A DNA stretch of 64,000 nt from Thermosporothrix hazakensis. Lineage in GTDB: Bacteria; Chloroflexota; Ktedonobacteria; Ktedonobacterales; Ktedonobacteraceae. Numbering within the stretch: the first letter of the stretch is position 1; each line of letters opens with the position of its first letter. Under the pieces are notes generated by a model, which saw nothing but the letters and a program-made list of their open reading frames with translations, was not told the origin of the DNA and made no database searches. The position numbers and the translations under genes are program-made. Positions 1-64,000 of this stretch are shown one piece after another. Location of the stretch: the NCBI RefSeq assembly GCF_003253565.1, contig NZ_QKUF01000004.1, positions 186,001-250,000 on the forward strand. Direction: 5' to 3'.

Positions 1-47
1 TGAGGCCTTGCCAAGCAGTTCTTCAGAGCGCCCAAAGGATTTTTGTC

Positions 48-568
48 GTGAACGAACAGGATTCCTGAACCCAATGGTATGAGCCACTGAAGCGCTTTAC
101 GGCCTCAAAAGTGCAGGACCCCACAGCGGTCGATGACATTCTTCAGGATACGTTCTTGAAAACCTGTAGCCATAGCGCTAGCCTGCGCGCCCCTCAGAAG
201 CTCCGTTCCTGGCTGTATCAGATTACCGCAAACACGCCGATTATTACCGCAAGCAACAGCCGCTCATCGAAATCGAGGACACAACCGCGCTTGAGATCGA
301 GGAACCAGAACATACATCTGATCTTCTTGAGAAAGCAGCCGCTGCTGCAAGAAACATGCTGCCACTCCTTCCGCCGCTCTACCGTGAGGCACTTGAGCTG
401 ACCGACCTTCGTGGGATGTCACAAAAAGAACCGGGGGAAAAGCTCGGTATCTCTTTCTCAACAGCTCGTTCCCGAGTTCAGCGGGCACGCCAGATGCTCA
501 AAGATCTGATGCGGGGTTGCTGCCGAATCGTCACAGATCAGTACGGTAACATCCTTGAATATGAGTAG
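48..568 (+). pseudogene. Broken ECF sigma factor, SigZ-like
   Basis: An ECF-type RNA polymerase sigma factor interrupted twice. A GTG at 48, preceded by AAAGGAT, opens the frame (MNEQDS) but meets TGA at 66-68. The same frame then continues with region 2 (YEPLKRFTASKVQDPTAVDDILQDTFLK, given here in parts, and SWLYQITAN). Near 237 the frame shifts: the expected DYYRKQ continuation is in another frame. That frame carries region 4 (LPPLYREALELTDLRGMSQKE, GISFSTARSRVQRARQMLKDL) and ends with a SigZ-like tail, CCRIVTDQYGNILEYE, at the TAG of 566-568. The residues on either side of both lesions match the family, so this is a decayed gene or carries two sequencing errors. A functional product would need both lesions repaired. 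Confidence 0.8.
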
Positions 569-593
569 CTTCAGGTGAGGTCTCGCCTGAAGC
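568..593 (+). terminator. Stem-loop after the sigma pseudogene
   Basis: The arms GCTTCAGGTGAG and CTCGCCTGAAGC are complementary with one G-U pair and start at the stop codon. No T-run follows, so it is either a weak terminator or a 3' stabilising hairpin. Confidence 0.4.
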
Positions 594-671
594 GCCGGGG
601 CCGCCCCAGAAAGCAGCCGATCCCACAATAATACAATCCCTTGACAGCTTCTCGAATAATATGATACGCTC

Positions 672-708
672 TTGACAGATATCGTAGACAACCCTTATCT
701 CTAATTGG
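672..708 (+). promoter_or_regulatory. Promoter with overlapping Rrf2 operator candidate
   Basis: TTGACA (672-677) and TTATCT (695-700) are 17 bp apart and form a good sigma-70-type promoter for the Rrf2 gene. The -10 element is the first half of TTATCTCTAATTGG (695-708). That 14-mer recurs in reverse orientation at 1228-1241, in front of the next gene. A second TTGACA lies at 641-646. An operator sitting on the -10 would give autorepression. Confidence 0.65.
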
Positions 709-714
709 AGCATT

Positions 715-1212
715 ATGAAATTCAGCATTGGTGTAGAATATGGCCTGCATAGCCTGCTCTGCCTTGTACAGCTCCCGGAAGGGAACTATCTGGGCATCAA
801 GGAGCTGGCAACCTATCTCGGGATATCGGAAACATATCTCTCCAAAATCATGACCAAGCTCCAAAAAGCGGGTCTTGTCCACTCTACCCCTGGTGTCAAA
901 GGGGGGTACGAGCTGGCGCATCCAGCAAGCGAGATCACGTTCTGGGATGTTGTCGAAGCTGTCGAGGGGCGCTCTCCGTTCTTTCAGTGCCAGGAGATTC
1001 GCCGAAACTGCGTGCTCTATGAAGGCAAAAAGCCGCGACGTCAAGGCATGTGTAAGATTCATCAGACGATGCTGGAAGCAGAGAATCTGATGCGCGAATT
1101 CTTAGGGCAGAAGACGCTAAGCGATCTCTATGAGCGCTTTAGCCAGGGCGTAGAACCGGAATTTCTTCAAGCCAGCGAGGCATGGCTGCGAAACGCTGCA
1201 ACCGAACGATGA
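715..1212 (+). CDS. Rrf2-family transcriptional regulator
   Basis: A 165-residue protein with the N-terminal winged helix of the Rrf2 family (GIKELATYLGISETYLSKIM, LQKAGLVHSTPGVKGGYELA). Three cysteines follow in the order FQCQ, NCVL, GMCK, as in Rrf2 members that bind an Fe-S cluster or sense redox or nitrosative stress. Whether a cluster is bound cannot be told from sequence. The start is ATG with TTGGAG four bases upstream. Its promoter carries a 14-bp sequence repeated before the downstream oxidoreductase gene, so it probably represses itself and that gene. The gap to the SDR gene is 75 bp. Confidence 0.88.
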   Translation: MKFSIGVEYGLHSLLCLVQLPEGNYLGIKELATYLGISETYLSKIMTKLQKAGLVHSTPGVKGGYELAHPASEITFWDVVEAVEGRSPFFQCQEIRRNCVLYEGKKPRRQGMCKIHQTMLEAENLMREFLGQKTLSDLYERFSQGVEPEFLQASEAWLRNAATER

Positions 1213-1227
1213 GGTGTTTTTTTATTC

Positions 1228-1241
1228 CCAATTAGAGATAA
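1228..1241 (-). promoter_or_regulatory. Second copy of the Rrf2 operator candidate
   Basis: CCAATTAGAGATAA is the exact reverse complement of the 14-mer at 695-708. It lies 47 bp before the SDR start codon, between the Rrf2 stop and the SDR gene. Confidence 0.6.
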
Positions 1242-1287
1242 CATCTATCTTTAATAGAGCTTATAGACGAGAAAGGAAGGAAAAAGT

Positions 1288-2046
1288 ATGTCAACGATAT
1301 TGGTAACCGGGGCGACTGGCAAGCTAGGACGCGAAGTGGTGTATCAGCTTCAACAACGTCAACATGCTGTGCGTACTTATAGTCGACAGGCACCATCTTT
1401 TCAGAATGTTGCCGTCTATCAGGGCGATATCCGCACCGGCAGCAGCCTGTTAGAAGCGACCAACGGCGTCGATGCGATCATTCACTGCGCCAGCCTGCGA
1501 GACGAAACCAATGCAACAGAGCTTCAGGGCATAGAGCGCCTGCTTGAAGCCGCACAGGGTCGACCGCATATTGTCTATATTTCCATCGTTGGCATAGACA
1601 AAACAACGTACCCCTACTATCAGGCTAAATACAGGGTTGAGCAAGTTCTGCAGCAATCGGGCGTCCCTTATACTATCCTGCGGACCACCCAGTTTCACAA
1701 CTTCGTCCTGAGAATCATAACCGAGGCAGAAGATCCAGCTACGGGAACCATCACGATTCCTGAGCGCATGCGCTTCCAGACCATCGATATCGCCGATGTT
1801 GCCCATGCATTGATTGAGTTTGCCGAACAGGGGCCAGCCGGACGTGCTCCCGACATGGGCGGGCCGCAGATTCTTTCCCTTGAGGAGATGGTTGAGATCT
1901 ACAAACAGATATACCACAAGCAAGCAACCACTCAATATGACCCAAACGGGACCCTTCTCAGCGTTTTTCAATCAGGAATAAACCTGGTACCAGAACGAGC
2001 GGTCGGCCGTATTACCTGGGACACATTTCTACGTAACCGTGCATAA
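1288..2046 (+). CDS. NAD(P)-binding SDR oxidoreductase (NmrA-like)
   Basis: A 252-residue atypical short-chain dehydrogenase. The N-terminal Rossmann motif VTGATGKLGREVV is clear, and the segment YYQAKYRVEQVLQQSGVPYTILRTTQFHNF is typical of NmrA/YtfG-like redox-sensing or quinone-reducing proteins. The substrate is not known. The start is ATG behind an AAGGAAGG-rich leader. It is paired with an upstream Rrf2 regulator and has that regulator's putative operator in its leader, so it probably responds to a redox or electrophile signal. Confidence 0.85.
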   Translation: MSTILVTGATGKLGREVVYQLQQRQHAVRTYSRQAPSFQNVAVYQGDIRTGSSLLEATNGVDAIIHCASLRDETNATELQGIERLLEAAQGRPHIVYISIVGIDKTTYPYYQAKYRVEQVLQQSGVPYTILRTTQFHNFVLRIITEAEDPATGTITIPERMRFQTIDIADVAHALIEFAEQGPAGRAPDMGGPQILSLEEMVEIYKQIYHKQATTQYDPNGTLLSVFQSGINLVPERAVGRITWDTFLRNRA

Positions 2047-2067
2047 GGGCTTCGCTTGCCAGGCTGC

Positions 2068-2991
2068 TTATTCCAGCTCAAACGCGACAGGCCATATTAC
2101 CCGGCCCGGTGCTCGCTGTTTGTGTTGCACCATAGAAAGATAGGCTTCGATGATCTCAGAGCCAAATGAACACATCATAGCAGCCTTCCATGTGGTACAC
2201 GTTGCCGCACCAAATGCCGGGGTAGACGCCGAGGAGGGATGCAGTGGCAGCACGTATTCTTCCTCGGAGATATTTGAGGAACAAGCCATAATTGCGACGA
2301 TCGCCCGGGCGGCCTCGTGATCCTGCGCGAGGAAAACAAGCGGTTTTGTTGGTTCCTTGCTATGCGTACGCGTATAGCCAACAATCTCCCCCTCGCGTGT
2401 ATAGACGGTTGCCTGGATGGTTGGATTCGGGCTGAGCCAGTCAAGCAGGTCAGTGCCCGGGTCCAGCGCCGCATCAACGGCCCCCTCTTCATGCTCCCAG
2501 AGCGCGTGTAAAGCCGGAACATCCTCATAGATAGGCTTCCGCATACAGACTGTACCGGCCCCCCGTTTCTCGCAGGGTACAACCAGCTCTGAAACTCCAA
2601 AAGCGCCCGTCTGATAGCCAAAACGCGGATAATAGTCGGGATGACCGAGCAGCACGCTTCCCTGATAGCCTTTTGCCGCAGCTAATCGATGCCCTTCCAT
2701 GATAAGCTGGCTGCCGATTCCCTGGCCCTGATATGCCGGATCAACCGCGATCGGCGCAAGGTTTACTACCGGAACCGTCTGCTCAAGCAGACGCATACGC
2801 TGCGGCGAAAACAGGGCATGCCCGACGATATGGCCATCTCTTTCAGCAACCAGTGATAATTCGGGATCGAATGACCTGCGCTGGCGTAATAAGGCAACAA
2901 TTATCGCCTCTGTCGCGCGATTATCGAATGCACGGGCATGGAGCGCGCCAATAACTGCATAATCGCTGAAGACCTCAGATCGAATATTCAT
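2068..2991 (-). CDS. GNAT-family N-acetyltransferase
   Basis: A cytoplasmic acetyltransferase. The GNAT acetyl-CoA site is visible as NLAPIAVDPAYQGQGIGSQLIMEGHRLAAAKGY followed by LLGHPDYYPRFGY, a combination typical of the YhbS-like group. About 150 further residues form a poorly conserved C-terminal half with no recognised function. The frame is open further upstream, but the start at 2991 (MNIRSEVF) has AAGGAG nine bases before it and is preferred; the product is 307 residues. The acceptor is unknown. It is transcribed divergently from the aminotransferase region. Confidence 0.85.
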   Translation of the reverse strand: MNIRSEVFSDYAVIGALHARAFDNRATEAIIVALLRQRRSFDPELSLVAERDGHIVGHALFSPQRMRLLEQTVPVVNLAPIAVDPAYQGQGIGSQLIMEGHRLAAAKGYQGSVLLGHPDYYPRFGYQTGAFGVSELVVPCEKRGAGTVCMRKPIYEDVPALHALWEHEEGAVDAALDPGTDLLDWLSPNPTIQATVYTREGEIVGYTRTHSKEPTKPLVFLAQDHEAARAIVAIMACSSNISEEEYVLPLHPSSASTPAFGAATCTTWKAAMMCSFGSEIIEAYLSMVQHKQRAPGRVIWPVAFELE

Positions 2992-3063
2992 ATCATCATT
3001 CTCCTTATAAGAGACAATCCCTCTCTTTTGAGATGATATCATGCCCGCTCAAAAGGAGCAATA

Positions 3064-3279
3064 ATGGAAAGAAGGTCATCTATAGCAGAAAAGACGACGC
3101 ATCACAAGGCGAACCTCTCCACCTTCTCCCAGTACCAATACCCCATATACTTGAAGCCAACAGCGGCCAGAGTGTACAATAGACCGCAACTGATGAGTTC
3201 CCGGCGTTGCGATCCTTCAGTTTCCAGCCGCCGGGGCTCTTCTTTTTTTATACAGGTCTTTGCGTCCACCCATTTTTGA
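3064..3279 (+). CDS. Possible leader ORF upstream of the aminotransferase
   Basis: A 71-codon ORF with a strong ribosome site (AAAAGGAG, then ATG at 3064). It resembles no family I know. Its late part contains two Arg-Arg pairs (SSRRC and SSRRG) that coincide with the two arms of the hairpin at 3199-3236. It ends 15 bp before the aminotransferase start. It may be a regulatory leader peptide or chance coding. Confidence 0.3.
   Translation: MERRSSIAEKTTHHKANLSTFSQYQYPIYLKPTAARVYNRPQLMSSRRCDPSVSSRRGSSFFIQVFASTHF
3199..3250 (+). terminator. Attenuator-like hairpin before argD-type gene
   Basis: Arms CCCGGCG (3200-3206) and CGCCGGG (3229-3235) are fully complementary and are followed by CTCTTCTTTTTTTATA. 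This is an intrinsic-terminator layout inside the leader, 45 bp before the start of the aminotransferase. Confidence 0.5.
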
Positions 3280-3294
3280 AAGGACCTCTTACGT

Positions 3295-4506
3295 ATGACA
3301 ACAGTACATGAACGCGATTGGGTCGCCCTTGAACACCAATATTATCAGGGCACATTTAAACGCCTGCCGCTGACACTTGTGCGCGGCGAGGGAGTTCGTG
3401 TCTGGGATAGCGAGGGCAAGGAATACCTTGATCTGGTAGCGGGTATTGCCGTCAACGTGCTCGGATACTGTCATCCCGCGATTATCAAGGCAGTGCAAGA
3501 ACAGGTCACGCAGCTTGTTCACACATCAAACCTGTTTTATAACATTCCGCAGGTTGAGCTGGCAGAACAACTGGGCAAGCTCAGCGGCGGCATGCGCTCC
3601 TTCTTCTGCAACAGCGGCGCGGAAGCCAACGAGGCAGCCATCAAGCTGGCCCGCAAATATGGCCGCTTGCATCGTAATGGAGCCTACGAAGTCATCAGCA
3701 TGCACAACAGCTTTCACGGTCGCACGCTTGCCACCACAGCCGCCACCGGTCAGCCCTCCTATCAGGCCGCCTGGACCCCGCTTCCAGACGGCTTTCAGCA
3801 AGTTCCATTGAACGACCTTGACGCCGTGAAGGCAGCCACCAGTGAGAAAACTGTAGCTATTCTGGTTGAGGTTGTACAGGGCGAGGGTGGCATCTGGCCT
3901 ACTACTAAAGAATTCATGCAGGGCCTGCGCCAGTGGTGCGACGAGCAGAACCTTGTGCTGATCTGCGACGAGATTCAGGCAGGCATGGGCCGAACAGGTA
4001 CTTTCTTTAGCTGGGAACAGTACGGCATCCGCCCGGACATCGTTACGCTGGCCAAAGGGCTGGCAGGCGGCGTGCCCATCGGCGCAATGCTGACCGGACC
4101 GCGCACCGATCTCTTCACCCCTGGCGAACACGGGACAACTTTTGGCGGCAACCCGCTTGCCTGCTCTGCCGGTGTCGCCACTCTCAAAACCATTCTTGAG
4201 GAGAAGCTGATTGAGAACGCGGCACAGATGGGTGCCTACTGGCACGAACACCTGAGTTCTCTGTGCAGCAAGTATCCCATCATCGACAGCCCGCGAGGGC
4301 TCGGCCTGATGCGTGCCGTGCATGTCAAGCATGAGCTTGCCCCCGCACTGGTTGAGCGTGCAATGGCACATGGACTGTTGCTCAACAACCCGTCAAAGGA
4401 TACCATCCGCATGATCCCACCTCTGACGATCACTCGCGCCGACCTGGATCAGGCGGCAGCGCTGCTCGAACGGGCGCTACAGGATGTTACCGCAAGCGTA
4501 CAATAA
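3295..4506 (+). CDS. argD: Acetylornithine aminotransferase-type class III PLP enzyme
   Basis: A 403-residue class III aminotransferase, full length for the ArgD/acetylornithine group. Visible motifs are the PLP phosphate site FCNSGAEANEAAIKLARKYG, the cofactor aspartate segment LICDEIQAGMGRTG and the Schiff-base lysine in TLAKGLAGGVPIGAM. In arginine biosynthesis it would convert N-acetylglutamate semialdehyde and glutamate to N-acetylornithine. Related ornithine or GABA transaminases share these motifs, and no other arg gene is adjacent, so the substrate is less certain than the family. ATG at 3295 has AAAGGA upstream. An attenuator-like hairpin precedes it. Confidence 0.82.
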   Translation: MTTVHERDWVALEHQYYQGTFKRLPLTLVRGEGVRVWDSEGKEYLDLVAGIAVNVLGYCHPAIIKAVQEQVTQLVHTSNLFYNIPQVELAEQLGKLSGGMRSFFCNSGAEANEAAIKLARKYGRLHRNGAYEVISMHNSFHGRTLATTAATGQPSYQAAWTPLPDGFQQVPLNDLDAVKAATSEKTVAILVEVVQGEGGIWPTTKEFMQGLRQWCDEQNLVLICDEIQAGMGRTGTFFSWEQYGIRPDIVTLAKGLAGGVPIGAMLTGPRTDLFTPGEHGTTFGGNPLACSAGVATLKTILEEKLIENAAQMGAYWHEHLSSLCSKYPIIDSPRGLGLMRAVHVKHELAPALVERAMAHGLLLNNPSKDTIRMIPPLTITRADLDQAAALLERALQDVTASVQ

Positions 4507-4519
4507 TCGGCAAACAAGC

Positions 4520-4550
4520 TGTGGGTTGCTCTCTTCGGAGAGAGCCCACA
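4520..4550. terminator. Stem-loop between convergent genes
   Basis: TGTGG plus GCTCTCT pair with AGAGAGC plus CCACA around a TCGG loop, with a small GTT bulge. It lies between the convergent aminotransferase and thioesterase genes and may serve both. Confidence 0.6.
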
Positions 4551-4574
4551 CCCTGTATCGATTCGGAGTGTATT

Positions 4575-5039
4575 TCACGTTTTCGGAGCCAGACGAACCG
4601 CTATTACCTCGCCACGTGCACACACTTCGTCCTGTGAAAACACACCGCACTCCACCCGCATCTTGCGCTCTGTCTGCTCCCTGACAGTAGCCCGAAGTGT
4701 CACAGGATGGGCCATCGAGGTTGGCTTGAGATACTGTAACGATGCCGTTATATAAATAATCGCGGGCTCACTACTCCAGGCAACGTTCTCATCGCGATGC
4801 GCGACCATCATCGCGGTACAAACACTATGGCAATCAATCAACGAAGCAATAATCCCGCCAGAGAGAATATCAGGCCAGGCAGCAGTATGATGCGCTTGAG
4901 GCCGCCAGACACAGATTGTTCCCTCTCCATCTTCTGCCCAATAACTCTTCAGTTGCAGCCCGTATTGATTATTACAGCCACATCCCCAACAATAACTGGT
5001 ACTGCCTGCAAAGATATCCTGAAAAGCACTTTTCTCCAC
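4575..5039 (-). CDS. PaaI-like hotdog-fold thioesterase
   Basis: A 154-residue protein of the hotdog acyl-CoA thioesterase type. The central ILSGGIIASLIDCHSVCTAM corresponds to the helix with the catalytic acidic residue in PaaI-like enzymes, and the strand ITASLQYLKPTSMAHPVTLRA is typical. The N-terminal CWGCGCNNQYGLQLK segment also occurs in this family. The start is GTG at 5039 with AGGAAGAG seven bases upstream; a nearby ATG is out of frame. The substrate is unknown. Confidence 0.8.
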   Translation of the reverse strand: MEKSAFQDIFAGSTSYCWGCGCNNQYGLQLKSYWAEDGEGTICVWRPQAHHTAAWPDILSGGIIASLIDCHSVCTAMMVAHRDENVAWSSEPAIIYITASLQYLKPTSMAHPVTLRATVREQTERKMRVECGVFSQDEVCARGEVIAVRLAPKT

Positions 5040-5702
5040 AGCATAACTCTTCCTTTTATTTACCTGTTACACTACATAACAATCATACTTAATCACAAGT
5101 TTTTTTGCTTTGTCAAATCGAAAATTGCACGTGGAGCAAAAAATTCAGGCTTACATATAAATAGCACAACCGCGCTCTTCAAGCCGACACAACCAGCGTG
5201 GTACCGCTCTTAACTTATTCCAGCGCACTGATAGCTTTCTCTTCCTCAAGTATTTCCTGACTATGACCCATGCCCACTTTCTCCTTTTAGAATCAGGCGC
5301 CTCCCGCTAGATCGCTACCAATGCCTCAACGTGGAAGAAGCGGCAACAGGATCGTATCCATCTCTTATCCCTGCTGCCCTCGATCACCATAAGAAACTGG
5401 GGATAAAGGAAGCTTGCTACCGGCAACCTCTTAGCCAAAGAAAAGAATCGCATGCCCATTGCTTTTCCCCATTACAATCACCCGTCACTGAATCGGCCCA
5501 GGAAGCCCCGTCTTCAGGCAAGAGAGGAATAAGTGTCTGTTCAGATGACGTTCATTGGCATGCGATTCTTACGGTTCACTCTGTACTACAAGCGCTATCT
5601 ATGGAGTAGAAGCCCGATCAATTGCCCCAAACGCTTCGGCGCCCAGTTCCCAGTTCAAGGCCTCAGCATTTTCCCGAGCATGGTGAGCGCTTGTTGCACC
5701 AT
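5040..5702. other. 663-bp stretch without a convincing gene
   Basis: Short ORFs exist here, for example 5331-5609 on the plus strand, but they lack family motifs and good ribosome sites. The stretch ends at the broken MFS gene and may be decayed DNA. Confidence 0.5.
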
Positions 5703-6496
5703 CTACGCGCCAGCCGGGATAGGCTCTCCTTTGGGTTCGTGAGCGCGTGACCGCAACACGATAAGTGCGATCAGCAGTCCAACAGCCATCGGAATTGCAG
5801 CGATCAGGAAAGCGTTCTGTATGCCCTGATTCAGCACACCCTCGATATTGCCACCACTCAACCCGCTTACGCCAGCATAGGCGACCGCCTCAAACACCGC
5901 AAGGCCAAGCGCGTTCCCGACCTGCTGCGTGGTACTTGCCATCCCCGACGCAATCCCCTGCTCCTGCTCATGCGTACCCGCCGCTGCCGCAATCCACATG
6001 GCAGTCCAGACGATCCCCTGTCCCAGACCCGCGATAATCCCAACAATCAACAGGTTCAGCAGGTACGGACCAGATGGCGGCAACACAAACGCCAGCACCA
6101 CAAACATTACCGCACCAATAGCGAGACCAAGTGCCAGCGTGGCACGCGTCCCGATCCTGGTCGCCAACGCTCCACCAAGATTCGTCCCGACCATGACCGC
6201 CAGTGAGAGCGGCAATGAGACAAGCCCGGCTTCCAGTGGCGAAACATGATGCACCTGCTGGAGCCAGATCGTCAACAGATATGGCTGCACTCCAAAGGTT
6301 CCCATGAAGATAGCAGTAATCCCCATCGACGCGATCAAGCTCCGATTGCGGAACAGTCGCAAGGGCATCAGAGGTTCTTTCGTGCGGGCTTCGATCACAA
6401 AGAAGACGACAAACAATACCAGCGACGCAAGAATAATTCCGATGCCAGACCGAGCAAAGCCAGAATCCAGCCAGCATGTCGCGTTTTACCACTCAT
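5703..6496 (-). pseudogene. Internally deleted MFS drug transporter (DHA2/EmrB type)
   Basis: The remains of a 14-helix MFS exporter. A normal start at 6496 (AAAGGACATAACT then ATG) gives MSGKTRHAGWILALLGLA, the N-terminus of helix 1. The sequence then runs straight into a segment that is normally the middle of the protein, GIGIILASLVLFVVFFVIEARTKEPLMPL, in a shifted frame. About 190 residues are missing and the reading frame changes at about 6440-6450. The C-terminal half (from roughly 6416 to 5703) is intact with about six membrane segments and ends with EPKGEPIPAGA. It is unlikely to transport anything. Confidence 0.75.
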
Positions 6497-6564
6497 AGTT
6501 ATGTCCTTTTGAAGACTCCTGATGTTCTTCGCCCCATTTTGGAACAAACAGTACAACTTTTTCT

Positions 6565-6606
6565 GGAATGACTGGATTATATTCCAAAAAAAAGTTGTGA
6601 TGTCAA
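6565..6606 (-). promoter_or_regulatory. Promoter and operator candidate of the broken MFS gene
   Basis: On the minus strand TTGACA (6606-6601) and TATAAT (6581-6576) are separated by 19 bp. The inverted repeat GGAAT (6565-6569) / ATTCC (6581-6585) overlaps the -10, as expected for a TetR- or MarR-type repressor. No such regulator is adjacent. Confidence 0.5.
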
Positions 6607-6717
6607 GCGTTTTGCAGACCACAATCAAGAGTTTTCTCGGCAGACATAGAAAAAGGGCAGCACTGGCATGCTTACCCCTCGATTATTCATGAACGATCGG
6701 TCAAATGATCCTGCTTT

Positions 6718-7575
6718 TTAGTGCTCCTTCGGGACAGGTGGCCCCTGACGCAGCGTAGCCCGCGTCACCTCTGGATCTGGTTCCATCACATATTGCAGGC
6801 CCCAGGTCGTCCCCTCGGCAGCATAGGCGCGCAGAAGCTCCTGCCCCTTCTCATCATGCATCTGGAACAAAGGCAAATTGATGACAATATCAAAGGGCGT
6901 GCTTGCTACACGACGCTCCTCAAGCAACTGTTTCATCTGCCGCACCTCATCAGGCATGATTGTCCTATAGGAGCCATCCGGATTGACCGCAAACGGTGTC
7001 GCGCCATCGAAGCGAGCGGCGCGGGCCAGTGGCTTCTTACGCGGCCATAGCCAGCCGATCCAGATGGGAATGCGTGGCTGCTGCAACGACGCGGGTAGCA
7101 GCGTCACCTCCTTGATGTGGTAGAACTCGCCATCAAAGCTGAAAGGCTTGCCACTCCACAGGCCCTCAAAAATGGCCAGGCTTTCATCAAGCAAACGTCC
7201 ACGCTTCCTGCTATCCATCTCCTCGCCGAACAGCTCAAAACCCCGATCATGCTCATCACCCGAGCCGATCCCAAGTATGAGCCGCCCACCGGAAAGATGA
7301 TCCAGCGTTGTCGCCTCGCGGGCCATTTTCCAGGGACGCCGCCGCGTAGGAGCAGTCACCCAGGGACCGAGTTTGACCCGCTTGGTGCTCAACGCCATCG
7401 CCGTCATCGCCATCCAGGGATCATTGGCAGGCAAACCTTCAAACCCTTGCATCTGAATAGTATCATTCAGAAAAACGCCATCCCATCCCGCTTGCTCAGC
7501 CTCACGAGCAAGCTCGGCCAGCACACGCACATCGCTATACTTGCCAAAATTGGGAAACACGATGCCAAATTGCAT
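6718..7575 (-). CDS. LLM-class flavin-dependent oxidoreductase
   Basis: A 285-residue luciferase-like monooxygenase family protein with a TIM-barrel fold that binds FMN or F420. Family features are MQFGIVFPNFG at the N-terminus, EAEQAGWDGVFLND, the central DHLSGGRLILGIGSGDE and PIWIGWLWPRKKPLARAARFDGA. The start at 7575 has GAGGAG eight bases upstream and matches the family N-terminus; the longer open frame is not used. The substrate is unknown. It stands alone between the broken MFS gene and an ABC operon. Confidence 0.88.
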   Translation of the reverse strand: MQFGIVFPNFGKYSDVRVLAELAREAEQAGWDGVFLNDTIQMQGFEGLPANDPWMAMTAMALSTKRVKLGPWVTAPTRRRPWKMAREATTLDHLSGGRLILGIGSGDEHDRGFELFGEEMDSRKRGRLLDESLAIFEGLWSGKPFSFDGEFYHIKEVTLLPASLQQPRIPIWIGWLWPRKKPLARAARFDGATPFAVNPDGSYRTIMPDEVRQMKQLLEERRVASTPFDIVINLPLFQMHDEKGQELLRAYAAEGTTWGLQYVMEPDPEVTRATLRQGPPVPKEH

Positions 7576-7763
7576 ATCCTCAATCTCCTCTTTGTAGAAC
7601 AGAAACTTGCTCAAGATCCCCATACATGAAAGACATCCAGAGCATAATAGATCAGCTATATACTGGTTCCATTTATTCTATTCCTTCGCTCCTGTCTTCC
7701 TTCTGTCGGGTATTCTAGAGTATGACACCGTGTCAGAGTCAAGCGTTTTTCTAAGCATACAAT

Positions 7764-8666
7764 CTAGAAGACCGAAACCTGCTGACGCCGCTCTGCATGC
7801 TGACGCCGCAACCAGACATACCCATCTTCCAGCGTTGGTGCTACCGGTTGCACAGCTCGCACCGGCCCATCCGGTTTCGGACCAACCACTCGATATAGCA
7901 CCTCATGCCGCTGTGGAAGCGCCGAGATGACACTGAGCTCTCGTGGCAAGACCGCATCAGGCGTAGCCAGCAATTGCCACGTAGCACCCTCTGCCGCCGC
8001 AGTCAACTGGCGTGTGAAGCCATCAAAGACCAGTTGTCCCTGATCGAGCACGGCCAGGCGCTCACAGGTTTGGCTGATATCCTCCACAATATGGGTTGAG
8101 AGAATCACAATTCGATCCTCGGCAAGCCCGGTCAGCAGGGTGCGCAGGCGTATTCGTTCTTCGGGATCAAGGCCAGCGGTCGGCTCGTCGATCACAATTA
8201 CCTGAGGATCACCTAGAAGCGCCTGAGCAAGCCCCAGACGCCGCTTCATTCCTCCGGTATAGGCACTTACCTTCTGGTTCGCCTTCTCGGTCAGGTTCAC
8301 AAGCTGAAGCAGGGCATCGATCTGTGTTCGTCGCTCGCGTCGCTGATAGAGCCCTTTGAGCAGGCCCATGTAATCCAGGAACTCCCGGCCCGTCAATTCG
8401 GGATAGAAAGAGAGCTCCTGCGGAAGATAGCCCAGGCTGGCTCGCATCGCCTTGCGCTGTGCCCGCTGCCTCAAATCAAACGCACCGGCAAGCACGCGCC
8501 CGCTCGTTGGCTGCAACAACGTCGCCAGAATGCGGAGCAAAGTCGTTTTCCCGGCTCCATTGGGCCCAAGCAGGCCGAACATACCACGCTCAATCCGAAC
8601 AGAGATCGCCTTTAATGCTTCATATGATCCATAGTGCTTTGTCAGATGATCAATCACAATTTCCAT
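7764..8666 (-). CDS. ABC transporter ATP-binding protein
   Basis: A 300-residue ATPase of an ABC-2-type exporter. Walker A is GLLGPNGAGKTT, the signature region is YTGGMKRRLGLAQALLGDPQ (GGMKRR replaces the canonical SGGQ-type sequence, as often in ABC-2 systems), Walker B is VIVIDEPTAGLDP, and the switch histidine is in LSTHIVED. It is the third gene of an operon with two membrane proteins, 16 bp downstream of the second. The operon is divergent from a two-component system, which suggests stress-induced export, for example of an antimicrobial peptide or lipid-active drug. Confidence 0.92.
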   Translation of the reverse strand: MEIVIDHLTKHYGSYEALKAISVRIERGMFGLLGPNGAGKTTLLRILATLLQPTSGRVLAGAFDLRQRAQRKAMRASLGYLPQELSFYPELTGREFLDYMGLLKGLYQRRERRTQIDALLQLVNLTEKANQKVSAYTGGMKRRLGLAQALLGDPQVIVIDEPTAGLDPEERIRLRTLLTGLAEDRIVILSTHIVEDISQTCERLAVLDQGQLVFDGFTRQLTAAAEGATWQLLATPDAVLPRELSVISALPQRHEVLYRVVGPKPDGPVRAVQPVAPTLEDGYVWLRRQHAERRQQVSVF

Positions 8667-8682
8667 AGTATGGCCCTTTCAT

Positions 8683-9429
8683 TCACTGTTTTTCGTTCAG
8701 CAATCGCTCTTCTCGTCGTAAGAGCCACCAGTTACAGAGAGCGCATCCCGCCGCAAGAGCCAGCAACGTCAGACGGTTGATCCACCAGTCGGGCGCATCC
8801 TGCCCTCCTGAGAAGGTATAGGTGATAAAGAATGGATGGAGCGCCTCAATAGAGGATAGTTTCTCGTATAGAAACAGCGAAGCAACCAGCGGGAGGACAG
8901 CAAGCAACAGGCCAAGCGTTGCGTTGCGTGTCAACAGAGATCCAAGCAGGCCGAGCATGCTCATCAAGCAGAAGGGAGCCAGCCAGCCGAGCAGAAACCA
9001 GAGCGGCCCCTGTTGTCGCGCATAGTCCACGCCAAGCGCAAGCGTCCAGCCCAGAAACACCATCGAACACAGCAGCAGCCCGGAGCAGCTCAACAACAAA
9101 CGCCAGAGCACCACACTATACAGCCCTCGGGAGGTTGCCATCACCACCGAAAGCAGTGGATCACCGACAATCAATACACTGGCAAGCAGGCCCGCGAAGA
9201 GCCCGATACCAGGTTCGAGCATAAAGCGACTTAGCACGCCCGCATTGTACATAAATTCCGCGCTGCCCCTCTGCACCTGAAACCAGACGAGCAGGCCGGC
9301 CACAAAGAAGCCAAGCACCATCAACAGAAACAGCCACCAGTTCAGCAAGCGGAGATGATACCAGAGCAACAGCGCCTGCTCACGCATCGGCATGGAACGC
9401 CGCTCCCCTGAGTATTTCAGCATCTTCAT
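8683..9429 (-). CDS. ABC transporter membrane subunit (second permease)
   Basis: A 248-residue integral membrane protein with about six hydrophobic helices, for example WWLFLLMVLGFFVAGLLVWF and LLLSCSGLLLCSMVFLGWTLAL. I do not recognise a precise family. It overlaps the upstream permease by ATGA (9429-9426) and precedes the ATPase by 16 bp, so it is most likely a permease subunit of the same exporter. Later in-frame ATGs, such as MPMREQALL, are alternative starts. Confidence 0.75.
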   Translation of the reverse strand: MKMLKYSGERRSMPMREQALLLWYHLRLLNWWLFLLMVLGFFVAGLLVWFQVQRGSAEFMYNAGVLSRFMLEPGIGLFAGLLASVLIVGDPLLSVVMATSRGLYSVVLWRLLLSCSGLLLCSMVFLGWTLALGVDYARQQGPLWFLLGWLAPFCLMSMLGLLGSLLTRNATLGLLLAVLPLVASLFLYEKLSSIEALHPFFITYTFSGGQDAPDWWINRLTLLALAAGCALCNWWLLRREERLLNEKQ

Positions 9430-10292
9430 GCTCGCTCCTCCCTCCGCTGCTGCATGACAAGGCTGCCATACGTCAGACAGAGCGCCACAAGCGTCGTTAG
9501 CAGCAAAGTACCAATGTTGAGCAGAGCCAGCTCCATTGACGGCTTGAAGGTTGGATCAACGTAGGTGGTGGGTGGCGTGGGAAAGAAGATCGGCAAAACA
9601 AGCATCCCGCTTGGATTGAATGGTGAAAACACCAGCCCGTACCAGCCTGTCCCGATATTCAATTCAAGCCAGAGCAGAGAAAACGCGACCTGAACGATAC
9701 GTACAGGGAGCAGACTCGCCAGCAAGAACGTGACCGCCACCGCCGCAAGCATCGAGGGAATCAGCACCAGACAGGAGGCCTCAAGAAACTGTAGCTGAAG
9801 CTTCGCGGGCCAACCAACCAGCACCGCAGCCAACGCACAAAGCTGGACCGCGACCAATGCCGGAAGCAAGACGGCAAGCATATTTCCCCCGATCTTACCC
9901 AGGACATAGCGTCCACAGCCTCCCACGCTCGTTCGTTGCAATTGCCATGTGCCCAGACGCTTCTCGCGCTCCAGGCGATCAACCACCAGAAACGCCGCCA
10001 TAATTCCGAAGAACATCGCTCCATACATCATCGCATTCCATACCAGTAGATGCGCCAGATGCTCAGCAGTGTAGTGTTTCTGTACATAGATAGAGTCAGG
10101 GGGAAGCGCCCGCAAAGGAATCGCGCCCTGAAGGGTCAACAAAATCAACAGCCCGGTCACGCAGCCATACGCGATCCAGAAACCTGGCCGCCGCCACTGC
10201 ATCAGCAGTTCGGCCCGGAGTGCTCCCAGAACCTGGCTGCATCCCGCCAATATGCCCCGCCCGGGAGTCACACGCGGAAGATGCTGTATCAT
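9426..10292 (-). CDS. ABC transporter membrane subunit (first permease)
   Basis: A 288-residue protein with about six membrane segments, first gene of the exporter operon. A cytoplasmic segment DRLEREKRLGTWQLQRTSVGGCGRYVLGKIGGNML resembles the loop before helix 3 in ABC-2 permeases (E-K-G-T-L-E-type). Substrate unknown. It is divergent from the response regulator gene, with 208 bp between the two starts. Confidence 0.78.
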   Translation of the reverse strand: MIQHLPRVTPGRGILAGCSQVLGALRAELLMQWRRPGFWIAYGCVTGLLILLTLQGAIPLRALPPDSIYVQKHYTAEHLAHLLVWNAMMYGAMFFGIMAAFLVVDRLEREKRLGTWQLQRTSVGGCGRYVLGKIGGNMLAVLLPALVAVQLCALAAVLVGWPAKLQLQFLEASCLVLIPSMLAAVAVTFLLASLLPVRIVQVAFSLLWLELNIGTGWYGLVFSPFNPSGMLVLPIFFPTPPTTYVDPTFKPSMELALLNIGTLLLTTLVALCLTYGSLVMQQRREERA

Positions 10293-10396
10293 GCAAAAAG
10301 CTCCTTTCTCTCAACAAGCAGTCGCGCTATCCGTGAGCGACTTGCTTGCACCTCAGTCTACCCGCGCAACATTACAGCTTCAGGGAAAGAAAGATA

Positions 10397-10415
10397 AACA
10401 ACAGGTTAACAACAG
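10397..10415 (+). promoter_or_regulatory. Direct repeat, candidate OmpR-type response-regulator site
   Basis: AACAACAG occurs at 10397-10404 and again at 10408-10415, 11 bp apart, or one helical turn. The repeat lies between the divergent ABC operon and the response regulator. OmpR/PhoB regulators bind tandem half-sites with this spacing. Confidence 0.45.
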
Positions 10416-10500
10416 CTCAACATTTGCGATCCCGGCTTCATCCTTCTGGCATCTTCCGACCCGATGAGCCATAATGAGAAAAAAACAGGGGGACAACACC

Positions 10501-11199
10501 ATGAGAGAGGTTCAGCTACCTGCAACCGTGCTTGTTGTAGACGATGATATTGCCATCGGCCAGCTTCTTAAGGACTTCCTGAAGGCCGAAGGGTTTCATG
10601 TGCTGGTGGCAACAGACGCGGACAAAGCGCTTGCCATGCTGCACCAGGAGCCGATTGATTGCATGATCCTTGATGTGATGATGCCCGGGCGTTCTGGCTT
10701 CGATCTCTGTCGCCAGATCCGCGAAACAAGCGACCTGCCTATTCTTTTTCTCAGCGCGTATGACAGCGATCGCGAGAAGCTCCGGGGATTTGGCCTGAAA
10801 GGGGATGACTATATCTCAAAATCGGCCTCTCCTGGTGAGATTGTGGCCCGCGTCAAGGCAGTGCTCAGGCGCAGCCAGAGGGAACAGCCAACCACCAGAG
10901 TGCTCGATTTTGGTCGTCTCGTGATCGATCTGACCGCCCATGAAGTGCGTGTGGCAGGTCGCCCGGTTCCTTTTACGACTCGCGAATTCGCGCTACTCAG
11001 TCTGCTCGCGGAACACCCGCGTCAGGTCTTTACGCGTGAGCAGCTCTTTGAACGCTTCTGGGGTGATATCGGCGACCGGCAAACGGTTACGGTCCATATT
11101 CGGCGCATTCGGGAAAAGATCGAGGAGAACCCGGCGGAACCACACCATATCATCACTGTGCGTGGCGTCGGCTACCGCTTCGAGGGGGAGAAAGAATGA
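10501..11199 (+). CDS. OmpR/PhoB-family response regulator
   Basis: A 232-residue two-domain regulator. The receiver domain has acidic residues in VVDDDIA, the phosphoacceptor in MILDVMMPG and the conserved lysine in DDYISKSASP. The C-terminal winged helix (FTTREFALLSLLAEHPRQVFTREQL, VTVHIRRIREKIEENP, VRGVGYRF) is a normal OmpR effector domain. ATG at 10501 has GGGGGA seven bases upstream; an earlier ATG at 10474 lacks a ribosome site. It overlaps its kinase by ATGA and faces the ABC exporter operon, its likely target. Confidence 0.93.
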   Translation: MREVQLPATVLVVDDDIAIGQLLKDFLKAEGFHVLVATDADKALAMLHQEPIDCMILDVMMPGRSGFDLCRQIRETSDLPILFLSAYDSDREKLRGFGLKGDDYISKSASPGEIVARVKAVLRRSQREQPTTRVLDFGRLVIDLTAHEVRVAGRPVPFTTREFALLSLLAEHPRQVFTREQLFERFWGDIGDRQTVTVHIRRIREKIEENPAEPHHIITVRGVGYRFEGEKE

Positions 11200-12284
11200 A
11201 ACAGAGCATGAAACAGCGCTCGCTGCATAGCTGGCTCACCTTCTTCTGGATGCTCTATGCCGTGCTACTCCTTGTCACCATCGCCGTCTGCTTCCTGATG
11301 CTGACCACAACGGGCGTCTCCAATGCCTCGCCTGTCCACCCGGGAACTGCGCTTTTCTTCGGCTTCATCCTCCTGGTTCTCCTGATCATGCAGGCGCTTC
11401 TGGCTGCCGCGACCGCGTGTTTTCTGCAACGCTCCATCTTCCACCCATTAAGCGCTATCGGTAAAGCAAGCCAGCAGATCGGACAGGGAGATCTCACATT
11501 CTCACTTCCCTCGTCATCGACACGTGAGATGGCCGAAGCCATTGCCGCGTTCAACGCAATGGGACAGGCTCTGCGCGACTCTCTGGCACAACAAAACCGA
11601 ATGGAGGAGGAACGTCGCTTCTTTATCAGCGCGATTGTGCACGATCTCCGCACGCCGCTATTCTCCTTGCGAGGTTATCTCGAAGGAATCGAGCAGGGGA
11701 TTGCGGATACTCCCGAGAAGATCGCCCACTATCTGCGGATCTGCCGAGAAAAAGCGGACGCACTTGAGCACCTGATCACCGACCTCTTCACCTATACACA
11801 GCTCGAATACCTTGAACTCCTGCCGCAGCGCGAACCGACCGACATCGCGGCCCTGCTGACCAAAAGCGTTGAAGCGATCCGTCCTCTGGCGGAGCAAGCA
11901 GACATTACGGTGACCGCAACAGGTGATACACCGCCGCTGTTGAACGTGGATAAGCGGCTCTTCGCACGGGTTATCGACAACCTGCTTGAAAATGCACTTC
12001 GTCATACACCAGCGCAAGGCGTTATCTCGATTCGCTGGCAATGGCAAGGGGAACACCTGCACTTTACCGTCGCTGATAGTGGTCCCGGCATCGCTCCGAA
12101 CGACCTTCCGCGTGTCTTTCGGCCACTCTTCCGGGGCGAGGCTTCGCGTAATCGCAGGACCGGCGGCGCTGGTCTGGGCCTGACAATCGCCCGCCAGATC
12201 ATGCAGGTTCATGGGGGAGAGCTCTCTGTCAGCAATCAGGAAGGCGGGGGCGCGATCTTTCAGGGCACACTCCCACAGGGATGA
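11196..12284 (+). CDS. Sensor histidine kinase, partner of the OmpR regulator
   Basis: A 362-residue membrane kinase. Two membrane helices occur near residues 15-35 and 50-75 with a very short external loop, as in intramembrane-type sensors. A HAMP segment follows (RSIFHPLSAIGKASQQIGQGDLTFS). The phosphoacceptor histidine is in ISAIVHDLRTPLFSLRGYLEG. The ATPase domain shows DNLLENALRHTP (N box), VADSGPGIAPNDL (G1), and GGAGLGLTIARQIMQVHGGEL (G2). Start and stop overlap with the regulator means translational coupling. The short loop and the neighbouring exporter suggest that it senses through the membrane or the transporter. Confidence 0.92.
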   Translation: MKQSMKQRSLHSWLTFFWMLYAVLLLVTIAVCFLMLTTTGVSNASPVHPGTALFFGFILLVLLIMQALLAAATACFLQRSIFHPLSAIGKASQQIGQGDLTFSLPSSSTREMAEAIAAFNAMGQALRDSLAQQNRMEEERRFFISAIVHDLRTPLFSLRGYLEGIEQGIADTPEKIAHYLRICREKADALEHLITDLFTYTQLEYLELLPQREPTDIAALLTKSVEAIRPLAEQADITVTATGDTPPLLNVDKRLFARVIDNLLENALRHTPAQGVISIRWQWQGEHLHFTVADSGPGIAPNDLPRVFRPLFRGEASRNRRTGGAGLGLTIARQIMQVHGGELSVSNQEGGGAIFQGTLPQG

Positions 12285-12296
12285 TTGTTGCTGAAA

Positions 12297-12312
12297 TGGC
12301 GCGTACGCGCCA
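12297..12312. repeat. Dispersed palindrome, copy 1
   Basis: TGGCGCGTACGCGCCA, a perfect 16-bp palindrome 13 bp after the kinase stop codon. The same sequence occurs at 34266, 37475 and 49677, and a copy with one terminal mismatch is at 37225. Confidence 0.95.
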
Positions 12313-12391
12313 ATCGTTTTGTTTAGAAATCTGAGTGTTGTGTCAGATTCCCTCACTCCTCTCCTCTTTCACTGTTTTACCTATTTTTCGA

Positions 12392-12423
12392 TACTATTCA
12401 GTACTATTCAGTTTTTCATCAGT
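12392..12423. promoter_or_regulatory. Repeats upstream of the LPMO gene
   Basis: TACTATTCAG is repeated head to tail at 12392-12401 and 12402-12411 and is followed by TTTTTCATCAGT (12412-12423). The last 12-mer also occurs upstream of the GH74 gene at 62324-62335. These may be regulator sites in the 308-bp gap before the LPMO gene. Confidence 0.35.
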
Positions 12424-12592
12424 AGCCGTGTTTGCTTGACCATCATACCTGTCATATGGTACAAGAAAAACAAAAGCGCCCGGAATACTGCTGTTAGATC
12501 ACGGAAAACATGATTAAGGACAACGTTGACGGAGTGCGTTTGAATGTTCGCCGGTTATTGTTGCCAGGGAATAGAGAGGATAGGAGGAATCG

Positions 12593-13609
12593 ATGTTCCC
12601 GCACAGCAAGCAAACGAGATGGGCCGTGCTCGGGCTGGTTCTTGCCGCGTTGATTGTGCCCGCGCTTCTGGCCGCATTTCTTCCCACCCAAATCGTCAAG
12701 GCGCATGGGGCGATGACCTCGCCTGCCACGCGCACCTACTTCTGTTATCTGGAAGGACCCGAAGACCCCGACTCACCGGCCTGTCAGGATGCGGTCGCGA
12801 TAGGAGGAACGCAGCCGCTCTACGACTGGTTCGCTATTCTGATCTCGAACGCAGCCGGGCGTCATCGCGAGATTATCCCTGATGGGCACCTCTGCTCAGC
12901 CGGGACTACCAAGTATGCCGCCTATGACGCCGCTCGCACTGATTGGCCCTCGACAACACTCCAATCAGGCGTAATACATACCTTCAAATATGCAGCATGG
13001 GCTCCCCATCCAGGCACCTTTGAGTTGTATGTCACCCGCGATGGATATGACCCGACGCAGCCGCTCAAGTGGTCCGATCTGGAACCGCTGCCCTTCAATA
13101 CGGTAACCAATCCGCCAATCGTGGATGGCGCATACCAGTGGCAGGCACAGCTTCCCGCAAACAAGAGCGGGCGTCATATCATCTACTCTATCTGGCAGCG
13201 CTCAGATAGCCCCGAAGCATTCTACAACTGTTCCGATGTCGTCTTTACCGGCGGCGGCACTCCGACCACGCCGACCCCGACGCCGACACAAACGCCACTG
13301 ACCTGCAAGGCAACGGTGAAAATCGATAATGCATGGCAGGGCGGCTTCCAGGCCACTATCAGCGTGACCAATACCAGCTCACGTTCAGTTGCTCCCTGGG
13401 AAATTGGCTGGACCATGCAAACAGGTACATCAGTCACGAATGGCTGGAATGCTACCGTTACGCAGTCGGGCTCACAGGTGACAGCGAAAGCTCCCGACTG
13501 GAACCGCTCTATTGCGGCGGGCGGCTCAGCCTCGGTGAGCTTTGTCGCGAACGGGTCATCTAACCCGCCACCAAGCAGTGTCACTCTGAATGGAACAGCG
13601 TGCAGCTAG
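12593..13609 (+). CDS. Secreted AA10 lytic polysaccharide monooxygenase with CBM2
   Basis: A 338-residue copper enzyme that oxidatively cleaves crystalline cellulose or chitin. The signal peptide ends at KA just before H38, which becomes the mature N-terminal histidine of the copper brace (HGAMTSPATR). The second brace histidine is probably H139 (AAWAPHPGTFELY). A TPTTPTPTPTQTP linker follows, then a CBM2 module of about 100 residues (CKATVKIDNAWQGGFQATI ... NGTACS) with bounding cysteines. The CBM2 and the cellulases elsewhere in the window favour cellulose as substrate. The ribosome site AGGAGG is five bases from ATG. The gene sits between two two-component systems. Confidence 0.93.
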   Translation: MFPHSKQTRWAVLGLVLAALIVPALLAAFLPTQIVKAHGAMTSPATRTYFCYLEGPEDPDSPACQDAVAIGGTQPLYDWFAILISNAAGRHREIIPDGHLCSAGTTKYAAYDAARTDWPSTTLQSGVIHTFKYAAWAPHPGTFELYVTRDGYDPTQPLKWSDLEPLPFNTVTNPPIVDGAYQWQAQLPANKSGRHIIYSIWQRSDSPEAFYNCSDVVFTGGGTPTTPTPTPTQTPLTCKATVKIDNAWQGGFQATISVTNTSSRSVAPWEIGWTMQTGTSVTNGWNATVTQSGSQVTAKAPDWNRSIAAGGSASVSFVANGSSNPPPSSVTLNGTACS

Positions 13610-13642
13610 ACAGCCTCTCTGCACTCCTTCGCTTCACAGAGA

Positions 13643-13672
13643 ACGTCAGCCTCTCTTCAAGGCTGGCGTTTC
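13643..13672 (+). terminator. Terminator of the LPMO gene
   Basis: Arms ACGTCAGCC (13643-13651) and GGCTGGCGT (13661-13669) with one G-U pair, then TTTCTC. It lies between the convergent LPMO and NarL-type genes. Confidence 0.65.
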
Positions 13673-13694
13673 TCATCTGAAGGTGTTCACCCGG

Positions 13695-14357
13695 TTACAG
13701 CCCCATTTCACGCGCCTTGATTGCAGCCTGCGTGCGATCACGAACACCCAGTTTGCCGAAAATGCTGCTCAAATGATTCTTGACGGTGCCACCCGTAATG
13801 TAGAGCGCCTCGCTGATCTCCCGGTTAGAAGCACCCCGGGCAACCATTGCCAGAATCTCGCGCTCGCGTTCGGTCAACTGCGATCCCGTGCTTTCCTGGT
13901 GGCTCTCTGGCGGCGCGGCAGGAATCGTCCAGGCCTTTTGAGCGATCTCCGGTTGCAGCAGCATCTGCCCCTGAGCCGCCATCCGAATCGTCATGGAGAG
14001 CTGTTCGGCGGAAATATCCTTCAGCAGATAGCCGAGCGCTCCTGCCCGCAGGCCACTTTGAATAAGCTCGGTATCATCAAAGGTGGTGAGAATCACAATA
14101 TGGCTATCGGGCCAGCGCGTTTTAAAAGCCTGTGTTGCGGCGATACCATCCATTTCTGGCATCCGAATATCCATCAGCACAACGTCGGGGGCCTGCTGCT
14201 GATCCCGTAATTGCTCGGCAAGACGCAGGGCCTCGGCTCCCGAAGAGGCAATGCCCACAACCTCAAAATCGGGCTCCATCTCGATTAACTTGCGAAAACT
14301 CTCGCGTAAAAGGCGCTGATCGTCCACGATCAAGACACGAATGCGTTGTGCTCCCAT
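13695..14357 (-). CDS. NarL/LuxR-family response regulator
   Basis: A 220-residue regulator. The receiver has VLIVDDQRLLRES, VVLMDIRMPEMDG (phosphoacceptor Asp) and GALGYLLKDIS. The C-terminal LuxR helix-turn-helix has LTEREREILAMVARGASNREISEALYITGGTVKNHLSSIFGKLGV. The start at 14357 has AGAGGAGA ten bases upstream. Its stop is 86 bp from the convergent LPMO gene. It is the second gene of a kinase-regulator operon, separated by one base from the kinase stop. Likely targets include its own operon or the divergent VC0807-like gene. Confidence 0.93.
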   Translation of the reverse strand: MGAQRIRVLIVDDQRLLRESFRKLIEMEPDFEVVGIASSGAEALRLAEQLRDQQQAPDVVLMDIRMPEMDGIAATQAFKTRWPDSHIVILTTFDDTELIQSGLRAGALGYLLKDISAEQLSMTIRMAAQGQMLLQPEIAQKAWTIPAAPPESHQESTGSQLTEREREILAMVARGASNREISEALYITGGTVKNHLSSIFGKLGVRDRTQAAIKAREMGL

Positions 14358-14358
14358 A

Positions 14359-15576
14359 TCAATGTATTCTCCTCTTCTGATCTGTATGCATCGGTAGCCT
14401 GACCTCCACTCGCCAGCCTCGACCCGGCTCTGCGCCTGTTCGGAAGGTGCCCTGTAACTCCTCTACGCGTTCCCTCATTCCCTGAAGCCCAAAGCCAGAT
14501 GAGGAAATCGCGATCCCACCACCATCCCCATTATCTAACACCGTCAGTTCAGCCTGCTCCTCATCGGTGCGCAATAGCAGGAGTACCTTGTTGGCCCGCG
14601 AGTGCTTGCTGATATTGGTCAGCGCCTCCTGCGCACAGCGATAGAGGGTACCCTTCTGCTCAGCCTTTGGTTCGACAGTCAATTCGTCCAGGTCAAGCGC
14701 AACCTCACACCCCTTATTCACCACCTCAAACTCAGAAACCAGCCGCCGCACCATGTCAGCCAGCAGTTCCTTCGTTCCCGGGCGCAACGCAGCAACCGAG
14801 CGACGGACATCAGCCAGGCACTCACCGGCAACCCGTCGAGCCTCATAGAGCTCCTGACGCAGGCTCGGGTCACCACGCTCTTCCAGCTTAATCGCGGTCT
14901 CTAACTGTACAGCCAGCAGGGTGAGGGAATGCCCCACCGAGTCATGAATTTCTCGCGCTATCCGGTTTCGCTCACGCATCGTTGACCATTCTTCCACCTT
15001 CTCCGCGTACTGTTGAAGCTGTTCGTTCGCCTCAATGAGTTCCTGATGAGACTGCTTCAGGGCCTCTGTCAATTTCTGGGAATACTTATGCGCTTCGATC
15101 AGTTGCCGCATCACCTTCACCAGCGCAAAGGAGAAAAACAACGATATCAGAAATGAGCCCAGATCACCCAGAGCAAGGCTACCGCCCAGGAAAACCATGA
15201 CAAGAATGCCGGTCAGCCCGAGCCCGGCAATGACAAGAAGCGCAAACCAACCCACGACCGCCGTTGCAATCCCTACACAGGCCGCCGCGGTGAGCCAGTT
15301 GAGCCCGAGTCCAAATAATGCGAGAACAAGAATAGCAGCCGAAAGAAGCGTTAAGAGGAGTAAAAGCAGCGTCCGCATCTTCCCACCTACTCTATCTATG
15401 AGAAAGGCAACTGTTGCCCAGAGTGCGGTACAGACGATACCCACCAGCAGCAACGGAAAAGTCAGATGCCTCGCCGTGAGGACCGAGCTGATAAACCCGA
15501 CGATGCAGCAAAGATAAAAGATAGTATCAAGCCAGCCCCAGGCAACAGGCTGGCGCTCAGGCTTTATCTGGCTCAT
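14359..15576 (-). CDS. NarX/DesK-type sensor histidine kinase
   Basis: A 405-residue HisKA_3 kinase. Several N-terminal membrane helices (from about residue 10 to 150) form the sensor region. A coiled-coil-like stretch (SHQELIEANEQLQQYAEKVEEWSTMRERN) leads to the phosphoacceptor histidine in RIAREIHDSVGHSLTLLAVQLE. The HATPase domain has CAQEALTNISKHSRA, LDNGDGG and SGFGLQGMRERVEEL. The start at 15576 (MSQIKPERQ) has GGGGGAG close upstream and is preferred to the longer frame. The signal is unknown; DesK-type membranes often sense membrane state. Confidence 0.92.
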   Translation of the reverse strand: MSQIKPERQPVAWGWLDTIFYLCCIVGFISSVLTARHLTFPLLLVGIVCTALWATVAFLIDRVGGKMRTLLLLLLTLLSAAILVLALFGLGLNWLTAAACVGIATAVVGWFALLVIAGLGLTGILVMVFLGGSLALGDLGSFLISLFFSFALVKVMRQLIEAHKYSQKLTEALKQSHQELIEANEQLQQYAEKVEEWSTMRERNRIAREIHDSVGHSLTLLAVQLETAIKLEERGDPSLRQELYEARRVAGECLADVRRSVAALRPGTKELLADMVRRLVSEFEVVNKGCEVALDLDELTVEPKAEQKGTLYRCAQEALTNISKHSRANKVLLLLRTDEEQAELTVLDNGDGGGIAISSSGFGLQGMRERVEELQGTFRTGAEPGRGWRVEVRLPMHTDQKRRIH

Positions 15577-15651
15577 GTGCTCCCCCTTATGCAATCCTTC
15601 AATCCATCCCTTGATTATACTGAACCACATACTTCTGTGCCAGTGACACCG

Positions 15652-15661
15652 GTCATATGAC
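15652..15661. promoter_or_regulatory. GTCATATGAC palindrome between divergent genes
   Basis: A perfect 10-bp palindrome. A further GTCAT half-site lies at 15666-15670. It lies between the kinase operon and the VC0807-like gene, 119 bp before the latter, and is a candidate site for the NarL-type regulator. Confidence 0.4.
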
Positions 15662-15779
15662 TCCAGTCATGGGTGTGCTTCCGCGAAGATAGCCCGCAAA
15701 GAATGACCTTTAGCACAAGAAAAACAGCGTCTCCACGGCTATACTGAGGGCAACAAAAACAACAACACGGAGGAAAACA

Positions 15780-16421
15780 ATGAAGAACAGTTTCAGAGGA
15801 CTTATCATCAGTTTAGTTGTCACGGCCGCAGTGCCTTACCTGCTCTTTCTCCTGCTCACCCAACAAATGCACATGCAAGAACTGCTCGCGCTCGGCGTCA
15901 TTTCGATGGTCCCGCTGCTCTACACGCTCAAGGAATTGATCGGAAAGCGTTCACTGGATATCATTGGCCTGATTTCACTGGCAGATATCGTTGTCAGTAT
16001 CGTATTACTGTTGCTGGTTCACAATGCGCAACTCTATATCGCTACCAGCTCGCTTCTTCAGGGGGTGTTCGGAATCATCTGTTTTCTATCACTCTTCTTC
16101 TCAAAGCCATTTATGTTCTATGTTATCAGACAGTTCGCAACTGGCAACGATCCCGAAAAAGTGGCACAGTTCAATCAGCGCTGGCAGCAAGGCTCATCAT
16201 CAATGCGTCATAGTCACCGCGTGCTCACTGTGTTCTGGGGCAGCGCCTTCCTGCTCAACTTCCTGTCAACGGCAATCTTTGCCTGCACGTTGCCTCTCTC
16301 AGTAGCGGTCGGCGTCACCAAAGCCTTCCCGATCTGTGTCGTTGCGCTGGCTATGTTTGGAACCGTCAACTATATTCGCCGTCAAAAAGCGGCCCGGGCA
16401 GCGATGACCCACCAGGCATAA
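15780..16421 (+). CDS. VC0807-like multi-pass membrane protein
   Basis: A 213-residue protein with about six hydrophobic segments and few polar loops, similar in composition and length to the VC0807 family. The middle (KPFMFYVIRQFATGNDPEKVAQFNQRWQQ) is the main cytoplasmic stretch. Function unknown. GGAGG is six bases before the ATG. It is divergent from the NarX/NarL-type pair and may be its target, as with membrane-stress systems. Confidence 0.7.
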   Translation: MKNSFRGLIISLVVTAAVPYLLFLLLTQQMHMQELLALGVISMVPLLYTLKELIGKRSLDIIGLISLADIVVSIVLLLLVHNAQLYIATSSLLQGVFGIICFLSLFFSKPFMFYVIRQFATGNDPEKVAQFNQRWQQGSSSMRHSHRVLTVFWGSAFLLNFLSTAIFACTLPLSVAVGVTKAFPICVVALAMFGTVNYIRRQKAARAAMTHQA

Positions 16422-16442
16422 CACCTATGAGAGGGTTGAAAG

Positions 16443-16523
16443 ACATGTCGCTCTCCCCTTCCATCATCTTTCAAGGTACATCGGGAGAAAGCGACATGTG
16501 GCCCCCTATGCATAGAGGGCCAC
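16443..16523. terminator. Double stem-loop terminator between convergent genes
   Basis: The first stem has arms ACATGTCGCT (16443-16452) and AGCGACATGT (16490-16499), extended by CTCCC/GGGAG. The second is GTGGCCC/GGGCCAC (16498-16523) followed by GCGGAGTTTTAG. Both lie between the VC0807-like gene and the PPOX gene and probably act on both strands. Confidence 0.7.
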
Positions 16524-16531
16524 GCGGAGTT

Positions 16532-16921
16532 TTAGAGGTTCTGACCGGTAACATGCTCCGGTTTGATATAGAGCACCACACGCGGGTCTCCCGACCAACG
16601 CAGATCACTGCCATAGTGCTCGGCCAGTTCGTTGTAAAAATCGCCCTGCGGGTCATCTTCGATACGCTCAACTTTACCCCGGAACTCGGCAGCGGTATAG
16701 GGATTATCAGGCGCGATAATCGCCACTGCAACACGCGGATCACGCTTGATGTTGCGGAATTTCTGCCGGGTCGTCGTGTGCGTAAACTTGATATACTGAC
16801 CATCCCACAGGAACCACATCGGTGATACCTGCGGATCCCCGGCAGGGCCGAGGGTCGCAAGGAAGGCAAAGTTCTTCGATTTCAGGATCTTCTGAACAGT
16901 CGGATTGTTGAGATCAGCCAT
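16532..16921 (-). CDS. PPOX-class (F420/FMN-dependent) oxidoreductase
   Basis: A 129-residue split-barrel flavin/F420-binding protein. The sequence FAFLATLGPAGDPQVSPMWFLWDGQYIKFTHTTTRQKFRNIKRDPRVAVAI is typical of the PPOX-class F420-dependent family, including the basic segment that binds the cofactor phosphate. C-terminal DPRVVLYIKPEHVTG is also conserved. Start at 16921 with AAGGAGG ten bases upstream. The substrate is unknown. Presence of F420-type proteins would fit Chloroflexota or Actinobacteria. Confidence 0.87.
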   Translation of the reverse strand: MADLNNPTVQKILKSKNFAFLATLGPAGDPQVSPMWFLWDGQYIKFTHTTTRQKFRNIKRDPRVAVAIIAPDNPYTAAEFRGKVERIEDDPQGDFYNELAEHYGSDLRWSGDPRVVLYIKPEHVTGQNL

Positions 16922-17037
16922 TGACTTGTTTCCTCCTTTATTGCCTTGGAGTCACATTTTCTCTACGAATGAAACGTGACCAGACGGTACAAATATTCCA
17001 TGACACAGACGCTCTTTCGTATCCGGGTATGGAAACG

Positions 17038-18117
17038 TTACGGAATAATTCGACGGCGACGGAAGTCAGCAAAGACATCCAGAAACATGGCCTCAGTTTC
17101 AACATACTCGTGAAAACCAAATCGACGGACTTTTGATCCATCGGCAAACATATCATAATCCCATGAGAAGACAAAATCACCAAAGGTCCAGGATGACACG
17201 TCTTTATACGGGATCTTCGCCAGCCCATACTTCTCCTGCATCCGCTGCCAGAGCGGTTCTTTATCGGCCATGACGACCTGAAGCGACATCGGCAACGGCG
17301 GCGCGACTTCCAGATCAAAGAAGCGGGCAAGCTTCGGCCACATCTCGGACCAGCGGAAGAGGTCACCATTGTTGATGTTGAAGGCCTGATTGGCGCTGCG
17401 CTCATTTGTGGCCGCCCAGACCGTCGCCCGAGCAAGCAGACCGGCATCGGTCATTTCCAGCAGCGAGTGATATGCACCCGGCTTGCCAGGGAAGCGCAAT
17501 GGTATCCCGAGCTCCTTCGACAGAGACGCATAGACCGCGATCACCATCGCCAGATTCATCGGGTTGCCAAGCCCAAACCCGACGACGACCGAGGGACGAA
17601 TAGCGCTCCAGGTCCAGCGCTTACCTTTCTGCCGCGCCTCAAGGAAAAGTTGCTGATCGACGTTGAATTCTGGCGGCATGTGGAACGCATCGGTTTCGCG
17701 AGCAGGCGTCTTAAAGGGTCCCAGGTGCGCCCCGTAGACCTTGTAGCCCTGCATCAAACTGATATGCTGTAGGACAGGTGACGTTTCCTCAATGGCCTCA
17801 ACCACGTTGACCAGCATCGTCAGATTTGGTTGAACCAGCTCAGCCCAGGTTGGCTTGTCCTGATATGCGGCATAGAAGACGTGGGTAACTGTTGACAGGT
17901 CTTTCAGCTTCTCCCGGGTGTCGGCCTGATCCAGCAGGTCAACCGAGATATGTCGCACACGCTCACTCGATGAGCCACCACGGCGCGACAGACCAATAAT
18001 CTCCCAATCATCAAGCGTGCTCAGATACTGAATAAGGTTCCCACCGATCACACCCTGAGCACCGACAACCAGTGCAACTTTTCGCGTACTCTCATTTCTA
18101 GCAATAGAGTTTTCCAT
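17038..18117 (-). CDS. SDR-family reductase, PRISE-like
   Basis: A 359-residue NAD(P)-dependent atypical SDR. The N-terminal VALVVGAQGVIGGNLIQYL is the dinucleotide site. The segment HISLMQGYKVYGAHLGPFKTPARE and RWTWSAIRPSVVVGFGLGNPMN match the progesterone 5-beta-reductase/iridoid-synthase-like (PRISE) group, which reduces activated C=C bonds of enones. The physiological substrate is not predictable. It is divergent from an HxlR regulator, which is often linked to genes that respond to electrophiles, consistent with enone reduction. Confidence 0.82.
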   Translation of the reverse strand: MENSIARNESTRKVALVVGAQGVIGGNLIQYLSTLDDWEIIGLSRRGGSSSERVRHISVDLLDQADTREKLKDLSTVTHVFYAAYQDKPTWAELVQPNLTMLVNVVEAIEETSPVLQHISLMQGYKVYGAHLGPFKTPARETDAFHMPPEFNVDQQLFLEARQKGKRWTWSAIRPSVVVGFGLGNPMNLAMVIAVYASLSKELGIPLRFPGKPGAYHSLLEMTDAGLLARATVWAATNERSANQAFNINNGDLFRWSEMWPKLARFFDLEVAPPLPMSLQVVMADKEPLWQRMQEKYGLAKIPYKDVSSWTFGDFVFSWDYDMFADGSKVRRFGFHEYVETEAMFLDVFADFRRRRIIP

Positions 18118-18210
18118 TTTATATCTATTATCCTTTCCTGATGGAATTGCTTTTTCTCTTTCCCTCTGTCGAGGTTGTCCATACTATACGCTGAAATGGG
18201 AAGCCCTACA

Positions 18211-18240
18211 AGTACGCACTTTTAAGTAACCTGGGAGTAC
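18211..18240. promoter_or_regulatory. Candidate HxlR operator in the divergent promoter
   Basis: Two GTAC blocks (18212-18215 and 18237-18240) flank ACTT-TT-AAGT, an inverted repeat at 18218-18227. The block lies between the PRISE-like SDR and the HxlR gene and just upstream of the latter's probable -10 (TATAGT, near 18263). Confidence 0.4.
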
Positions 18241-18274
18241 AAAAAAGAACCGACCCTATGGTATAGTATTGAGT

Positions 18275-18670
18275 ATGGAAAGAGTGCTCGAAACATCATC
18301 ACCACACAGCGTTTTGATCGCACACTGTCCCTCGCGGCAGGTGCTTGATCTGATTGCCGACAAGTGGACGGCTCTTGTTTTCGCGCTGCTGGAAAAGCGC
18401 CCCACACGCTTCAATGAGATGCAGCGAGCCATAGAAGGCGTCTCGCATAAGATGCTGACCCAGACGCTGCGCAATCTGGAGCAACGCGGTATTATCGAAC
18501 GAAAGGTCACGTCAACCGTGCCCCCCGCCGTGGAATACTCGCTCTCGCCGCTTGGAACCACGCTCATTCCGCTGATGCGGGCGCTGCGGCAGTGGGCTGA
18601 AGAGCACATGGAGGAAGTTGAGCAGGCTCGTCAGAGCTATCAAGAGAAAGCAGGAAAGGAGCTTGTGTGA
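18275..18670 (+). CDS. HxlR-family transcriptional regulator
   Basis: About 131 residues. The HxlR winged helix is clear: CPSRQVLDLIADKWTALVFALLEKRPTRFNEMQRAIEGVSHKMLTQTLRNLEQRGIIERKV, followed by the wing (PPAVEYSLSPLGTTL). The single N-terminal cysteine before the helix is the redox/electrophile sensor position in YodB/HypR-type members. The start is ATG at 18275 or TTG at 18269; neither has a strong ribosome site. It probably represses the divergent SDR gene. Confidence 0.87.
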   Translation: MERVLETSSPHSVLIAHCPSRQVLDLIADKWTALVFALLEKRPTRFNEMQRAIEGVSHKMLTQTLRNLEQRGIIERKVTSTVPPAVEYSLSPLGTTLIPLMRALRQWAEEHMEEVEQARQSYQEKAGKELV

Positions 18671-18672
18671 AG

Positions 18673-18713
18673 CCAGATCTATCGCGCGGATGCTGCTCGT
18701 GCGATAGATCTGG
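18673..18713. terminator. Long perfect hairpin between convergent genes
   Basis: CCAGATCTATCGC (18673-18685) pairs exactly with GCGATAGATCTGG (18701-18713). It lies between the convergent HxlR and XRE-TPR genes. The following bases are only moderately T-rich. Confidence 0.75.
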
Positions 18714-18740
18714 TCCTGTCGCTTTCTTGTTGGCTTCCAG

Positions 18741-20105
18741 CTACGAACTTAACAGCAGCGTTCCCTGTGTCTGTTCCAGAAAATGCTGTACTATGGGTTC
18801 TGACGGAAAAAGTGTTACCAGTATCTGCTGGTATTCTTTAAAGCGCTGATAGAGCATCGTAGAAGCCGCATTATCAAGCAGCGTGACAGATCGCTCCGCG
18901 ATCCGCAGGCTTGCTTCCAGCTCATGTGTCCGGGCGTAGGCCTCGGCAAGCGGCATCATCGTCAACAGGCAGCGCATAATCCAGACCGGTGAGACCTGCG
19001 TTAGCGAACGTTCCAGATAGCGAATGGCCTCTGCGGGGTTGTCCAGCGACAGACTACAGCTTCCCGCGATCTGGTACCAGCGTGCCTGGTCGTACTCTTC
19101 GTTCGGCTTAAGGCGCTCGGTGATCGCAGCGGAGGCGGCCAGTTTCTCGCGGGTCTCCTCTCTGCGATGCAAGCGAGCAGCATTATACGCCCAATCGGCA
19201 AGGAGATGGGCCTTTAAGCGTACATATCTTTCGTCTTCTTCTCCATTTGACCTGATGAGCAGGTGCAGGGCAGCCTGGATATACTGAAGGGCGTCGGCAT
19301 GATTGCCGCTGGCATTGGCGACCACCGCCAGCCAATTCAAACTCTGGGCCATATTCCAGATATCGGACCCCTCAAGCGCCGCCACATGCGCCTTCATATG
19401 AGATTGATGAGCCTGACAATAGCGTCCTTGATAAAGGTACGCAGCCCCTTGTAGATTGTAGAGTGCCGCATACAGGCTTCCGCGCTGCTGCTCTGGAAGC
19501 AGCTCATGCGTTTGTTGGAGCAGCGTCAGGAGCGCCTGCGCCACCATAAACGTGTGATCCGGACGCACCTGATGCGAAAGCTGCCAGGCAACCGAAACAC
19601 TCTCACTCAGCGTTTGACAGAGCTGAATACGCTCCTTCATACTCACATGCGTCCGCCCGACAAGTGCCACCTTCTGAGCAAGTTGTGCACTATCGCCATG
19701 CAGCAACGCTCGGCGCACCTCTTCAGGCAGCGCCTGCACGCTCTGAAGAATGATCTGCAACACGTCAAGCAGCGCGTGCGGCTTCCACCCTTCATCAAGC
19801 AAGGAGGCTAACGCATATGCAGTCTGGATGAACTGTGTATCGGTTGTCTGCTCGCTTGGTTGCTGCTCTCCGGTGGGCAGCTTCGGTGAAGACTCCTCGG
19901 CCTCGATCAGACCGAGTTCGCGCGATGTCTTCCCGAAATAGCTACAGAGACGCCGCCGCGACTCCGCATTAATCGGGTACTGATGCTCAGCACGCCAGAT
20001 TGTTGCCGCTCCTACTCTGGCTTCATTAGCCAGTTGTTCAATGGTTAGATTGTGTTGATTGCGCAGAATACGAAGGGGGTGCGTCCTTGCTGCCGTCTTC
20101 TTCAT
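18741..20105 (-). CDS. XRE-type regulator with TPR-like C-terminal domain
   Basis: A 454-residue protein. The N-terminal helix-turn-helix (LRILRNQHNLTIEQLANEARVGAATIWRAEHQYPINAESRRRLCSYFG) binds DNA. Residues from about 75 to the end are alpha-helical with repeats rich in Leu/Ala pairs (for example LNWLAVVANASGNHADALQYIQAALHL, WYQIAGSCSLSLDNPAEAIRYLERSL), as in TPR-containing regulators. AAAGGAGG is eight bases before ATG. It is divergent from the GH5 cellulase and may regulate the GH5-GH6 unit. Target and ligand are unknown. Confidence 0.85.
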   Translation of the reverse strand: MKKTAARTHPLRILRNQHNLTIEQLANEARVGAATIWRAEHQYPINAESRRRLCSYFGKTSRELGLIEAEESSPKLPTGEQQPSEQTTDTQFIQTAYALASLLDEGWKPHALLDVLQIILQSVQALPEEVRRALLHGDSAQLAQKVALVGRTHVSMKERIQLCQTLSESVSVAWQLSHQVRPDHTFMVAQALLTLLQQTHELLPEQQRGSLYAALYNLQGAAYLYQGRYCQAHQSHMKAHVAALEGSDIWNMAQSLNWLAVVANASGNHADALQYIQAALHLLIRSNGEEDERYVRLKAHLLADWAYNAARLHRREETREKLAASAAITERLKPNEEYDQARWYQIAGSCSLSLDNPAEAIRYLERSLTQVSPVWIMRCLLTMMPLAEAYARTHELEASLRIAERSVTLLDNAASTMLYQRFKEYQQILVTLFPSEPIVQHFLEQTQGTLLLSS

Positions 20106-20187
20106 CGGAAGTTCCTCCTTTTACCTTGTATTTCATTGTACCTGAAAAAGAGCGCGTTTTCTATCGTCTGACTGCCATTTGCAAAAA

Positions 20188-20218
20188 GATGACGAGCATC
20201 TGACGAGAATCTGACGAG
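20188..20218. promoter_or_regulatory. Triple 11-bp direct repeat upstream of GH5
   Basis: TGACGAG occurs at 20190, 20201 and 20212, exactly 11 bp apart, in the 293-bp gap between the XRE-TPR gene and the GH5 gene. The first copy reads GATGACGAG, close to the GATGACA pair at 39845-39862. This is the geometry of an activator or response-regulator array. Confidence 0.5.
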
Positions 20219-20386
20219 TTTCCTCTTTTCTCTAGTTCGCTGCTTGTGGTAAGGCGTGTTGAAAAAAAATGAACGAGCAGAAACGCTTTTCTTCTGTTTT
20301 TCATCAATGGCAGCGAAACGCTTGTGATACAAGCTTCCCTATGGTATAGACACAAATAGCAAGCTACTATAGCAGGTTCTTGCTAG

Positions 20387-22102
<1,716 letters not shown>

Positions 22103-22108
22103 GACACC

Positions 22109-22136
22109 TGCCGGGGGCACATTGGTGTTCCCGGCA
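22109..22136 (+). terminator. Stem-loop between GH5 and GH6
   Basis: TGCCGGG (22109-22115) pairs with CCCGGCA (22130-22136) with weaker inner pairing. No T-run follows, so partial termination or mRNA stabilisation between the two cellulase genes is possible. Confidence 0.45.
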
Positions 22137-22278
22137 CTGACCAGAATTTGACTAATAAGTGCTCATTTTTCCACTTGTCTTTCATTCCTGCCCCTTCTAC
22201 ACTTGTGAGTGGATAGAAGGAACTATCCGCGGTCACAGTGCCATGCAGTACGAGTTTTCACTGAAGGAGATGTTCTTT

Positions 22279-24135
22279 ATGGACCATGATCCAGAAAACA
22301 GGCGACGCCTCAGACGAGGGGTGCGCGGCCTGGCACTCTTCATGATCCCGCTGCTACTGGTAACAGGAAGTCTGTTTTCCAGTACGCAGGCCATTCGCGC
22401 GGCGTCCTACTGTCAGGTGACGTACACCGTTACCAACCAGTGGCCCGGCGGCTTCGGCGCGAATATCGTCATCAAAAATATCAGCTCTTCAGCCTGGTCA
22501 AGCTGGCAGCTCACCTTTAAGTTCCCCGATAGTGGGCAGCGTGTCTCGCAGGGCTGGAATGGCGACTTCTCCCAGAGCGGGCAGAATGTCACTGTGAAGA
22601 ATTTGAGCTGGAACGGGAATGTTGCGGCGAACGGCACCGTGAACCCCGGCTTCAATGGCACCTTTGGAGCGAGCAACCCTGTCCCGACAGAGTTTGCTGT
22701 CAATGGCAATACCTGCGGTGCAACAGGTAATCCGACACCCACGCCGACCAACACACCTGGAACCCCGACACCGACTAATACGCCCGGAACCCCGACGCCG
22801 ACAAGCACTCCCGTTACTCCAACCCCGACGCCACCACCTTCGGGCGAACGCGTCGATAACCCCTACCTGGGCGCCGTGGGCTATATCAACCCCGATTACG
22901 CGGCAGAGGTCCGTGACGCGGCCAGTAAAGTAGGCGGAACGCTCGGTCAGCAGATGGCAAAGGTCGCCAATTATCCTACCGCTGTCTGGCTTGATCGCAT
23001 CGCGGCAATCACCGGCGGTCCCGGCGTGACTCGCACCCTTGCCGGTCACCTTGATGCCGCACTGGAACAGGCAAGTAACAGCACACTTCCTGTTGTCATC
23101 ACGATTGTTGTCTATGATCTGCCAAACCGTGACTGTGCGGCCCTTGCTTCCAATGGTGAGCTGCTTGTGGCTCAAGACGGCCTGAATAAGTACAAATCGC
23201 AATATATCGATCCTCTGGCCGCTACACTGAGCCAGTCGAAGTACAGCAAGCTGCGCATCGTTGCGATTATCGAGCCCGACTCACTCCCGAATCTGGTTAC
23301 GAACCTCAGTATGGCAAAATGTGCCGAGGCCAATTCCAGTGGCGCGTATGTCAAAGGCATCCAGTATGCGCTGAATAAGCTGTACGCGATCCCCAACGTG
23401 TACAACTATATCGATATCGCACACTCTGGCTGGCTCGGTTGGAGCAGCAACTTTGGTCCCGCTGCTGATCTGATTGCCTCGACAGTGAAGGGCACCGATG
23501 CAGGCGTGAACAGCGTCGCGGGCTTTATCAGCAATACCGCGAACTACACGCCGACCACCGAGCCCTACATGACGGCAAACCAGAATATCAACGGGCAGCC
23601 TGTGCGCTCGGCGAACTTCTATCAGTGGAACGACTACATTGATGAGGCTTCGTATGGAACCGCGATGCGCAACGCGTTTATCAGTCGTGGCTTCCCGAAT
23701 ACGATTGGCATGCTGATCGATACCTCTCGCAACGGTTGGGGCGGCTCTGGACCGCAGGGTTCACGACCGACCGGCCCGAGTAGCTCAACCGATCTCAACA
23801 CCTTCGTCAATCAGTCCAAGATTGACCGCCGCGTCCATCGAGGCAATTGGTGCAACCAGTATGGCGGCATCGGCGCTCGTCCTCAGGCGAATCCGGCCCC
23901 CGGCTTTGATGCCTATGTGTGGATCAAACCGCCCGGTGAGTCCGACGGTGCAAGCCAGCCAGTCGATAACGACGAAGGGAAAGGCTTTGATCGCATGTGT
24001 GACCCGACCTATCATGGCAGCCAGCAGGCAAACGGCGGCAATCTGACCGAGGCCATGCCGAACGCTCCGTTAGCCGGACACTGGTTCGAGGATGCCTTTG
24101 AGCTCCTGGTCAAGAATGCATATCCTGCGCTGTAA
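22279..24135 (+). CDS. Secreted CBM2-GH6 cellulase (cellobiohydrolase type)
   Basis: A 618-residue enzyme. The signal peptide ends near RAA-SYC. An N-terminal CBM2 follows (CQVTYTVTNQWPGGFGANIVIKN ... NGNTC), then repeated TPTPTNTPG linkers, then a GH6 domain of about 440 residues. GH6 marks are AVWLDRIAAITG, the general acid region VAIIEPDSLPNLV, HSGWLGWSSN, WNDYIDEASYG and AYVWIKPPGESDGAS. The large domain with extra loops is closer to bacterial exo-acting Cel6 enzymes than to small endoglucanases, so cellobiose release from the non-reducing end is likely. The start at 22279 has AAGGAG nine bases upstream; earlier in-frame ATGs do not give a signal peptide at the N-terminus. Confidence 0.93.
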   Translation: MDHDPENRRRLRRGVRGLALFMIPLLLVTGSLFSSTQAIRAASYCQVTYTVTNQWPGGFGANIVIKNISSSAWSSWQLTFKFPDSGQRVSQGWNGDFSQSGQNVTVKNLSWNGNVAANGTVNPGFNGTFGASNPVPTEFAVNGNTCGATGNPTPTPTNTPGTPTPTNTPGTPTPTSTPVTPTPTPPPSGERVDNPYLGAVGYINPDYAAEVRDAASKVGGTLGQQMAKVANYPTAVWLDRIAAITGGPGVTRTLAGHLDAALEQASNSTLPVVITIVVYDLPNRDCAALASNGELLVAQDGLNKYKSQYIDPLAATLSQSKYSKLRIVAIIEPDSLPNLVTNLSMAKCAEANSSGAYVKGIQYALNKLYAIPNVYNYIDIAHSGWLGWSSNFGPAADLIASTVKGTDAGVNSVAGFISNTANYTPTTEPYMTANQNINGQPVRSANFYQWNDYIDEASYGTAMRNAFISRGFPNTIGMLIDTSRNGWGGSGPQGSRPTGPSSSTDLNTFVNQSKIDRRVHRGNWCNQYGGIGARPQANPAPGFDAYVWIKPPGESDGASQPVDNDEGKGFDRMCDPTYHGSQQANGGNLTEAMPNAPLAGHWFEDAFELLVKNAYPAL

Positions 24136-24162
24136 AGCTCGTTTCATCACATGGTGTGCCTG

Positions 24163-24194
24163 GCGGGAGGACCAATCGGTTCCCCCGCTTTTTT
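24163..24194 (+). terminator. Terminator of the GH5-GH6 unit
   Basis: GCGGGAGGACC and GGTTCCCCCGC pair with two mismatches around AATC and run into TTTTTT. It also lies at the end of the convergent membrane-protein gene. Confidence 0.75.
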
Positions 24195-24195
24195 A

Positions 24196-27100
24196 TCACT
24201 TGAGCCGCTGCCAGACTCTCGCCACCCGATGACGCGCCAGGCTGAGCGCGGTCGCCAGCATTACCAGCAAGCCACCAAACAGCAGCAACGCCAGCGAGAG
24301 CGGCAATCCCGTTGAAGGCAGGAACAGGGTATAGATCGCGCTGACAACAACCAGCGCCGCCCCGGCCAGGACGAAGATTCGCGTGCGCATGATCAGACCG
24401 AGCAGGAAGAGCGCCAGCGCCTCGCCCGCCAGCATCAGCGTTGGCTGAAGGTTTGCCTCACTGATACTGAGCCAGAGCATCGGCATCAACAGCAGCAGCG
24501 ACCCGAGCACGGCACTTCCCTGCGCGTACCGACGATAGTGAGGAATCGTGTGATCCCGCATGAGCACCGGTGTCATGATGATGAAGCAGAGCGCCGGCGC
24601 AAGCGTCAACAGGCCGGGATGACTCTGACCAAGCGCGTACAGCTCCCAGGTAAAGCTGAGGGCAACCAGGATTCCAGCTCCGTAGATGCACCCATGCTGC
24701 CAGAGCGGCCTGTTGAGAAGGCGGCCACACCAGAAAAGGAGCAGCGCCAGCAGCAAGAGCGAGCATGCCCCCGTATGCGTCAACGGCGCGTATGGCCAGA
24801 TACCCCGTACCAGACAGAAACCGACCACACCACACTGAACCAGCAAACCAGACACAAGATGAAATGCCTTTGGTGACACAGGGCATATCACCGCCGGCCT
24901 GCGCACCCAGAGCCGATGAGAAGCAAACAGCAAGACAGCTATCAGGTTGCAGGCGAACACCTGCTGCCAGAGCGCCCAGGGAAGAAGTGACACAAGTCGC
25001 AAGCTCAGCACAAAAGGCAGGAGCAACAATACAGGTATACGCTCGAACAGCACCACCCCGATGGTCAACGCGCCACAGAGGCCAAGCGCCAGCAGGATCG
25101 GACCGTGCAGCACAGGCGTCATGTAGCTGGACCAGAAAAGCAGGCCTATTGCCAGTCCCATCGTGACATACAGCGCCCAGTTCCATTGATAGCGCTTCAG
25201 ACCCGGCTCTTCCTCGTTGCGTCGTACATATCCGCAGAGCATTCCGAGCAGTCCCGCACCCACGGCAATACTAGTCAACCAGAGGATTGCAGACAGATCA
25301 AACGCAGCAAAGCGCGCATGTGGGATCGTCTGATACAGGCTATATGCTGTAAACAGCAGTACAGCGGGCATAAAAGTCGGCTTCCGCTTCAGCCACAGGA
25401 CACCAAAAATCAGCGACGCATAGAGGAGATGCACCGCCGGGGGCCACGGCAGTCCATACATCAGCAGGCCCGCGATACAGGCCGTCATAAAGCCGGGCGT
25501 GGAAAACTGCTTCAGGCGCTCAAACCGCCCACAGAGCAGCCCCAGGCCAAACAGGCCAAACGCAAGCACCGGGGCATAGTAGATGTAGCCAGGCGCCAGC
25601 GCGTTCCAGGCCGCGAGGAGAGCAGCCAGACAGGCCAGCCAGAACATACCACTGTCGATCAAACCAGCAACGCTACAGACCAGCGCAAAGCCAACCAGCG
25701 CCCAGAAGCCGACCGGACTGCTTAACGGCAGCAACCACATGCATAAAACAGCAGCCCAGTAGAACGGGAACGCGTAACGCTTTCGAGACAGCAACAGACG
25801 CGGAACCAGCCCACACAGCACGATAGCATGCGGCAACCAGACAATTACTGGAGGCGCTTTGATCAGCCCCATCGTCACAAATCCGATACTCATCAGCAGC
25901 CACCACGCCTCATCCGCCATCAAAGCCGCACCATACCAGATCACCGCAAGCGCAAGCAGGGCATACGCTGCCGGAAATGGCAGAGGAAACCATATCAGGC
26001 TGACTCCATATACTACCGCAAGCAACCACAGCGGCCAGAGCCACCCGCATGCGTCCTCCTGTTTCAGTCTCCGCACAACGACAGCAAGCAGCGGCAGCCC
26101 GCCCGCGAGCAGAAAGGCCACCAGTGCATACGCGGGCAGATACACCAGCGCAAGCAGTCCGAATAGCAATGTAAAACCCAGAAGCGCTTGACGTCGCTGG
26201 TAGAGCGCCATCACATAGACCAATCCAGCGAAGAGGAGCAACTGCAAGAGCATCATATCTCTATTTGAGATAGCGCTGATAACAAATGTCCCCACCGCAT
26301 ACAGCACCGTCAGCAGTTCCAGTGCTTGCGCATAGGGTGCACTTACCAGCTTCCGCACAAGTACGCTTGCCAGCAGAGACGCCAGCGTCAGTCCGAGCAG
26401 AAAACCGATTGGGTTGACAGCCAGCCGGATCAGAGCAACGCTTACCAGCCAGTGCAGCAGCAGGCCACCAGGCACAAGCAGCCAGACAAACGCCTGCTCT
26501 CTCGGCACCCGCTGGAACCCGGTTCGCCTGAACATCAGCGCGAGCAGCGCCACAAGCCCCACCACCACAAGTGCAAGCTCTATGGGCGTGCTCTCCATCG
26601 AGAGGCCAAAGCGGCAACGCATGGTATGGCAGAGCAACTCGAGCAGCAGAACCGGGCGGCTGAGCACGGGACAGAGCAGAATCAGAAGCAGCGCGAGGAT
26701 CTCCAACTGCTTTACAAGCTCCTTCTCCAGCCGTCCCCGGAATACCAGCAGCACAAACAGCAGCGCACAGCTCATAAACATAAGCTCAAACCCCGCCTTG
26801 TCCAGTCGAAAGGCAGACGCTCCCAGCAGGGCGGACAGCAGGAACAGACCAGGCAGGAAATGCCGCCAGAATGGCCGTTGTCGGGCATAGCACCAGAGCC
26901 AGATGAACAGCACCACCGCCTGCACAGGACTGGAAAACCTATCAAACGTTCTTCCGACTTCGATAGCTGATAGCGTGAAGAGTTGAAAGACAAAGGACAG
27001 GCTCACCGCACAGAGTATTGCACAGAAGTAGGAATAGAGCCGAAGCGGCTCCTCAACAGGCTGGAAGCGGCTCTCTTTCCCTACGTGACGCGCAATCAGC

Positions 27101-27939
27101 AACGCGCATACCGCAAGCAGCGTCAATCCGCATGGATACCAGCACCACGTGAGCTGAAGCGCTCGCATAGTTGCCACTTCGGTGATCACCAGCGCTACCA
27201 CCATGAGATAACCAAACAGCTTGTAGCGCTGATAGACCGCCAGCGCCCCATAGGTCAACGCGCCATAAAGGGCCGCCAATGCAATCTCAACATCGGTCGA
27301 CATGGTCAACGACGAATTCACAACCAGCCGAAACCCTGCATAGCCAGCCAATGGCAACAATAACGCGAAAATGGCGGTGTAGATGATTGAGATGAGCCGA
27401 AAACTGCGAAATCGATACGATATGATGCCGATACAGCCAAAAACAAGATGTACTCCCACCAGCACCAGAAAAGCCTGTAAGAGATCTGGTGTCGTGATAA
27501 CAAAGCTTAAAGAGCCAAGTAAGAGCAAACAGGCACCAAGCGCCGCGACAATAGTAATCGTCTGATCGGCAAAGAATGTCCCCGGCGAGAAGAGCCGCTT
27601 CGGCTGCTCGCTCTCTTTGTGAACCTCCACGACGGGCTTTGGCGCAGGCGGCTTTGGCGCCTCCACCTTCACCGCTGGCTTGACGGGCTTCGGTTGCATC
27701 GCGGCTGCGGTCAGGTGATCCAGCCACTCGACTCGCACCTGAGAGCGCCGTACAAGCTGCTCTACAGTGAGCTGCCACCCCTGAAAGTTCCCCACACGGT
27801 GCAGGTCACGCAGGACAGCCTTCAGGTAGCGCTGCTCTTCCGGGATGAAGACGGGATAGCCGCACTGCTGGCAGGCCGGTCCCTTCCGGGGGTCCACCGC
27901 ATATCCGCAAACGGCACAGTGAGAAACATATGGAAACAT
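24196..27939 (-). CDS. Giant multi-pass membrane protein with N-terminal zinc ribbon
   Basis: About 1247 residues. The N-terminus has a zinc-ribbon pattern (HCAVCGYAVDPRKGPACQQCGYPVF), then a helical segment and a Pro/Lys-rich linker (PKPVKPAVKVEAPKPPAPKP). From about residue 130 to the end it consists of hydrophobic helices with very short loops, well over 30 by eye. The start at 27939 has AAGGAG six bases upstream; an upstream in-frame ATG is less likely. The architecture recalls DUF2157/DUF2339-type proteins of unknown function, but I cannot assign it firmly. It stands alone, convergent with the GH6 gene and divergent from a MarR gene. Confidence 0.75.
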   Translation of the reverse strand: MFPYVSHCAVCGYAVDPRKGPACQQCGYPVFIPEEQRYLKAVLRDLHRVGNFQGWQLTVEQLVRRSQVRVEWLDHLTAAAMQPKPVKPAVKVEAPKPPAPKPVVEVHKESEQPKRLFSPGTFFADQTITIVAALGACLLLLGSLSFVITTPDLLQAFLVLVGVHLVFGCIGIISYRFRSFRLISIIYTAIFALLLPLAGYAGFRLVVNSSLTMSTDVEIALAALYGALTYGALAVYQRYKLFGYLMVVALVITEVATMRALQLTWCWYPCGLTLLAVCALLIARHVGKESRFQPVEEPLRLYSYFCAILCAVSLSFVFQLFTLSAIEVGRTFDRFSSPVQAVVLFIWLWCYARQRPFWRHFLPGLFLLSALLGASAFRLDKAGFELMFMSCALLFVLLVFRGRLEKELVKQLEILALLLILLCPVLSRPVLLLELLCHTMRCRFGLSMESTPIELALVVVGLVALLALMFRRTGFQRVPREQAFVWLLVPGGLLLHWLVSVALIRLAVNPIGFLLGLTLASLLASVLVRKLVSAPYAQALELLTVLYAVGTFVISAISNRDMMLLQLLLFAGLVYVMALYQRRQALLGFTLLFGLLALVYLPAYALVAFLLAGGLPLLAVVVRRLKQEDACGWLWPLWLLAVVYGVSLIWFPLPFPAAYALLALAVIWYGAALMADEAWWLLMSIGFVTMGLIKAPPVIVWLPHAIVLCGLVPRLLLSRKRYAFPFYWAAVLCMWLLPLSSPVGFWALVGFALVCSVAGLIDSGMFWLACLAALLAAWNALAPGYIYYAPVLAFGLFGLGLLCGRFERLKQFSTPGFMTACIAGLLMYGLPWPPAVHLLYASLIFGVLWLKRKPTFMPAVLLFTAYSLYQTIPHARFAAFDLSAILWLTSIAVGAGLLGMLCGYVRRNEEEPGLKRYQWNWALYVTMGLAIGLLFWSSYMTPVLHGPILLALGLCGALTIGVVLFERIPVLLLLPFVLSLRLVSLLPWALWQQVFACNLIAVLLFASHRLWVRRPAVICPVSPKAFHLVSGLLVQCGVVGFCLVRGIWPYAPLTHTGACSLLLLALLLFWCGRLLNRPLWQHGCIYGAGILVALSFTWELYALGQSHPGLLTLAPALCFIIMTPVLMRDHTIPHYRRYAQGSAVLGSLLLLMPMLWLSISEANLQPTLMLAGEALALFLLGLIMRTRIFVLAGAALVVVSAIYTLFLPSTGLPLSLALLLFGGLLVMLATALSLARHRVARVWQRLK

Positions 27940-28104
27940 AGGACGCTCCTTGTCGGAGTTCAATACGCATTTCTCCCCAAGTATAGAAGAATACTCATCC
28001 ACAAAAAGAGGGTCATATGTCCCATTTCATCGGACCGAAACAGAGGGCAGGACTGAATCATCCATGCCTTTTTGTTTCCGGTGAAAAAGTCGAAAACAAA
28101 ACAG

Positions 28105-28134
28105 TTGACAAACAAACTATTTTTCCGCTATACT
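28105..28134 (+). promoter_or_regulatory. Promoter of the first MarR gene
   Basis: TTGACA (28105-28110) and TATACT (28129-28134) with an 18-bp spacer. AGTT at 28103-28106 and AACT at 28115-28118 form an imperfect inverted repeat over the -35, a possible autoregulatory site. Confidence 0.6.
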
Positions 28135-28180
28135 TTTCCACAGAACAGTGAGTATCTCTATCACGGGGAAAGAGAGCACA

Positions 28181-28651
28181 ATGAGTTTAGAAGAACACGA
28201 CGGTCATAAGGAGCTGGATATTTATCAACAGCTTGTTCGCGCCTATGTGTTGCTTGACGACAGCGACAGCCGCTTCTTCTCTGACTATGGGTTGAGCCCC
28301 CGACAATTCTGGACGCTCTCCCATCTCGACGAGAAAGAGGGTCACTCTATGATCGATTTAAGCCGCCTGATCCTGACAGACAAGAGCAACATGACCGGCA
28401 TCATTGACCGCCTCGAAAAGATCAAGCTGGTCAAGCGACAGCCAATGGTGCAGGATCGCCGTGTTACCCTCATTACCCTTACTCCAAAGGGGAAAAAGCT
28501 GCGGGATGAGATTGAACAGCAGCACCGACTACGCATTCGCGAGCTGATCGGTGTGCTCCCGCCCGAGCGGCAGGGCTTTTTCCTGGAATGTCTTGAAACG
28601 ATTGCGCAGCACGTTGAAGAGTATCTGGCAAACACGCCAGCCAAAACCTGA
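28181..28651 (+). CDS. MarR-family transcriptional regulator (first)
   Basis: A 156-residue MarR regulator. The winged helix is intact: FFSDYGLSPRQFWTLSHLDEKEGHSMIDLSRLILTDKSNMTGIIDRLEKIKLVKRQPMVQDRRVTLITLTPKGKKL, including the DRR wing motif. The start at 28181 (MSLEEHDG) has AAAGAGAG upstream; a GTG at 28148 would add 11 residues. It precedes the maltodextrin importer on the same strand with a 168-bp gap that holds a GTTGT/ACAAC inverted repeat, so it may control the importer. Confidence 0.88.
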   Translation: MSLEEHDGHKELDIYQQLVRAYVLLDDSDSRFFSDYGLSPRQFWTLSHLDEKEGHSMIDLSRLILTDKSNMTGIIDRLEKIKLVKRQPMVQDRRVTLITLTPKGKKLRDEIEQQHRLRIRELIGVLPPERQGFFLECLETIAQHVEEYLANTPAKT

Positions 28652-28755
28652 GGAGCTGAAGGGGACACATACTACATCAATATCAATCACTCTTTTCGCC
28701 TTTTCCATTATGGTTCACAAAGTTGTGCATGCGCATAATGGCATATTGTCATCAT

Positions 28756-28770
28756 GTTGTAAGAAACAAC
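28756..28770. promoter_or_regulatory. GTTGT-N5-ACAAC inverted repeat before malE
   Basis: GTTGT (28756-28760) and ACAAC (28766-28770) are perfect inverted half-sites 48 bp before the solute-binding protein start. Similar repeats lie before the secreted amylase and the intracellular GH13 gene. Confidence 0.55.
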
Positions 28771-28818
28771 GGTTTCTTTATACCTCGGTAACAGAGTCGT
28801 TTTTCTCGGAGGTTCTTT

Positions 28819-30063
28819 ATGAAGACCGCGACGCGTCTTTTCTCTTCACTCTTTTTACTGCTCTCTCTTTGTGTGATTGCAGCCTGTGGCGGCAGTAACT
28901 CAGGAGGAGCCAGCAGCGATCCCAACGCACCCAAAACCATCGTTCTCTGGCACAACTGGCAGGGTGCCTACCTGGATGCGAAAAAAGCTATTTTTGACGA
29001 ATACCACAAACAGCACCCCAACGTTACCATCAAGCTGGTCCAGCAGGCTGACCTGGTCAACAAGGCCACCACAGCCGTCAAGCAAAAGAACGGCCCCGAT
29101 ATGATCGCGTGGGCAGATGATGCACTTGGTCAGCTCGCCGCAAGCCGGGTCGTCATCCCGATGGACCAGTACATCAGCGCCGACTTCCTGAAGTCTACCT
29201 ACTCCGCACCCGCCGCACAGGCCGTCACCTACAATGGGAAAGTCTATGGCGTCCCTGAGACTGTAGAAGCGGTCACCATGATGTATAACAAGAAGCTGCT
29301 CAAAGAAAACGATGTGCCCAAAACTACTGATGGGCTGCTGAACTTTGCCAAAGAGTATCAGGCCAAGCACCCCGGTCAGTTTGGCGTTGTCTGGAACACA
29401 ACCGATGCCTATTTCGATGCTCCCTGGTTCTACGGCTTCGGTGGATACTATGTGAAAGAGGATGGCACCGTTGGCCTGACAAGCGAGGGCTCGCTGAAGG
29501 CGACCGAATATCTCGCGTCTTTCCGCCAGTATATGCCTAAACAGATCAGCTATGATGTAGCCTCCTCGCTCTTCACCGAGGGCAAATCCGCGATTATCAT
29601 CAACGGCCCCTGGTCCTACAGTGACTACAAAAAGGTCGGGATCGACGTTGGTTTCGCCAAGCTCCCCACCATCGGCGCCACGAATACACCGGCCAAGCCA
29701 TTTGTTGGTGTCAAATCGCTATGGGTGACGAGCAACGCGAAAGATCCCGCTCTCTGTGCGGATATCATGAAGTTCTACACGAACACCGAGAATCAGGTGA
29801 AGATGAGTAAGCAGTCCAGCGAGATTCCAGCCAATAGCGCCGCCGCACAGGATACATCGGTGAAAGAGAATCCCGCGATTAATGGATACGTTGCTCAGAT
29901 CGAGAACGGTATTCCTCTGCCCAACACACCGTATATGTCGGCCCTGTGGAAGCCTGTGCAGGACGCAATGACCGCAGTATGGAGTGGGAAACAATCGCCC
30001 GCGGATGCGATGAAAGCCGCTCAGAAGGCCGCTGAAAGTGGCGTCCAGAATATCAAAGGATAG
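28819..30063 (+). CDS. Maltodextrin-type ABC solute-binding lipoprotein
   Basis: A 414-residue extracellular binding protein of the MalE/CUT1 class. The signal sequence ends in a lipobox, VIAAC-GGS, so the mature protein is lipid-anchored at Cys23. The family signature is TIVLWHNWQGAY near the N-terminus and KSAIIINGPWSYSDYKK in the middle. The binding of maltose or maltodextrin is inferred from MalE-like sequence and from amylase genes on both sides. CGGAGG is six bases before ATG. Two CUT1 permeases follow, and no ATPase gene is present in the locus. Confidence 0.9.
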   Translation: MKTATRLFSSLFLLLSLCVIAACGGSNSGGASSDPNAPKTIVLWHNWQGAYLDAKKAIFDEYHKQHPNVTIKLVQQADLVNKATTAVKQKNGPDMIAWADDALGQLAASRVVIPMDQYISADFLKSTYSAPAAQAVTYNGKVYGVPETVEAVTMMYNKKLLKENDVPKTTDGLLNFAKEYQAKHPGQFGVVWNTTDAYFDAPWFYGFGGYYVKEDGTVGLTSEGSLKATEYLASFRQYMPKQISYDVASSLFTEGKSAIIINGPWSYSDYKKVGIDVGFAKLPTIGATNTPAKPFVGVKSLWVTSNAKDPALCADIMKFYTNTENQVKMSKQSSEIPANSAAAQDTSVKENPAINGYVAQIENGIPLPNTPYMSALWKPVQDAMTAVWSGKQSPADAMKAAQKAAESGVQNIKG

Positions 30064-30079
30064 CATTTCCCTTCATTCT

Positions 30080-30121
30080 GGAGGAACCGGTGTGTAGCGT
30101 GGCTATACACCGGCTTTCCTC
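30080..30121 (+). other. Intercistronic stem-loop between binding protein and permease
   Basis: CCGGTGTGTAGC (30087-30098) pairs with GCTATACACCGG (30102-30113) with one G-U pair, extended by flanking AGGA/TCCT. There is no T-run. Such structures after malE-type genes usually protect the binding-protein mRNA and lower permease expression. Confidence 0.65.
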
Positions 30122-30174
30122 ATACCAGGAGACAAAACCGCAGTGATTCCACGTCCAACAGAAAAGGTGCAACG

Positions 30175-31095
30175 ATGAAAGTAAGCCGCCTACAGATCTT
30201 CCTCTATCTCTTGCCCATGCTGCTGACGATTCTCGTCATTAATATGACGCCGATCGTTTATACGCTGTACCTCTCGTTCACCAATAATACACTCTTCAAC
30301 GATGAATATAAGTTCGTTGGCCTCGCCAATTATCAGCGCTTGCTGGTCGGCACCGATAGCGGCGAATTCCTGCAAGTTCTGGGCCTGACCGTGCTGTATG
30401 TGGTGGTCTGTGTCAGCCTGTTCCTGATCGTCGGCATGCTCACAGCGCTGGCACTTAATAACCCCCGTGTCAAGCTTCAGGCTCTCTGGCGCGGCATCCT
30501 GTTGATTCCCTGGGCCACACCCTACGCCATTACCGTGCTGATCTGGAAATTCCTCTTCAACTACGACTTTGGTCCGATTAACCAGATCCTGCGCATCTTT
30601 TTTGGCCCACAGGCGGGCATCCCCTGGCTGACAGAGCCGTTCTGGGCCTTCGTCGGCGTCGTGATTGTCAATGTCTGGCTTTCGTATCCCTTCTTTATGA
30701 TCGTGATTCTGGGCGCGCTACAAAGTATTCCGCAGGAGCTACTGGAAGCCGCGAGTGTTGACGGAGCCACGCCCTGGCAGAGCTTCTGGCGCGTGACACT
30801 GCCTCTGCTACGTCCGGCACTGCTTCCAACCACCATTCTGAGCTCAATCACCACATTTCAGATGTTCGGCGCGGTCTACCTGATCACCCAGGGCGGTCCT
30901 GTCACCAGCGCGGATAAGCCCGGCGCGACCTCCTTTGTGATGATCTACGTGTATAACCAGATTCTCAGCGGTTCAGCCGCAAACGTACAATACGCGAAGA
31001 TCGCGGCATTTGCCATCATCCTGTTTATTATCCTGGGCGCTCTCACCTTCCTTGCACGCGCTCTGGGAGCGAAAGATAAGGAGCTCTACGCATGA
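30175..31095 (+). CDS. CUT1 ABC permease, MalF-like
   Basis: A 306-residue membrane subunit with about six helices and the EAA loop LLEAASVDGATPWQSFWRVTLPLLRPALLP that docks on the ATPase. The N-terminal segment LYLLPMLLTILVINMTPIVYTLYLSFTNN is typical of MalF homologues lacking the large periplasmic insert. It overlaps the next permease by ATGA, so both are translated together. The docking ATPase must be encoded elsewhere, as with shared MsiK/MsmK proteins. Confidence 0.93.
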   Translation: MKVSRLQIFLYLLPMLLTILVINMTPIVYTLYLSFTNNTLFNDEYKFVGLANYQRLLVGTDSGEFLQVLGLTVLYVVVCVSLFLIVGMLTALALNNPRVKLQALWRGILLIPWATPYAITVLIWKFLFNYDFGPINQILRIFFGPQAGIPWLTEPFWAFVGVVIVNVWLSYPFFMIVILGALQSIPQELLEAASVDGATPWQSFWRVTLPLLRPALLPTTILSSITTFQMFGAVYLITQGGPVTSADKPGATSFVMIYVYNQILSGSAANVQYAKIAAFAIILFIILGALTFLARALGAKDKELYA

Positions 31096-32024
31096 ACGAC
31101 ATTGTGGCAGAGGAAGCTGCTGTTGCAGCGAGCACCAGCGCGAAGACAACACGTCGCCCGCTCCGCAAGCGTCGCGCCGGCGTACTTGGTGGAGTGAAAC
31201 TGGCGCTGACCTATGCGTTTCTCATCGTTATGGCGATTTTCGCGCTCTTCCCGATCTACTTTGTGGTTCAGGCCTCGCTGGCAGGCGGGCAGAACCTCTA
31301 TTCGACCGACCTGCATTTGTTGCCGGTCCAGCCAACCCTTGATAACTATGTCTATGCCTTCACAAAAGAGCCGCTCTTTGCGTGGCTACTTAACACGCTA
31401 CTTGTATGCGGGCTCTCTACCCTCTATGGGCTGGTTGCCTCGATGACCGGTGCCTACGCACTTTCGCGGGCACGGTTCCGGGGTCGTCAGTTAACGTTGA
31501 CGCTGCTGCTCGTTTTGCAGGCATTTCCGGGGCTGCTGGCATTGGTTGCCTACTATTACCTGCTGCAATTCCTGCAATTGATGGATACCGCGCCGCTGCT
31601 CGGGCTGGCGATCGTCTATGCGGCAAGCTCTATTGTGTTTAGTTGTTGGAACATCAAGGGCTACTTTGACACGATTCCGGTTGAGCTGGAGCAGGCCGCA
31701 CTGATCGATGGTGCGAGCCCGTGGCAGGCCTTCTGGAAAATCACACTTCCGCTGGCGCTCCCGGCACTGGCGGCATCGGCACTACTCATCTTTATTGGCG
31801 GGTGGAGCGAATTCGCCGTCGCGAACGTGCTGCTAAACGCGAATGAGGATGGCTCGAACCTGACTTTCATTCTCGGGCTCTACCGCCTGCAAAGCGACTT
31901 CCGCACGCCCTGGGGCTATTTTGCCGCCACCTCGATTATCTTTTCGGTTCCGCTGATTGCCATCTTCCTCTATGCGCAGCGCTTCTTCCGCTCGGGCCTG
32001 ACGATTGGCGGCGTCAAAGGCTAA
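31092..32024 (+). CDS. CUT1 ABC permease, MalG-like
   Basis: A 310-residue permease with an Arg/Lys-rich cytoplasmic N-terminus (KTTRRPLRKRR) and about six helices. The EAA loop is VELEQAALIDGASPWQAFWKITLPLALPALAA. The segment MAIFALFPIYFVVQASLAGGQNL is typical for MalG. It is the last gene of the importer operon and is followed by a strong terminator. Confidence 0.93.
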   Translation: MNDIVAEEAAVAASTSAKTTRRPLRKRRAGVLGGVKLALTYAFLIVMAIFALFPIYFVVQASLAGGQNLYSTDLHLLPVQPTLDNYVYAFTKEPLFAWLLNTLLVCGLSTLYGLVASMTGAYALSRARFRGRQLTLTLLLVLQAFPGLLALVAYYYLLQFLQLMDTAPLLGLAIVYAASSIVFSCWNIKGYFDTIPVELEQAALIDGASPWQAFWKITLPLALPALAASALLIFIGGWSEFAVANVLLNANEDGSNLTFILGLYRLQSDFRTPWGYFAATSIIFSVPLIAIFLYAQRFFRSGLTIGGVKG

Positions 32025-32039
32025 TATGCAGAAAAAGAA

Positions 32040-32079
32040 CAAGAGCGAGGGAGGGCATCCCGGCTCTTGCTCTTTTTTT
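32040..32079 (+). terminator. Terminator of the maltodextrin importer operon
   Basis: CAAGAGC (32040-32046) pairs with GCTCTTG (32063-32069), and GGG with CCC inside, followed by CTCTTTTTTTA. It separates the operon from the convergent amylase gene. Confidence 0.85.
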
Positions 32080-32095
32080 ATGGCCTGTTCGTGCA

Positions 32096-34222
32096 TCAAT
32101 TCTGCCAGTTGACGGTGAAGGAGCCCGTCCCGTTGCAGGGCGTCGTATAGGTATGGTTGGGATCTTTCTCCCATTGTACCGAGCCGTTCGCCCGAACAAT
32201 GACGAATTTCAGCTCGATCTTCTGGCAGGCCGGAACACCTGCCAGCACGAACCAATCCGGGTATTTTGGTGTGTGCAGCGGGCCTATTGCGGCCTTTACA
32301 TCCCAATTTCCCAGTTCGTCAAACTGCCCGGTCAGGTAGACATTATCACCCGGGTTCGTCGGAGGCGCATTCCGTACCGTAAACGTCACCGCTGTCTGGG
32401 GGCCGGTTGAGACCCGTGTGGGATAGCCATTGCTACAGGTTGACGTGCAGACCTGCACCATTTGCAGCCCGCTCGTAACCTGCGGTACCGTCACCGTAAT
32501 GGATTGAGCCGACCAACTTTTCACCGTTGCGTTGCTTGCGCCAAACTTCACTGTCCCGGGAGTGGAGCCAAACCCCTGCCCATCGATCACGACCTGACCG
32601 CCCGGTCTGCTGAGATTGGGGCTAACGCTGCCAATAGCGGGCCCTTTGTCGGCGCTTGCCTGCCAGATTGAGACCTGATTTGCTCCGAGCAAGAAGGATG
32701 ATACCGCACCATTTGTCACCGTAAGCGAGGTACCACCATGTAGCAGCGAGCCCAGATAATCGCGATAGGTGCCGTCTGGAAGCCGGGTTTGCATATTGGA
32801 GATGGTATAAGGGGTTGCGCTCTTGTTCACAGCCACCACAATCACGTTTTGATTGAAGTGCCGTTCAAAGATGAATACATCGTTATTGAGCCAGCGCTGT
32901 TGATAGGAGCCATAGGCGAGCGCCGGGTTGCTATGCCGCAATTGCGCCAGCAGCTTGATCTCGCGATAGGCCGTTGTTGTGGTGTCAAAGTTCGTCATCA
33001 TCGGGCGGCTATACGGATCACCGCCGCCATCGGTATCATTGTGCAAGTACTGCTCGGTTCCATAATAAATGATTGGAATACCTGGCAACGTCATCGTAAC
33101 CGCAAGTGCCTGATGCAGGCGATCATGGCTCCCGTTGAGCGAAAGGAAACGGGGCATGTCATGATTATCGATGGAGACTGCCTGATCGTTGAGCCAGAGC
33201 AAATCACGCCCCTCACGCGTCAACACGGCGTCCAGCTCGGTTGCATTCTTCCCGGCGCCATAGACATTCCGCAGGGCGGTGGTCAGCGGAAAATTCAGCA
33301 GGTTGATCCCGCTGTGATTGGCGAACGAGGCAGCCGCCGGGTAGGTCGGGTCGTCGATGCCGGACATGAGCCATTCCCCGACCAGATAATGAGGCGCATT
33401 GGCATTCACTGCGTCGCTGAGGGTACGTGACCAGCCGCCGCCCGGCTCCGAGAGATGTTTCGCCGCGTCAAGCCGAATGCCATCAATACCATATTGCAGG
33501 AACTTCGCGATTGCGCCTTTGAGGTAGCTATCGACGCCGTTATTCTCCTGTGCCAGATCCGCGAGGTTGAACAGGCTATAATAGACGTTCTGATAGGGGT
33601 CGTTGTAGTCCATAATGGCAGGCAAATGGTGAAACCAGTTCTGCGGATCGTTGTTATATGCTGCCTGAAAGGCCCCATCGCGATAGAGGCTCCCCTGTTC
33701 GGCGGTCTCGCGTGGGCTGGTGTGGTTGGGCGCGAAATCGAGAATCACCTTGATTCCTTTGCTATGCGCCGTCCTGACAAGGGTCGCAAAGTCATCCCAT
33801 GTTCCGACATGCGGATCGATGCGGTAGAAGTCGCGAGCCCAGTAACCGTGATACCCTGCCTCATTGTGATCGGTGAGACGGTGAATATTCTCAACGGGCG
33901 GAGAGATCCAGAGGGCCGTGATGCCCATGTCGGCAAGGTAGGAGAGCTTCTGAGTCAGCCCGGCCAGATCGCCGCCCCAATACAGCCGCCAGTTTTTGTG
34001 AGAGCCATCATAGAGACCTCGCGCCTCAGGTGGATCATTATTCGCGGGATTGCCATCAAAGAAGCGATCAAGCAGCACCTGATAGATGACATCGGGTTTG
34101 AAATTCGCAGTATTCCCGCTCACAGTCGTTTGTGCCTGTGCGGGCGCTGCTCTGACTGGAGCCGGGCAAAACAACATCACGACAAGCAGAATTGGCAGAA
34201 CATGCGAGATGAGACGGCGCAT
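32096..34222 (-). CDS. Secreted GH13 CGTase-like alpha-amylase with TIG and CBM20
   Basis: A 708-residue enzyme with the five-domain layout of cyclodextrin glucanotransferases and maltogenic amylases. Signal peptide about 1-25 (VRAAPA). The (beta/alpha)8 barrel has YHGYWARDFYRIDPHVG, nucleophile D252 (GIDGIRLDAAKH), acid/base E283 (LVGEWL) and D355 (SIDNHD). A C domain follows, then a TIG/IPT domain from about 530 (GPAIGSVSPNLSRPGGQVVIDGQGFG, in parts), then a C-terminal CBM20 starch-binding domain (VYLTGQFDELGNWD ... SVQWEKDPNHTY). It would cut or cyclise starch outside the cell. Whether hydrolysis or transglycosylation dominates cannot be told. AAGGAGG precedes ATG. Confidence 0.92.
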   Translation of the reverse strand: MRRLISHVLPILLVVMLFCPAPVRAAPAQAQTTVSGNTANFKPDVIYQVLLDRFFDGNPANNDPPEARGLYDGSHKNWRLYWGGDLAGLTQKLSYLADMGITALWISPPVENIHRLTDHNEAGYHGYWARDFYRIDPHVGTWDDFATLVRTAHSKGIKVILDFAPNHTSPRETAEQGSLYRDGAFQAAYNNDPQNWFHHLPAIMDYNDPYQNVYYSLFNLADLAQENNGVDSYLKGAIAKFLQYGIDGIRLDAAKHLSEPGGGWSRTLSDAVNANAPHYLVGEWLMSGIDDPTYPAAASFANHSGINLLNFPLTTALRNVYGAGKNATELDAVLTREGRDLLWLNDQAVSIDNHDMPRFLSLNGSHDRLHQALAVTMTLPGIPIIYYGTEQYLHNDTDGGGDPYSRPMMTNFDTTTTAYREIKLLAQLRHSNPALAYGSYQQRWLNNDVFIFERHFNQNVIVVAVNKSATPYTISNMQTRLPDGTYRDYLGSLLHGGTSLTVTNGAVSSFLLGANQVSIWQASADKGPAIGSVSPNLSRPGGQVVIDGQGFGSTPGTVKFGASNATVKSWSAQSITVTVPQVTSGLQMVQVCTSTCSNGYPTRVSTGPQTAVTFTVRNAPPTNPGDNVYLTGQFDELGNWDVKAAIGPLHTPKYPDWFVLAGVPACQKIELKFVIVRANGSVQWEKDPNHTYTTPCNGTGSFTVNWQN

Positions 34223-34265
34223 CAGCTATTTTCCTCCTTCTGGTTGCGCACTGCATTGTTTCGTG

Positions 34266-34281
34266 TGGCGCGTACGCGCCA
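34266..34281. repeat. Dispersed palindrome, copy 2
   Basis: TGGCGCGTACGCGCCA, 44 bp upstream of the amylase start. The identity with copy 4 (37475) extends 12 bp further on the plus strand (CGTCTGCTCGGT), giving 28 identical bases. Confidence 0.95.
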
Positions 34282-34289
34282 CGTCTGCT

Positions 34290-34311
34290 CGGTTGTCAAA
34301 AGAAACAACCG
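34290..34311. promoter_or_regulatory. CGGTTGT-N8-ACAACCG operator candidate before amylase
   Basis: CGGTTGT (34290-34296) and ACAACCG (34305-34311) are perfect inverted arms, 68 bp upstream of the secreted amylase start. The half-site GTTGT/ACAAC matches the one upstream of the importer binding protein. Confidence 0.55.
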
Positions 34312-34384
34312 CGATTCCTGGCTTTTTCGGGCTCTTTTAACACAGTGTAGCAAAACCAAAAGGGCCTTATTCCCCAAAAAGGGA

Positions 34385-34825
34385 TTATTCCTGCGAGCGC
34401 TCGATCTCGGCCAGCAGCACCGCTCGTAAGCGGCGATGCATCTCGATAAGCTGTCGCTGTTCGGCGGGACTGAAGGCATCCAGGCGCTGTTGAATGGTCT
34501 TTTCGAGCGCGGCCCGAGCCAGATCACGCCGTCGCAAGCCCTCCTCAGTCAATGTGACCCGCTGTGAACGACGATCCTCCTGATTGGCAACGCGACACAC
34601 CAGCCCTTCCCGCTCCAGTGCGTCAACAAGCCGTGTTACGGTGCTCCGCTCGCACAGCAGGCGTTCGCTGAGATCAATCAGTCGCCACCCTTCCTCCCTA
34701 TCGAGTAGCAGAAGCAGATGGTACTGCAACGGGCTTAAATGAAACGCGCGAAGTACCAGCCTATCGCCATGATCAAGCAATACACATAGATCCTGAAATA
34801 TGCGGTAATCCTGATAGCTATACAT
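34385..34825 (-). CDS. MarR-family transcriptional regulator (second)
   Basis: A 146-residue MarR regulator: RAFHLSPLQYHLLLLLDREEGWRLIDLSERLLCERSTVTRLVDALEREGLVCRVANQEDRRSQRVTLTEEGLRRRDLA carries the helix-turn-helix and the DRR wing. AGGAGG is close before ATG. It is divergent from the intracellular GH13 gene, and the 260-bp gap holds four near-identical inverted repeats, two next to its own start, so autoregulation and control of the GH13 gene are likely. Arrangement suggests that it senses a starch breakdown product, which is inference. Confidence 0.9.
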   Translation of the reverse strand: MYSYQDYRIFQDLCVLLDHGDRLVLRAFHLSPLQYHLLLLLDREEGWRLIDLSERLLCERSTVTRLVDALEREGLVCRVANQEDRRSQRVTLTEEGLRRRDLARAALEKTIQQRLDAFSPAEQRQLIEMHRRLRAVLLAEIERSQE

Positions 34826-34843
34826 GCTCCTCCTGCCCCTGAC

Positions 34844-34890
34844 TGTTGCGCTGGCAACAAATATGTAGCTTAACTGTTGCGTCTACAACA
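34844..34890. promoter_or_regulatory. Paired MarR operator candidates, sites 1 and 2
   Basis: Site 1 is TGTTGC-GCTG-GCAACA (34844-34859). Site 2 is TGTTGC-GTCT-ACAACA (34875-34890). They are 31 bp apart, three helical turns, directly upstream of the MarR start. Confidence 0.75.
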
Positions 34891-34972
34891 AAGTATGGCT
34901 ATAAAAAGGCGCTTTGTCAAGCTTTCAGTCAGAAAGAACGGCATGCCACTCTTATCTGCTTCATAGAGAGGC

Positions 34973-35002
34973 TTGACAACTGGCAACCGCGGCGTGTACA
35001 CT
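34973..35002 (+). promoter_or_regulatory. Promoter of the intracellular GH13 gene
   Basis: TTGACA (34973-34978) and TACACT (34997-35002) with an 18-bp spacer. Operator site 3 begins two bases after the -10 and would cover the transcription start, which predicts repression. Confidence 0.65.
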
Positions 35003-35003
35003 T

Positions 35004-35049
35004 TGTTGCAGATGCAACAAATGAATACACCACTGTTGCACCGGCAACA
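35004..35049. promoter_or_regulatory. Paired MarR operator candidates, sites 3 and 4
   Basis: Site 3 is TGTTGC-AGAT-GCAACA (35004-35019). Site 4 is TGTTGC-ACCG-GCAACA (35034-35049). They are 30 bp apart and lie between the GH13 promoter and its start codon. Confidence 0.78.
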
Positions 35050-35085
35050 AACAACCTTCAGCCTGGGTGTGAAAAGGAGACGACC

Positions 35086-36957
35086 ATGCCAGACATTTCT
35101 GAGCAGACGACAATAGAAGTGGAAACGCTGAATATCGCCTCTGCGCCGGGTGATCTCCCTGTACCGGCCATCGCAGAGCGCCTTCTTGCCCTTCGCCATC
35201 AATTTCGTCATGATAATACCATCGTGCCTCTCGCGCCTCGTCCCGGACAGGAAGTTGAGGTGCTGGCTGTGAGTGGCGAAGCCCTGCCATTGGAGCGGGC
35301 CGCCCTTTTTTACACAACTGATGGCAGCCAACCGGAGAGCAATGCAGCCGTCATCCCGATGGAGCGTCATCATATGAGCTGGGATGTACAAGCGGGCTAC
35401 CTTACCTATTGGCGAGCACTGATCCCGGCCCAACCCACCCCGGGCATTGTGCGCTACCGTATCGGCGGCTGGACGCACGGCACTGCATCATCAGAGACGC
35501 CCGATGTCTGGGCTCAAGATGGCCAGGGCTACGCCTTTCGCCGCACCGGCACGCAGGCAACAACCACCTTTGCCTTTACGGTCGAAGAAGCAAGCCTGCC
35601 CGCATGGGTGCAGAACGCTGTCATCTACCACATTTTTCTTGACCGTTTTCGCACCAGCAAGCCAGATGGTTCCTTTGATGAAAACGACGATCCGCAAGCC
35701 CTGCACGGCGGTACGCTGCGTGGCGTAACGGAGGCTCTGCCCTATCTGCAAGAACTGGGAATCACGTGTCTCTGGCTCTCTCCGCTGCATCCCGCCGAGA
35801 CCTATCATCGCTACGATGTGCTCGATTACTTTGACGTCGACCCACGATTAGGCAGCAAAGAGGATCTCAAGGAGCTTGTTGAGCGGGCGCATGCGTTAGG
35901 AATGCGTGTCATGCTCGATTATGTGCCCAGTCATACTTCATGGCATCATCCCGCCTTCCTCGCGGCACAGCAGCAGCGTGATGCCGAAACCTATGACTGG
36001 TATACCTTCGAGCAGTGGCCTGACCAGTATCGTAGTTTCCTGGATCTTGTTCCCACGCTTCCCTCGCTGCGCTCCGATAGCAAAGGGGCCCGTCAGCACA
36101 TTATCGAGAGCGCTCTATACTGGATGCGCGAGTTTGGCATTGATGGTTTTCGCCTCGATCACGCCATTGGTCACAGCATGGATTACTGGACAGATCTACG
36201 CCACGCCACCCACGCAACCTCACCTGACGCCTTTTTACTGGGAGAGGCCACCGATACCCCCGAGACGCTGCGCAACTATCGCGGCAAGCTGGACGGCATC
36301 CTTGATTTCCCCCTGACCTCGGCGCTACGTCATACCTTCGCGCTTCAGGATTGGAGCGTGCAACAATTTGAACAATTTCTCTTTGCCTATGAACACTTCA
36401 TGGCTGACGGCCCGGGACGCGCCACGTTCCTTGATAATCATGATATGAACCGTTTCCTGTTTCTTGCAGGGAACTCCATCGAACGCTTAAAAATGGCCGC
36501 CCTCTGTCAGTTCACGCTCGCAGGCACCCCGATTCTTTACTATGGAACCGAAATCGGGTTGACGCAACGTGCCGCCATTGAGCAGGTCGGAGATGCTGAG
36601 GCCCGCCGCAATATGCCGTGGAAGCGCGATGAGTGGAACCTTGATCTGCTCGCTTTCTATCAGGCATTGATCCAAATCCGCCGAACGACGCCGCTTCTTG
36701 CGCACGGGAAACGCCGCCTGCTCCACCTGAGCGACGCGTGCTACGCCTACCTGAGAAGCGGGGAAGAGCAGCCGGCAGAAGGCGATGTGCTGACGGTCTT
36801 CAATCTGAGCGACAGTCCCCGGGAAATTCCGGTCCCTATCGCTCAATTGCGTTGCCTGCTTGCCACGGCAGAGACTCCAAAGTTGCATTGCGACGGACAG
36901 GAAACCCGCATCACGCTTGCCCCACAGAGCGCCGCTGCCTTCCAGGTGGCTCGCTAG
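35086..36957 (+). CDS. Intracellular GH13 cyclomaltodextrinase/neopullulanase-type enzyme
   Basis: A 623-residue cytoplasmic GH13 enzyme without signal peptide. Residues about 30-165 form an N-terminal beta domain, a CBM34- or Fn3-like module (LFYTTDGSQPESNAA, YWRALIPAQPTPGIVRYRIGGW). The barrel follows with VIYHIFLDRFR, nucleophile D358 (GIDGFRLDHA), acid/base E387 (FLLGEATD) and D453 (FLDNHD). This layout fits enzymes that degrade imported maltodextrins or cyclodextrins. The start at 35086 (MPDISEQ) has AAAGGAG six bases upstream; the frame is open further upstream through the operator region but that part is not coding. It partners with the MalEFG-type importer and the secreted amylase. 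Confidence 0.9.
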   Translation: MPDISEQTTIEVETLNIASAPGDLPVPAIAERLLALRHQFRHDNTIVPLAPRPGQEVEVLAVSGEALPLERAALFYTTDGSQPESNAAVIPMERHHMSWDVQAGYLTYWRALIPAQPTPGIVRYRIGGWTHGTASSETPDVWAQDGQGYAFRRTGTQATTTFAFTVEEASLPAWVQNAVIYHIFLDRFRTSKPDGSFDENDDPQALHGGTLRGVTEALPYLQELGITCLWLSPLHPAETYHRYDVLDYFDVDPRLGSKEDLKELVERAHALGMRVMLDYVPSHTSWHHPAFLAAQQQRDAETYDWYTFEQWPDQYRSFLDLVPTLPSLRSDSKGARQHIIESALYWMREFGIDGFRLDHAIGHSMDYWTDLRHATHATSPDAFLLGEATDTPETLRNYRGKLDGILDFPLTSALRHTFALQDWSVQQFEQFLFAYEHFMADGPGRATFLDNHDMNRFLFLAGNSIERLKMAALCQFTLAGTPILYYGTEIGLTQRAAIEQVGDAEARRNMPWKRDEWNLDLLAFYQALIQIRRTTPLLAHGKRRLLHLSDACYAYLRSGEEQPAEGDVLTVFNLSDSPREIPVPIAQLRCLLATAETPKLHCDGQETRITLAPQSAAAFQVAR

Positions 36958-37224
36958 CGATGCGCGTGGTTCCACGAGAACAGCAGAGCCGATTCGCGAT
37001 GCACTGAGCTGCTTGCCTCTTCATATCATCGCTAGCGACGCTCATAAGCCGCACTGGTTCCTGTTTCGAGATCAGAAGAAGTGCTGAACAGAAGCTCATA
37101 CACAAGAGCACTGAGCAAGCACCAAACAAGTCCGGAACGAGATCAGTGCGGCTTCCCTTTTGCAAAGGGCCGATTGGAAATGATGGAAAGACAGAAACCC
37201 GGAAGCCTCATCCTCGCTCTCTAT

Positions 37225-37240
37225 TGGCGCGTACGCGCCC
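37225..37240. repeat. Dispersed palindrome, copy 3
   Basis: TGGCGCGTACGCGCCC: 15 of 16 bases match the consensus, with the last base changed. It is followed after 10 bp by the tandem repeat starting at 37250. Confidence 0.9.
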
Positions 37241-37249
37241 TGCTTGCTC

Positions 37250-37288
37250 GATAGCTTCCCGTTTGATAGCTTCTCTTTTGATATTATC
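37250..37288. repeat. 15-bp tandem repeat beside palindrome copy 3
   Basis: GATAGCTTC begins at 37250 and 37265, and the related GATATTATC begins at 37280, so the period is 15 bp. The units are separated by pyrimidine-rich sequence. Confidence 0.75.
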
Positions 37289-37323
37289 TTTTAAAGAAAA
37301 AATCCCCTATCAGCCCCGGGGAT

Positions 37324-39051
37324 CTATAAGTCCTGATGAGAGGCAACGACGGGCAGCCAGACACGAAACGTTGAGCCGCACCCGGGCTGACTCTCTATCT
37401 CAATACAGCCCCGATGTTCTTGAACAATCCAGCGGACAATTGACAGGCCAAGCCCTATCCCTCCTGCTTTCGAGTGGCGCGTACGCGCCACGTCTGCTCG
37501 GTAGAATCGCTCAAAAAGTGAGGGGAGATGTTCCGGAGCGATGCCAGGCCCGTCGTCCTGAATGCAAATACAGGCCCATCCGACAGGCTGCTGAGCTTCT
37601 CTATCTCGTGTCGCATTCTCGTCGCTGCATCCACTCAAGAGACTTCTATTCGCCATTCCTCCTCTTAACAAACTTCCAGTTTCTTCTTCTCCCCGCCCTT
37701 GCAACTCACCCCCTTGTAGCTCTCTCTCCTTCAACGCATCCCCTTCTCGGGTCGGCTCTTTCGCTTCCCGTCCTTGCAACGCATTCCCTTGCAAGGATCG
37801 CTCTTTCAGGGCCTCTTCTCCCGGCATCCCCTCTTCCAACGAGACCATCACCCGCGAGCCCGTTCCCGAAGTATATTTGATTCCGTTAGTCATCAAATTC
37901 AGGCACATACGCACCAGATGTTGCTGATCACCCAACACATAGAGTTCGGGCAGGGAGCCGGTAGCAAGCGTTATCTCATGCTGGCGGGCAAAAGGAAGCA
38001 AGCGCTCGATAGCCGTAACCAACACATCGCTCAGATCAACCGGCTCGCGTTGGAGCGTGATCTGTCCGGCATCGGCACGGGCCAGCATCAGCAGATCATC
38101 TACCAGCGTGGACATCTGCTCGGCTTCCTCTTGAAGTTGATAAGGGAGCTGCCGGTATTCTTCCGGCTTCTCAAGAGCAGTCAGGCCGCGATGGATCTCA
38201 AGGAGCAACAACGTTAACGGCGTACGCAGCTCATGGCTGGCGTCGGCAGTAAAACGTTTCTGGCGTTGGAAGCCCTCTTCTAATCTATCCAGCATGCGGT
38301 TAAAGGTGGCAGCCAGTTCACCAAACTCATCATTGCTTTGCAGGGAGAGACGACGCTGTAGATCGGTCTCGGAGATGGTGTTCGCGGTTCGCGTGATGAG
38401 CTTCACCGGCTTCAGAGCTTTTCCCGCAAGCCAGTAGCCACCAGCCGCAGAGACAAGCAGAATCCCGCTTCCATGCAGCAACAAAATAAGCAGGAGTTCC
38501 TGATTCTCCTGCTGAATCTTCTCCCGAGGCAGCCCGACCAGCAGCGTGACATTCTGTTCTGGCACCGGCGAAATGGAGATATGATAATCGCCCTGTGCGC
38601 GTGGCACGTCGGGCAACATGCAATTCAATGTCATATGACCCCTGGATGCAAGCGCCTGCAATGTCAGGATCGCCCGGTTGCTCAACGGCCCTGCCGTATA
38701 AAGGATGGTTCCGCGCTGGTCAAGCACTACCACCACCTCACTCTCTGGCAGCCTCACGTTTTTGCTGGCAAGCATGCGCTCAAATGCCACACGCCGAACC
38801 ACCGCCTCGCGATATGCATCCGTTAATTGCAGGGCATCTCTGCGCAGCAAGCCATCAAGCTCGGTATCGACTTTTGTCGCGTTCATGTGCTCCTGTGCAC
38901 TATAGAGGCTCCCCCCAAAGACAAGCAGCACCACCATCACGATCGCCAGGTACCAGAGCGTCAGCCGCACCCGAACACGAGCGAGAAAGTTCCAGCACCG
39001 CACCAGAAGCGCTGTCATAGGCCCTGATGGTTCTCTCAATGTCTTATCCAT
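37324..39051 (-). CDS. Sensor histidine kinase (OmpR class) with repetitive in-frame insertion
   Basis: About 575 residues. Two membrane helices (VRLTLWYLAIVMVVLLVFGGSLYS and LLLILLLHGSGILLVSAAGGYW) flank an extracellular sensor domain of about 150 residues. A HAMP domain (LITRTANTISETDLQRRL) leads to the phosphoacceptor H in RFTADASHELRTPLTLLLLEIH. The ATPase domain has the N box LNLMTNGIKYTSGTG, then an unusual insertion of about 80 residues made of imperfect repeats (37585-37830), then DDGPGIAPEHL (G1), FYRADVARTRHSKAGGIGLGLSI (in parts; F and G2 boxes). Palindrome copy 4 encodes VARTRH. The start at 39051 is preferred, with only a weak ribosome site; MPGIRAH at 39099 is an alternative. 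The gene follows its regulator. Confidence 0.87.
   Translation of the reverse strand: MDKTLREPSGPMTALLVRCWNFLARVRVRLTLWYLAIVMVVLLVFGGSLYSAQEHMNATKVDTELDGLLRRDALQLTDAYREAVVRRVAFERMLASKNVRLPESEVVVVLDQRGTILYTAGPLSNRAILTLQALASRGHMTLNCMLPDVPRAQGDYHISISPVPEQNVTLLVGLPREKIQQENQELLLILLLHGSGILLVSAAGGYWLAGKALKPVKLITRTANTISETDLQRRLSLQSNDEFGELAATFNRMLDRLEEGFQRQKRFTADASHELRTPLTLLLLEIHRGLTALEKPEEYRQLPYQLQEEAEQMSTLVDDLLMLARADAGQITLQREPVDLSDVLVTAIERLLPFARQHEITLATGSLPELYVLGDQQHLVRMCLNLMTNGIKYTSGTGSRVMVSLEEGMPGEEALKERSLQGNALQGREAKEPTREGDALKERELQGGELQGRGEEETGSLLRGGMANRSLLSGCSDENATRDREAQQPVGWACICIQDDGPGIAPEHLPSLFERFYRADVARTRHSKAGGIGLGLSIVRWIVQEHRGCIEIESQPGCGSTFRVWLPVVASHQDL
37475..37490. repeat. Dispersed palindrome, copy 4, inside the kinase gene
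   Basis: TGGCGCGTACGCGCCA. It is read on the minus strand as part of V-A-R-T-R-H between the G1 and G2 boxes, where related kinases usually have SRSR-like residues. No length change in the protein is evident at this point. Confidence 0.95.
37585..37830. repeat. Repetitive in-frame insertion in the kinase ATPase domain
   Basis: About 245 bp encode two imperfect copies of a 24-25 residue unit: EEALKERSLQGNALQGREAK and GDALKERELQGGELQGRGEE, with a less ordered tail. Shorter units (LQGNA, LQGRE, 15 bp) are visible within. The insertion divides the strand VMVSLEEG from VGWACICIQDDGPGI. Confidence 0.8.
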
Positions 39052-39100
39052 AACAATTCTTTCTTCTCGAATCTCCCGATGCGCCCTGATTCCGGGCATC

Positions 39101-39793
39101 TCATACGAACTCTCTGGCAGGGTGACGCTGTGGAGAGCGCAAACGATAGCCAATCCCTCGCACCGTTTCAAGCAGCTTGACGGGAAAAGGATCGTCAATC
39201 TTGCGCCGCAAACGCCGGATGTAGACATCAACAACGTTTGAGCTTCCCTCTAGCTCATCGTTCCAGATACGGCTTTCGATCATCTCGCGTGTCACCACCT
39301 GATCGGGATGCAACAGTAAATATTCGAGTAACGCAAACTCTTTCGGCGTCAGCTCAATGACGGTCTCAGCCCGCATCACCTGATGCAGCGCCGGATCAAC
39401 CACCAGATCAGCAAACGTCAGTCGTCCCTGAGGATGACGCCGCCGCTGTAAGGCACGCAACCGCGCAAGCAATTCACGCATGGCAAACGGTTTGACAAGA
39501 TAATCGTCCGCGCCACTGTCCAGGCCCTGGACACGATCGTCAATACTATCACGGGCCGTTAACAGCAAGATTGGCGTCTGCACTCGCCTTCTGCGCAGCT
39601 CGCGGCACACTTCCAGGCCGTCTTTTTTGGGCAGGAGCACATCAAGAATAATCAGATCATAGGAGAGCAATTCCGCTATATCCTGTCCCTCCTGCCCATC
39701 ATATGCGCTATCAACACGGTATCCTTCCGCTTCCAGGTTCTGGCGTAAAGAAAGATTCAGCTTCTGATTATCCTCAATGACCAGTATATGCAT
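39101..39793 (-). CDS. OmpR/PhoB-family response regulator
   Basis: A 230-residue regulator. Receiver motifs are LVIEDNQKL, LIILDVLLPKKDG (phosphoacceptor Asp) and DDYLVKPFAMRELLARL. The winged-helix domain has ELTPKEFALLEYLLLHPDQVVTREMIESRIW and VDVYIRRLRRKIDDPFPVKLLETVRGIGYRL. AAAGGAG is six bases before ATG. It is the first gene of an operon with the kinase downstream. An 11-bp-spaced GATGACA direct repeat upstream suggests autoregulation. The MMPL transporter is divergent. Confidence 0.94.
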   Translation of the reverse strand: MHILVIEDNQKLNLSLRQNLEAEGYRVDSAYDGQEGQDIAELLSYDLIILDVLLPKKDGLEVCRELRRRRVQTPILLLTARDSIDDRVQGLDSGADDYLVKPFAMRELLARLRALQRRRHPQGRLTFADLVVDPALHQVMRAETVIELTPKEFALLEYLLLHPDQVVTREMIESRIWNDELEGSSNVVDVYIRRLRRKIDDPFPVKLLETVRGIGYRLRSPQRHPAREFV

Positions 39794-39844
39794 TTTCTAC
39801 TCCTTTTTACTGCTGCATCTCGTTGTTTATCGATTTTGGAGAAA

Positions 39845-39895
39845 GATGACAAAACGATGACAGAGTTTGCGGCGGAAATTCATCGTTCTGTCATC
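39845..39895. promoter_or_regulatory. GATGACA repeats, candidate response-regulator box
   Basis: GATGACA occurs at 39845-39851 and 39856-39862, 11 bp apart, with an inverted copy TGTCATC at 39889-39895. They lie between the regulator gene and the MMPL gene and have OmpR-box geometry. Confidence 0.6.
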
Positions 39896-39938
39896 CCCCC
39901 CTCTTATACTTTTGCCTGATAGGGTTTCCATCTCTCTA

Positions 39939-39958
39939 TTAAGTCAGATTTGACTTAA
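39939..39958. promoter_or_regulatory. TTAAGTCA-N4-TGACTTAA palindrome before the MMPL gene
   Basis: Perfect 8-bp arms (39939-39946 and 39951-39958) around GATT, 58 bp before the transporter start. Size and symmetry suit a TetR- or MarR-type repressor, but no such gene is adjacent. Confidence 0.65.
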
Positions 39959-40016
39959 TAAGGCAAGGGGTAAGAGACCTCTTTCCCACACCATAGAAAA
40001 GGAAGAGAATGCATAT

Positions 40017-42374
40017 ATGTGGAATCCGCTTCACTGGCTGACCGACGCCTCCGCCGGGCGCCGAGGACGCTGGATCGTCATCGTCCTCTGGTTGGTCCTC
40101 GCGGGTGTTCTGGGGGGACTTGCCCCCAAGCTGGCAAACCTGTACGACAGCTCCATTACATCATCTATTGGGGATCAGGAGTCAGTTCGAGCCCAGGAAC
40201 TTCTGAAACAGGCTTTCCCCGGACAACGAGGTATTCCGGCACTGATCGTTTTCCATGATCCAGCCAGGCTGAGTCAGGACGATTACAACACCGCAAAAAA
40301 GGTGAACGACTGGTTCGTCTCGGGAGATCGTCCCAAACAGGTGAAATCGGTCGTTTCGATCTACACAGTACCACAGGCAAAATCGCAGCTTGTCTCGCCC
40401 GACGAAACCACGATGAATATGATTGTTCTGCTGGATAACGAGAGCGGGGTCAAAGTCTCCGAGCTCATCAAGCAGATCCGCGCCTATACCGGCCAGTTCG
40501 ACCGGGACTCACTGAAAGTCAAGGTAACGGGTCCGGCAGGCATTGCAGGCGATATGAGCATTGTGTTTGGACATGCCGACTTTGCCCTGACGATTGCGAC
40601 TATCGGTATTGTTCTGCTATTCCTTATTGTTATCTATCGCTCACCACTGCTGGTATTACTCCCTCTGATCGGGGTTGGCATCGCGCAAGTGGTGGTAAAC
40701 GGATTACTTGGCTTTGGCGTTCAGGCGCACCTCTTCAGCATCAGTCAGGACGCCACCTCAATTGTAACTGTGCTGCTGTTTGGAGCGGGCACCGACTATA
40801 CCATTTTTATCGTGTCGCGCTACCGTGAGGAGTTGCAGCTAGAGGCCGACCATGTACGAGCGCTCCAGAAGACGCTTCGCGCTGTGGGGGAGGCAATTCT
40901 TTCCAGTGCAGGAACCGTCATCGTGGCCGTGCTAACACTGCTGCTGACGCTACTTGGCCTCTATCACGTTCTGGGGGCAGCGCTGGCAATCGCGCTCTTT
41001 GTCATGGCACTGGTTGGCCTGACGCTGGTTCCAGCCCTGTTGAGCCTCTTCGGACGGGCCGCATTCTGGCCGTTCCGCGTCTCGGTACAGGTGGGTGCGA
41101 ACACGAAAAAAGCACGCCCCGGGCTCTGGGAGCGGGTCGCATCGCTTGTTACACGCCGTCCAGCGCTCTCCGCACTCTGTAGCGCTTTCCTGCTGGTGAT
41201 CTTAGCTCTCGGGAACCTCGGCATTCCGCAGGTCTTCAACACGCTGACCGGTTTTCGGAGCGCCACCGATTCCAATGAAGGCTATAAGCTCCTGTCGAGC
41301 CACTTCCCACCGGGCACGCTGGCACCTTTTAGCGTCCTGATTCACTTGAAGGATCAACAGAACGCCTACGAGCATCTCGACGCCATCGACGCGATCACCG
41401 AGGCCATCACACAGGTCGACAATGTTGCTCAGGTTACAGGACCAACACGCCCTGATGGCAAGAAGCCCGCAATGACTTCTGCCCAGATACAGCAAAGCAT
41501 TGCACAATTGCCGCAGGAACTCAGGCAGGCACTGCGTTCAGGCGACTCGGAGACGATTCGCAAGGCCATGCGCACCACAGATCCGCGCAGTATCGGCCTC
41601 TATGGCGCAACCATCTCATCTATCTCGAATGATAATCGGGTCGTTCGCTTGCAGGTCACGCTGAAAAGTGATCCGTACAGTGATAAGGCGCTGGATACGA
41701 TTTCACCGGTGCGCGATGCTGCAAAGGTTGCCGCCGCCCGCAATGGTATTCAAGAGCTTGTGGACTCGATCATGCTGACTGGAGTGACGCCCCAACAGGC
41801 CGACACGCGTACCGTCAACACGCACGATCAGCTCTTGATTATCCCGCTGGTGCTTGTGCTGATCGCGCTGGTCCTGGGGCTACTGCTGCGTAGTATCGTC
41901 GCGCCGCTGTACCTGCTTGCCACCGTCACGCTGAACTATCTCGCGGCCCTGGGCATCTCAGCGTTCATCTTCACCCGTATCGGTGGTGATGAAGGCATAT
42001 CCTATGCCCTGCCGCTCTACACCTTCATTTTCCTGGTCGCATTGGGTGCAGACTACACCATCTTCCTGATGTCACGAGTGCGAGAGGAAAGCAGCACCCA
42101 CGGCCTGGCAAAAGGTCTTCCCATTGCCCTGAGCCATACAGGCGGCGTCATTACCTCGGCTGGCCTGATTCTTGCCAGTACCTTCCTGGTACTCAGCTCG
42201 ATGCCGGTTCGTGAGCTCTATCAGCTTGGCATTACTGTCGCGATTGGCATTCTGCTTGATACCTTCGTGGTCCGCGGGTTCCTGGTTCCGGGCATCGTAC
42301 TACTGTTACGCGGCGCGAACTGGTGGCCTGGCAAGCTTCCACAGCCCAAAGAAGCAAACGAGCAACACGACTAA
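40017..42374 (+). CDS. MMPL-family (RND) transporter
   Basis: A 785-residue RND-superfamily exporter of the MMPL type. Two repeats each have one helix, an external domain and a bundle of five helices. Membrane aspartates of the proton relay are in GAGTDYTIFIVSRYREEL and GADYTIFLMSRVREES. The central cytoplasmic segment (FWPFRVSVQVGANTKKARPGLWERV) separates the halves. Substrates of such transporters are lipids or lipophilic compounds; this one is unknown. ATG at 40017 has AAGGAAGAG upstream. It is divergent from the OmpR-type pair and preceded by a strong palindrome. Confidence 0.93.
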   Translation: MWNPLHWLTDASAGRRGRWIVIVLWLVLAGVLGGLAPKLANLYDSSITSSIGDQESVRAQELLKQAFPGQRGIPALIVFHDPARLSQDDYNTAKKVNDWFVSGDRPKQVKSVVSIYTVPQAKSQLVSPDETTMNMIVLLDNESGVKVSELIKQIRAYTGQFDRDSLKVKVTGPAGIAGDMSIVFGHADFALTIATIGIVLLFLIVIYRSPLLVLLPLIGVGIAQVVVNGLLGFGVQAHLFSISQDATSIVTVLLFGAGTDYTIFIVSRYREELQLEADHVRALQKTLRAVGEAILSSAGTVIVAVLTLLLTLLGLYHVLGAALAIALFVMALVGLTLVPALLSLFGRAAFWPFRVSVQVGANTKKARPGLWERVASLVTRRPALSALCSAFLLVILALGNLGIPQVFNTLTGFRSATDSNEGYKLLSSHFPPGTLAPFSVLIHLKDQQNAYEHLDAIDAITEAITQVDNVAQVTGPTRPDGKKPAMTSAQIQQSIAQLPQELRQALRSGDSETIRKAMRTTDPRSIGLYGATISSISNDNRVVRLQVTLKSDPYSDKALDTISPVRDAAKVAAARNGIQELVDSIMLTGVTPQQADTRTVNTHDQLLIIPLVLVLIALVLGLLLRSIVAPLYLLATVTLNYLAALGISAFIFTRIGGDEGISYALPLYTFIFLVALGADYTIFLMSRVREESSTHGLAKGLPIALSHTGGVITSAGLILASTFLVLSSMPVRELYQLGITVAIGILLDTFVVRGFLVPGIVLLLRGANWWPGKLPQPKEANEQHD

Positions 42375-42383
42375 AAAGGAGAG

Positions 42384-42410
42384 AACCGGGCCGATCTCCG
42401 GTCCGGTTTT
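42384..42410 (+). terminator. Terminator of the MMPL gene
   Basis: AACCGGGCCG (42384-42393) and CGGTCCGGTT (42399-42408) pair with one mismatch around ATCTC, and the arm runs into TTTT. Confidence 0.78.
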
Positions 42411-42428
42411 CCCTTGAGAGGATGATGT

Positions 42429-42779
42429 ATGATGTGGCAATTCATCTGCTGTTGTCTGGCCGCTCAGACTTCATACGAGCGCACCCAATTTCTCAATCGG
42501 CTTCAAGAGGCACTGGAAGCCAGAGGAAGTGATCCACTGGCGCAAGATATAGGCCTCGATTTTCTGCGCTATCTGACGAAAGATGAGGCTCTGACTGTCC
42601 TTGTAGAGCGGCGCGAGCTAGTCAGATCGTTGCAAGAACAGCTCGTACTGCATCAGAGTGATGATGATCTGATCACTCAAATCATGCAGGATCACTTGCA
42701 GACGGTGCTGAATGCCGAAATGCAATGGCTCAATCGCACGATCATGCTCCTGCACTCCGCGCAATGCGAAGAAATATAG
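42429..42779 (+). CDS. Hypothetical protein, 116 residues
   Basis: A small, mostly helical protein (LQEALEARGSDPLAQDIGLDFLRYLTKDEALTVLVERRELVRSLQEQLVLHQSDDDLITQIMQDHLQTVLNAEMQWLNRTI). It begins MMWQFICCC with a GAGAGGATG leader. I do not recognise a family. It follows the MMPL terminator and ends two bases before the convergent gene at 42782. Helical composition is compatible with a dimerising or ligand-binding domain. Confidence 0.55.
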   Translation: MMWQFICCCLAAQTSYERTQFLNRLQEALEARGSDPLAQDIGLDFLRYLTKDEALTVLVERRELVRSLQEQLVLHQSDDDLITQIMQDHLQTVLNAEMQWLNRTIMLLHSAQCEEI

Positions 42780-42781
42780 CC

Positions 42782-43318
42782 CTACTCAGGCAGGCGACGA
42801 AGCTCGCTCAAGCGCTCCACCTGCGAGCGAAGCACTCGCTTGCGCTGCTGCGGGTTCATGACTGAGGAATCAGGCACCCATTCCAGCAGACCTTTATCGA
42901 TTGCTCGTGAAATTCGCATGCGGTTCGCCTGGGTGTTCGCTCCAAAGGCGAGAGCAGCCGCGCTACTGATCGTAATGAGGTCATCAACCGAGATCCACCA
43001 GCGCACCTGTGAGACCATCGTACCAATGTCGGTCTGCCAGAAGCTATCAGGAATGGTCACACCAGCATGGAGCGTATTCCCGAACAGCACTTCCATCAGG
43101 TTTGTCAGCGCTTGCTCAACCTGCTGAATCAGCTCTTCTGATCGATGATATCTGCCATTGGCAACATCGATCAACAGCAACATATCCTGATATAAGGGAC
43201 TCTCTTCGTTCACCTCTTCAGTCAACTGTTCAGCAGCCAGTTCACCCAATGCTTCACCAAGTTTCAAATAGTGTCGCCGCACTACCTCGCGGGCAAGCCC
43301 GGAATCAAATAACGCCAT
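42782..43318 (-). CDS. Hypothetical protein, 178 residues
   Basis: A soluble, helix-rich protein (MALFDSGLAREVVRRHYLKLGEALGELAAEQL, ELIQQVEQALTNLMEVLF, a tail LRSQVERLSELRRLPE). The middle (WWISVDDLITISSAAALAFGANTQANRMRISRAIDKGLLEWV) has the rhythm of a helix-turn-helix, where ALAFGANTQANRMRISRAIDKGLL could be the DNA-reading part, but that is uncertain. The start at 43318 has GAGGG upstream; a TTG at 43381 would extend it. Function unknown. Confidence 0.55.
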   Translation of the reverse strand: MALFDSGLAREVVRRHYLKLGEALGELAAEQLTEEVNEESPLYQDMLLLIDVANGRYHRSEELIQQVEQALTNLMEVLFGNTLHAGVTIPDSFWQTDIGTMVSQVRWWISVDDLITISSAAALAFGANTQANRMRISRAIDKGLLEWVPDSSVMNPQQRKRVLRSQVERLSELRRLPE

Positions 43319-43607
43319 ACGCTTTCCCTCTTCAAAAGAACCGTCAGGATAAGAGAACTTGCGAGCATCGTCAAGAAGCAAGCGCTGACCCTGTGCATTT
43401 TCTTACATGAAGGATATAATAAAAGATGAAACACCTCCCGTCTAGCAGTTTTCCTCTTCCATACAGGCATGTTCGCGCTTTGAGAATGACATACATTGAT
43501 ACAATCAGCATATTTCTCTCTTTCTCTATGAGAGCCGAACAAGAAAGGCTTTCTGCTCTGCCTGACTGCCTGTATTACACGATAAGCAAAACGTGAAGGA
43601 GTGATTC

Positions 43608-44834
43608 GTGTTGAAAACGAATGAACCTACCCGGACCCCCGTTCAGCGCGCTTCCAGGCGCTCCCCGCTCACTGTGGCCGTGATAGTTGCCTGTATACTC
43701 TTGCTTTCACTCAATCTGCGGGCGCCTCTCAACGGCGTCGGCCCACTCATCGAACAAATTCGAGTGTATACAGGACTTTCGAGCAGCCTGGTAGGCCTGC
43801 TGACGACCTTACCGCTACTTGCCTTTGCCTTCTTCTCGCCATTCGCGCCGCGTCTGGCGCAGCTTTGGGGACTTGAACGCGTCCTGTTTCTCAGCCTGGT
43901 TATTCTGACGATCGGGGTTGCTCTGCGCTTTATTCCCGCCATACCTTTTCTATTTCTTGGAACTGCCATACTTGGCCTTGCGATTACTGCCGGAAACGTG
44001 TTGCTTCCCGGTTTTATCAAACGGGACTTCCCACGGCAGGCCAGCTTGCTTACCGGAATCTATACAACCGTTATGTCTATCGGTGCCGCGCTTGCCTCTG
44101 GGACCAGCGTCCCCCTCTCGCGCTGGCTTGGCTGGAATGGAGCTCTCGCGTTCTGGGCACTTCCGGCGGCTATAGCAGCGCTTCTCTGGCTCACGCGTAT
44201 TCGTGACGCAAACAAGCCTGAGCTCACAGAGACGCCGTCTGTTCCTTTCGGGCTGCTTCTGCGCTCTCCACTTGTGTGGAAGGTGACGCTCTTTATGGGC
44301 CTGCAATCACTCCTCTACTATGTCACGATCTCCTGGTTGCCTGCTCTCCTTCATGATAAAGGGCTTAGCGCTACCGATGCCGGGCTGATGCTCTCGCTGC
44401 TGCAACTGATGGCCCTACCCGCTGGCTTTATTGTGCCGATTATTGCAGCTCGTTACGCCGATCAACGCGCCCTTGTGGTTATCATTGTCGCTCCGGCCGC
44501 ACTTGCATTTATCGGCTTTGCGACCACCACAGGTTCATGGCTTCTGCTCTGCTCTATCCTGCTCGGCCTGAGCCTGGGGGGCTGCCTCACGCTGGCTCTG
44601 CTCTTCTTCATTTTGCGCACAACCACCACACCAACCGCGGCCAGCCTCTCCGGCCTTGCCCAATCGCTCGGCTATTTGCTGGCAGCCATCGGCCCGACGC
44701 TATTTGGCGCACTGCATGACCTTACAAATGGCTGGCTTGTGCCGCTCTACACGCTTTTCGGGATCTCTATCGTATTACTTCTGGCAGGGCTTGGAGCTGG
44801 CCGGAACCGTTCAGTTGAGAGTACGCTACAATAG
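43608..44834 (+). CDS. MFS transporter of the CynX/NimT group
   Basis: A 408-residue, 12-helix major facilitator. NLRAPLNGVGPLIEQIRVYTGLSSSLVGLLTTLPLLAFAFFSP is the signature N-terminus of the CynX/NimT (cyanate or nitroimidazole) group, with NVLLPGFIKRDFPRQASLLTGIYTTVMS after helix 4. The substrate is not established for most members. The start is GTG at 43608 with AAGGAG six bases upstream. The hydroxyacid dehydrogenase gene follows 41 bp downstream, probably in the same unit. Confidence 0.9.
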   Translation: MLKTNEPTRTPVQRASRRSPLTVAVIVACILLLSLNLRAPLNGVGPLIEQIRVYTGLSSSLVGLLTTLPLLAFAFFSPFAPRLAQLWGLERVLFLSLVILTIGVALRFIPAIPFLFLGTAILGLAITAGNVLLPGFIKRDFPRQASLLTGIYTTVMSIGAALASGTSVPLSRWLGWNGALAFWALPAAIAALLWLTRIRDANKPELTETPSVPFGLLLRSPLVWKVTLFMGLQSLLYYVTISWLPALLHDKGLSATDAGLMLSLLQLMALPAGFIVPIIAARYADQRALVVIIVAPAALAFIGFATTTGSWLLLCSILLGLSLGGCLTLALLFFILRTTTTPTAASLSGLAQSLGYLLAAIGPTLFGALHDLTNGWLVPLYTLFGISIVLLLAGLGAGRNRSVESTLQ

Positions 44835-44875
44835 AACAAACAAGCAATCTTAGAAAGAAACGAGGAACACATTCA

Positions 44876-45835
44876 TTGAAGATTGTCATTCCCGATGATT
44901 ATCAGGACGCAGTACGGCATCTGGACTGCTTTCAGAAGCTTCAGGGCCATGATGTCAAAATCTACCATGATACGGTAACAGATATCGAGACTCTGGCGGA
45001 GCGCTTTCAGGACGCCGAAGCCCTTGTACTGATTCGGGAGCGCACGCCGATTACAGAGCCACTGCTTGTACGCCTGCCACGCTTACGCCTTATCAGCCAG
45101 ACGGGACGCGGAGCCGCTCACATCGATCTCGCAGCCTGCACCCGCCACGGCATCGCAGTTACTGCCGGAGGTGGCTCACCCTACGCAACCGCTGAGCTGA
45201 CATGGGGTCTGATTCTCGCCGCAATGCGTCGCCTGCCACAGGAAATCAATGCGCTCAAAGCAGGAAAATGGCAGACAACGCTTGGAATCGGGCTTCACGG
45301 GCGTACACTTGGCATTTTTGGCTACGGCAATATCGGCAGTCTGGTTGCCAGCTATGGGCGAGCATTTGGGATGCGAGTCCTGATCTGGGGCCGCGAAGGC
45401 TCGCTCAGCAGGGCACAGCGCGACGGCTTCGAGACAGCAGCCGGTAAAGAGGCACTCTTTCAAGAGGCCGATGTCCTCAGCCTGCACCTGAAGCTGACCG
45501 AGGGCACACGCGGTATCGTCACGGCGACGGACCTTGCCCTGATGAAGCCAACTGCGCTACTCGTGAATACCAGCCGCGCAGGCCTGATAGAGCATGGAGC
45601 GTTGTTGAGAGCACTTCAGGCCGGGCGTCCGGGTTTCGCTGCCGTTGATGTCTATGAGAAAGAACCTGCCCCTCATGATCCACTTCTCTCACTGCCCAAC
45701 GCGCTCTGTACGCCGCATCTCGGCTATGTTGAGAAGGACAGCTATGAGCTGCTCTTTGGTGCGGCCTTCGATCAGGTGCAGGCATTTGTAGAAGGAAAAC
45801 CGCTTCACCTGCTGAACCCCGACGTTCAGCAATAG
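44876..45835 (+). CDS. D-isomer-specific 2-hydroxyacid dehydrogenase
   Basis: A 319-residue NAD(P)-dependent dehydrogenase. The nucleotide site is TLGIFGYGNIGSLVASYGRAFGMRVLIWGR. Catalytic residues are Arg in VNTSRAGLIEHGALL, Glu in VDVYEKEPAPHDPL and His in CTPHLGYVEKDSYE. It reduces a 2-oxoacid or oxidises a D-2-hydroxyacid; phosphoglycerate-, glyoxylate- and lactate-type enzymes all share these motifs, so the substrate is open. The start is probably TTG at 44876 with GAGGA upstream. It is likely co-transcribed with the upstream MFS gene and followed by a terminator. Confidence 0.9.
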   Translation: MKIVIPDDYQDAVRHLDCFQKLQGHDVKIYHDTVTDIETLAERFQDAEALVLIRERTPITEPLLVRLPRLRLISQTGRGAAHIDLAACTRHGIAVTAGGGSPYATAELTWGLILAAMRRLPQEINALKAGKWQTTLGIGLHGRTLGIFGYGNIGSLVASYGRAFGMRVLIWGREGSLSRAQRDGFETAAGKEALFQEADVLSLHLKLTEGTRGIVTATDLALMKPTALLVNTSRAGLIEHGALLRALQAGRPGFAAVDVYEKEPAPHDPLLSLPNALCTPHLGYVEKDSYELLFGAAFDQVQAFVEGKPLHLLNPDVQQ

Positions 45836-45841
45836 ATCAAG

Positions 45842-45867
45842 GCCACCTTTGAAGCTGCAAAGGTGGC
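45842..45867 (+). terminator. Hairpin terminator after the dehydrogenase
   Basis: GCCACCTTTG (45842-45851) pairs exactly with CAAAGGTGGC (45858-45867) around a six-base loop. Confidence 0.75.
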
Positions 45868-46066
45868 TTGCCCTCTTCCGTCTTTCCTCTTGCCAGTTTT
45901 GGCCATTTCAGGTACACTGAATAGAGCTACCTCAATATTCGCTCAAGAAAATCAGAAAAACGCTCAAAATAGACAGGCGTGCCGGGAAGTCTGGTCGGCT
46001 CTCCTTCCTGCACAGGAAGGCAGAAAACGTGTAATTCATTACTATTCCACAGGAAAGGCCGCTATT

Positions 46067-47395
46067 ATGGATATCCCGGTATTGATGCGTGAACTCGTGC
46101 TCCTGCTGGTGATCGCAAGCCTCGTGATCGCCATTACCCGCAAGCTCTCGGTTCCCTATACCCTGGGTCTGGTAGTCGCAGGGGTTGGACTTGGCCTGAG
46201 TGGCTGGATTCCCGATCTACGCTTAGATCCTGATCTTGTGCTTTTTGTCTTACTTCCTCCCCTTCTCTTTGAGGGCGCATGGAGCGTGAAGCTTTCGTTG
46301 TTGCGCGAGAACTGGCGTGCCATCTTTTTTCTCGCCGGTCCCGGACTGCTGCTCTCGCTGGGTATCCTGGCCGTTACCTTTCACTTCTTTGATGGGCTTG
46401 ACTGGATTGTCGCGCTTCTACTGGCAGCGGCACTCTCACCAACGGATCCGGTAGCTGTTCTGGGGCTCTTTCGACAGCTTCATGTGAACGAGCGCCTATC
46501 AAACATCATTGAGGGCGAGAGTCTGTTCAATGATGGCGTTGCTGGCTCGCTCTATCAGACGTTTCTTGCTGTAGCACTGCTCACGGTTCAGGGGAAAAGC
46601 GGTGGTGTGGCCTGGTTCAGCAGTATCGGCACCTTTGCGCTGGAAGCAGGGGTAGGCCTGCTTGTTGGTTTGCTTGTTGGTTTTGGCATCAGCCAGCTTC
46701 TCAGGAGGCTCGATGATGCCCTGCTGGAAACAACGATCACTGTCGTAACGGCCTACGGCACCTATCTACTTGCCGATGAGCTGCATGGTTCCGGTATTAT
46801 CGCGGTTATTGTTACTGCCCTGTTGCTCGGAAACTACGGCCAGCGGGTTGCACTTTCGCAGCGCACAAAAGCCGCAATTGACAGCTTCTGGACGATGATA
46901 GCCTTTCTTGCCAATGCGCTGATCTTCCTGTTGGTCGGAGTACAACTCAACCCACAGGCATTTCTTCCCACAACGAGTGTCGGCCTCCCAAGCTGGATCA
47001 TAGCACTCCTGGCAATTGGCTTTGTCTTGCTTGCGCGTCTGATCCTGGTTGGCGTTCTGACAGTGCGTAACTGGGTTGCATTCCCTCGCCGCAACACCTC
47101 CCGCTGCACACACCAGCCGCTCCCACGGTCGTGGCTCTTCATCATCTTCTGGAGCGGCTTGCGTGGCGCGCTGTCGCTGGCCCTGGTGCAATCATTGCCG
47201 CTAGATTTCCCGAGGCGTGATGTCTTGCTGGTCTCCTGTTATGCCGTGGTGCTCTTCACCTTGCTGGTGCAGGGGCTCTCGATGCGTTGGATTTTGCAGC
47301 CGCTGCTTACCCCGGCTCATCGGCCAAAGGAGCCCCCAACTGAGGAAGTGGATGAGCGTGTCATTGTCGAGGAGGAACAAGAATCTCCTGCCTGA
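46067..47395 (+). CDS. Na+/H+ antiporter, CPA1 family
   Basis: A 442-residue cation/proton antiporter with about 12 helices. LSPTDPVAVLGLFRQL and the NhaP-type ND motif in EGESLFNDGVAGSLYQTFLAV hold the ion-binding acidic residues. FWSGLRGALSLALVQSLP is the conserved arginine region. The C-terminus ends in an acidic tail (EEVDERVIVEEEQESPA). The start at 46067 (MDIPVLMREL) has GGAAAGG upstream; the frame is open for 68 more codons upstream without membrane or family features. It works in pH and sodium homeostasis. Confidence 0.92.
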   Translation: MDIPVLMRELVLLLVIASLVIAITRKLSVPYTLGLVVAGVGLGLSGWIPDLRLDPDLVLFVLLPPLLFEGAWSVKLSLLRENWRAIFFLAGPGLLLSLGILAVTFHFFDGLDWIVALLLAAALSPTDPVAVLGLFRQLHVNERLSNIIEGESLFNDGVAGSLYQTFLAVALLTVQGKSGGVAWFSSIGTFALEAGVGLLVGLLVGFGISQLLRRLDDALLETTITVVTAYGTYLLADELHGSGIIAVIVTALLLGNYGQRVALSQRTKAAIDSFWTMIAFLANALIFLLVGVQLNPQAFLPTTSVGLPSWIIALLAIGFVLLARLILVGVLTVRNWVAFPRRNTSRCTHQPLPRSWLFIIFWSGLRGALSLALVQSLPLDFPRRDVLLVSCYAVVLFTLLVQGLSMRWILQPLLTPAHRPKEPPTEEVDERVIVEEEQESPA

Positions 47396-47403
47396 AAACA
47401 GGG

Positions 47404-47435
47404 CTCTGGCGGTGTTCTCTTTCCCGCCAGAGTTT
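47404..47435 (+). terminator. Terminator of the antiporter gene
   Basis: CTCTGGCGG (47404-47412) pairs exactly with CCGCCAGAG (47424-47432), then TTTCTG. Confidence 0.78.
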
Positions 47436-47588
47436 CTGTATGTTAGCTTCCAAGCGCTGTAATAAAGCGCTCCTCATACCAGGGCCTTCGCAACATCACC
47501 AGTTTGCGCCTAGAATCAAACGGCTGACGGGGACCGAGCATCGTAATCGGCTCAGCACGACATCAGAGATACGCTCATTGCAGGCTAC

Positions 47589-48014
47589 TCAAGCTGATGG
47601 AACCACGCCATGATGCTTGTAGCCATACCAGCTCAGTTGTTGCAGTAGCTCTTTGATTTCAGATGGATCATGCAGACGGAGCAACCCGGCAATCTCATCC
47701 CGCCACAATCTTTCAGGCCCACAATACAAGCAAGGTCGCTTAATTGCTTTGCCTCATAGAAGCGATAGCTACTTGTTCCATTGATGCTGACAGGTCACAG
47801 AGCCCGATGCGTCATAATGCCACAATGTCTTGATCGACATCTGCTCTAAACACACATATTTTCCAATTCTGAACGCATATTCCTTAAGCAATTGTTTTCT
47901 TATCTCAGACAGAAGAAAATAGCGCTTCTCTTTGCTCATTTTGCTGACATTCCTCACAAAAACAGGAAAAGAGAGTAACCAGAGAAAAAGCACATAAACA
48001 CTCATATCAGGCAC
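47589..48014 (-). pseudogene. Possible gene remnant
   Basis: One minus-strand frame is open in two blocks. An 81-codon block starts at GTG 48014 (AGGA upstream; a hydrophobic stretch VYVLFLWLLSFPVFV) and ends at 47769. After two stops the same frame has 50-odd codons, including RPCLYCGPERLWRDEIAGLLRLHDPSEIKELLQQLSWYGYKHHG, ending at TGA 47591-47589. The second block has protein-like composition, but I do not recognise a family. It may be a broken gene or two unrelated fragments. Confidence 0.25.
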
Positions 48015-48049
48015 TCTCGTTCCTACAATTCAGGATATAGAGGATCAGA

Positions 48050-48295
48050 GTGACTACTCAGGGCAGGTCAATTCTGGGTGCTGCCCTTGAGTGGTTCCAG
48101 GACGGCAAGCCCTGCACAGCGGAACAGATGACCCACCACATTCTGAACAGTATTGTAGATGGGGCAGGTGGACTTACTCCGGGCGGCATCCCTGCTTCAC
48201 GAATCACGGTGATACACTCCCGCATAAGAAGCCGTCTCTGTTGCAGTACTGTACAGATTGCACAAATCACGGGTTCTGTAATTGAGATAATTTAG
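48050..48295 (+). CDS. Small hypothetical ORF, possible regulator fragment
   Basis: 81 codons from GTG at 48050 with AGAGGATC upstream. The first half (ILGAALEWFQDGKPCTAEQMTHHILNSIVDGAGGL) faintly resembles the C-terminal ligand-binding helices of TetR-type regulators; the second half is unremarkable. No N-terminal DNA-binding domain is present, so a fragment is more likely than a working regulator. Could be chance. Confidence 0.25.
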   Translation: MTTQGRSILGAALEWFQDGKPCTAEQMTHHILNSIVDGAGGLTPGGIPASRITVIHSRIRSRLCCSTVQIAQITGSVIEII

Positions 48296-48441
48296 CTGTT
48301 TTTCCTCTCTATTCCTCGTGGTACCTTATAACAGAACAGTTTTTTGTACAAATTCACTGAAAGATATACACTGTCAACCGCTCGACCGGTAGAACTGTTG
48401 CTATTTCCACCACGCTGAAAGGAGATAATCCAGGAGGGCGG

Positions 48442-48510
48442 ATGCATGCAATGGCCTGGCAAAAGATGTACCAGATAAAGAAGAGTAGAAAGGAGAGGCT
48501 ACCTCAATGA
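48442..48510 (+). CDS. 22-codon upstream ORF coupled to nirB
   Basis: ATG at 48442 has a strong ribosome site (CAGGAGGGCGG) and opens 22 codons (MHAMAWQKMYQ then a Lys/Arg-rich end KKSRKERLPQ). Its TGA (48508-48510) overlaps the nirB ATG (48507-48509) as ATGA. The nirB ribosome site AAAGGAGAGG lies inside it. It may couple translation or act as a leader peptide; a protein function is not evident. Confidence 0.5.
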   Translation: MHAMAWQKMYQIKKSRKERLPQ

Positions 48511-51119
48511 CGCAGAAGCTTGTAGTCATTGGCAATGGAATGGTTGGAGCGCGCTTTGTCGAGGAGCTTGTCAGGCGACACGGCAACGATTTCTATAGCA
48601 TTACCATGTTCGGTGAAGAGCCATATGGCAATTATAATCGCATCCTCCTTTCCCATGTGCTGGCCGGAGTCGATACCTTCGACACCATTTCCATTCAGCC
48701 GCTTGACTGGTATAGCGCAAACGGGATTCAGTTGCTCACCGGACAGCGCGTCACCATGATTGATCCGGTTCGTCGCGTTGTCCGTTCAGATCAGGGATAT
48801 GAGGCACATTACGACCAATTGGTTCTTGCAACGGGAAGCCGCCCTTTCATTCCGCCACTGGACAATCTCTATGCCGCTCCCTCCCAATTCAAACCCGGCA
48901 TCTTTGTCTTTCGTACGCTTGACGATTGTCGCACCATGCTTGATTTCGCGGCAGGTGCTCGGAGAGCAATCGTACTTGGTGGTGGACTGCTCGGGCTAGA
49001 AACGGCCCGGGGACTGTTGGCTCGTGGATTAGAAGTCCATATAGTGCATGCTTCTCCGGTCCTCATGAACGCGCAACTCGATGAGTCGGCTAGCGCGATA
49101 TTGCTGACCACGTTACAGCGGCTAGGCCTGCATGTCCACCTGGAACGACATACCATCGCAGCCCTCGGTGAGCAACACTTCACCGGCCTGGCGTTTCGCG
49201 ACGGCTCGACGCTCGATGGCGATATGCTGGTGATCTCAACCGGAATTCGGCCCAATACCGAGCTTGCGATACAGGCCGGATTAACCGTCGAGCGCGGGAT
49301 TCTCGTTGATGATACGCTTGCCACGTCCGATCCTGCTATCTTTGCGATAGGTGAATGTGCACAGCATCGAGGCAAGACGTATGGGATTGTCGCACCTCTC
49401 TGGGAGCAGGCTCGCGTCCTTGCTGAGCGTCTGACACATGCACACACTCTTGCTCACACATCTGCTAACACGCTTACCAGCACATCTACTGACACACCAT
49501 CACACACACCTGCTAACATATCTGCTAACACACTCTCTAACACATCTGCTAACATATCTACTGACACACTTCACAGCACTTCGCCAAACATTCTCACTCA
49601 CATGCTTTATAAGGGCTCAAGCCTCTCAACCAGACTAAAGGTCATGGATATCGAACTTCTTGTTCTGGGGGAAGATTGGCGCGTACGCGCCAAAGACGAG
49701 GTTCTCTCGTATGCTGAGCCTGAGAAGGGTATCTACAAAAAGATACTCATCCGGGAGAATCGTTTAGAAAATGCAATTCTACTGGGCGACTGCTCGGGTG
49801 CGGCTCGCCTGCAACATTACTTTGAGCGTAAACAGCCGCTTCCCGAGAATCGCGCCGAGTTGCTCATATCCCTCTTCAACCTCGGGGCACTCAATTCCGG
49901 GCTTTCTCTTGACCCCGCTCAGGAGCTGGCCGAGCTGCCGGACGATGCCCAGATCTGTAACTGCAACGGTGTGACGAAAGGCACGATTATCGCGGCGGTT
50001 AAGGCGGGCAAGCGCAGCCTTCCTATGCTCACGGCAGCAACGCGGGCCGGTACCGGTTGTGGCTCCTGCAAGGGACAGGTGCAGGTACTGCTGGAGCTTG
50101 CCGCAGGCAGCGAGTTGATTGAAGACCCCTCGATTCACTACTACGTGCCGGGTGTTCCCCTGCGCAAGCCAGAACTGGTGCAGGCAATCAAGGAACAGCA
50201 ATTACGTAGCGTCTCCGCAGTCTTCAAGGCGCTCGCCAATGGTAAGGAGGACCCACAGAGCAAGGCCGGGCTGGCTTCGCTACTCAAAATTATCTGGGGG
50301 AAGGAGTACGAGGATGAACGAGATGCCCGCTTTATCAATGACCGTGTACACGCCAATATCCAGAACAATGGCACGTTCAGCGTCGTACCGCGTATCTATG
50401 GAGGCATCACCTCTCCGCAAGAACTTCGTCGGATCGCGGATGTCGCAGAAAAGTATCAGGTGCCGATGGTCAAGCTCACCGGAGGGCAGCGCATCGATCT
50501 GCTAGGCGTGCGTAAGGAGCACCTGCCCGCCGTCTGGCGCGAACTCGGAATGCCCTCAGGTCATGCCTACACAAAAGCCTTCCGGACCTGTAAAACCTGC
50601 GTCGGCAGCGAATTTTGTCGCTTCGGCCTGGGCGATAGCACAGCGCTCGGGGTCAAAATCGAACAACGCTTTCAAGGGATTGAATCGCCCCATAAACTGA
50701 AGCTTGCCGTCTCGGGATGTCCCCGCAATTGTGCAGAATCAACAACAAAGGATATCGGCGTTGTTGCTATCGAGGGCGGCCAGTGGGAAATCTATATCGG
50801 TGGGGCAGCGGGCTCTCGCGTACGCAAAGGCGACCTTCTCTGCACTGTCAACACTCATGATGAGGCCCTTCAGCTTATCGGGCGCTTTATGCAATATTAT
50901 CGGGAACACGCCAGGTATCAGGAACGAACCTATGCATTTGTAGAGCGCATCGGCATCGAACGGATACGCCAGCTTCTGCTTGAAGATGTTGAAGGCATCG
51001 CCACACAGCTCGATCAGGCGATTCAGGAAGCGGTTGACGCCTATCGCGACCCCTGGCAGGAAGCGGAGCGACCCGTGACCGCGAATCAGTTTGCTGAAGT
51101 GCTCGCATACACAGAATAG
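48507..51119 (+). CDS. nirB: Nitrite reductase [NAD(P)H] large subunit with Thr/Ser-rich insertion
   Basis: An 870-residue assimilatory-type NirB that reduces nitrite to ammonia in the cytoplasm. The FAD/NAD reductase domain (about 1-310) has VVIGNGMVGARFVEEL and AIVLGGGLLGLETARGL. A Thr/Ser/Asn-rich insertion of about 60 residues follows (49435-49615), then YKGSSLSTRLKVMDIELLVLGED resumes the family sequence. Next is the BFD [2Fe-2S] domain, CNCNGVTKGTI with GTGCGSCKGQ. The sirohaem domain has the cluster cysteines in CKTCVGSEFCRFG and SGCPRNCAEST. Palindrome copy 5 lies just after the insertion. NirD follows 13 bp downstream. Confidence 0.93.
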   Translation: MTQKLVVIGNGMVGARFVEELVRRHGNDFYSITMFGEEPYGNYNRILLSHVLAGVDTFDTISIQPLDWYSANGIQLLTGQRVTMIDPVRRVVRSDQGYEAHYDQLVLATGSRPFIPPLDNLYAAPSQFKPGIFVFRTLDDCRTMLDFAAGARRAIVLGGGLLGLETARGLLARGLEVHIVHASPVLMNAQLDESASAILLTTLQRLGLHVHLERHTIAALGEQHFTGLAFRDGSTLDGDMLVISTGIRPNTELAIQAGLTVERGILVDDTLATSDPAIFAIGECAQHRGKTYGIVAPLWEQARVLAERLTHAHTLAHTSANTLTSTSTDTPSHTPANISANTLSNTSANISTDTLHSTSPNILTHMLYKGSSLSTRLKVMDIELLVLGEDWRVRAKDEVLSYAEPEKGIYKKILIRENRLENAILLGDCSGAARLQHYFERKQPLPENRAELLISLFNLGALNSGLSLDPAQELAELPDDAQICNCNGVTKGTIIAAVKAGKRSLPMLTAATRAGTGCGSCKGQVQVLLELAAGSELIEDPSIHYYVPGVPLRKPELVQAIKEQQLRSVSAVFKALANGKEDPQSKAGLASLLKIIWGKEYEDERDARFINDRVHANIQNNGTFSVVPRIYGGITSPQELRRIADVAEKYQVPMVKLTGGQRIDLLGVRKEHLPAVWRELGMPSGHAYTKAFRTCKTCVGSEFCRFGLGDSTALGVKIEQRFQGIESPHKLKLAVSGCPRNCAESTTKDIGVVAIEGGQWEIYIGGAAGSRVRKGDLLCTVNTHDEALQLIGRFMQYYREHARYQERTYAFVERIGIERIRQLLLEDVEGIATQLDQAIQEAVDAYRDPWQEAERPVTANQFAEVLAYTE
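49435..49615. repeat. 12-bp-periodic minisatellite inside nirB
   Basis: TCTGCTAACA occurs at 49461, 49521 and 49545, and TCTACTGACACAC at 49485 and 49557. The distances are 60, 24 and 72 bp, all multiples of 12. The repeat is in frame and encodes T-S-A-N and T-S-T-D-type units. It is absent from the usual NirB alignment between the NAD domain and the YKGSSLSTRL segment. Confidence 0.88.
49677..49692. repeat. Dispersed palindrome, copy 5, inside nirB
   Basis: TGGCGCGTACGCGCCA, read as W-R-V-R-A. This is a different codon phase from the copy in the kinase gene. It is about 62 bp after the end of the minisatellite. Confidence 0.95.
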
Positions 51120-51132
51120 GAGGCTTGCACCT

Positions 51133-51489
51133 ATGACCATTAGCGTTTCTTCAGGTGTTTCGACTACTCCACGCACCACAACGACCTATCATCTGGGTTC
51201 AATCGAACAGATACCGCCAGGAGAAGGCCGGGTCTATGTGGTAGCCGGAAGGCAGATTGCCATTTTCCGCACCCGTGACGATACCCTCTATGCAACGCAG
51301 GCTCATTGTCCTCACAGAAATGGGCCGCTCGCTGATGGCCTTGTGGGCTCGCACACTGTGCTCTGTCCTCTGCATAGCTATCAATTCGATTTAAGGACAG
51401 GAGCCCCCTCAATGCCGTCCTGCACGGCACTCACGCTATATCCGGTGACGGTGGACAGCTCCAGGAATATCGTGCTACAGCTAGAATAA
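51133..51489 (+). CDS. nirD: Nitrite reductase small subunit, Rieske type
   Basis: A 118-residue protein of the NirD/Rieske-ferredoxin family. The two cluster motifs are CPHRNGPLADG and CPLHSYQFDLRTG, each with the Cys-X-His pattern, so unlike many enterobacterial NirD proteins it should bind a [2Fe-2S] cluster. The start at 51133 has AGGAGG ten bases upstream. It directly follows nirB and is followed by a clear terminator. Confidence 0.9.
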   Translation: MTISVSSGVSTTPRTTTTYHLGSIEQIPPGEGRVYVVAGRQIAIFRTRDDTLYATQAHCPHRNGPLADGLVGSHTVLCPLHSYQFDLRTGAPSMPSCTALTLYPVTVDSSRNIVLQLE

Positions 51490-51608
51490 ATCGTCCTCCT
51501 TTGTTCCGTCTGCTTGCTCTACTCCGCGAACAGGGGCAGGCTCGTACTGCCAGTGTCCTTTACTCGCAATGGTGCGATAGAAGCAGCGGCGCTTCCTGTA
51601 GTAATTCG

Positions 51609-51642
51609 GGAGAGTGACACATCCTCCGGTCGCTCTCCTTTT
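51609..51642 (+). terminator. Terminator of nirBD
   Basis: GGAGAGTGAC (51609-51618) and GTCGCTCTCC (51629-51638) pair with one G-U, followed by TTTT. The rest of the 430-bp gap to 51920 shows no gene. Confidence 0.85.
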
Positions 51643-51881
51643 CATTGCACTTCTGTTTATTACGGTTCTGCTTCAGCAGCACATCAAACAGTGCAAATGC
51701 TCTTCCAATTCTTTGCGCTCCTGCATCGGCAAACTGAACGCCCCACGCAAACAGAGAGAGCAAGACGGGTTCCAGCGTGCGCCCACACAGCAGCGCCGGT
51801 CCGTGGAAAGAATAGGCCCGGAATCGGTCACGCCCTCCAATTTCCTCAGCGAGGGGGACTATTTTCTCAGAGGATTTGCAT

Positions 51882-51915
51882 ATGAGGATCACGTGACAAT
51901 GCATGTGATCCTCAT
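51882..51915 (-). terminator. Stem-loop at the end of the cellobiose-type importer operon
   Basis: ATGAGGATCAC (51882-51892) pairs exactly with GTGATCCTCAT (51905-51915). It lies five bases after the stop of the last permease gene. Confidence 0.7.
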
Positions 51916-51919
51916 AGCC

Positions 51920-52792
51920 TCACTTGATTTCAGCGATCGCCACACCGCTATCAATGTACCGCTGCCCTATCGCGTAAAGCAGCACCGGAACCGCCAGCGC
52001 AATGACCGTCGCGGCCATCATCTGCGGATACACCGAGGTGTACCCATCGGTGAAGTAGAGCAAACCAAGCGGGATCGTTCGGTTATTCTGGCTGCTCAAA
52101 TAAATCAGCGGGTTCCAGGCATCACGCCAGCTCGCCAGAAACGAGAAGATCGCCACCACAATGATGACCGGTTTCGACTGCGGCAGGATGATATTCCACC
52201 AGATCCGCAGGTTGCTACAGCCATCGATTCGCGCCGCCTCGTCAAGCTCCTTCGGCAATTCCATAAAGAACTGACGGAACAGAAAGATGTTAAAGGCCGA
52301 ACCAAAAAGCTGCGGCACGATGATCGGCCAGAAGGTATCAATCCATTTCAGGTTGCGAAAAATCACGTACAACGGAATGGTTAATACCTGTGATGGCAGC
52401 ATCAGCGTCGACAACATCAGGATAAACCAGAGCGTGCGCCCGGGAAAACGAAAGCGGGCGAAGCCAAAAGCAACCAGCGATGACGAAAGCGTATTGACGA
52501 CCATCGCATAGATCGCTAACAGAACGCTGTTCAACACATAGCGCCCGAAGTTGTATCTGGTAAAGGCCTCGACATAGTTCGACCAGACAAACGGCTGCGG
52601 AATCCACTGAATCGGCACGGCATAATATTGCGTCTGGTTTTTCAACGAGGCAGAAAGCAGCCAGATAAACGGCAGCAGAATACAGAATGCCACCACCACC
52701 AGGATGATATAGGTCAGAATGATACTGAGGCGCTGCAACGTGCGCCCCCGCTGATACAGCGCATGCCGTGTCGTCTCTGCCTGTGAGCTCAT
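51920..52792 (-). CDS. CUT1 ABC permease, CebG/MalG-like
   Basis: A 290-residue permease with about six helices. The EAA loop is LDEAARIDGCSNLRIWWNIILPQSKPVIIV. VAFCILLPFIWLLSASLKNQTQYYAVPIQWIPQPFVWSNY is the typical N-terminal part of this subunit. AAGGAGG precedes ATG. It is the last gene of a LacI-SBP-permease-permease array next to GH48, which suggests uptake of cello-oligosaccharides. Confidence 0.92.
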   Translation of the reverse strand: MSSQAETTRHALYQRGRTLQRLSIILTYIILVVVAFCILLPFIWLLSASLKNQTQYYAVPIQWIPQPFVWSNYVEAFTRYNFGRYVLNSVLLAIYAMVVNTLSSSLVAFGFARFRFPGRTLWFILMLSTLMLPSQVLTIPLYVIFRNLKWIDTFWPIIVPQLFGSAFNIFLFRQFFMELPKELDEAARIDGCSNLRIWWNIILPQSKPVIIVVAIFSFLASWRDAWNPLIYLSSQNNRTIPLGLLYFTDGYTSVYPQMMAATVIALAVPVLLYAIGQRYIDSGVAIAEIK

Positions 52793-52806
52793 CTCTTCCT
52801 CCTTCC

Positions 52807-53808
52807 CTACCAGCGATCAGTATTGCCCGAACGCCGGAAGATCAACAGCACAACGATAGTCAGCACAAGCGTTATCAGGAAGATCACAACAGCCAGAGCC
52901 GAGCCATAACCATAGTTTCGGGAGACGAACGCCTGCTGATACAGGTAGGTCAGGAACGTCGAGAGGCTGTTATGATAGCCCAACACGCTTCCCAGGCCGC
53001 TTACACCGACAGAGCCAGAACCACCACCGGCAAAAATCAGCGCCGTATCGAAGACCTGAATATGGCCGATCAGCGTCATAATTGTGTTAAAGAGAATGAC
53101 GGGCGTTAATAGCGGCAGGGTAATATAGCGGAAGCGATGCCAGGCCCCCGCGCCGTCAATACGAGCCGCCTCGTAATAGGTCTGCGAAATTCCCTTCAGA
53201 CCCGCAATGAAGATCAACATCGTACCGCCCACAAACCAGAAGTTGACGAAAATGAGCGCCACAAGCCCGATCTCGGGATTATTATAGTTGTTGAGCCAGT
53301 TCACCGGAGCAATACCGAAAAGCCCCAGAATCGTATTGAACAGCCCGTACTCGCCCGCATTGAAGACCTGCACAAACATCGAACCAATCGCGACCCCGAC
53401 CATCAGGCTTGGTAGATATAGCACGGTCCGAAAAAAGTGGTTTCCGGGAAAGGCCCGGCTGAGCAGCAGCGCCAACGCAAGCCCTCCCACGATATAGATG
53501 ACTGTCGAGGCAGTCACATACAGCAACATATGCCAGCATGTTGCGGCGAAGACAGGATCATGAAACAGCAATTGCTCGTAGTTCTGAAACCCGATCCATT
53601 GCGGCTTGCCAAACAATTTGTAGCGAGTAAAGCTGTTATAGATCGTGTTCAGCAGCGGATACAGGTAAAAGAGTAAGAAGCCAATAATCCAGGGAGAGAT
53701 GAAGAGATAGCCAGCGACAGCCTCCCTTCCAAAAAAGCGCTTCCTGGTTTGCTTCGAGCGCTTCGCTTTGAGAGCAACCGCATCCCTGGCATGCTCGGTT
53801 ATCGCCAT
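52807..53808 (-). CDS. CUT1 ABC permease, CebF/MalF-like
   Basis: A 333-residue permease with about six helices after a basic N-terminus (KAKRSKQTRKRFFGREAVAGYLFISPWIIGFLLFYLYPL). The EAA-type loop is YEAARIDGAGAWHRFRYITLPLLTPVILF. AAAGGAG precedes ATG. It is separated from the downstream permease by 14 bp and from the binding protein by 57 bp. As in the maltodextrin locus, no ATPase gene is nearby. Confidence 0.92.
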   Translation of the reverse strand: MAITEHARDAVALKAKRSKQTRKRFFGREAVAGYLFISPWIIGFLLFYLYPLLNTIYNSFTRYKLFGKPQWIGFQNYEQLLFHDPVFAATCWHMLLYVTASTVIYIVGGLALALLLSRAFPGNHFFRTVLYLPSLMVGVAIGSMFVQVFNAGEYGLFNTILGLFGIAPVNWLNNYNNPEIGLVALIFVNFWFVGGTMLIFIAGLKGISQTYYEAARIDGAGAWHRFRYITLPLLTPVILFNTIMTLIGHIQVFDTALIFAGGGSGSVGVSGLGSVLGYHNSLSTFLTYLYQQAFVSRNYGYGSALAVVIFLITLVLTIVVLLIFRRSGNTDRW

Positions 53809-53865
53809 ACAAAGACTCCTTTGTCAAGGAACAGCAGAGAATGCATCCTGCATCTCCCTCAGATC

Positions 53866-55185
53866 TTATGAGGCCGAAGAGAGGGCCGCATTTCCCTTTT
53901 GCTCCATCTGTTGCGCAGCCTGTTCAGGAGAAAGCTTTCCACTCGCCAGATCAGGTAAGATATTCGTGTACTCATCGAGGAGCTTCTGATGAGGAGTCAT
54001 GACGATTGGCTTGAAATATTTCGCGGCCTCCGTCAGCGTGGGAACATACTGCTTCGGTGTCAAGTAGTCGGACATCTGATTGAAGGCGGTGACGTTTGTT
54101 GGCACATCGCTCAATTTGGCGTAGGTCTTGTTCGGCTCTGTCTGCGTCACCCATTTGATGAACTCCCAGGCCTCGTTGACGTGCTGGCTCCCCTGATAGA
54201 TACCGAAGCTATTGGCATTTCCTAATGTCACCTGTTTGCCATTGATCCCAAAGATTGGCGTTGCTCCGATCTTGTCCTGTAGCTTCTGCTGCTCGATCTG
54301 GGCAAAGGTAAAAGCACCGACACGCGCAAAAGCGACCTTTTCCGTCAGCAGGCTATCAATATCACCTGTGCCCCAGGGACCATTCACCTGTTCAGTAAAG
54401 GGGACAGCCAGGTGCTCCGTATAGAGGCTCTGCCAATCTGCCAGGCCCTTTATCCCCTGAGGAGAGTTGAGCAACAGCTTCTTCGGATTCACCGGGTTGT
54501 CATAGACCTGCCCGCCCTCTAATTCGATAAGCATAGTCCAGAGCGGGTCAAGATTGTTGATGTTGATGGCGTATTGCGTATATTTCCCGTTCTCTTGCTT
54601 GACAAGCTTCTTCGCAATCGCTTTAAATTCATCAAAGCTCATCGGTTTCACAGGATCAGGGAAGGGGACACCGGCCTTTTTCAGCAGGTCTTTGTTATAC
54701 CCGAGCAGTGGAACATACATCCCCACAGGCAAGGTGAACTGTTTACCGTTCCAGCTACAAAGACTCATCGCCTCAGGTTTGAGCGCCTTCACCACATCCT
54801 GATAGCCCGGGAGCGTGCTCAGATCATACAGGGCTTCCTGTTCATAGTAGGGAGCTGCCTGGCTGCCTGCCATGCCAATAATATCATAGGCGTTGCCACC
54901 GGCTACCGTGGTCTGAAGTTTGCTCCAATAGTTGCCCCAGGGAAGGATCTCCGCTTTGATCTTGATGTTGGGATGCGTCTTCTCGAACTCCTTGATCCAG
55001 GCAAGCATAGCGTTGTCTTTGACCGGTCCATTACTCCACCAACCATACGTCAAAGTGACCGACTCACCACCAGATGACGAGTCATCCGAGCCACAAGCAG
55101 CAAGCACTGAACCGGCAACGCTCATACTGAGTGCCGCTTTACCACTGTTCATGAGGAAACGTCGTCGTGACATCGAAAATACCAT
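53866..55185 (-). CDS. ABC solute-binding protein, probable Tat-exported lipoprotein
   Basis: A 439-residue CUT1 binding protein, CebE-like by context. The N-terminus has a twin-arginine-type motif (SMSRRRFLMNSG), a hydrophobic core and a lipobox, VLAAC-GSD. This indicates folded export by Tat followed by lipid anchoring. Binding-protein features are VTLTYGWWSNGPVKDNAMLAWIKEFEKTHPNIKIK and EAWEFIKWVTQTEPNK. AAGGAG is ten bases before ATG at 55185. The ligand is probably a cello- or manno-oligosaccharide, from the neighbouring GH48 and GH5 genes; this is inference. Confidence 0.88.
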   Translation of the reverse strand: MVFSMSRRRFLMNSGKAALSMSVAGSVLAACGSDDSSSGGESVTLTYGWWSNGPVKDNAMLAWIKEFEKTHPNIKIKAEILPWGNYWSKLQTTVAGGNAYDIIGMAGSQAAPYYEQEALYDLSTLPGYQDVVKALKPEAMSLCSWNGKQFTLPVGMYVPLLGYNKDLLKKAGVPFPDPVKPMSFDEFKAIAKKLVKQENGKYTQYAININNLDPLWTMLIELEGGQVYDNPVNPKKLLLNSPQGIKGLADWQSLYTEHLAVPFTEQVNGPWGTGDIDSLLTEKVAFARVGAFTFAQIEQQKLQDKIGATPIFGINGKQVTLGNANSFGIYQGSQHVNEAWEFIKWVTQTEPNKTYAKLSDVPTNVTAFNQMSDYLTPKQYVPTLTEAAKYFKPIVMTPHQKLLDEYTNILPDLASGKLSPEQAAQQMEQKGNAALSSAS

Positions 55186-55257
55186 TGCTTGTTCACTCCT
55201 TCGTAGAACATGAGAGCTGTGTTGAAGCGAGAAGACAGGTATCTCGCTTCAGAACAC

Positions 55258-56334
55258 TTATTGCTTACAGGAACGTACAGAGTCACGCTTGACAAGCTTT
55301 ACCGCTACAATGCAGGTAATGGCTGTCATGTTCGGTTCCATACTTCGATCTTGAAGCCGCCTCACAGCAACATTGCCCATCGCCTCCTTATCGATATGGA
55401 CGGTTGTCAGCGCCGGGGTCAGATGCTCCACCATGTCGATATCATCGAACCCAATCAATGAAACATCTTCGGGAACACGCAGCCCGGCCTCGCGCAAGGC
55501 CTTCATTGCCCCGATCGCGACATTGTCATTTGCTCCGAAGAGGGCGGTAAAGTGCACCCCTCGCTCAAGCAAGCGCTTGCAGGCAGCATAGGCGCTATCG
55601 GGGTGAAGCTCGCTCTCCTCAAAAAGCGCATAATCAACAGGAATCCCGGCATCCAGGAGGGCCGCACGATAGCCCGCCGCGCGCCGTTCCAGCGTATAGA
55701 TTCGGTTTCTGGGTCGGGGCCCGGGAAGCACAGGGCCACCAATAAAGGCAATCTCTTTGTGCCCCTCCTCTATCAAATACTCAACAGCAGCCCGAGCTCC
55801 CTCGAAGTTATCGCACAGGACCGAATCAACCGAAATGCCTGTCACATGGTTATCTACCAGGACCAGCGGAATATTCAGGCGCTGGATCTGCTGAACGGTC
55901 TCCGGCTCGGCAGGGCCAACCAGCAGGATTCCACCGAGCTTCATCTTGCTGATCGTCTCAAGTAGCGCGTCGGGATCGGAAGTCAGTTCTCCGATTGCTC
56001 GATAGGTTACTTTCATGTTGAGCTGCCGCGCCGTGTTCTCCACGCCATCGAGAATATGTGACCAGAAGGGATTATTCGTTGCCGCATTGGTATCAAGATA
56101 GGAGCAATACAGAAAGCCGATCTCCTTCAAAGCGCTACTGTCCCCACGGCCTGCGCCCCGCTGACTAACGGCGCGTGTATAGCCGAGTCGTGCCGCTGCA
56201 CGCAAGACGCGCTCGCGAATCTCATCGGTTACATTGCTGTGGTTATTGAACACCCTTGAGACCGTTCCTACCGATACATCAGCCTCACGTGCGATATCTT
56301 TCACTGTCACAGAGCTGCCTGCTTTTTGTTTCAT
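55258..56334 (-). CDS. LacI-family transcriptional regulator
   Basis: A 358-residue repressor. The N-terminal DNA-binding domain is VTVKDIAREADVSVGTVSRVFNNHSNVTDEIRERVLRAAARLGY, with the hinge following. The C-terminal sugar-binding domain has GILLVGPAEPE, ALFGANDNVAIGAMKALREAGLRVPEDVSLIGFDD and TTVHIDKEAMG. It lies between the importer and the GH48 gene, all on the same strand. A pair of TTTCATTGAAA palindromes just upstream of its start, and again in the GH5/GH74 promoter region, are probable binding sites. The inducer is likely an oligosaccharide such as cellobiose, as for CebR/CelR. Confidence 0.92.
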   Translation of the reverse strand: MKQKAGSSVTVKDIAREADVSVGTVSRVFNNHSNVTDEIRERVLRAAARLGYTRAVSQRGAGRGDSSALKEIGFLYCSYLDTNAATNNPFWSHILDGVENTARQLNMKVTYRAIGELTSDPDALLETISKMKLGGILLVGPAEPETVQQIQRLNIPLVLVDNHVTGISVDSVLCDNFEGARAAVEYLIEEGHKEIAFIGGPVLPGPRPRNRIYTLERRAAGYRAALLDAGIPVDYALFEESELHPDSAYAACKRLLERGVHFTALFGANDNVAIGAMKALREAGLRVPEDVSLIGFDDIDMVEHLTPALTTVHIDKEAMGNVAVRRLQDRSMEPNMTAITCIVAVKLVKRDSVRSCKQ

Positions 56335-56357
56335 CCTCGCCTACTCTCACTACGCTC

Positions 56358-56389
56358 TTTCAATGAAATTCATCATTGTTTCATTGAAA
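56358..56389. promoter_or_regulatory. Paired LacI operator candidates before the LacI gene
   Basis: TTTCAATGAAA (56358-56368) and TTTCATTGAAA (56379-56389) have centres 21 bp apart, two helical turns. They lie 24-55 bp upstream of the LacI start. Confidence 0.75.
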
Positions 56390-56665
56390 AAGTAATACCA
56401 TATACTTTCTCTACTGTCAATATCTTCTCGTTGAACCGGCTCCATAGGCCGCAAGTGCCCCGTACATAGAGTCGGTCTATCTGTTCCTTATACGTTTCTA
56501 TTCTCAATCCCTTCACATAAAAAGCAAGAGCGGGGCTGTTTTCGCGGAAAGATGCACGGACACCCTCTTTATCAGAGCGCCTCAGAAGCAGATGAACGTT
56601 CATGAACAAGAGAAAAGGAACCCCCGGAACCAACAGGCCCGGGGTATTCCCATGCATGACGAGCG

Positions 56666-59125
56666 TCATGAAGTGCTACAAGGAGAACCATTCAAAGTGA
56701 ACGAGGTTGGAGGTGTATTCGTGCCGCTCCACGAGCCATTAAAGCCCGGATTCACCGAAGCTCCCGGCGCGATGGAGCCGTTATAGCTTTCATTGGTAAC
56801 GGTCACCTCCTTCCCGCTCTGCGAGAATTTGGCGTTCCACCCCTGCTGCACCTTCTGATCTCCCGGGAAACTGAACTCGAGCGTCCAGCCATTAATAGCC
56901 GTCTTCCCGGTGTTCGTAATGGTGATCGAGGCTGTAAAGCCGCCCGGCCACTGATTCGACACGGAATAGTTCACCTTACAGACAGCGCTCGGTGGCGTTG
57001 TCGGTGTCGGCGTCACGGTCGTGGTTGGCGACGGCGTGACCGTGCTTGTAGGAGTCGTGGTCGGCGTTGTGGTAGGGGTGTTTGTTGGTGTCGGCGTTGT
57101 GTTATCGCCAAAGAGCAGCGCCACATCTGCCATCGCCATCGCGATATCAGCCTGCGCCCAGAAGCGATGATAGGTAAAGGTCGGGGCCGCACCACCATCC
57201 AGATAGGCCTGCACCTTCGGCCAATCGGGATCCTGCTTATAATGCGGGCGCTGCGAGATGAAGGTCAGAGACGAATCCAGCGTCGCCCCCTGAGCGTTCT
57301 TGCCCGTCCAACCGCTCGGGATATACACGGGGTCATCAAAGCGGTTGTAATCGGCGCGCACTTCAGGATTGGAGACACCTTTTGGATCCGCATAGCTGGT
57401 CCACATTCGATCAAGTAACTGCTGTGCGAGCGTGCGCGAGGCGGTATCATTCGCTTTTGCCGCGTAGAAGAGCAGCGTACGAGCAAGCGCAGCCGTCACT
57501 CCAACATCGGACGTCGTATCAACCACCGAGACGTGAAGATTGGCGTTCTGTCCGGGATTCGCAGCATTCCAGGTATCGGGCTGACCGGTCCATTTGAGCG
57601 TTGAGGGGATCGCATAGGAGCCGTCAGCATTGAGCTTTGTCACCGACTTCACCCAGGCAACCCACTTGTCCAGAATCGCCTTTGCCTGCGCGTCACCGGT
57701 CACATAGTAGTATTCTGCCACACGTTCAAGCGACCAGGCCTGGAAACCAAACCAGTTGTTGCTTGGAGGATCATGATAGACAGGCTGCCAGTCATACGCC
57801 ATACCATAGAACGTCGGCGTTCCGGCGGGCGGTGTGGCATAGTGGCCATCCCAGCTATTGCTTGCTCCACCTGCGATCGCGCCTTCGCTGGATTGCAGCC
57901 AGCGATAAAACTCAAGCTGGCGCTTCAGGCTGGTCGACCAGTCGGTAGCAGCGGTGGGTGAAAGCGGCTTCAATGCCTGCACGTTACTCAGCGCCCACGC
58001 GGCAAGCGGGTTCTGGTAGCCCTGATGGGCTGTACTGGATCCAATACGCCACGCCCAGTTTCCGGCAGAAGGCAGCGAGCCACCCCAGGCATAATACCAG
58101 CCAAGCAGGTAGGTAGAGCTATTTTTCCCGCTTCCAGCCGGACAGCTCACGCTCTGACAGCCCAATGTCTTGAAGTATTTGTCGTAGGTCGCATAGCGCA
58201 GGAAATCGCCCATTTTTGCAGCTTTTGCGATTGTAGAAGCAACCGCGCTGCCTTTACCCTGACTGTTTGCCCAGGTGTACGCCCAGTAAGCAGCCTGGAT
58301 AGCACGAGCGTCGGCATCAGGAGCATCGGTATAGCGCCACTGTTGCGCGTAGCTGCCGCCAGAAGCCGGTTTATTGAAGAGGCTCAGGAAACCATGCCCG
58401 TCGTTGCCACCCCAGGTAAAGGTTTCACAGGAAGGGTGCACAACCGTTTCCCAGACAGATTCCGATGCGCCACGCTGATACGAGTTGACATAGGAAGGGG
58501 TCGTCTTGCCATCACCACAGCGCCCATAGCCATACCAGTTATCAACATCAAGCAACCAGGCCATACCATAGACGTCGGCGTTCCCATACGTCTGCTTCAG
58601 TTCATTGCCGATGGGGTCCTGACCGACCGAAACCTGTGAATCCAGTTGTACCGGGTAGTCGCTGATCTCGGGCGACTCCGGCCCATATTGTGCGGGACTG
58701 CTGGCGTTGTAGCCGCCATTGGTTGGCTGATCCTGAGTGGAGGGAATGATATATTTCTCCATTGTCGCCCAGGCGTTGTTAAAGGGCTGCCAGTCACCTG
58801 TGACCCTGCCATAAACCGCCTCAAGCCAGATCCAGAAGCTAAACGCCTCTGAGGTGGTCTCATGCCCGTAGTCAGGGGCCTCGACGATGAGCGTTTCAAC
58901 GGAGTGATAGGGAATACCCTGGGGGCTGAAGTAGCCGTTGGCCGGATCTTTCAACTTCTTGTAGAGCGTCAGAAAGCGCTCGGTATATTGAGAAGTATCA
59001 TCGGCCAGAGGAGCCGCCTGCACCGGTCGAACGTGCCAGTAGGAGATACTGAAGCTGCCGGAAACAAGCAATAGACCGGCTATCACCATCATGGTCACAC
59101 TGTGAATGATCTTTCGCGAGATCAT
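56666..59125 (-). CDS. Secreted GH48 cellulase with CBM2
   Basis: An 819-residue processive cellulase acting from reducing ends. Signal peptide about 1-37 (VQAAP). The GH48 domain covers about 45-680: [28 protein letters not shown] contains the glutamates of the catalytic-acid region, and [29 protein letters not shown] and [17 protein letters not shown] are typical. [17 protein letters not shown] linker leads to a C-terminal CBM2 ([19 protein letters not shown] ... NGSPCSTS). AAGGAGG precedes ATG. GH48 enzymes act with GH6 and GH9 or GH5 partners; a GH6 and two GH5 are in this window. The 302-bp divergent gap to the XRE gene holds no clear TTTCATTGAAA site. Confidence 0.95.
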
Positions 59126-59427
59126 TCCGAACCTCCTTGTTATGCAACTGTACTGCCAACGAGCGTCCAGTACCCGTCACCTCTGTTCTTGCTGTGCCTG
59201 TGACCATTACAAAATCATCTTCCAGTTACACTTCTTTTTCCCCCACTTTCTTTATGGATAGTGAAATTCGACTCAGGTTATGCTATGATTGGAATACTGC
59301 TGTAAGGACAATTATAGCCATTTCCTTTTTGCAGATGCAACGACACTTTCTCGACAGACATTGAACAGCTAGAGGACAGACAAGGATGTCTGGACAATTC
59401 TTGCCTGATCTCAGGAGGAACGTGCAC

Positions 59428-60405
59428 ATGACGACGCCGAATCACCGCTTGAAGCGAGCGCGTGAACTACGAGGGTGGTCACAGGCAAAGGTTGCTCGGC
59501 TCATCGGTACAGATGCCGCAACGGTCAGCCGTTGGGAACGAGGACTTTTTTCACCAACCCCCTACTTTCGCGAGAAGCTCTGCGAGCTCTTTCAAACCAA
59601 CGCCGATGCTCTTGGCCTGCTCGGCAACTCTCTTGAAGAGCCGCCACCACTGCCAGAACAGCAGGATCTCTTTGCCTCGATGCTCAAACGTGCGGAAAGT
59701 GCACATCATGCCCATGCCCTCTGGCAATACGCCTATGTGCAGGCGCTCCGCGGGCAGCATGAGGACGCGCGAGAACTGGGTGAAATGAGCCTGAATACCT
59801 TTGAGCAGCTTGGCAACACCGAGAACGCGCAAACAGTACGAGCATGGCTACAGACGCTTCCCCCCGCACCGCCATCTCCTCCATCATCTTCAAAAAGGCG
59901 CTCTACAGGCTGGCTCAAAGGTGGCGGTTTGCTGCTGCTCCTGCTCTGTCTCGGAGGAGTGCTGTTGTTCTCTCTCATCGCGAAACAGGGCGATGCTTTC
60001 GGTAAACAAATAGTCTCTACACCTTTAGAAAGCACACCCACAGCAACAATCACAGCCGTCAAAGCACAAGCCAATAACAGTATATCTTCAACGCCTGCGC
60101 TTCCAAAGGCGCTTATCTTACCCCAGACACTTACACCCGGAGCCTGTGAACCTGATTCAATTGGCTATCGCTGCACGCTCAATCTTCAGTGGAACACACC
60201 ATCACCAGTTCAATTCCAGTGGGTGATTGACTCTTGCGATTTCGGTGCCCGCCTGAATCCCACACAAGGCACAGGCACAACCGGCCAGCCAGTTCAGGTC
60301 ATCGTGTATATTCCCTACTCGCAACAGCATGGCTCGATGCATTTCACGTTTACGCAGGGCACCAACAGCACGACAGCAGAAGTTCTCTGGCGGGGAGAGC
60401 AATAA
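59428..60405 (+). CDS. Membrane-anchored XRE-type regulator
   Basis: A 325-residue protein. Residues 4-65 are an XRE helix-turn-helix (NHRLKRARELRGWSQAKVARLIGTDAATVSRWERGLFSP). Residues about 80-145 are helical and resemble one TPR-like pair. After a Pro/Ser linker and KRRS, a single hydrophobic helix (about 165-185, GGGLLLLLLCLGGVLLFSLIA) spans the membrane, followed by about 140 outside residues with two or three cysteines and beta-type sequence (CEPDSIGYRCTLNLQWNTPSPVQFQWVIDSCDFG, in parts). AGGAGG is nine bases before ATG at 59428; the upstream in-frame ATG at 59386 is weaker. It lies divergent from GH48 and convergent with the GH5 mannanase. Confidence 0.8.
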   Translation: MTTPNHRLKRARELRGWSQAKVARLIGTDAATVSRWERGLFSPTPYFREKLCELFQTNADALGLLGNSLEEPPPLPEQQDLFASMLKRAESAHHAHALWQYAYVQALRGQHEDARELGEMSLNTFEQLGNTENAQTVRAWLQTLPPAPPSPPSSSKRRSTGWLKGGGLLLLLLCLGGVLLFSLIAKQGDAFGKQIVSTPLESTPTATITAVKAQANNSISSTPALPKALILPQTLTPGACEPDSIGYRCTLNLQWNTPSPVQFQWVIDSCDFGARLNPTQGTGTTGQPVQVIVYIPYSQQHGSMHFTFTQGTNSTTAEVLWRGEQ

Positions 60406-60458
60406 GCAGGCAGGGAGGCGTGATAGATCCTCCCTGCCGCGAACGTATACCTGATGCT

Positions 60459-62054
60459 TTACTGGCAAACGGTGCCATTCAACGTAAAGGTTGCAGGAAC
60501 AGGGTTACTCCCCTTCCAGGAGCCATTGAAGCCGATTTCAACCGAACCAGAAGGCGCAATCGTCCCGTTCCATGAAGCATTGGTAACGGTGACGTTTGCG
60601 CCACTCTGTGACCAGGTCGCCGACCATCCCTGCTGCACCTTCTGGCCTGCCGCGAAGCTGAAAGCAAGGGTCCATCCATTGATGGTGCTTGAGCCATTGT
60701 TTGTGATCTTGATTTTCCCGGTAAAGCCGTCCGGCCACTGGCTCTCAATCGTATAGCGCACGCTACAGGTTGCGCCAGGAGTCGGCGTGATGGTCGGGGA
60801 AACTGTTGGCGTGATGCCAGGGGTCGGCGTTGCGTTAATGGGCACATTCTTGGCCTGCTGGTTCGCCGAGTGCTGACGGAATACGGCCAGTTCGGGAGCA
60901 CCTTTCGAGACCCCGTAGGTGCTGTCTACATTCGTCGCCTGATACCACCAGAAAGCCGAGCCGGCCACGTCAAGACGCTCCAATTCCCCGTAAATCTCGC
61001 GCCACCACGTCGAGCGATCCACTCCCTTGACGTTGAACTCGCCCATGAAGAAGGGCTTTCCAATCACGTTATGCGAATCATTCACCCAGGCATCGATCAA
61101 CTGTTTGGTCTGATCAAGGCTGAGATGTGCCCATTCCTCGGTAGGATAGGGGTGAGCGGACGTGAAGTCAATAAAGGGCGATTGTTGCAGGTAGACAAAG
61201 GGATTCCCTTCATCCCCGCCGAAGCCATACTTCGCCTGATGCCCTTCAATCCCGGTTCCGACCATATGGTGAGAATCGATGCTCTTGATGTACGACGCCA
61301 TCTCATCTACCCAGGCGCGCAGCGTGGTTCCAGTTGAGTTCTCGTTTGGTGTAGCGTTCTGATAGCGCGGCTCATTCATCAGCTCCCAGGCAAAAATAGT
61401 CGGCTCATCTTTATACGCCACGCCGCTATAGTGATTGACGCGATTCAGCACATAGTGCACGTAGTTCTTATACTGCGTGAAGCAGCCGGGGCATTTGGTC
61501 TTATTGAAGAACATCCAGCGGTTCGCATCGCCCGTGGGTAGCCCCTCCCATTGTAGACGCGTATCAATACCGCCGTAGGCCGTCCAGTAGTTTTCCAGCG
61601 TGGGCAGCAAGCGGATATTATGCGCCTTCGCGGATTGAATGATGTAGTCAAACAGGGCAAACTCGGCCTCGTTATAGACGCCTTTTGACGGCTCGAAACC
61701 ATGCCACGTCTCATGACTGAACATCCAGAGGCGCAACACGGAAACACCGTCACTTTGCAGTGCGGCCATATGGGCGTCTATTTTCGCCTTGTCCATATAC
61801 TTATTCTCGATATCATCAGGTGTTGAAGAGCTGCTTCCATCTCCGTAGGTGAACACGTCGTAGGTGTTGGCGCCCGCAAAGTAGAAGTAGCGATCACCCA
61901 GGCAGAAGTGTGTACCACAGCGGTACACAAAATTTTCCGCTGCGTGAGCTGTTTTCTGTTGCGACGACAAGACGGTCAGGCCAGTCAGGAAGGTCATTCC
62001 TGTAAGCATCACAAAGAGCATGCATCGTGCTACTGGTTTGAAGAATCCTTTCAT
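60459..62054 (-). CDS. Secreted GH5 mannanase-type enzyme with CBM2
   Basis: A 531-residue glycoside hydrolase. Signal peptide about 1-38 (AHAAE). The GH5 domain, about 40-410, resembles the mannanase subfamily (GH5_7): YFAGANTYDVF, SVLRLWMFSHETWHGFEPSKGVYNE, acid/base E228 (FAWELMNEPR) and nucleophile E339 (FFMGEFNV). Several cysteines (C46, C51, C188, C191) may form disulfides. A TPTPGITPTVSPTITPTPG linker precedes a CBM2 (CSVRYTIESQWPDGFTGKI ... NGTVCQ). It would cut beta-mannan or glucomannan. AAAGGATGAG lies upstream of ATG. The promoter region is shared with GH74 and holds the putative LacI sites. Confidence 0.9.
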   Translation of the reverse strand: MKGFFKPVARCMLFVMLTGMTFLTGLTVLSSQQKTAHAAENFVYRCGTHFCLGDRYFYFAGANTYDVFTYGDGSSSSTPDDIENKYMDKAKIDAHMAALQSDGVSVLRLWMFSHETWHGFEPSKGVYNEAEFALFDYIIQSAKAHNIRLLPTLENYWTAYGGIDTRLQWEGLPTGDANRWMFFNKTKCPGCFTQYKNYVHYVLNRVNHYSGVAYKDEPTIFAWELMNEPRYQNATPNENSTGTTLRAWVDEMASYIKSIDSHHMVGTGIEGHQAKYGFGGDEGNPFVYLQQSPFIDFTSAHPYPTEEWAHLSLDQTKQLIDAWVNDSHNVIGKPFFMGEFNVKGVDRSTWWREIYGELERLDVAGSAFWWYQATNVDSTYGVSKGAPELAVFRQHSANQQAKNVPINATPTPGITPTVSPTITPTPGATCSVRYTIESQWPDGFTGKIKITNNGSSTINGWTLAFSFAAGQKVQQGWSATWSQSGANVTVTNASWNGTIAPSGSVEIGFNGSWKGSNPVPATFTLNGTVCQ

Positions 62055-62150
62055 CAGCTCATCCTTTATCTTCGAGTAAAGAACAATCTACACTTCCCTG
62101 ATGTTTCCCTTCGTGAACACTTTTTTTTGCTGGCACTCCCTCCTTTCCTG

Positions 62151-62183
62151 TTTCATTGAATAATTACCTTAATTTCATTGAAA
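62151..62183. promoter_or_regulatory. Paired LacI operator candidates before GH5 mannanase
   Basis: TTTCATTGAAT (62151-62161) and TTTCATTGAAA (62173-62183) with centres 22 bp apart. This matches the arrangement before the LacI gene. They lie about 100 bp upstream of the GH5 start and 270-300 bp from GH74. Confidence 0.75.
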
Positions 62184-62324
62184 CTATACCATCCAGATAC
62201 GAGAGCGTCAACCGACAGATACGCATAAACAATACATAAAGATATACACGATACCATCTCGCACCTGGCTTCTCTACCAAAAACAAACCAGATTCATCAT
62301 CTTTTGCTGAGAAAACATTCACTT

Positions 62325-62352
62325 TTTCATCAGTTTCATCATTTCATTGACG
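62325..62352. promoter_or_regulatory. TTTCAT half-site cluster before GH74
   Basis: TTTCAT occurs at 62325, 62334 and 62342 on the plus strand, the last as TTTCATTGACG, a 9/11 match to the LacI operator candidate. It lies about 105-130 bp before the GH74 start. Confidence 0.5.
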
Positions 62353-62403
62353 TACAGTAAAACCATCATGTACAAAGAAAAGAAGAAAAGAGTCCCGTAT
62401 GCA

Positions 62404-62422
62404 GAGTGACATGATGTCACTC
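62404..62422. promoter_or_regulatory. 19-bp palindrome in the GH74 leader
   Basis: GAGTGACATGATGTCACTC has perfect 9-bp arms around a central G. It ends 32 bp before the GH74 start, so it may be an operator downstream of the promoter or an RNA hairpin. No second copy was seen in the window. Confidence 0.6.
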
Positions 62423-62454
62423 GCTTCATTGCAGGTTGTGAAGGAGTGCGTTCC

Positions 62455-64000
62455 ATGACGGATTTTGCAGGCAGGAGCAGAAGGAACCTCCTGATGCTAT
62501 CCCTTGCGCTTCTGATTGTGCCCATCCTCTTTATCAGGCCCGCTCCTGAAGCCCGTGCAGCCTCCCAGTCCTATAGCTGGAAGCAGGTTGTAACCGGTGG
62601 TGGAGGCGGTTTTGTCGTCAATGTGCTCTTCAATCAGAAAGAGAAAGATCTTCTGTACGCCCGCACCGATATCGGGGGCGCGTATCGGTGGGACCCGGCA
62701 ACTGGAAGCTGGACGCAGCTACTGGCGTGGGTTGGTCCCGATCAGTGGAATATGGCTGGCGTTGAGAGCATCGCAACCGACCCTGTAGATCCCAACCGGC
62801 TCTACATCGCCGCCGGAACGTATACCAACTCATGGACCGATCAAAACGGTGTCATCTTGCGTTCGACCGATCGAGGCAAAACATTTCAGCAGACGCCGCT
62901 TCCCTTCAAGCTCGGCGGGAACATGCCCGGACGCGGCATGGGCGAGCGTCTGGCGATTGATCCAAACAAGAATTCCATTCTCTATCTTGGTACACGCAGC
63001 GGTCACGGCCTGTGGAAAAGTACCGACTCGGGCGTGACCTGGAGCCAGGTAAGCAATTTTCCCAATACAGGCCCCTTCGTCGATACGCCCGGTGATCCCT
63101 ATCTGGGGGACGAGGTCGGTGTTGTCTGGGTAACGTTTGATCCCGCGAGCAGCACGCCCGGCAACCCCACACAAACAATCTATGTCGGTGTGGCCGATAA
63201 TCGGAGCGGCGCCACCAATATTTATCGTACAACCGATGCTGGCAAGACCTGGGAAGCGGTCCCGGGGCAGCCAACCTGTAACGTCAGCGGCACAAAGGTG
63301 ACCTGTACTGGTGGTGCGACCTGGGACACCTCCACCAACGCGACAACGGGCTATCTGCCACATCAGGGAAAGCTTGACGCTCAGGGCACGCTCTACATCA
63401 CCTACAGCGACTGGGAAGGCCCATACAACGGTAGCCATGGCGATGTCTGGAAATTTGAGCCCAAAACCGCGACATGGACCAAAATCAGTCCGGTTCCCGG
63501 CTCCGATACCTCCAATAACTACTTCGGCTATGGCGGGCTGGCGGTGGATATGCAGCATCCGGGAACGCTGGTCGTGGCAAGCGTCAACTCGTGGTGGCCT
63601 GACGCACAGTTATTCCGCACGACCGACGGCGGCAAAACCTGGGCCCCTATCTGGGAATGGGCCAGCTATCCGAGCCGCTCTCTGCACTATACCATTGACA
63701 TCTCAGACGCTCCCTGGCTTCATTTTGGCAACACGAACCCCGTTGATCCTGTGCCTGCTGTCAAGCTTGGCTGGATGATTGAGGGCATGAATATTGACCC
63801 CTTCAACTCAGACCGTCTGATGTACGGAACCGGCGCGACACTCTATGGCACAACCAATCTGACGGCCTGGGACACGGGTGGCAAAGTAGCGATCAAAACG
63901 ATGGCCCGGGGCATCGAGGAGACCAGCGTCTCCGGCCTGATCAGCCCGCCGGCCAACGCGCATCTCTATAGTGTTGTTGCCGATGTGAGTGGCTGGCGTC
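62455..64000 (+). CDS. Secreted GH74 xyloglucanase, cut by the window end
   Basis: The first 515 codons of a GH74 beta-propeller enzyme. Signal peptide about 1-40 (ARA-ASQSY). Family marks are WKQVVTGGGGGFV, LYARTDIGGAYRWD (first catalytic Asp), GYLPHQGKLD, GPYNGSHGDVWKF, LGWMIEGMNIDPFNSDRLMYGTGATLYGT and GIEETSVSGL. The final residues, SVVADVSGWR, match the region of the second catalytic Asp. The enzyme cuts xyloglucan inside the chain. GAAGGAG is eight bases before ATG. The C-terminus, and any CBM, lie beyond the window. It is divergent from the GH5 mannanase. Confidence 0.92.
   Translation, partial: MTDFAGRSRRNLLMLSLALLIVPILFIRPAPEARAASQSYSWKQVVTGGGGGFVVNVLFNQKEKDLLYARTDIGGAYRWDPATGSWTQLLAWVGPDQWNMAGVESIATDPVDPNRLYIAAGTYTNSWTDQNGVILRSTDRGKTFQQTPLPFKLGGNMPGRGMGERLAIDPNKNSILYLGTRSGHGLWKSTDSGVTWSQVSNFPNTGPFVDTPGDPYLGDEVGVVWVTFDPASSTPGNPTQTIYVGVADNRSGATNIYRTTDAGKTWEAVPGQPTCNVSGTKVTCTGGATWDTSTNATTGYLPHQGKLDAQGTLYITYSDWEGPYNGSHGDVWKFEPKTATWTKISPVPGSDTSNNYFGYGGLAVDMQHPGTLVVASVNSWWPDAQLFRTTDGGKTWAPIWEWASYPSRSLHYTIDISDAPWLHFGNTNPVDPVPAVKLGWMIEGMNIDPFNSDRLMYGTGATLYGTTNLTAWDTGGKVAIKTMARGIEETSVSGLISPPANAHLYSVVADVSGWR

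Follow-up and report, generated by a model that had tools for sequence, protein, structure and literature searches.

A dispersed 16-bp palindrome is very probably the private parS of a secondary replicon in Ktedonobacteria

Canonical chromosomal ParABS systems comprise a ParA-ParB operon and multiple dispersed copies of a 16-bp palindrome, TGTTTCACGTGAAACA or a close variant, near the origin. The secondary replicons of Burkholderia cenocepacia (the Bsr family) possess perfect 16-bp palindromic parS sites, with a different sequence for each replicon of the same cell (PMC5450999, PMC7022226). The Bsr sites have a T-rich 5' end and a six-bp core with a central CG (PMC5450999); chromosome II carries six parS copies (PMC7022226), and chromosome 1 keeps the canonical parS. 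The parABm/parSm system of the Thermus thermophilus megaplasmid (PMC4409726) and the ParABS system of Streptomyces SCP1 (PMC13245405) each have their own non-canonical inverted-repeat site, and show no cross-reaction with the respective chromosomal systems. Changes in a small number of DNA-binding-domain residues can alter the specificity of ParB and Noc (PMC7383237). For Ktedonobacteria, large accessory replicons of a chromid-like nature, with parA located near the GC-skew origin, were described in 2026, and no parB was reported on any of the ECE-like contigs (PMC13289182).

The stretch of DNA analysed here (64,000 nucleotides; hereafter the window) corresponds to positions 186001-250000 of a 299-kb contig, C5, in a fragmented MAG (7.28 Mb, 88 contigs, 10% CheckM contamination), so that a C5 coordinate equals the window coordinate plus 186000. 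A preliminary description of the window had noted five copies of a palindrome, beyond what chance would give, and we confirmed this: the 14-mer GGCGCGTACGCGCC has five exact matches (starts at 12298, 34267, 37226, 37476 and 49678), the order-2 Markov expectation in the window being 0.001. Scanning the window for GGCGCGTACGCGCC with up to two mismatches yielded nothing beyond the five exact copies, and the shuffled window gave a mean of 0.27 matches at the same tolerance and never reached five. In full, the repeat reads TGGCGCGTACGCGCCA, a perfect palindrome of 16 bp with GC-rich arms and a TA centre, which is retained in four of the five window copies and nine of the ten copies on C5.

Site 1 of the candidate parS (12297..12312, exact) is intergenic, 13 bp past a histidine-kinase gene (11196-12284, + strand; Pfam HATPase_c/HisKA). 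Site 2 (34266..34281, exact) lies between an alpha-amylase gene (32096-34222, - strand) and a second amylase-family gene (34846-36957, + strand), and site 3 (37225..37240), also intergenic, is the single exception to the perfect 16-mer, matching at 15 of 16 bases and ending in C, as had been noticed before. Site 4 (37475..37490, exact) is embedded in a histidine-kinase gene (37324-39234, - strand) and read there as VARTRH, and site 5 (49677..49692, exact) in a gene for a nirB-like nitrite reductase (48507-51119, + strand) and read as WRVRAK. The earlier reading of these two genic copies was correct, and its assignment of the other three to intergenic regions holds as long as the antisense frames that cover 34266 and 37225 are disregarded. 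The genes around the window sites, as annotated by Pfam, are accessory ones: amylases, a lytic polysaccharide mono-oxygenase, histidine kinases and nirB. The window also contains a 1268-aa open frame (24196-28002, - strand) with a strong strand AT skew (0.32 over 24001-28000).

The 14-mer was found 12 times in the 7.28-Mb genome, where ~0.04 copies are expected. Ten exact copies are on C5 (198298, 220267, 223226, 223476, 235678, 253968, 263102, 279694, 280272 and 285817), one is on contig C24 (position 16296) and one on contig C2 (position 853990). What had been described as a dispersed repeat is thus largely a property of one contig (binomial P of at least 10 of 12 copies falling on C5 = 8e-13). 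The ten C5 copies span 88 kb (198298-285830), and the cluster extends to ~118 kb once a degenerate site at C5:298190, which deviates by one central base and shares its A/T flanks with many other sites, and the likely neighbouring contig C24 are counted. The copy on C2 is probably a chance occurrence, as it is flanked by C..C, not T..A, and lies inside a gene 4 kb from dnaA. The genome has two full-length dnaA-like genes, at C2:858219 and C15:51990.

A parA-parB pair is located inside the cluster. parA (C5:280796-281989; AAA_31, E = 3e-35; CbiA/ParA, E = 3e-19; KGGVGKT motif, P0002) is directly upstream of parB (C5:281996-283123), which begins 7 bp beyond parA and encodes a 375-aa protein with both ParB_N (the CTPase domain; E = 3e-13) and HTH_ParB (E = 6e-11) above the cut-off. 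Two palindromes, 279694 and 280272, precede parA by 1.1 and 0.5 kb, respectively, and a third, 285817, follows parB at 2.7 kb. The closest solved structures to the C5 ParB by phmmer were Noc, the best PDB match, and then Spo0J/ParB, and its GHRR and ENRYREDLTP motifs align with those of Noc/Spo0J and other ParBs. A single-sequence structure prediction was poor (pLDDT 46) and left unused. A ParB-family search of the genome picked up three genes, one each on C15 and C7 and one inside the cluster (C5:282149-282421). A scan of genome contigs with peptide patterns of this ParB gave no match. The locus thus combines a ParA Walker ATPase, a ParB encoded downstream and repeated inverted-repeat sites near parAB, as in type-I ParABS systems with an HTH-ParB. 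We consider the palindrome very likely to be the parS of a type-I ParABS system on a secondary replicon of Ktedonobacteria, either a chromid or a megaplasmid, to which the C5 ParB would bind. Of the roles offered in the preliminary description, chromosome organisation comes closest to such a replicon-specific parS cluster, and methylation and a mobile hairpin found no support. A type III CRISPR-like module (C5:270100-279577, L029), with the RAMP family confirmed for one gene, lies just upstream of parA.

The same genome carries two further ParABS systems. A chromosomal-type parAB, separate from that of C5, was detected on C15, and exact copies of the canonical parS GTTTCACGTGAAAC are present on C15, C18 and C27 as well as on the 73-kb contig C30, where 33 of them (32520-64144, L084-L086), most within ~8.5 kb, form an unusually dense array. 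We saw neither a chromosomal-type parAB nor a canonical parS on C5, and TGGCGCGTACGCGCCA does not belong to the canonical chromosomal parS class. The third system is on C7, with parAB at 11078-13315 and the palindrome TGGTTTCGCGAAACCA at 7045-19691 (L094); all eight exact 14-mers of TGGTTTCGCGAAACCA in the genome surround this parAB, and TGGTTTCGCGAAACCA is of the class found in Ktedonobacter relatives.

The C5 locus shares with canonical chromosomal ParABS the ParA-ParB operon and multiple dispersed 16-bp palindromes near an origin, but its site differs in sequence, and the canonical set of the genome is on separate contigs. Like the Bsr systems, it has a perfect 16-bp palindrome that is replicon-specific and present in several copies, with the canonical parS kept for the chromosome. 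Nevertheless, TGGCGCGTACGCGCCA falls outside the Bsr class, as it is GC-rich with a central TA, and it has approximately twice the number of copies over ~88-118 kb. A replicon-specific ParB with its own non-canonical site is also what Thermus parABm/parSm and SCP1 possess, whereas those systems have one 14-bp site or three sites around the respective operons and the C5 set consists of 11-12 dispersed sites. A ParABS system with a private parS is of a kind already known; here the sequence of the site is unusual, and its layout unusually dispersed. We found no paper with a match in a literature search for the exact 14-mer.

If TGGCGCGTACGCGCCA is genuinely a parS, other ParAB loci should carry palindromes of their own. 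Of the other secondary ParAB loci examined, all but that of G011 indeed had a recurring 16-bp palindrome of their own beside parAB; for G011, no repeated palindrome was detected on a contig of just 12 kb. The locus whose ParB is nearest to the C5 ParB (G009:C177) carries TGGCTCGGCCGAGCCA, in which 12 of the 16 positions agree with the C5 site; five of its seven genomic copies are beside parAB and two are elsewhere. TGGTTTCNNGAAACCA occurs as three dispersed copies in each of G016, G020 and G023, with one copy ~50 bp before parA, and in G007 as four copies, exact or nearly so, across 31 kb, with one ~110 bp before parA. G030 has GGTCTTAYGTAAGACC three times, and in Candidatus Chlorohelix allophototropha a complete plasmid of 375 kb carries exactly three copies of GTTTTCGCGAAAAC, all of them grouped around parAB. 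The C5 sites are spread far more widely than those of C7, G009 or Chlorohelix. As controls, 30 of 33 ParB-free 20-kb stretches lacked any palindrome cluster of at least three, and the remaining three, all from G016:C2, share a single unrelated palindrome, TCCATGCTGGCATGGA. The latter forms pairs with a spacing of 35-70 bp at several places on G016:C2 (L158, L159 and L161) and is probably part of a repeat element.

We take G016:C2 to be the ECE-like contig of K. robiniae, both being 2,645,227 bp in length. The C5 locus resembles the chromid-like replicons of PMC13289182 in belonging to the class Ktedonobacteria and in having parA near a putative GC-skew origin; unlike in that report, the K. robiniae contig carries a parB (1487148-1488215) adjoining parA, together with three TGGTTTCNNGAAACCA sites as candidate parS. 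Two copies of another sequence, TAACGTTAACGTTA, were observed 39 bp apart in a conserved gene (~670 aa) in the vicinity of parAB, next to recurring words similar to AAAAGTCG (G016:C2, 1494222; G020:C2, 848381; G023:C8, 1210675; G007:C5, 139467). We rejected these pairs as the parS of the relatives, given their position within a gene and next to recurring words, which may be iterons, and TGGTTTCNNGAAACCA fits better. The gene region with TAACGTTAACGTTA and the AAAAGTCG-like words may serve these replicons as replication origin and initiator. Querying C5, an incomplete contig, with the putative rep gene of the relatives found no replication initiator.

Every 10-kb step along C5 shows a negative GC skew. 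At its right end the contig enters a repeat. Two contigs, C24 and C10, have their start within this repeat and carry its other end. Both of them have positive skew, so that, with either as the next contig, a change of sign falls where C5 ends on the right (~16 kb from parB), and the palindrome cluster ends where this change occurs. In G016 and G007, the skew also switches its sign at the parAB/parS region. By the repeat alone C10 is an equal candidate, which weakens the C5-C24 join as a unique one; C24 is favoured as it bears the only other T..A-flanked copy of the palindrome, 16 kb from the joining end. C24 is the likely neighbour of C5. No tRNA genes were found on C5 and C24 (~395 kb), and C5 is presumably not part of the main chromosome.

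The alternative that survives best, albeit an improbable one, is that TGGCGCGTACGCGCCA is an operator of a Noc-like or nucleoid-structuring protein and lies near parAB by chance. The spread over 88-118 kb, partly within genes, is unlike a compact plasmid centromere, and the rank of Noc among the structural matches of the C5 ParB is in favour of a Noc-like protein. Nevertheless, the only parB found on C5 sits in the cluster with parA directly upstream, and the other ParAB loci of the group show the same layout with palindromes of their own.

It is less probable still, indeed very unlikely, that the cluster reflects a small mobile palindrome, or duplicated fragments of the kinase, having spread recently with no function of their own. 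Three of the sites, 34266, 37225 and 37475, are within 3.2 kb, and the last encodes part of RADVARTRH in the kinase. The 35 bp around site 2 (34259-34293) reproduce the region of the kinase site at 97% identity, and the 44 bp around site 3 (37211-37254) do so at 80%, so that three of the five window copies are not independent in origin; their sequences are consistent with sites 2 and 3 being short local duplications from the histidine-kinase gene. However, the flanks of the remaining copies appeared unrelated, with no common element seen in a comparison by eye; identity is perfect in the core and not in the flanks, and the position around parAB and beside the skew change is left unexplained by such a spread. 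The genic copies on C5 are translated as VARTRH, WRVRAK, NGAYAP and MARTRQ, and the use of all three codon phases among them supports the earlier proposal that the DNA itself is kept, not the protein.

HIP1 of cyanobacteria is a genome-wide motif, and an iterated palindrome of this sort, or a restriction-methylation motif, which TGGCGCGTACGCGCCA resembles in being exact, strongly over-represented in the window and both genic and intergenic, is practically refuted here by the genome-wide count: TGGCGCGTACGCGCCA is confined to one replicon, and elsewhere only background remains, with 36 further sites at two mismatches vs 38 for the reversed control and zero to two copies per genome in 60 relatives. 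The likening to HIP1 in the preliminary description accordingly fails, the palindrome being restricted to C5 with one copy on the likely neighbour and one probable chance copy. The reversed 14-mer has no copy in the genome, and the control counts put the background at ~0.04 exact copies per genome. Stray 14-mers in relatives (one each in G007 and G023, two in G009) were rejected as parS, as they are not clustered with parAB. Those at G007:C2:888654 (L024) and G023:C8:905784 (L025) are the centres of loopless perfect palindromes of 46 and 64 bp, respectively, with different arms. In 84,980 species scanned for WTGGCGCGTACGCGCCAW, 42 stretches matched and none had two sites. Many of the matches are one orthologous site, present once per genome in Halomonas/Vreelandella (L107, L108, L110-L114 and others), with conserved flanks and an open frame that encodes MARTRH in most of those read.

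As the parS of C5, each TGGCGCGTACGCGCCA would be bound by a ParB dimer via its helix-turn-helix, and ParB would load there as a CTP clamp and slide onto the adjoining DNA. The 11-12 loading sites over ~88-118 kb beside the origin would then build up a single large partition complex for the neighbouring ParA ATPase to move to daughter cells. Both the segregation role of this ParABS system and the use of CTP by its ParB are predicted.

Judging from the sequences compared, each secondary replicon in Ktedonobacteria, a group of soil bacteria, seems to bear a private version of parS. We lean slightly towards the view that a fast-diversifying family of ParB and 16-bp parS (often TGG-N10-CCA) prevents interference among coexisting replicons in this class, and that the centromere on C5 may have been expanded in a chromosome-like style to 11-12 dispersed sites over ~118 kb, partly seeded by short local duplications. 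As nearly every ParAB examined has its own palindrome, these loci supply a natural set of matched ParBs and sites, extending past the ParB/Noc pair, with which changes in ParB specificity can be studied. The palindromes are also usable as a sequence tag to assign contigs of fragmented genomes to replicons. For at least some of the large secondary replicons of Ktedonobacteria, in which parA was reported without a detected parB (PMC13289182), the system described here would offer the missing centromere and ParB.

Follow-up and report, generated by a model that had tools for sequence, protein, structure and literature searches.

Among regulators anchored in the bacterial membrane, CadC and ToxR bear winged-helix heads. 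RsgI, an anti-sigma factor, binds sugar through its outer modules, proteins of the CelR/CebR type are LacI repressors of cellulolytic actinobacteria, and in RodZ an inside HTH is followed by one membrane helix and an outside beta domain. A survey of transmembrane transcription regulators (TTRs) found 50,302 of them, helix-turn-helix heads and the single-pass form being the commonest (Demey et al. 2023, PMC10269533). Two membrane-embedded DNA-binding regulators of Vibrio cholerae, ChiS and TfoS, serve the chitin programme (PMC11856585), and in Clostridium thermocellum the SigI/RsgI systems exert membrane-based control of cellulases in response to extracellular polysaccharide (PMC4711584). RodZ spans the membrane as a member of the Rod complex (PMC6946637). 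In the literature searched we found no description of the sensing of insoluble substrate by aerobic cellulose-degrading Chloroflexota, and no paper on the membrane-anchored XRE regulator family presented below.

The regulator gene lies in a stretch of 64,000 nucleotides of Thermosporothrix hazakensis DNA, here called the window, taken from a draft genome of 7.28 Mb with an estimated contamination of 10%. We lean towards the view, with confidence somewhat beyond an even balance, that its product is a single-pass transmembrane regulator which helps to set the expression of the adjacent extracellular cellulase genes. The gene and its parts are the following.

59413..59418, plus strand: ribosome-binding site AGGAGG, upstream of the regulator start at 59428
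59428..60405, plus strand: coding sequence of the membrane-anchored XRE regulator, 325 aa; the open reading frame opens at 59386
59449..59607, plus strand: XRE helix-turn-helix head (HTH_3, Pfam), with the recognition-helix region TDAATVSRWERG nearly invariant
59668..59853, plus strand: TPR-like helical segment, three predicted helices
59920..59982, plus strand: single transmembrane helix (hydropathy and model), basic residues on its N-terminal side
59983..60105, plus strand: Ser/Thr/Pro-rich linker outside the membrane, low-confidence (disordered) in the model
60106..60393, plus strand: outer domain of about 95 aa, predicted MSP/ASH/PapD-like Ig fold, absent from Pfam
60145-60147 and 60172-60174, plus strand: codons of the invariant outer-domain cysteines (alignment of 10 outer domains)

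The longest open reading frame at the locus spans 59386-60405 (plus strand, 339 aa). The start at 59428, chosen in the original prediction, is nevertheless the better one, because all 12 homologues examined keep an ATG at the aligned position, with GGAGG or AGGAGG upstream at normal spacing, and the start methionine is invariant in the homologue alignment A1.

Most of the architecture that had been read from the letters withstood closer analysis and is conserved across genera, DNA binding being its predicted part. Both HTH_3 (E 7.7e-11, 42.3 bits against a cut-off of 23) and HTH_31 (E 2.3e-10) match the head above the Pfam cut-off, in agreement with the proposed XRE domain, and the canonical recognition helix is retained. 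By sequence, the whole protein gave weak HTH matches only in the PDB. In the AlphaFold model of the whole regulator (13 sequences, mean pLDDT 73) the head forms four helices. The TPR-like segment was borne out as three confident helices (aa 95-156 of the open reading frame, block pLDDT mostly 86-95), but by sequence it stays below the Pfam cut-off (TPR_12 E 0.01); it is missing from the Ktedonobacter homologues in A1. A PlcR-type identity within the RRNPP XRE-TPR proteins, which bind a peptide through several TPR repeats, was rejected, there being only three helices and a weak fold match to PlcR (3u3w, TMq 0.18). The single membrane helix, also foreseen, is predicted both by hydropathy (2.73 across 19 residues) and by the model (helix 180-198), and is conserved in homologues. 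Since the 15 residues before it contain four K/R and no D/E, and those after it one K/R and two D/E, the positive-inside rule places the head inside the cell.

As predicted from its sequence, the protein unites a DNA-binding domain (HTH_3) with a membrane region; this pairing defines a TTR (PMC10269533) and is what it shares with that class. In Pfam the head's matches are confined to HTH families without a wing, XRE-type ones among them, and include no Trans_reg_C winged helix, so that the regulator differs from CadC and ToxR in its XRE head as well as in its TPR-like segment, Ig-like outer domain and link to cellulases. The order of parts is the same as in RodZ, and one might therefore suppose a RodZ-like scaffold, with an XRE-type fold inside, one helix, a beta domain outside and no DNA binding. 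This we regard as improbable: HTH_25 reaches 11.7 bits, below its cut-off of 24.6, while HTH_3 is clear, the recognition helix is of the canonical kind, and Pfam detects no RodZ C-terminal domain in the protein or in 10 outer domains. The HTH family as judged by score, the outer domain and the gene context all differ from those of RodZ, and a gene linked to cellulases and present in 6 of the 13 genera of one family is not a core shape gene.

The external part had been described as a cysteine-containing domain, and this is what was found: an all-beta domain (about aa 242-336 of the open reading frame, pLDDT about 85; pLDDT 84.7 and pTM 0.74 when modelled separately) in which two cysteines, C254 and C263 of the open reading frame (C240 and C249 from the true start), are invariant among 10 aligned outer domains, the remaining one, C270 in the latter numbering, being outside the conserved columns. 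It matches no Pfam family and, by sequence alone, nothing in the PDB. A Foldseek search of the PDB returned MSP, ASH and PapD-like Ig domains at the top (TM normalised by query length about 0.6-0.74, E near 1e-4). Neither Pfam nor the fold search recognised a known sugar-binding module. The idea that the domain senses a polymer or an oligosaccharide is therefore not indicated; the predicted fold resembles protein-interaction domains of the MSP/ASH/PapD type, the domain recurs on further membrane proteins, including kinases, and we infer from the model that protein interaction is a likelier function than sugar binding. Nor does Pfam or the fold search reveal the features of RsgI, an anti-sigma domain and a carbohydrate-binding outer module; the regulator has a predicted DNA-binding head, and it may be compared with RsgI in function, with no kinship claimed.

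The outer-domain family constitutes an Ig-like module, found in Ktedonobacteria, for which Pfam has no entry. Further members are found in protein kinases of the membrane and, as tandem copies, in membrane proteins with a zinc ribbon (L102-L106, L107, L109, L100, L097). Because related domains sit on kinases, zinc-ribbon proteins and others, it may be viewed as a generic outer module of Ktedonobacteraceae.

Full-length homologues of the regulator were found in 13 of 400 Chloroflexota genomes, in six genera that all belong to Ktedonobacteraceae, where they occur in 13 of 29 genomes and 6 of 13 genera. Outside this family, no full-length homologue appeared in the class or in the 400 Chloroflexota genomes at E 1e-45. 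The searches used single proteins and profiles, and the relatives' genomes are partly metagenome bins. Thermogemmatispora and Ktedonobacter are among the carriers; their contigs were matched by a profile made from the alignment, the single-protein contig scan giving no match. Between genera the head keeps 77-88% identity, given overall as 82%, whereas the outer domain keeps 28-45%, a pattern that a fixed DNA target and a drifting sensor would produce.

The position between a GH48 and a GH5 gene, on which the original prediction relied, is right, with the qualification that the GH5 neighbour is better called mannanase-like, because its best PDB matches are solved GH5 endo-mannanases (E 1.3e-42). 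The neighbourhood is as follows.

SBP 53866-55185, permeases 52807-53808 and 51920-52792: ABC sugar importer (permeases read from the sequence)
55258..56334, minus strand: LacI-family regulator, beside the ABC sugar importer
56666..59125, minus strand: GH48-CBM2 cellulase (Pfam), divergent from the regulator
60459..62054, minus strand: GH5 mannanase-like enzyme with CBM2 (Pfam, PDB), convergent with the regulator
62446..64000, plus strand: GH74-like beta-propeller enzyme running beyond the window end; its full homologues have CBM2

The GH74 label of the last gene is our interpretation, Pfam giving BNR/sortilin repeats only. Elsewhere in the window there are genes for LPMO10-CBM2, GH5-CBM3 and GH6-CBM2.

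In 12 of the 13 carrier genomes the regulator adjoins cellulase genes, and the partners vary by genus: GH74/GH9/GH48, GH48, GH6 or GH5. The six Thermogemmatispora genomes have GH48, a propeller protein, GH9-CBM3-CBM2, the regulator and GH74-CBM2 in that order, with the G024 contig ending after the regulator and GH9. The regulator follows GH6-CBM2 in three Ktedonobacter genomes and GH5-CBM2 in G001, and in G010 a second XRE gene separates it from GH48, which is 2.4 kb away. The sole unlinked carrier is G013, with no cellulase within about 8 kb; near that homologue lies a gene for a fused trehalose-phosphatase/GH65 phosphorylase-type protein (L052:2155-5388). Homologues standing always beside unrelated genes, which had been named as evidence that would count against the prediction, were thus looked for, and 12 of 13 stand beside cellulases.

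Could this linkage be accidental, the gene having simply been carried along in regions rich in enzymes? Among the CBM2 matches listed, a CBM2 domain lies within 5 kb of the regulator in 11 of 13 cases (the twelfth adjoins GH9 at a contig end), a count that is the same at 10 kb, whereas none of the 46 further close XRE genes has a CBM2 gene at 10 kb or less, a difference with a Fisher p of 3e-10; the chance of linkage in five of six genera would be about 1e-9 if the genera were independent. These values overstate independence, since species and linkages share ancestry, and this, together with the unlinked G013 homologue, is what can be said for such an origin. However, the partner genes change between genera while the regulator stays, an arrangement that passive inheritance by itself would hardly produce, and we consider an accidental association very improbable indeed. 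Twelve of the 13 carriers possess GH48, as do 2 of the 16 family genomes without the regulator (Fisher 2e-5), although at the level of genera the association is weak (p 0.10); the two GH48-bearing genomes without the regulator are G005 and G019. Within the close group G014-G017, the only genome devoid of the regulator, that of Ktedonospora formicarum (G014), is also devoid of GH48. Because the gene has been kept beside cellulase genes through large rearrangements, the regulator is probably a part of the cellulose programme, acting as a membrane-bound switch.

How such a switch would reach its targets is a separate problem, and the promoter regions of the window contain the following elements.

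56358..56389, no strand: two TTTCAnTGAAA palindromes forming a pair directly before the LacI gene, a candidate rival operator
59126..59427, no strand: divergent GH48/regulator intergenic region, 302 bp, with neither of the candidate operators found
62151..62183, no strand: a second pair of TTTCAnTGAAA palindromes, in the promoter region between the divergent GH5 and GH74 genes

A site for the XRE head was sought by dyad counts over 12 promoter regions, by palindromic and free EM motifs in six regulator upstream regions and by pairwise 14-mers across genera, and none of these revealed anything common to the genera above shuffled controls; within single genera, too, no operator for the head came to light. 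An 18-bp element, GCATATTGTRTCTGATGC, is common only to the regulator upstream regions of G010 and G013. Of the original suggestion, the linkage to cellulases is real, and control of these particular genes would be a further step: no operator common to the six genera was found, and the clear operators at these promoters are LacI-type in Thermogemmatispora, while those of the window have a LacI gene as the nearest candidate owner.

The clearest of them is a tandem 12-bp operator, a head-to-tail repeat of GTAACCGNTTAC with CG every 6 bp, present in G025, G021, G016, G001, G000 and others (L147-L165). In Thermogemmatispora it occurs (GTAACCGATTAC-GGAACCGTTTAC) both before GH48 and between the regulator and GH74, L054 having eight matches against 0.6 expected (sites 10535-10559 and 1201-1225). 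A scan of nine genomes located it also in front of GH6 (Thermogemmatispora), of GH48 (Ktedonobacter robiniae) and, immediately, of the G001 regulator, and it precedes an orthologous LacI gene in G000 (C9, about 78993-80096), G010, G013, G016 and G019. That LacI protein is the likely binder, because its own gene would then be autoregulated. As the XRE head's own site the tandem GTAACCGNTTAC was ruled out, being found also before the orthologous LacI and absent from the window. Tandem operators at cellulase and LacI promoters across several Ktedonobacteraceae genera are, as far as their sequences tell, a conserved cellulose regulon, to which in Thermogemmatispora and G001 the regulator gene itself seems to belong under LacI control. 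An operator of this type at its promoter also speaks for the regulator having a part in the cellulose programme.

These observations permit another explanation, in which LacI repressors run the cellulases and the membrane regulator is a regulon member with targets elsewhere, in attachment, envelope or secretion, its place in the cluster being due to co-expression and not to any command over it. The tandem operators at the regulator/GH74, GH48, GH6, G001 regulator and LacI promoters already offer a route to cellulase control. Moreover, the region upstream of GH74 in Thermogemmatispora has kept a perfect palindrome of 26 bp, TGGTATCGCTCCCGGGAGCGATACCA, which contains, in five genomes of that genus, the perfect palindrome TATCGCTCCCGGGAGCGATA (L054:10731-10750) with CG every 6 bp. 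The two paired TTTCAnTGAAA sites of the window, 21-22 bp apart, have no further exact paired counterpart in the 7.28 Mb of the genome, and both belong to the cellulase cluster; LacI is the nearest candidate owner, the XRE protein being another possibility. Still, the lack of the tandem operator in the window and the candidate status of the owner of the paired sites weaken this explanation, and it leaves unaccounted for why an extra membrane regulator was retained through rearrangement. We judge it unlikely, yet a serious contender. Cellulase control is common to CelR/CebR and these loci, where LacI genes and operators occur, but CelR and CebR are soluble and the regulator is membrane-anchored; the CebR box is at chance level in the window (5 matches against 4.2 expected). 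Just before the GH74-like start there is also a near-perfect 19-bp inverted repeat, GAGTGACATGATGTCACTC (62404-62422), unique in the window with 0 expected by shuffles, a candidate operator or mRNA hairpin.

Returning to a regulator that itself contributes to cellulase expression, one plausible course of events can be proposed. The XRE head would stay inside on DNA, the TPR-like helical segment would probably serve dimerisation or coupling, and the Ig-like outer domain would be the input, answering an event at the cell surface. Judged by the fold of this domain, a protein or envelope partner would be a likelier input than a sugar polymer. The output would most likely be an influence on adjacent cellulase expression; DNA binding, target genes, direction of control and signal are all presumptive here. 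A more ambitious form, offered tentatively and with considerable doubt, is that an undescribed Ktedonobacteraceae family reads a surface event (for example a bound enzyme, an envelope partner or cellulose contact) via the MSP/ASH-like domain and directly switches the adjacent cellulases, with LacI repression by soluble sugars as a further layer.

Retention beside GH48, GH74, GH9, GH6 and GH5 genes in five genera makes the regulator a concrete and testable sensor candidate, and two of these genera, Thermogemmatispora and Ktedonobacter, have cultured species. It would be for cellulose what the transmembrane regulators responding to chitin are in Vibrio, and would give engineers of polymer sensors a simple component. 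ChiS and TfoS would resemble it as membrane-embedded DNA-binding regulators serving a polysaccharide programme, in an unrelated bacterium and on another substrate; the comparison is one of function, and no kinship is claimed.

A second cellulase-linked XRE family is represented in the window by a soluble XRE-TPR regulator of 454 aa (18741-20105, minus strand), divergent from the GH5-CBM3 cellulase gene; a homologue adjoins GH48/GH5 genes in G019 (L140:12285-13673, 42%), and another lies between the membrane regulator and GH48 in G010 (L059:1676-2716, 38%). The same genome as the window also encodes a 353-aa protein with an XRE domain and one membrane helix (L010:1483-2544, G000:C6), whose different outer part is weakly similar to the 3-keto-disaccharide hydrolase family (E 0.0045).
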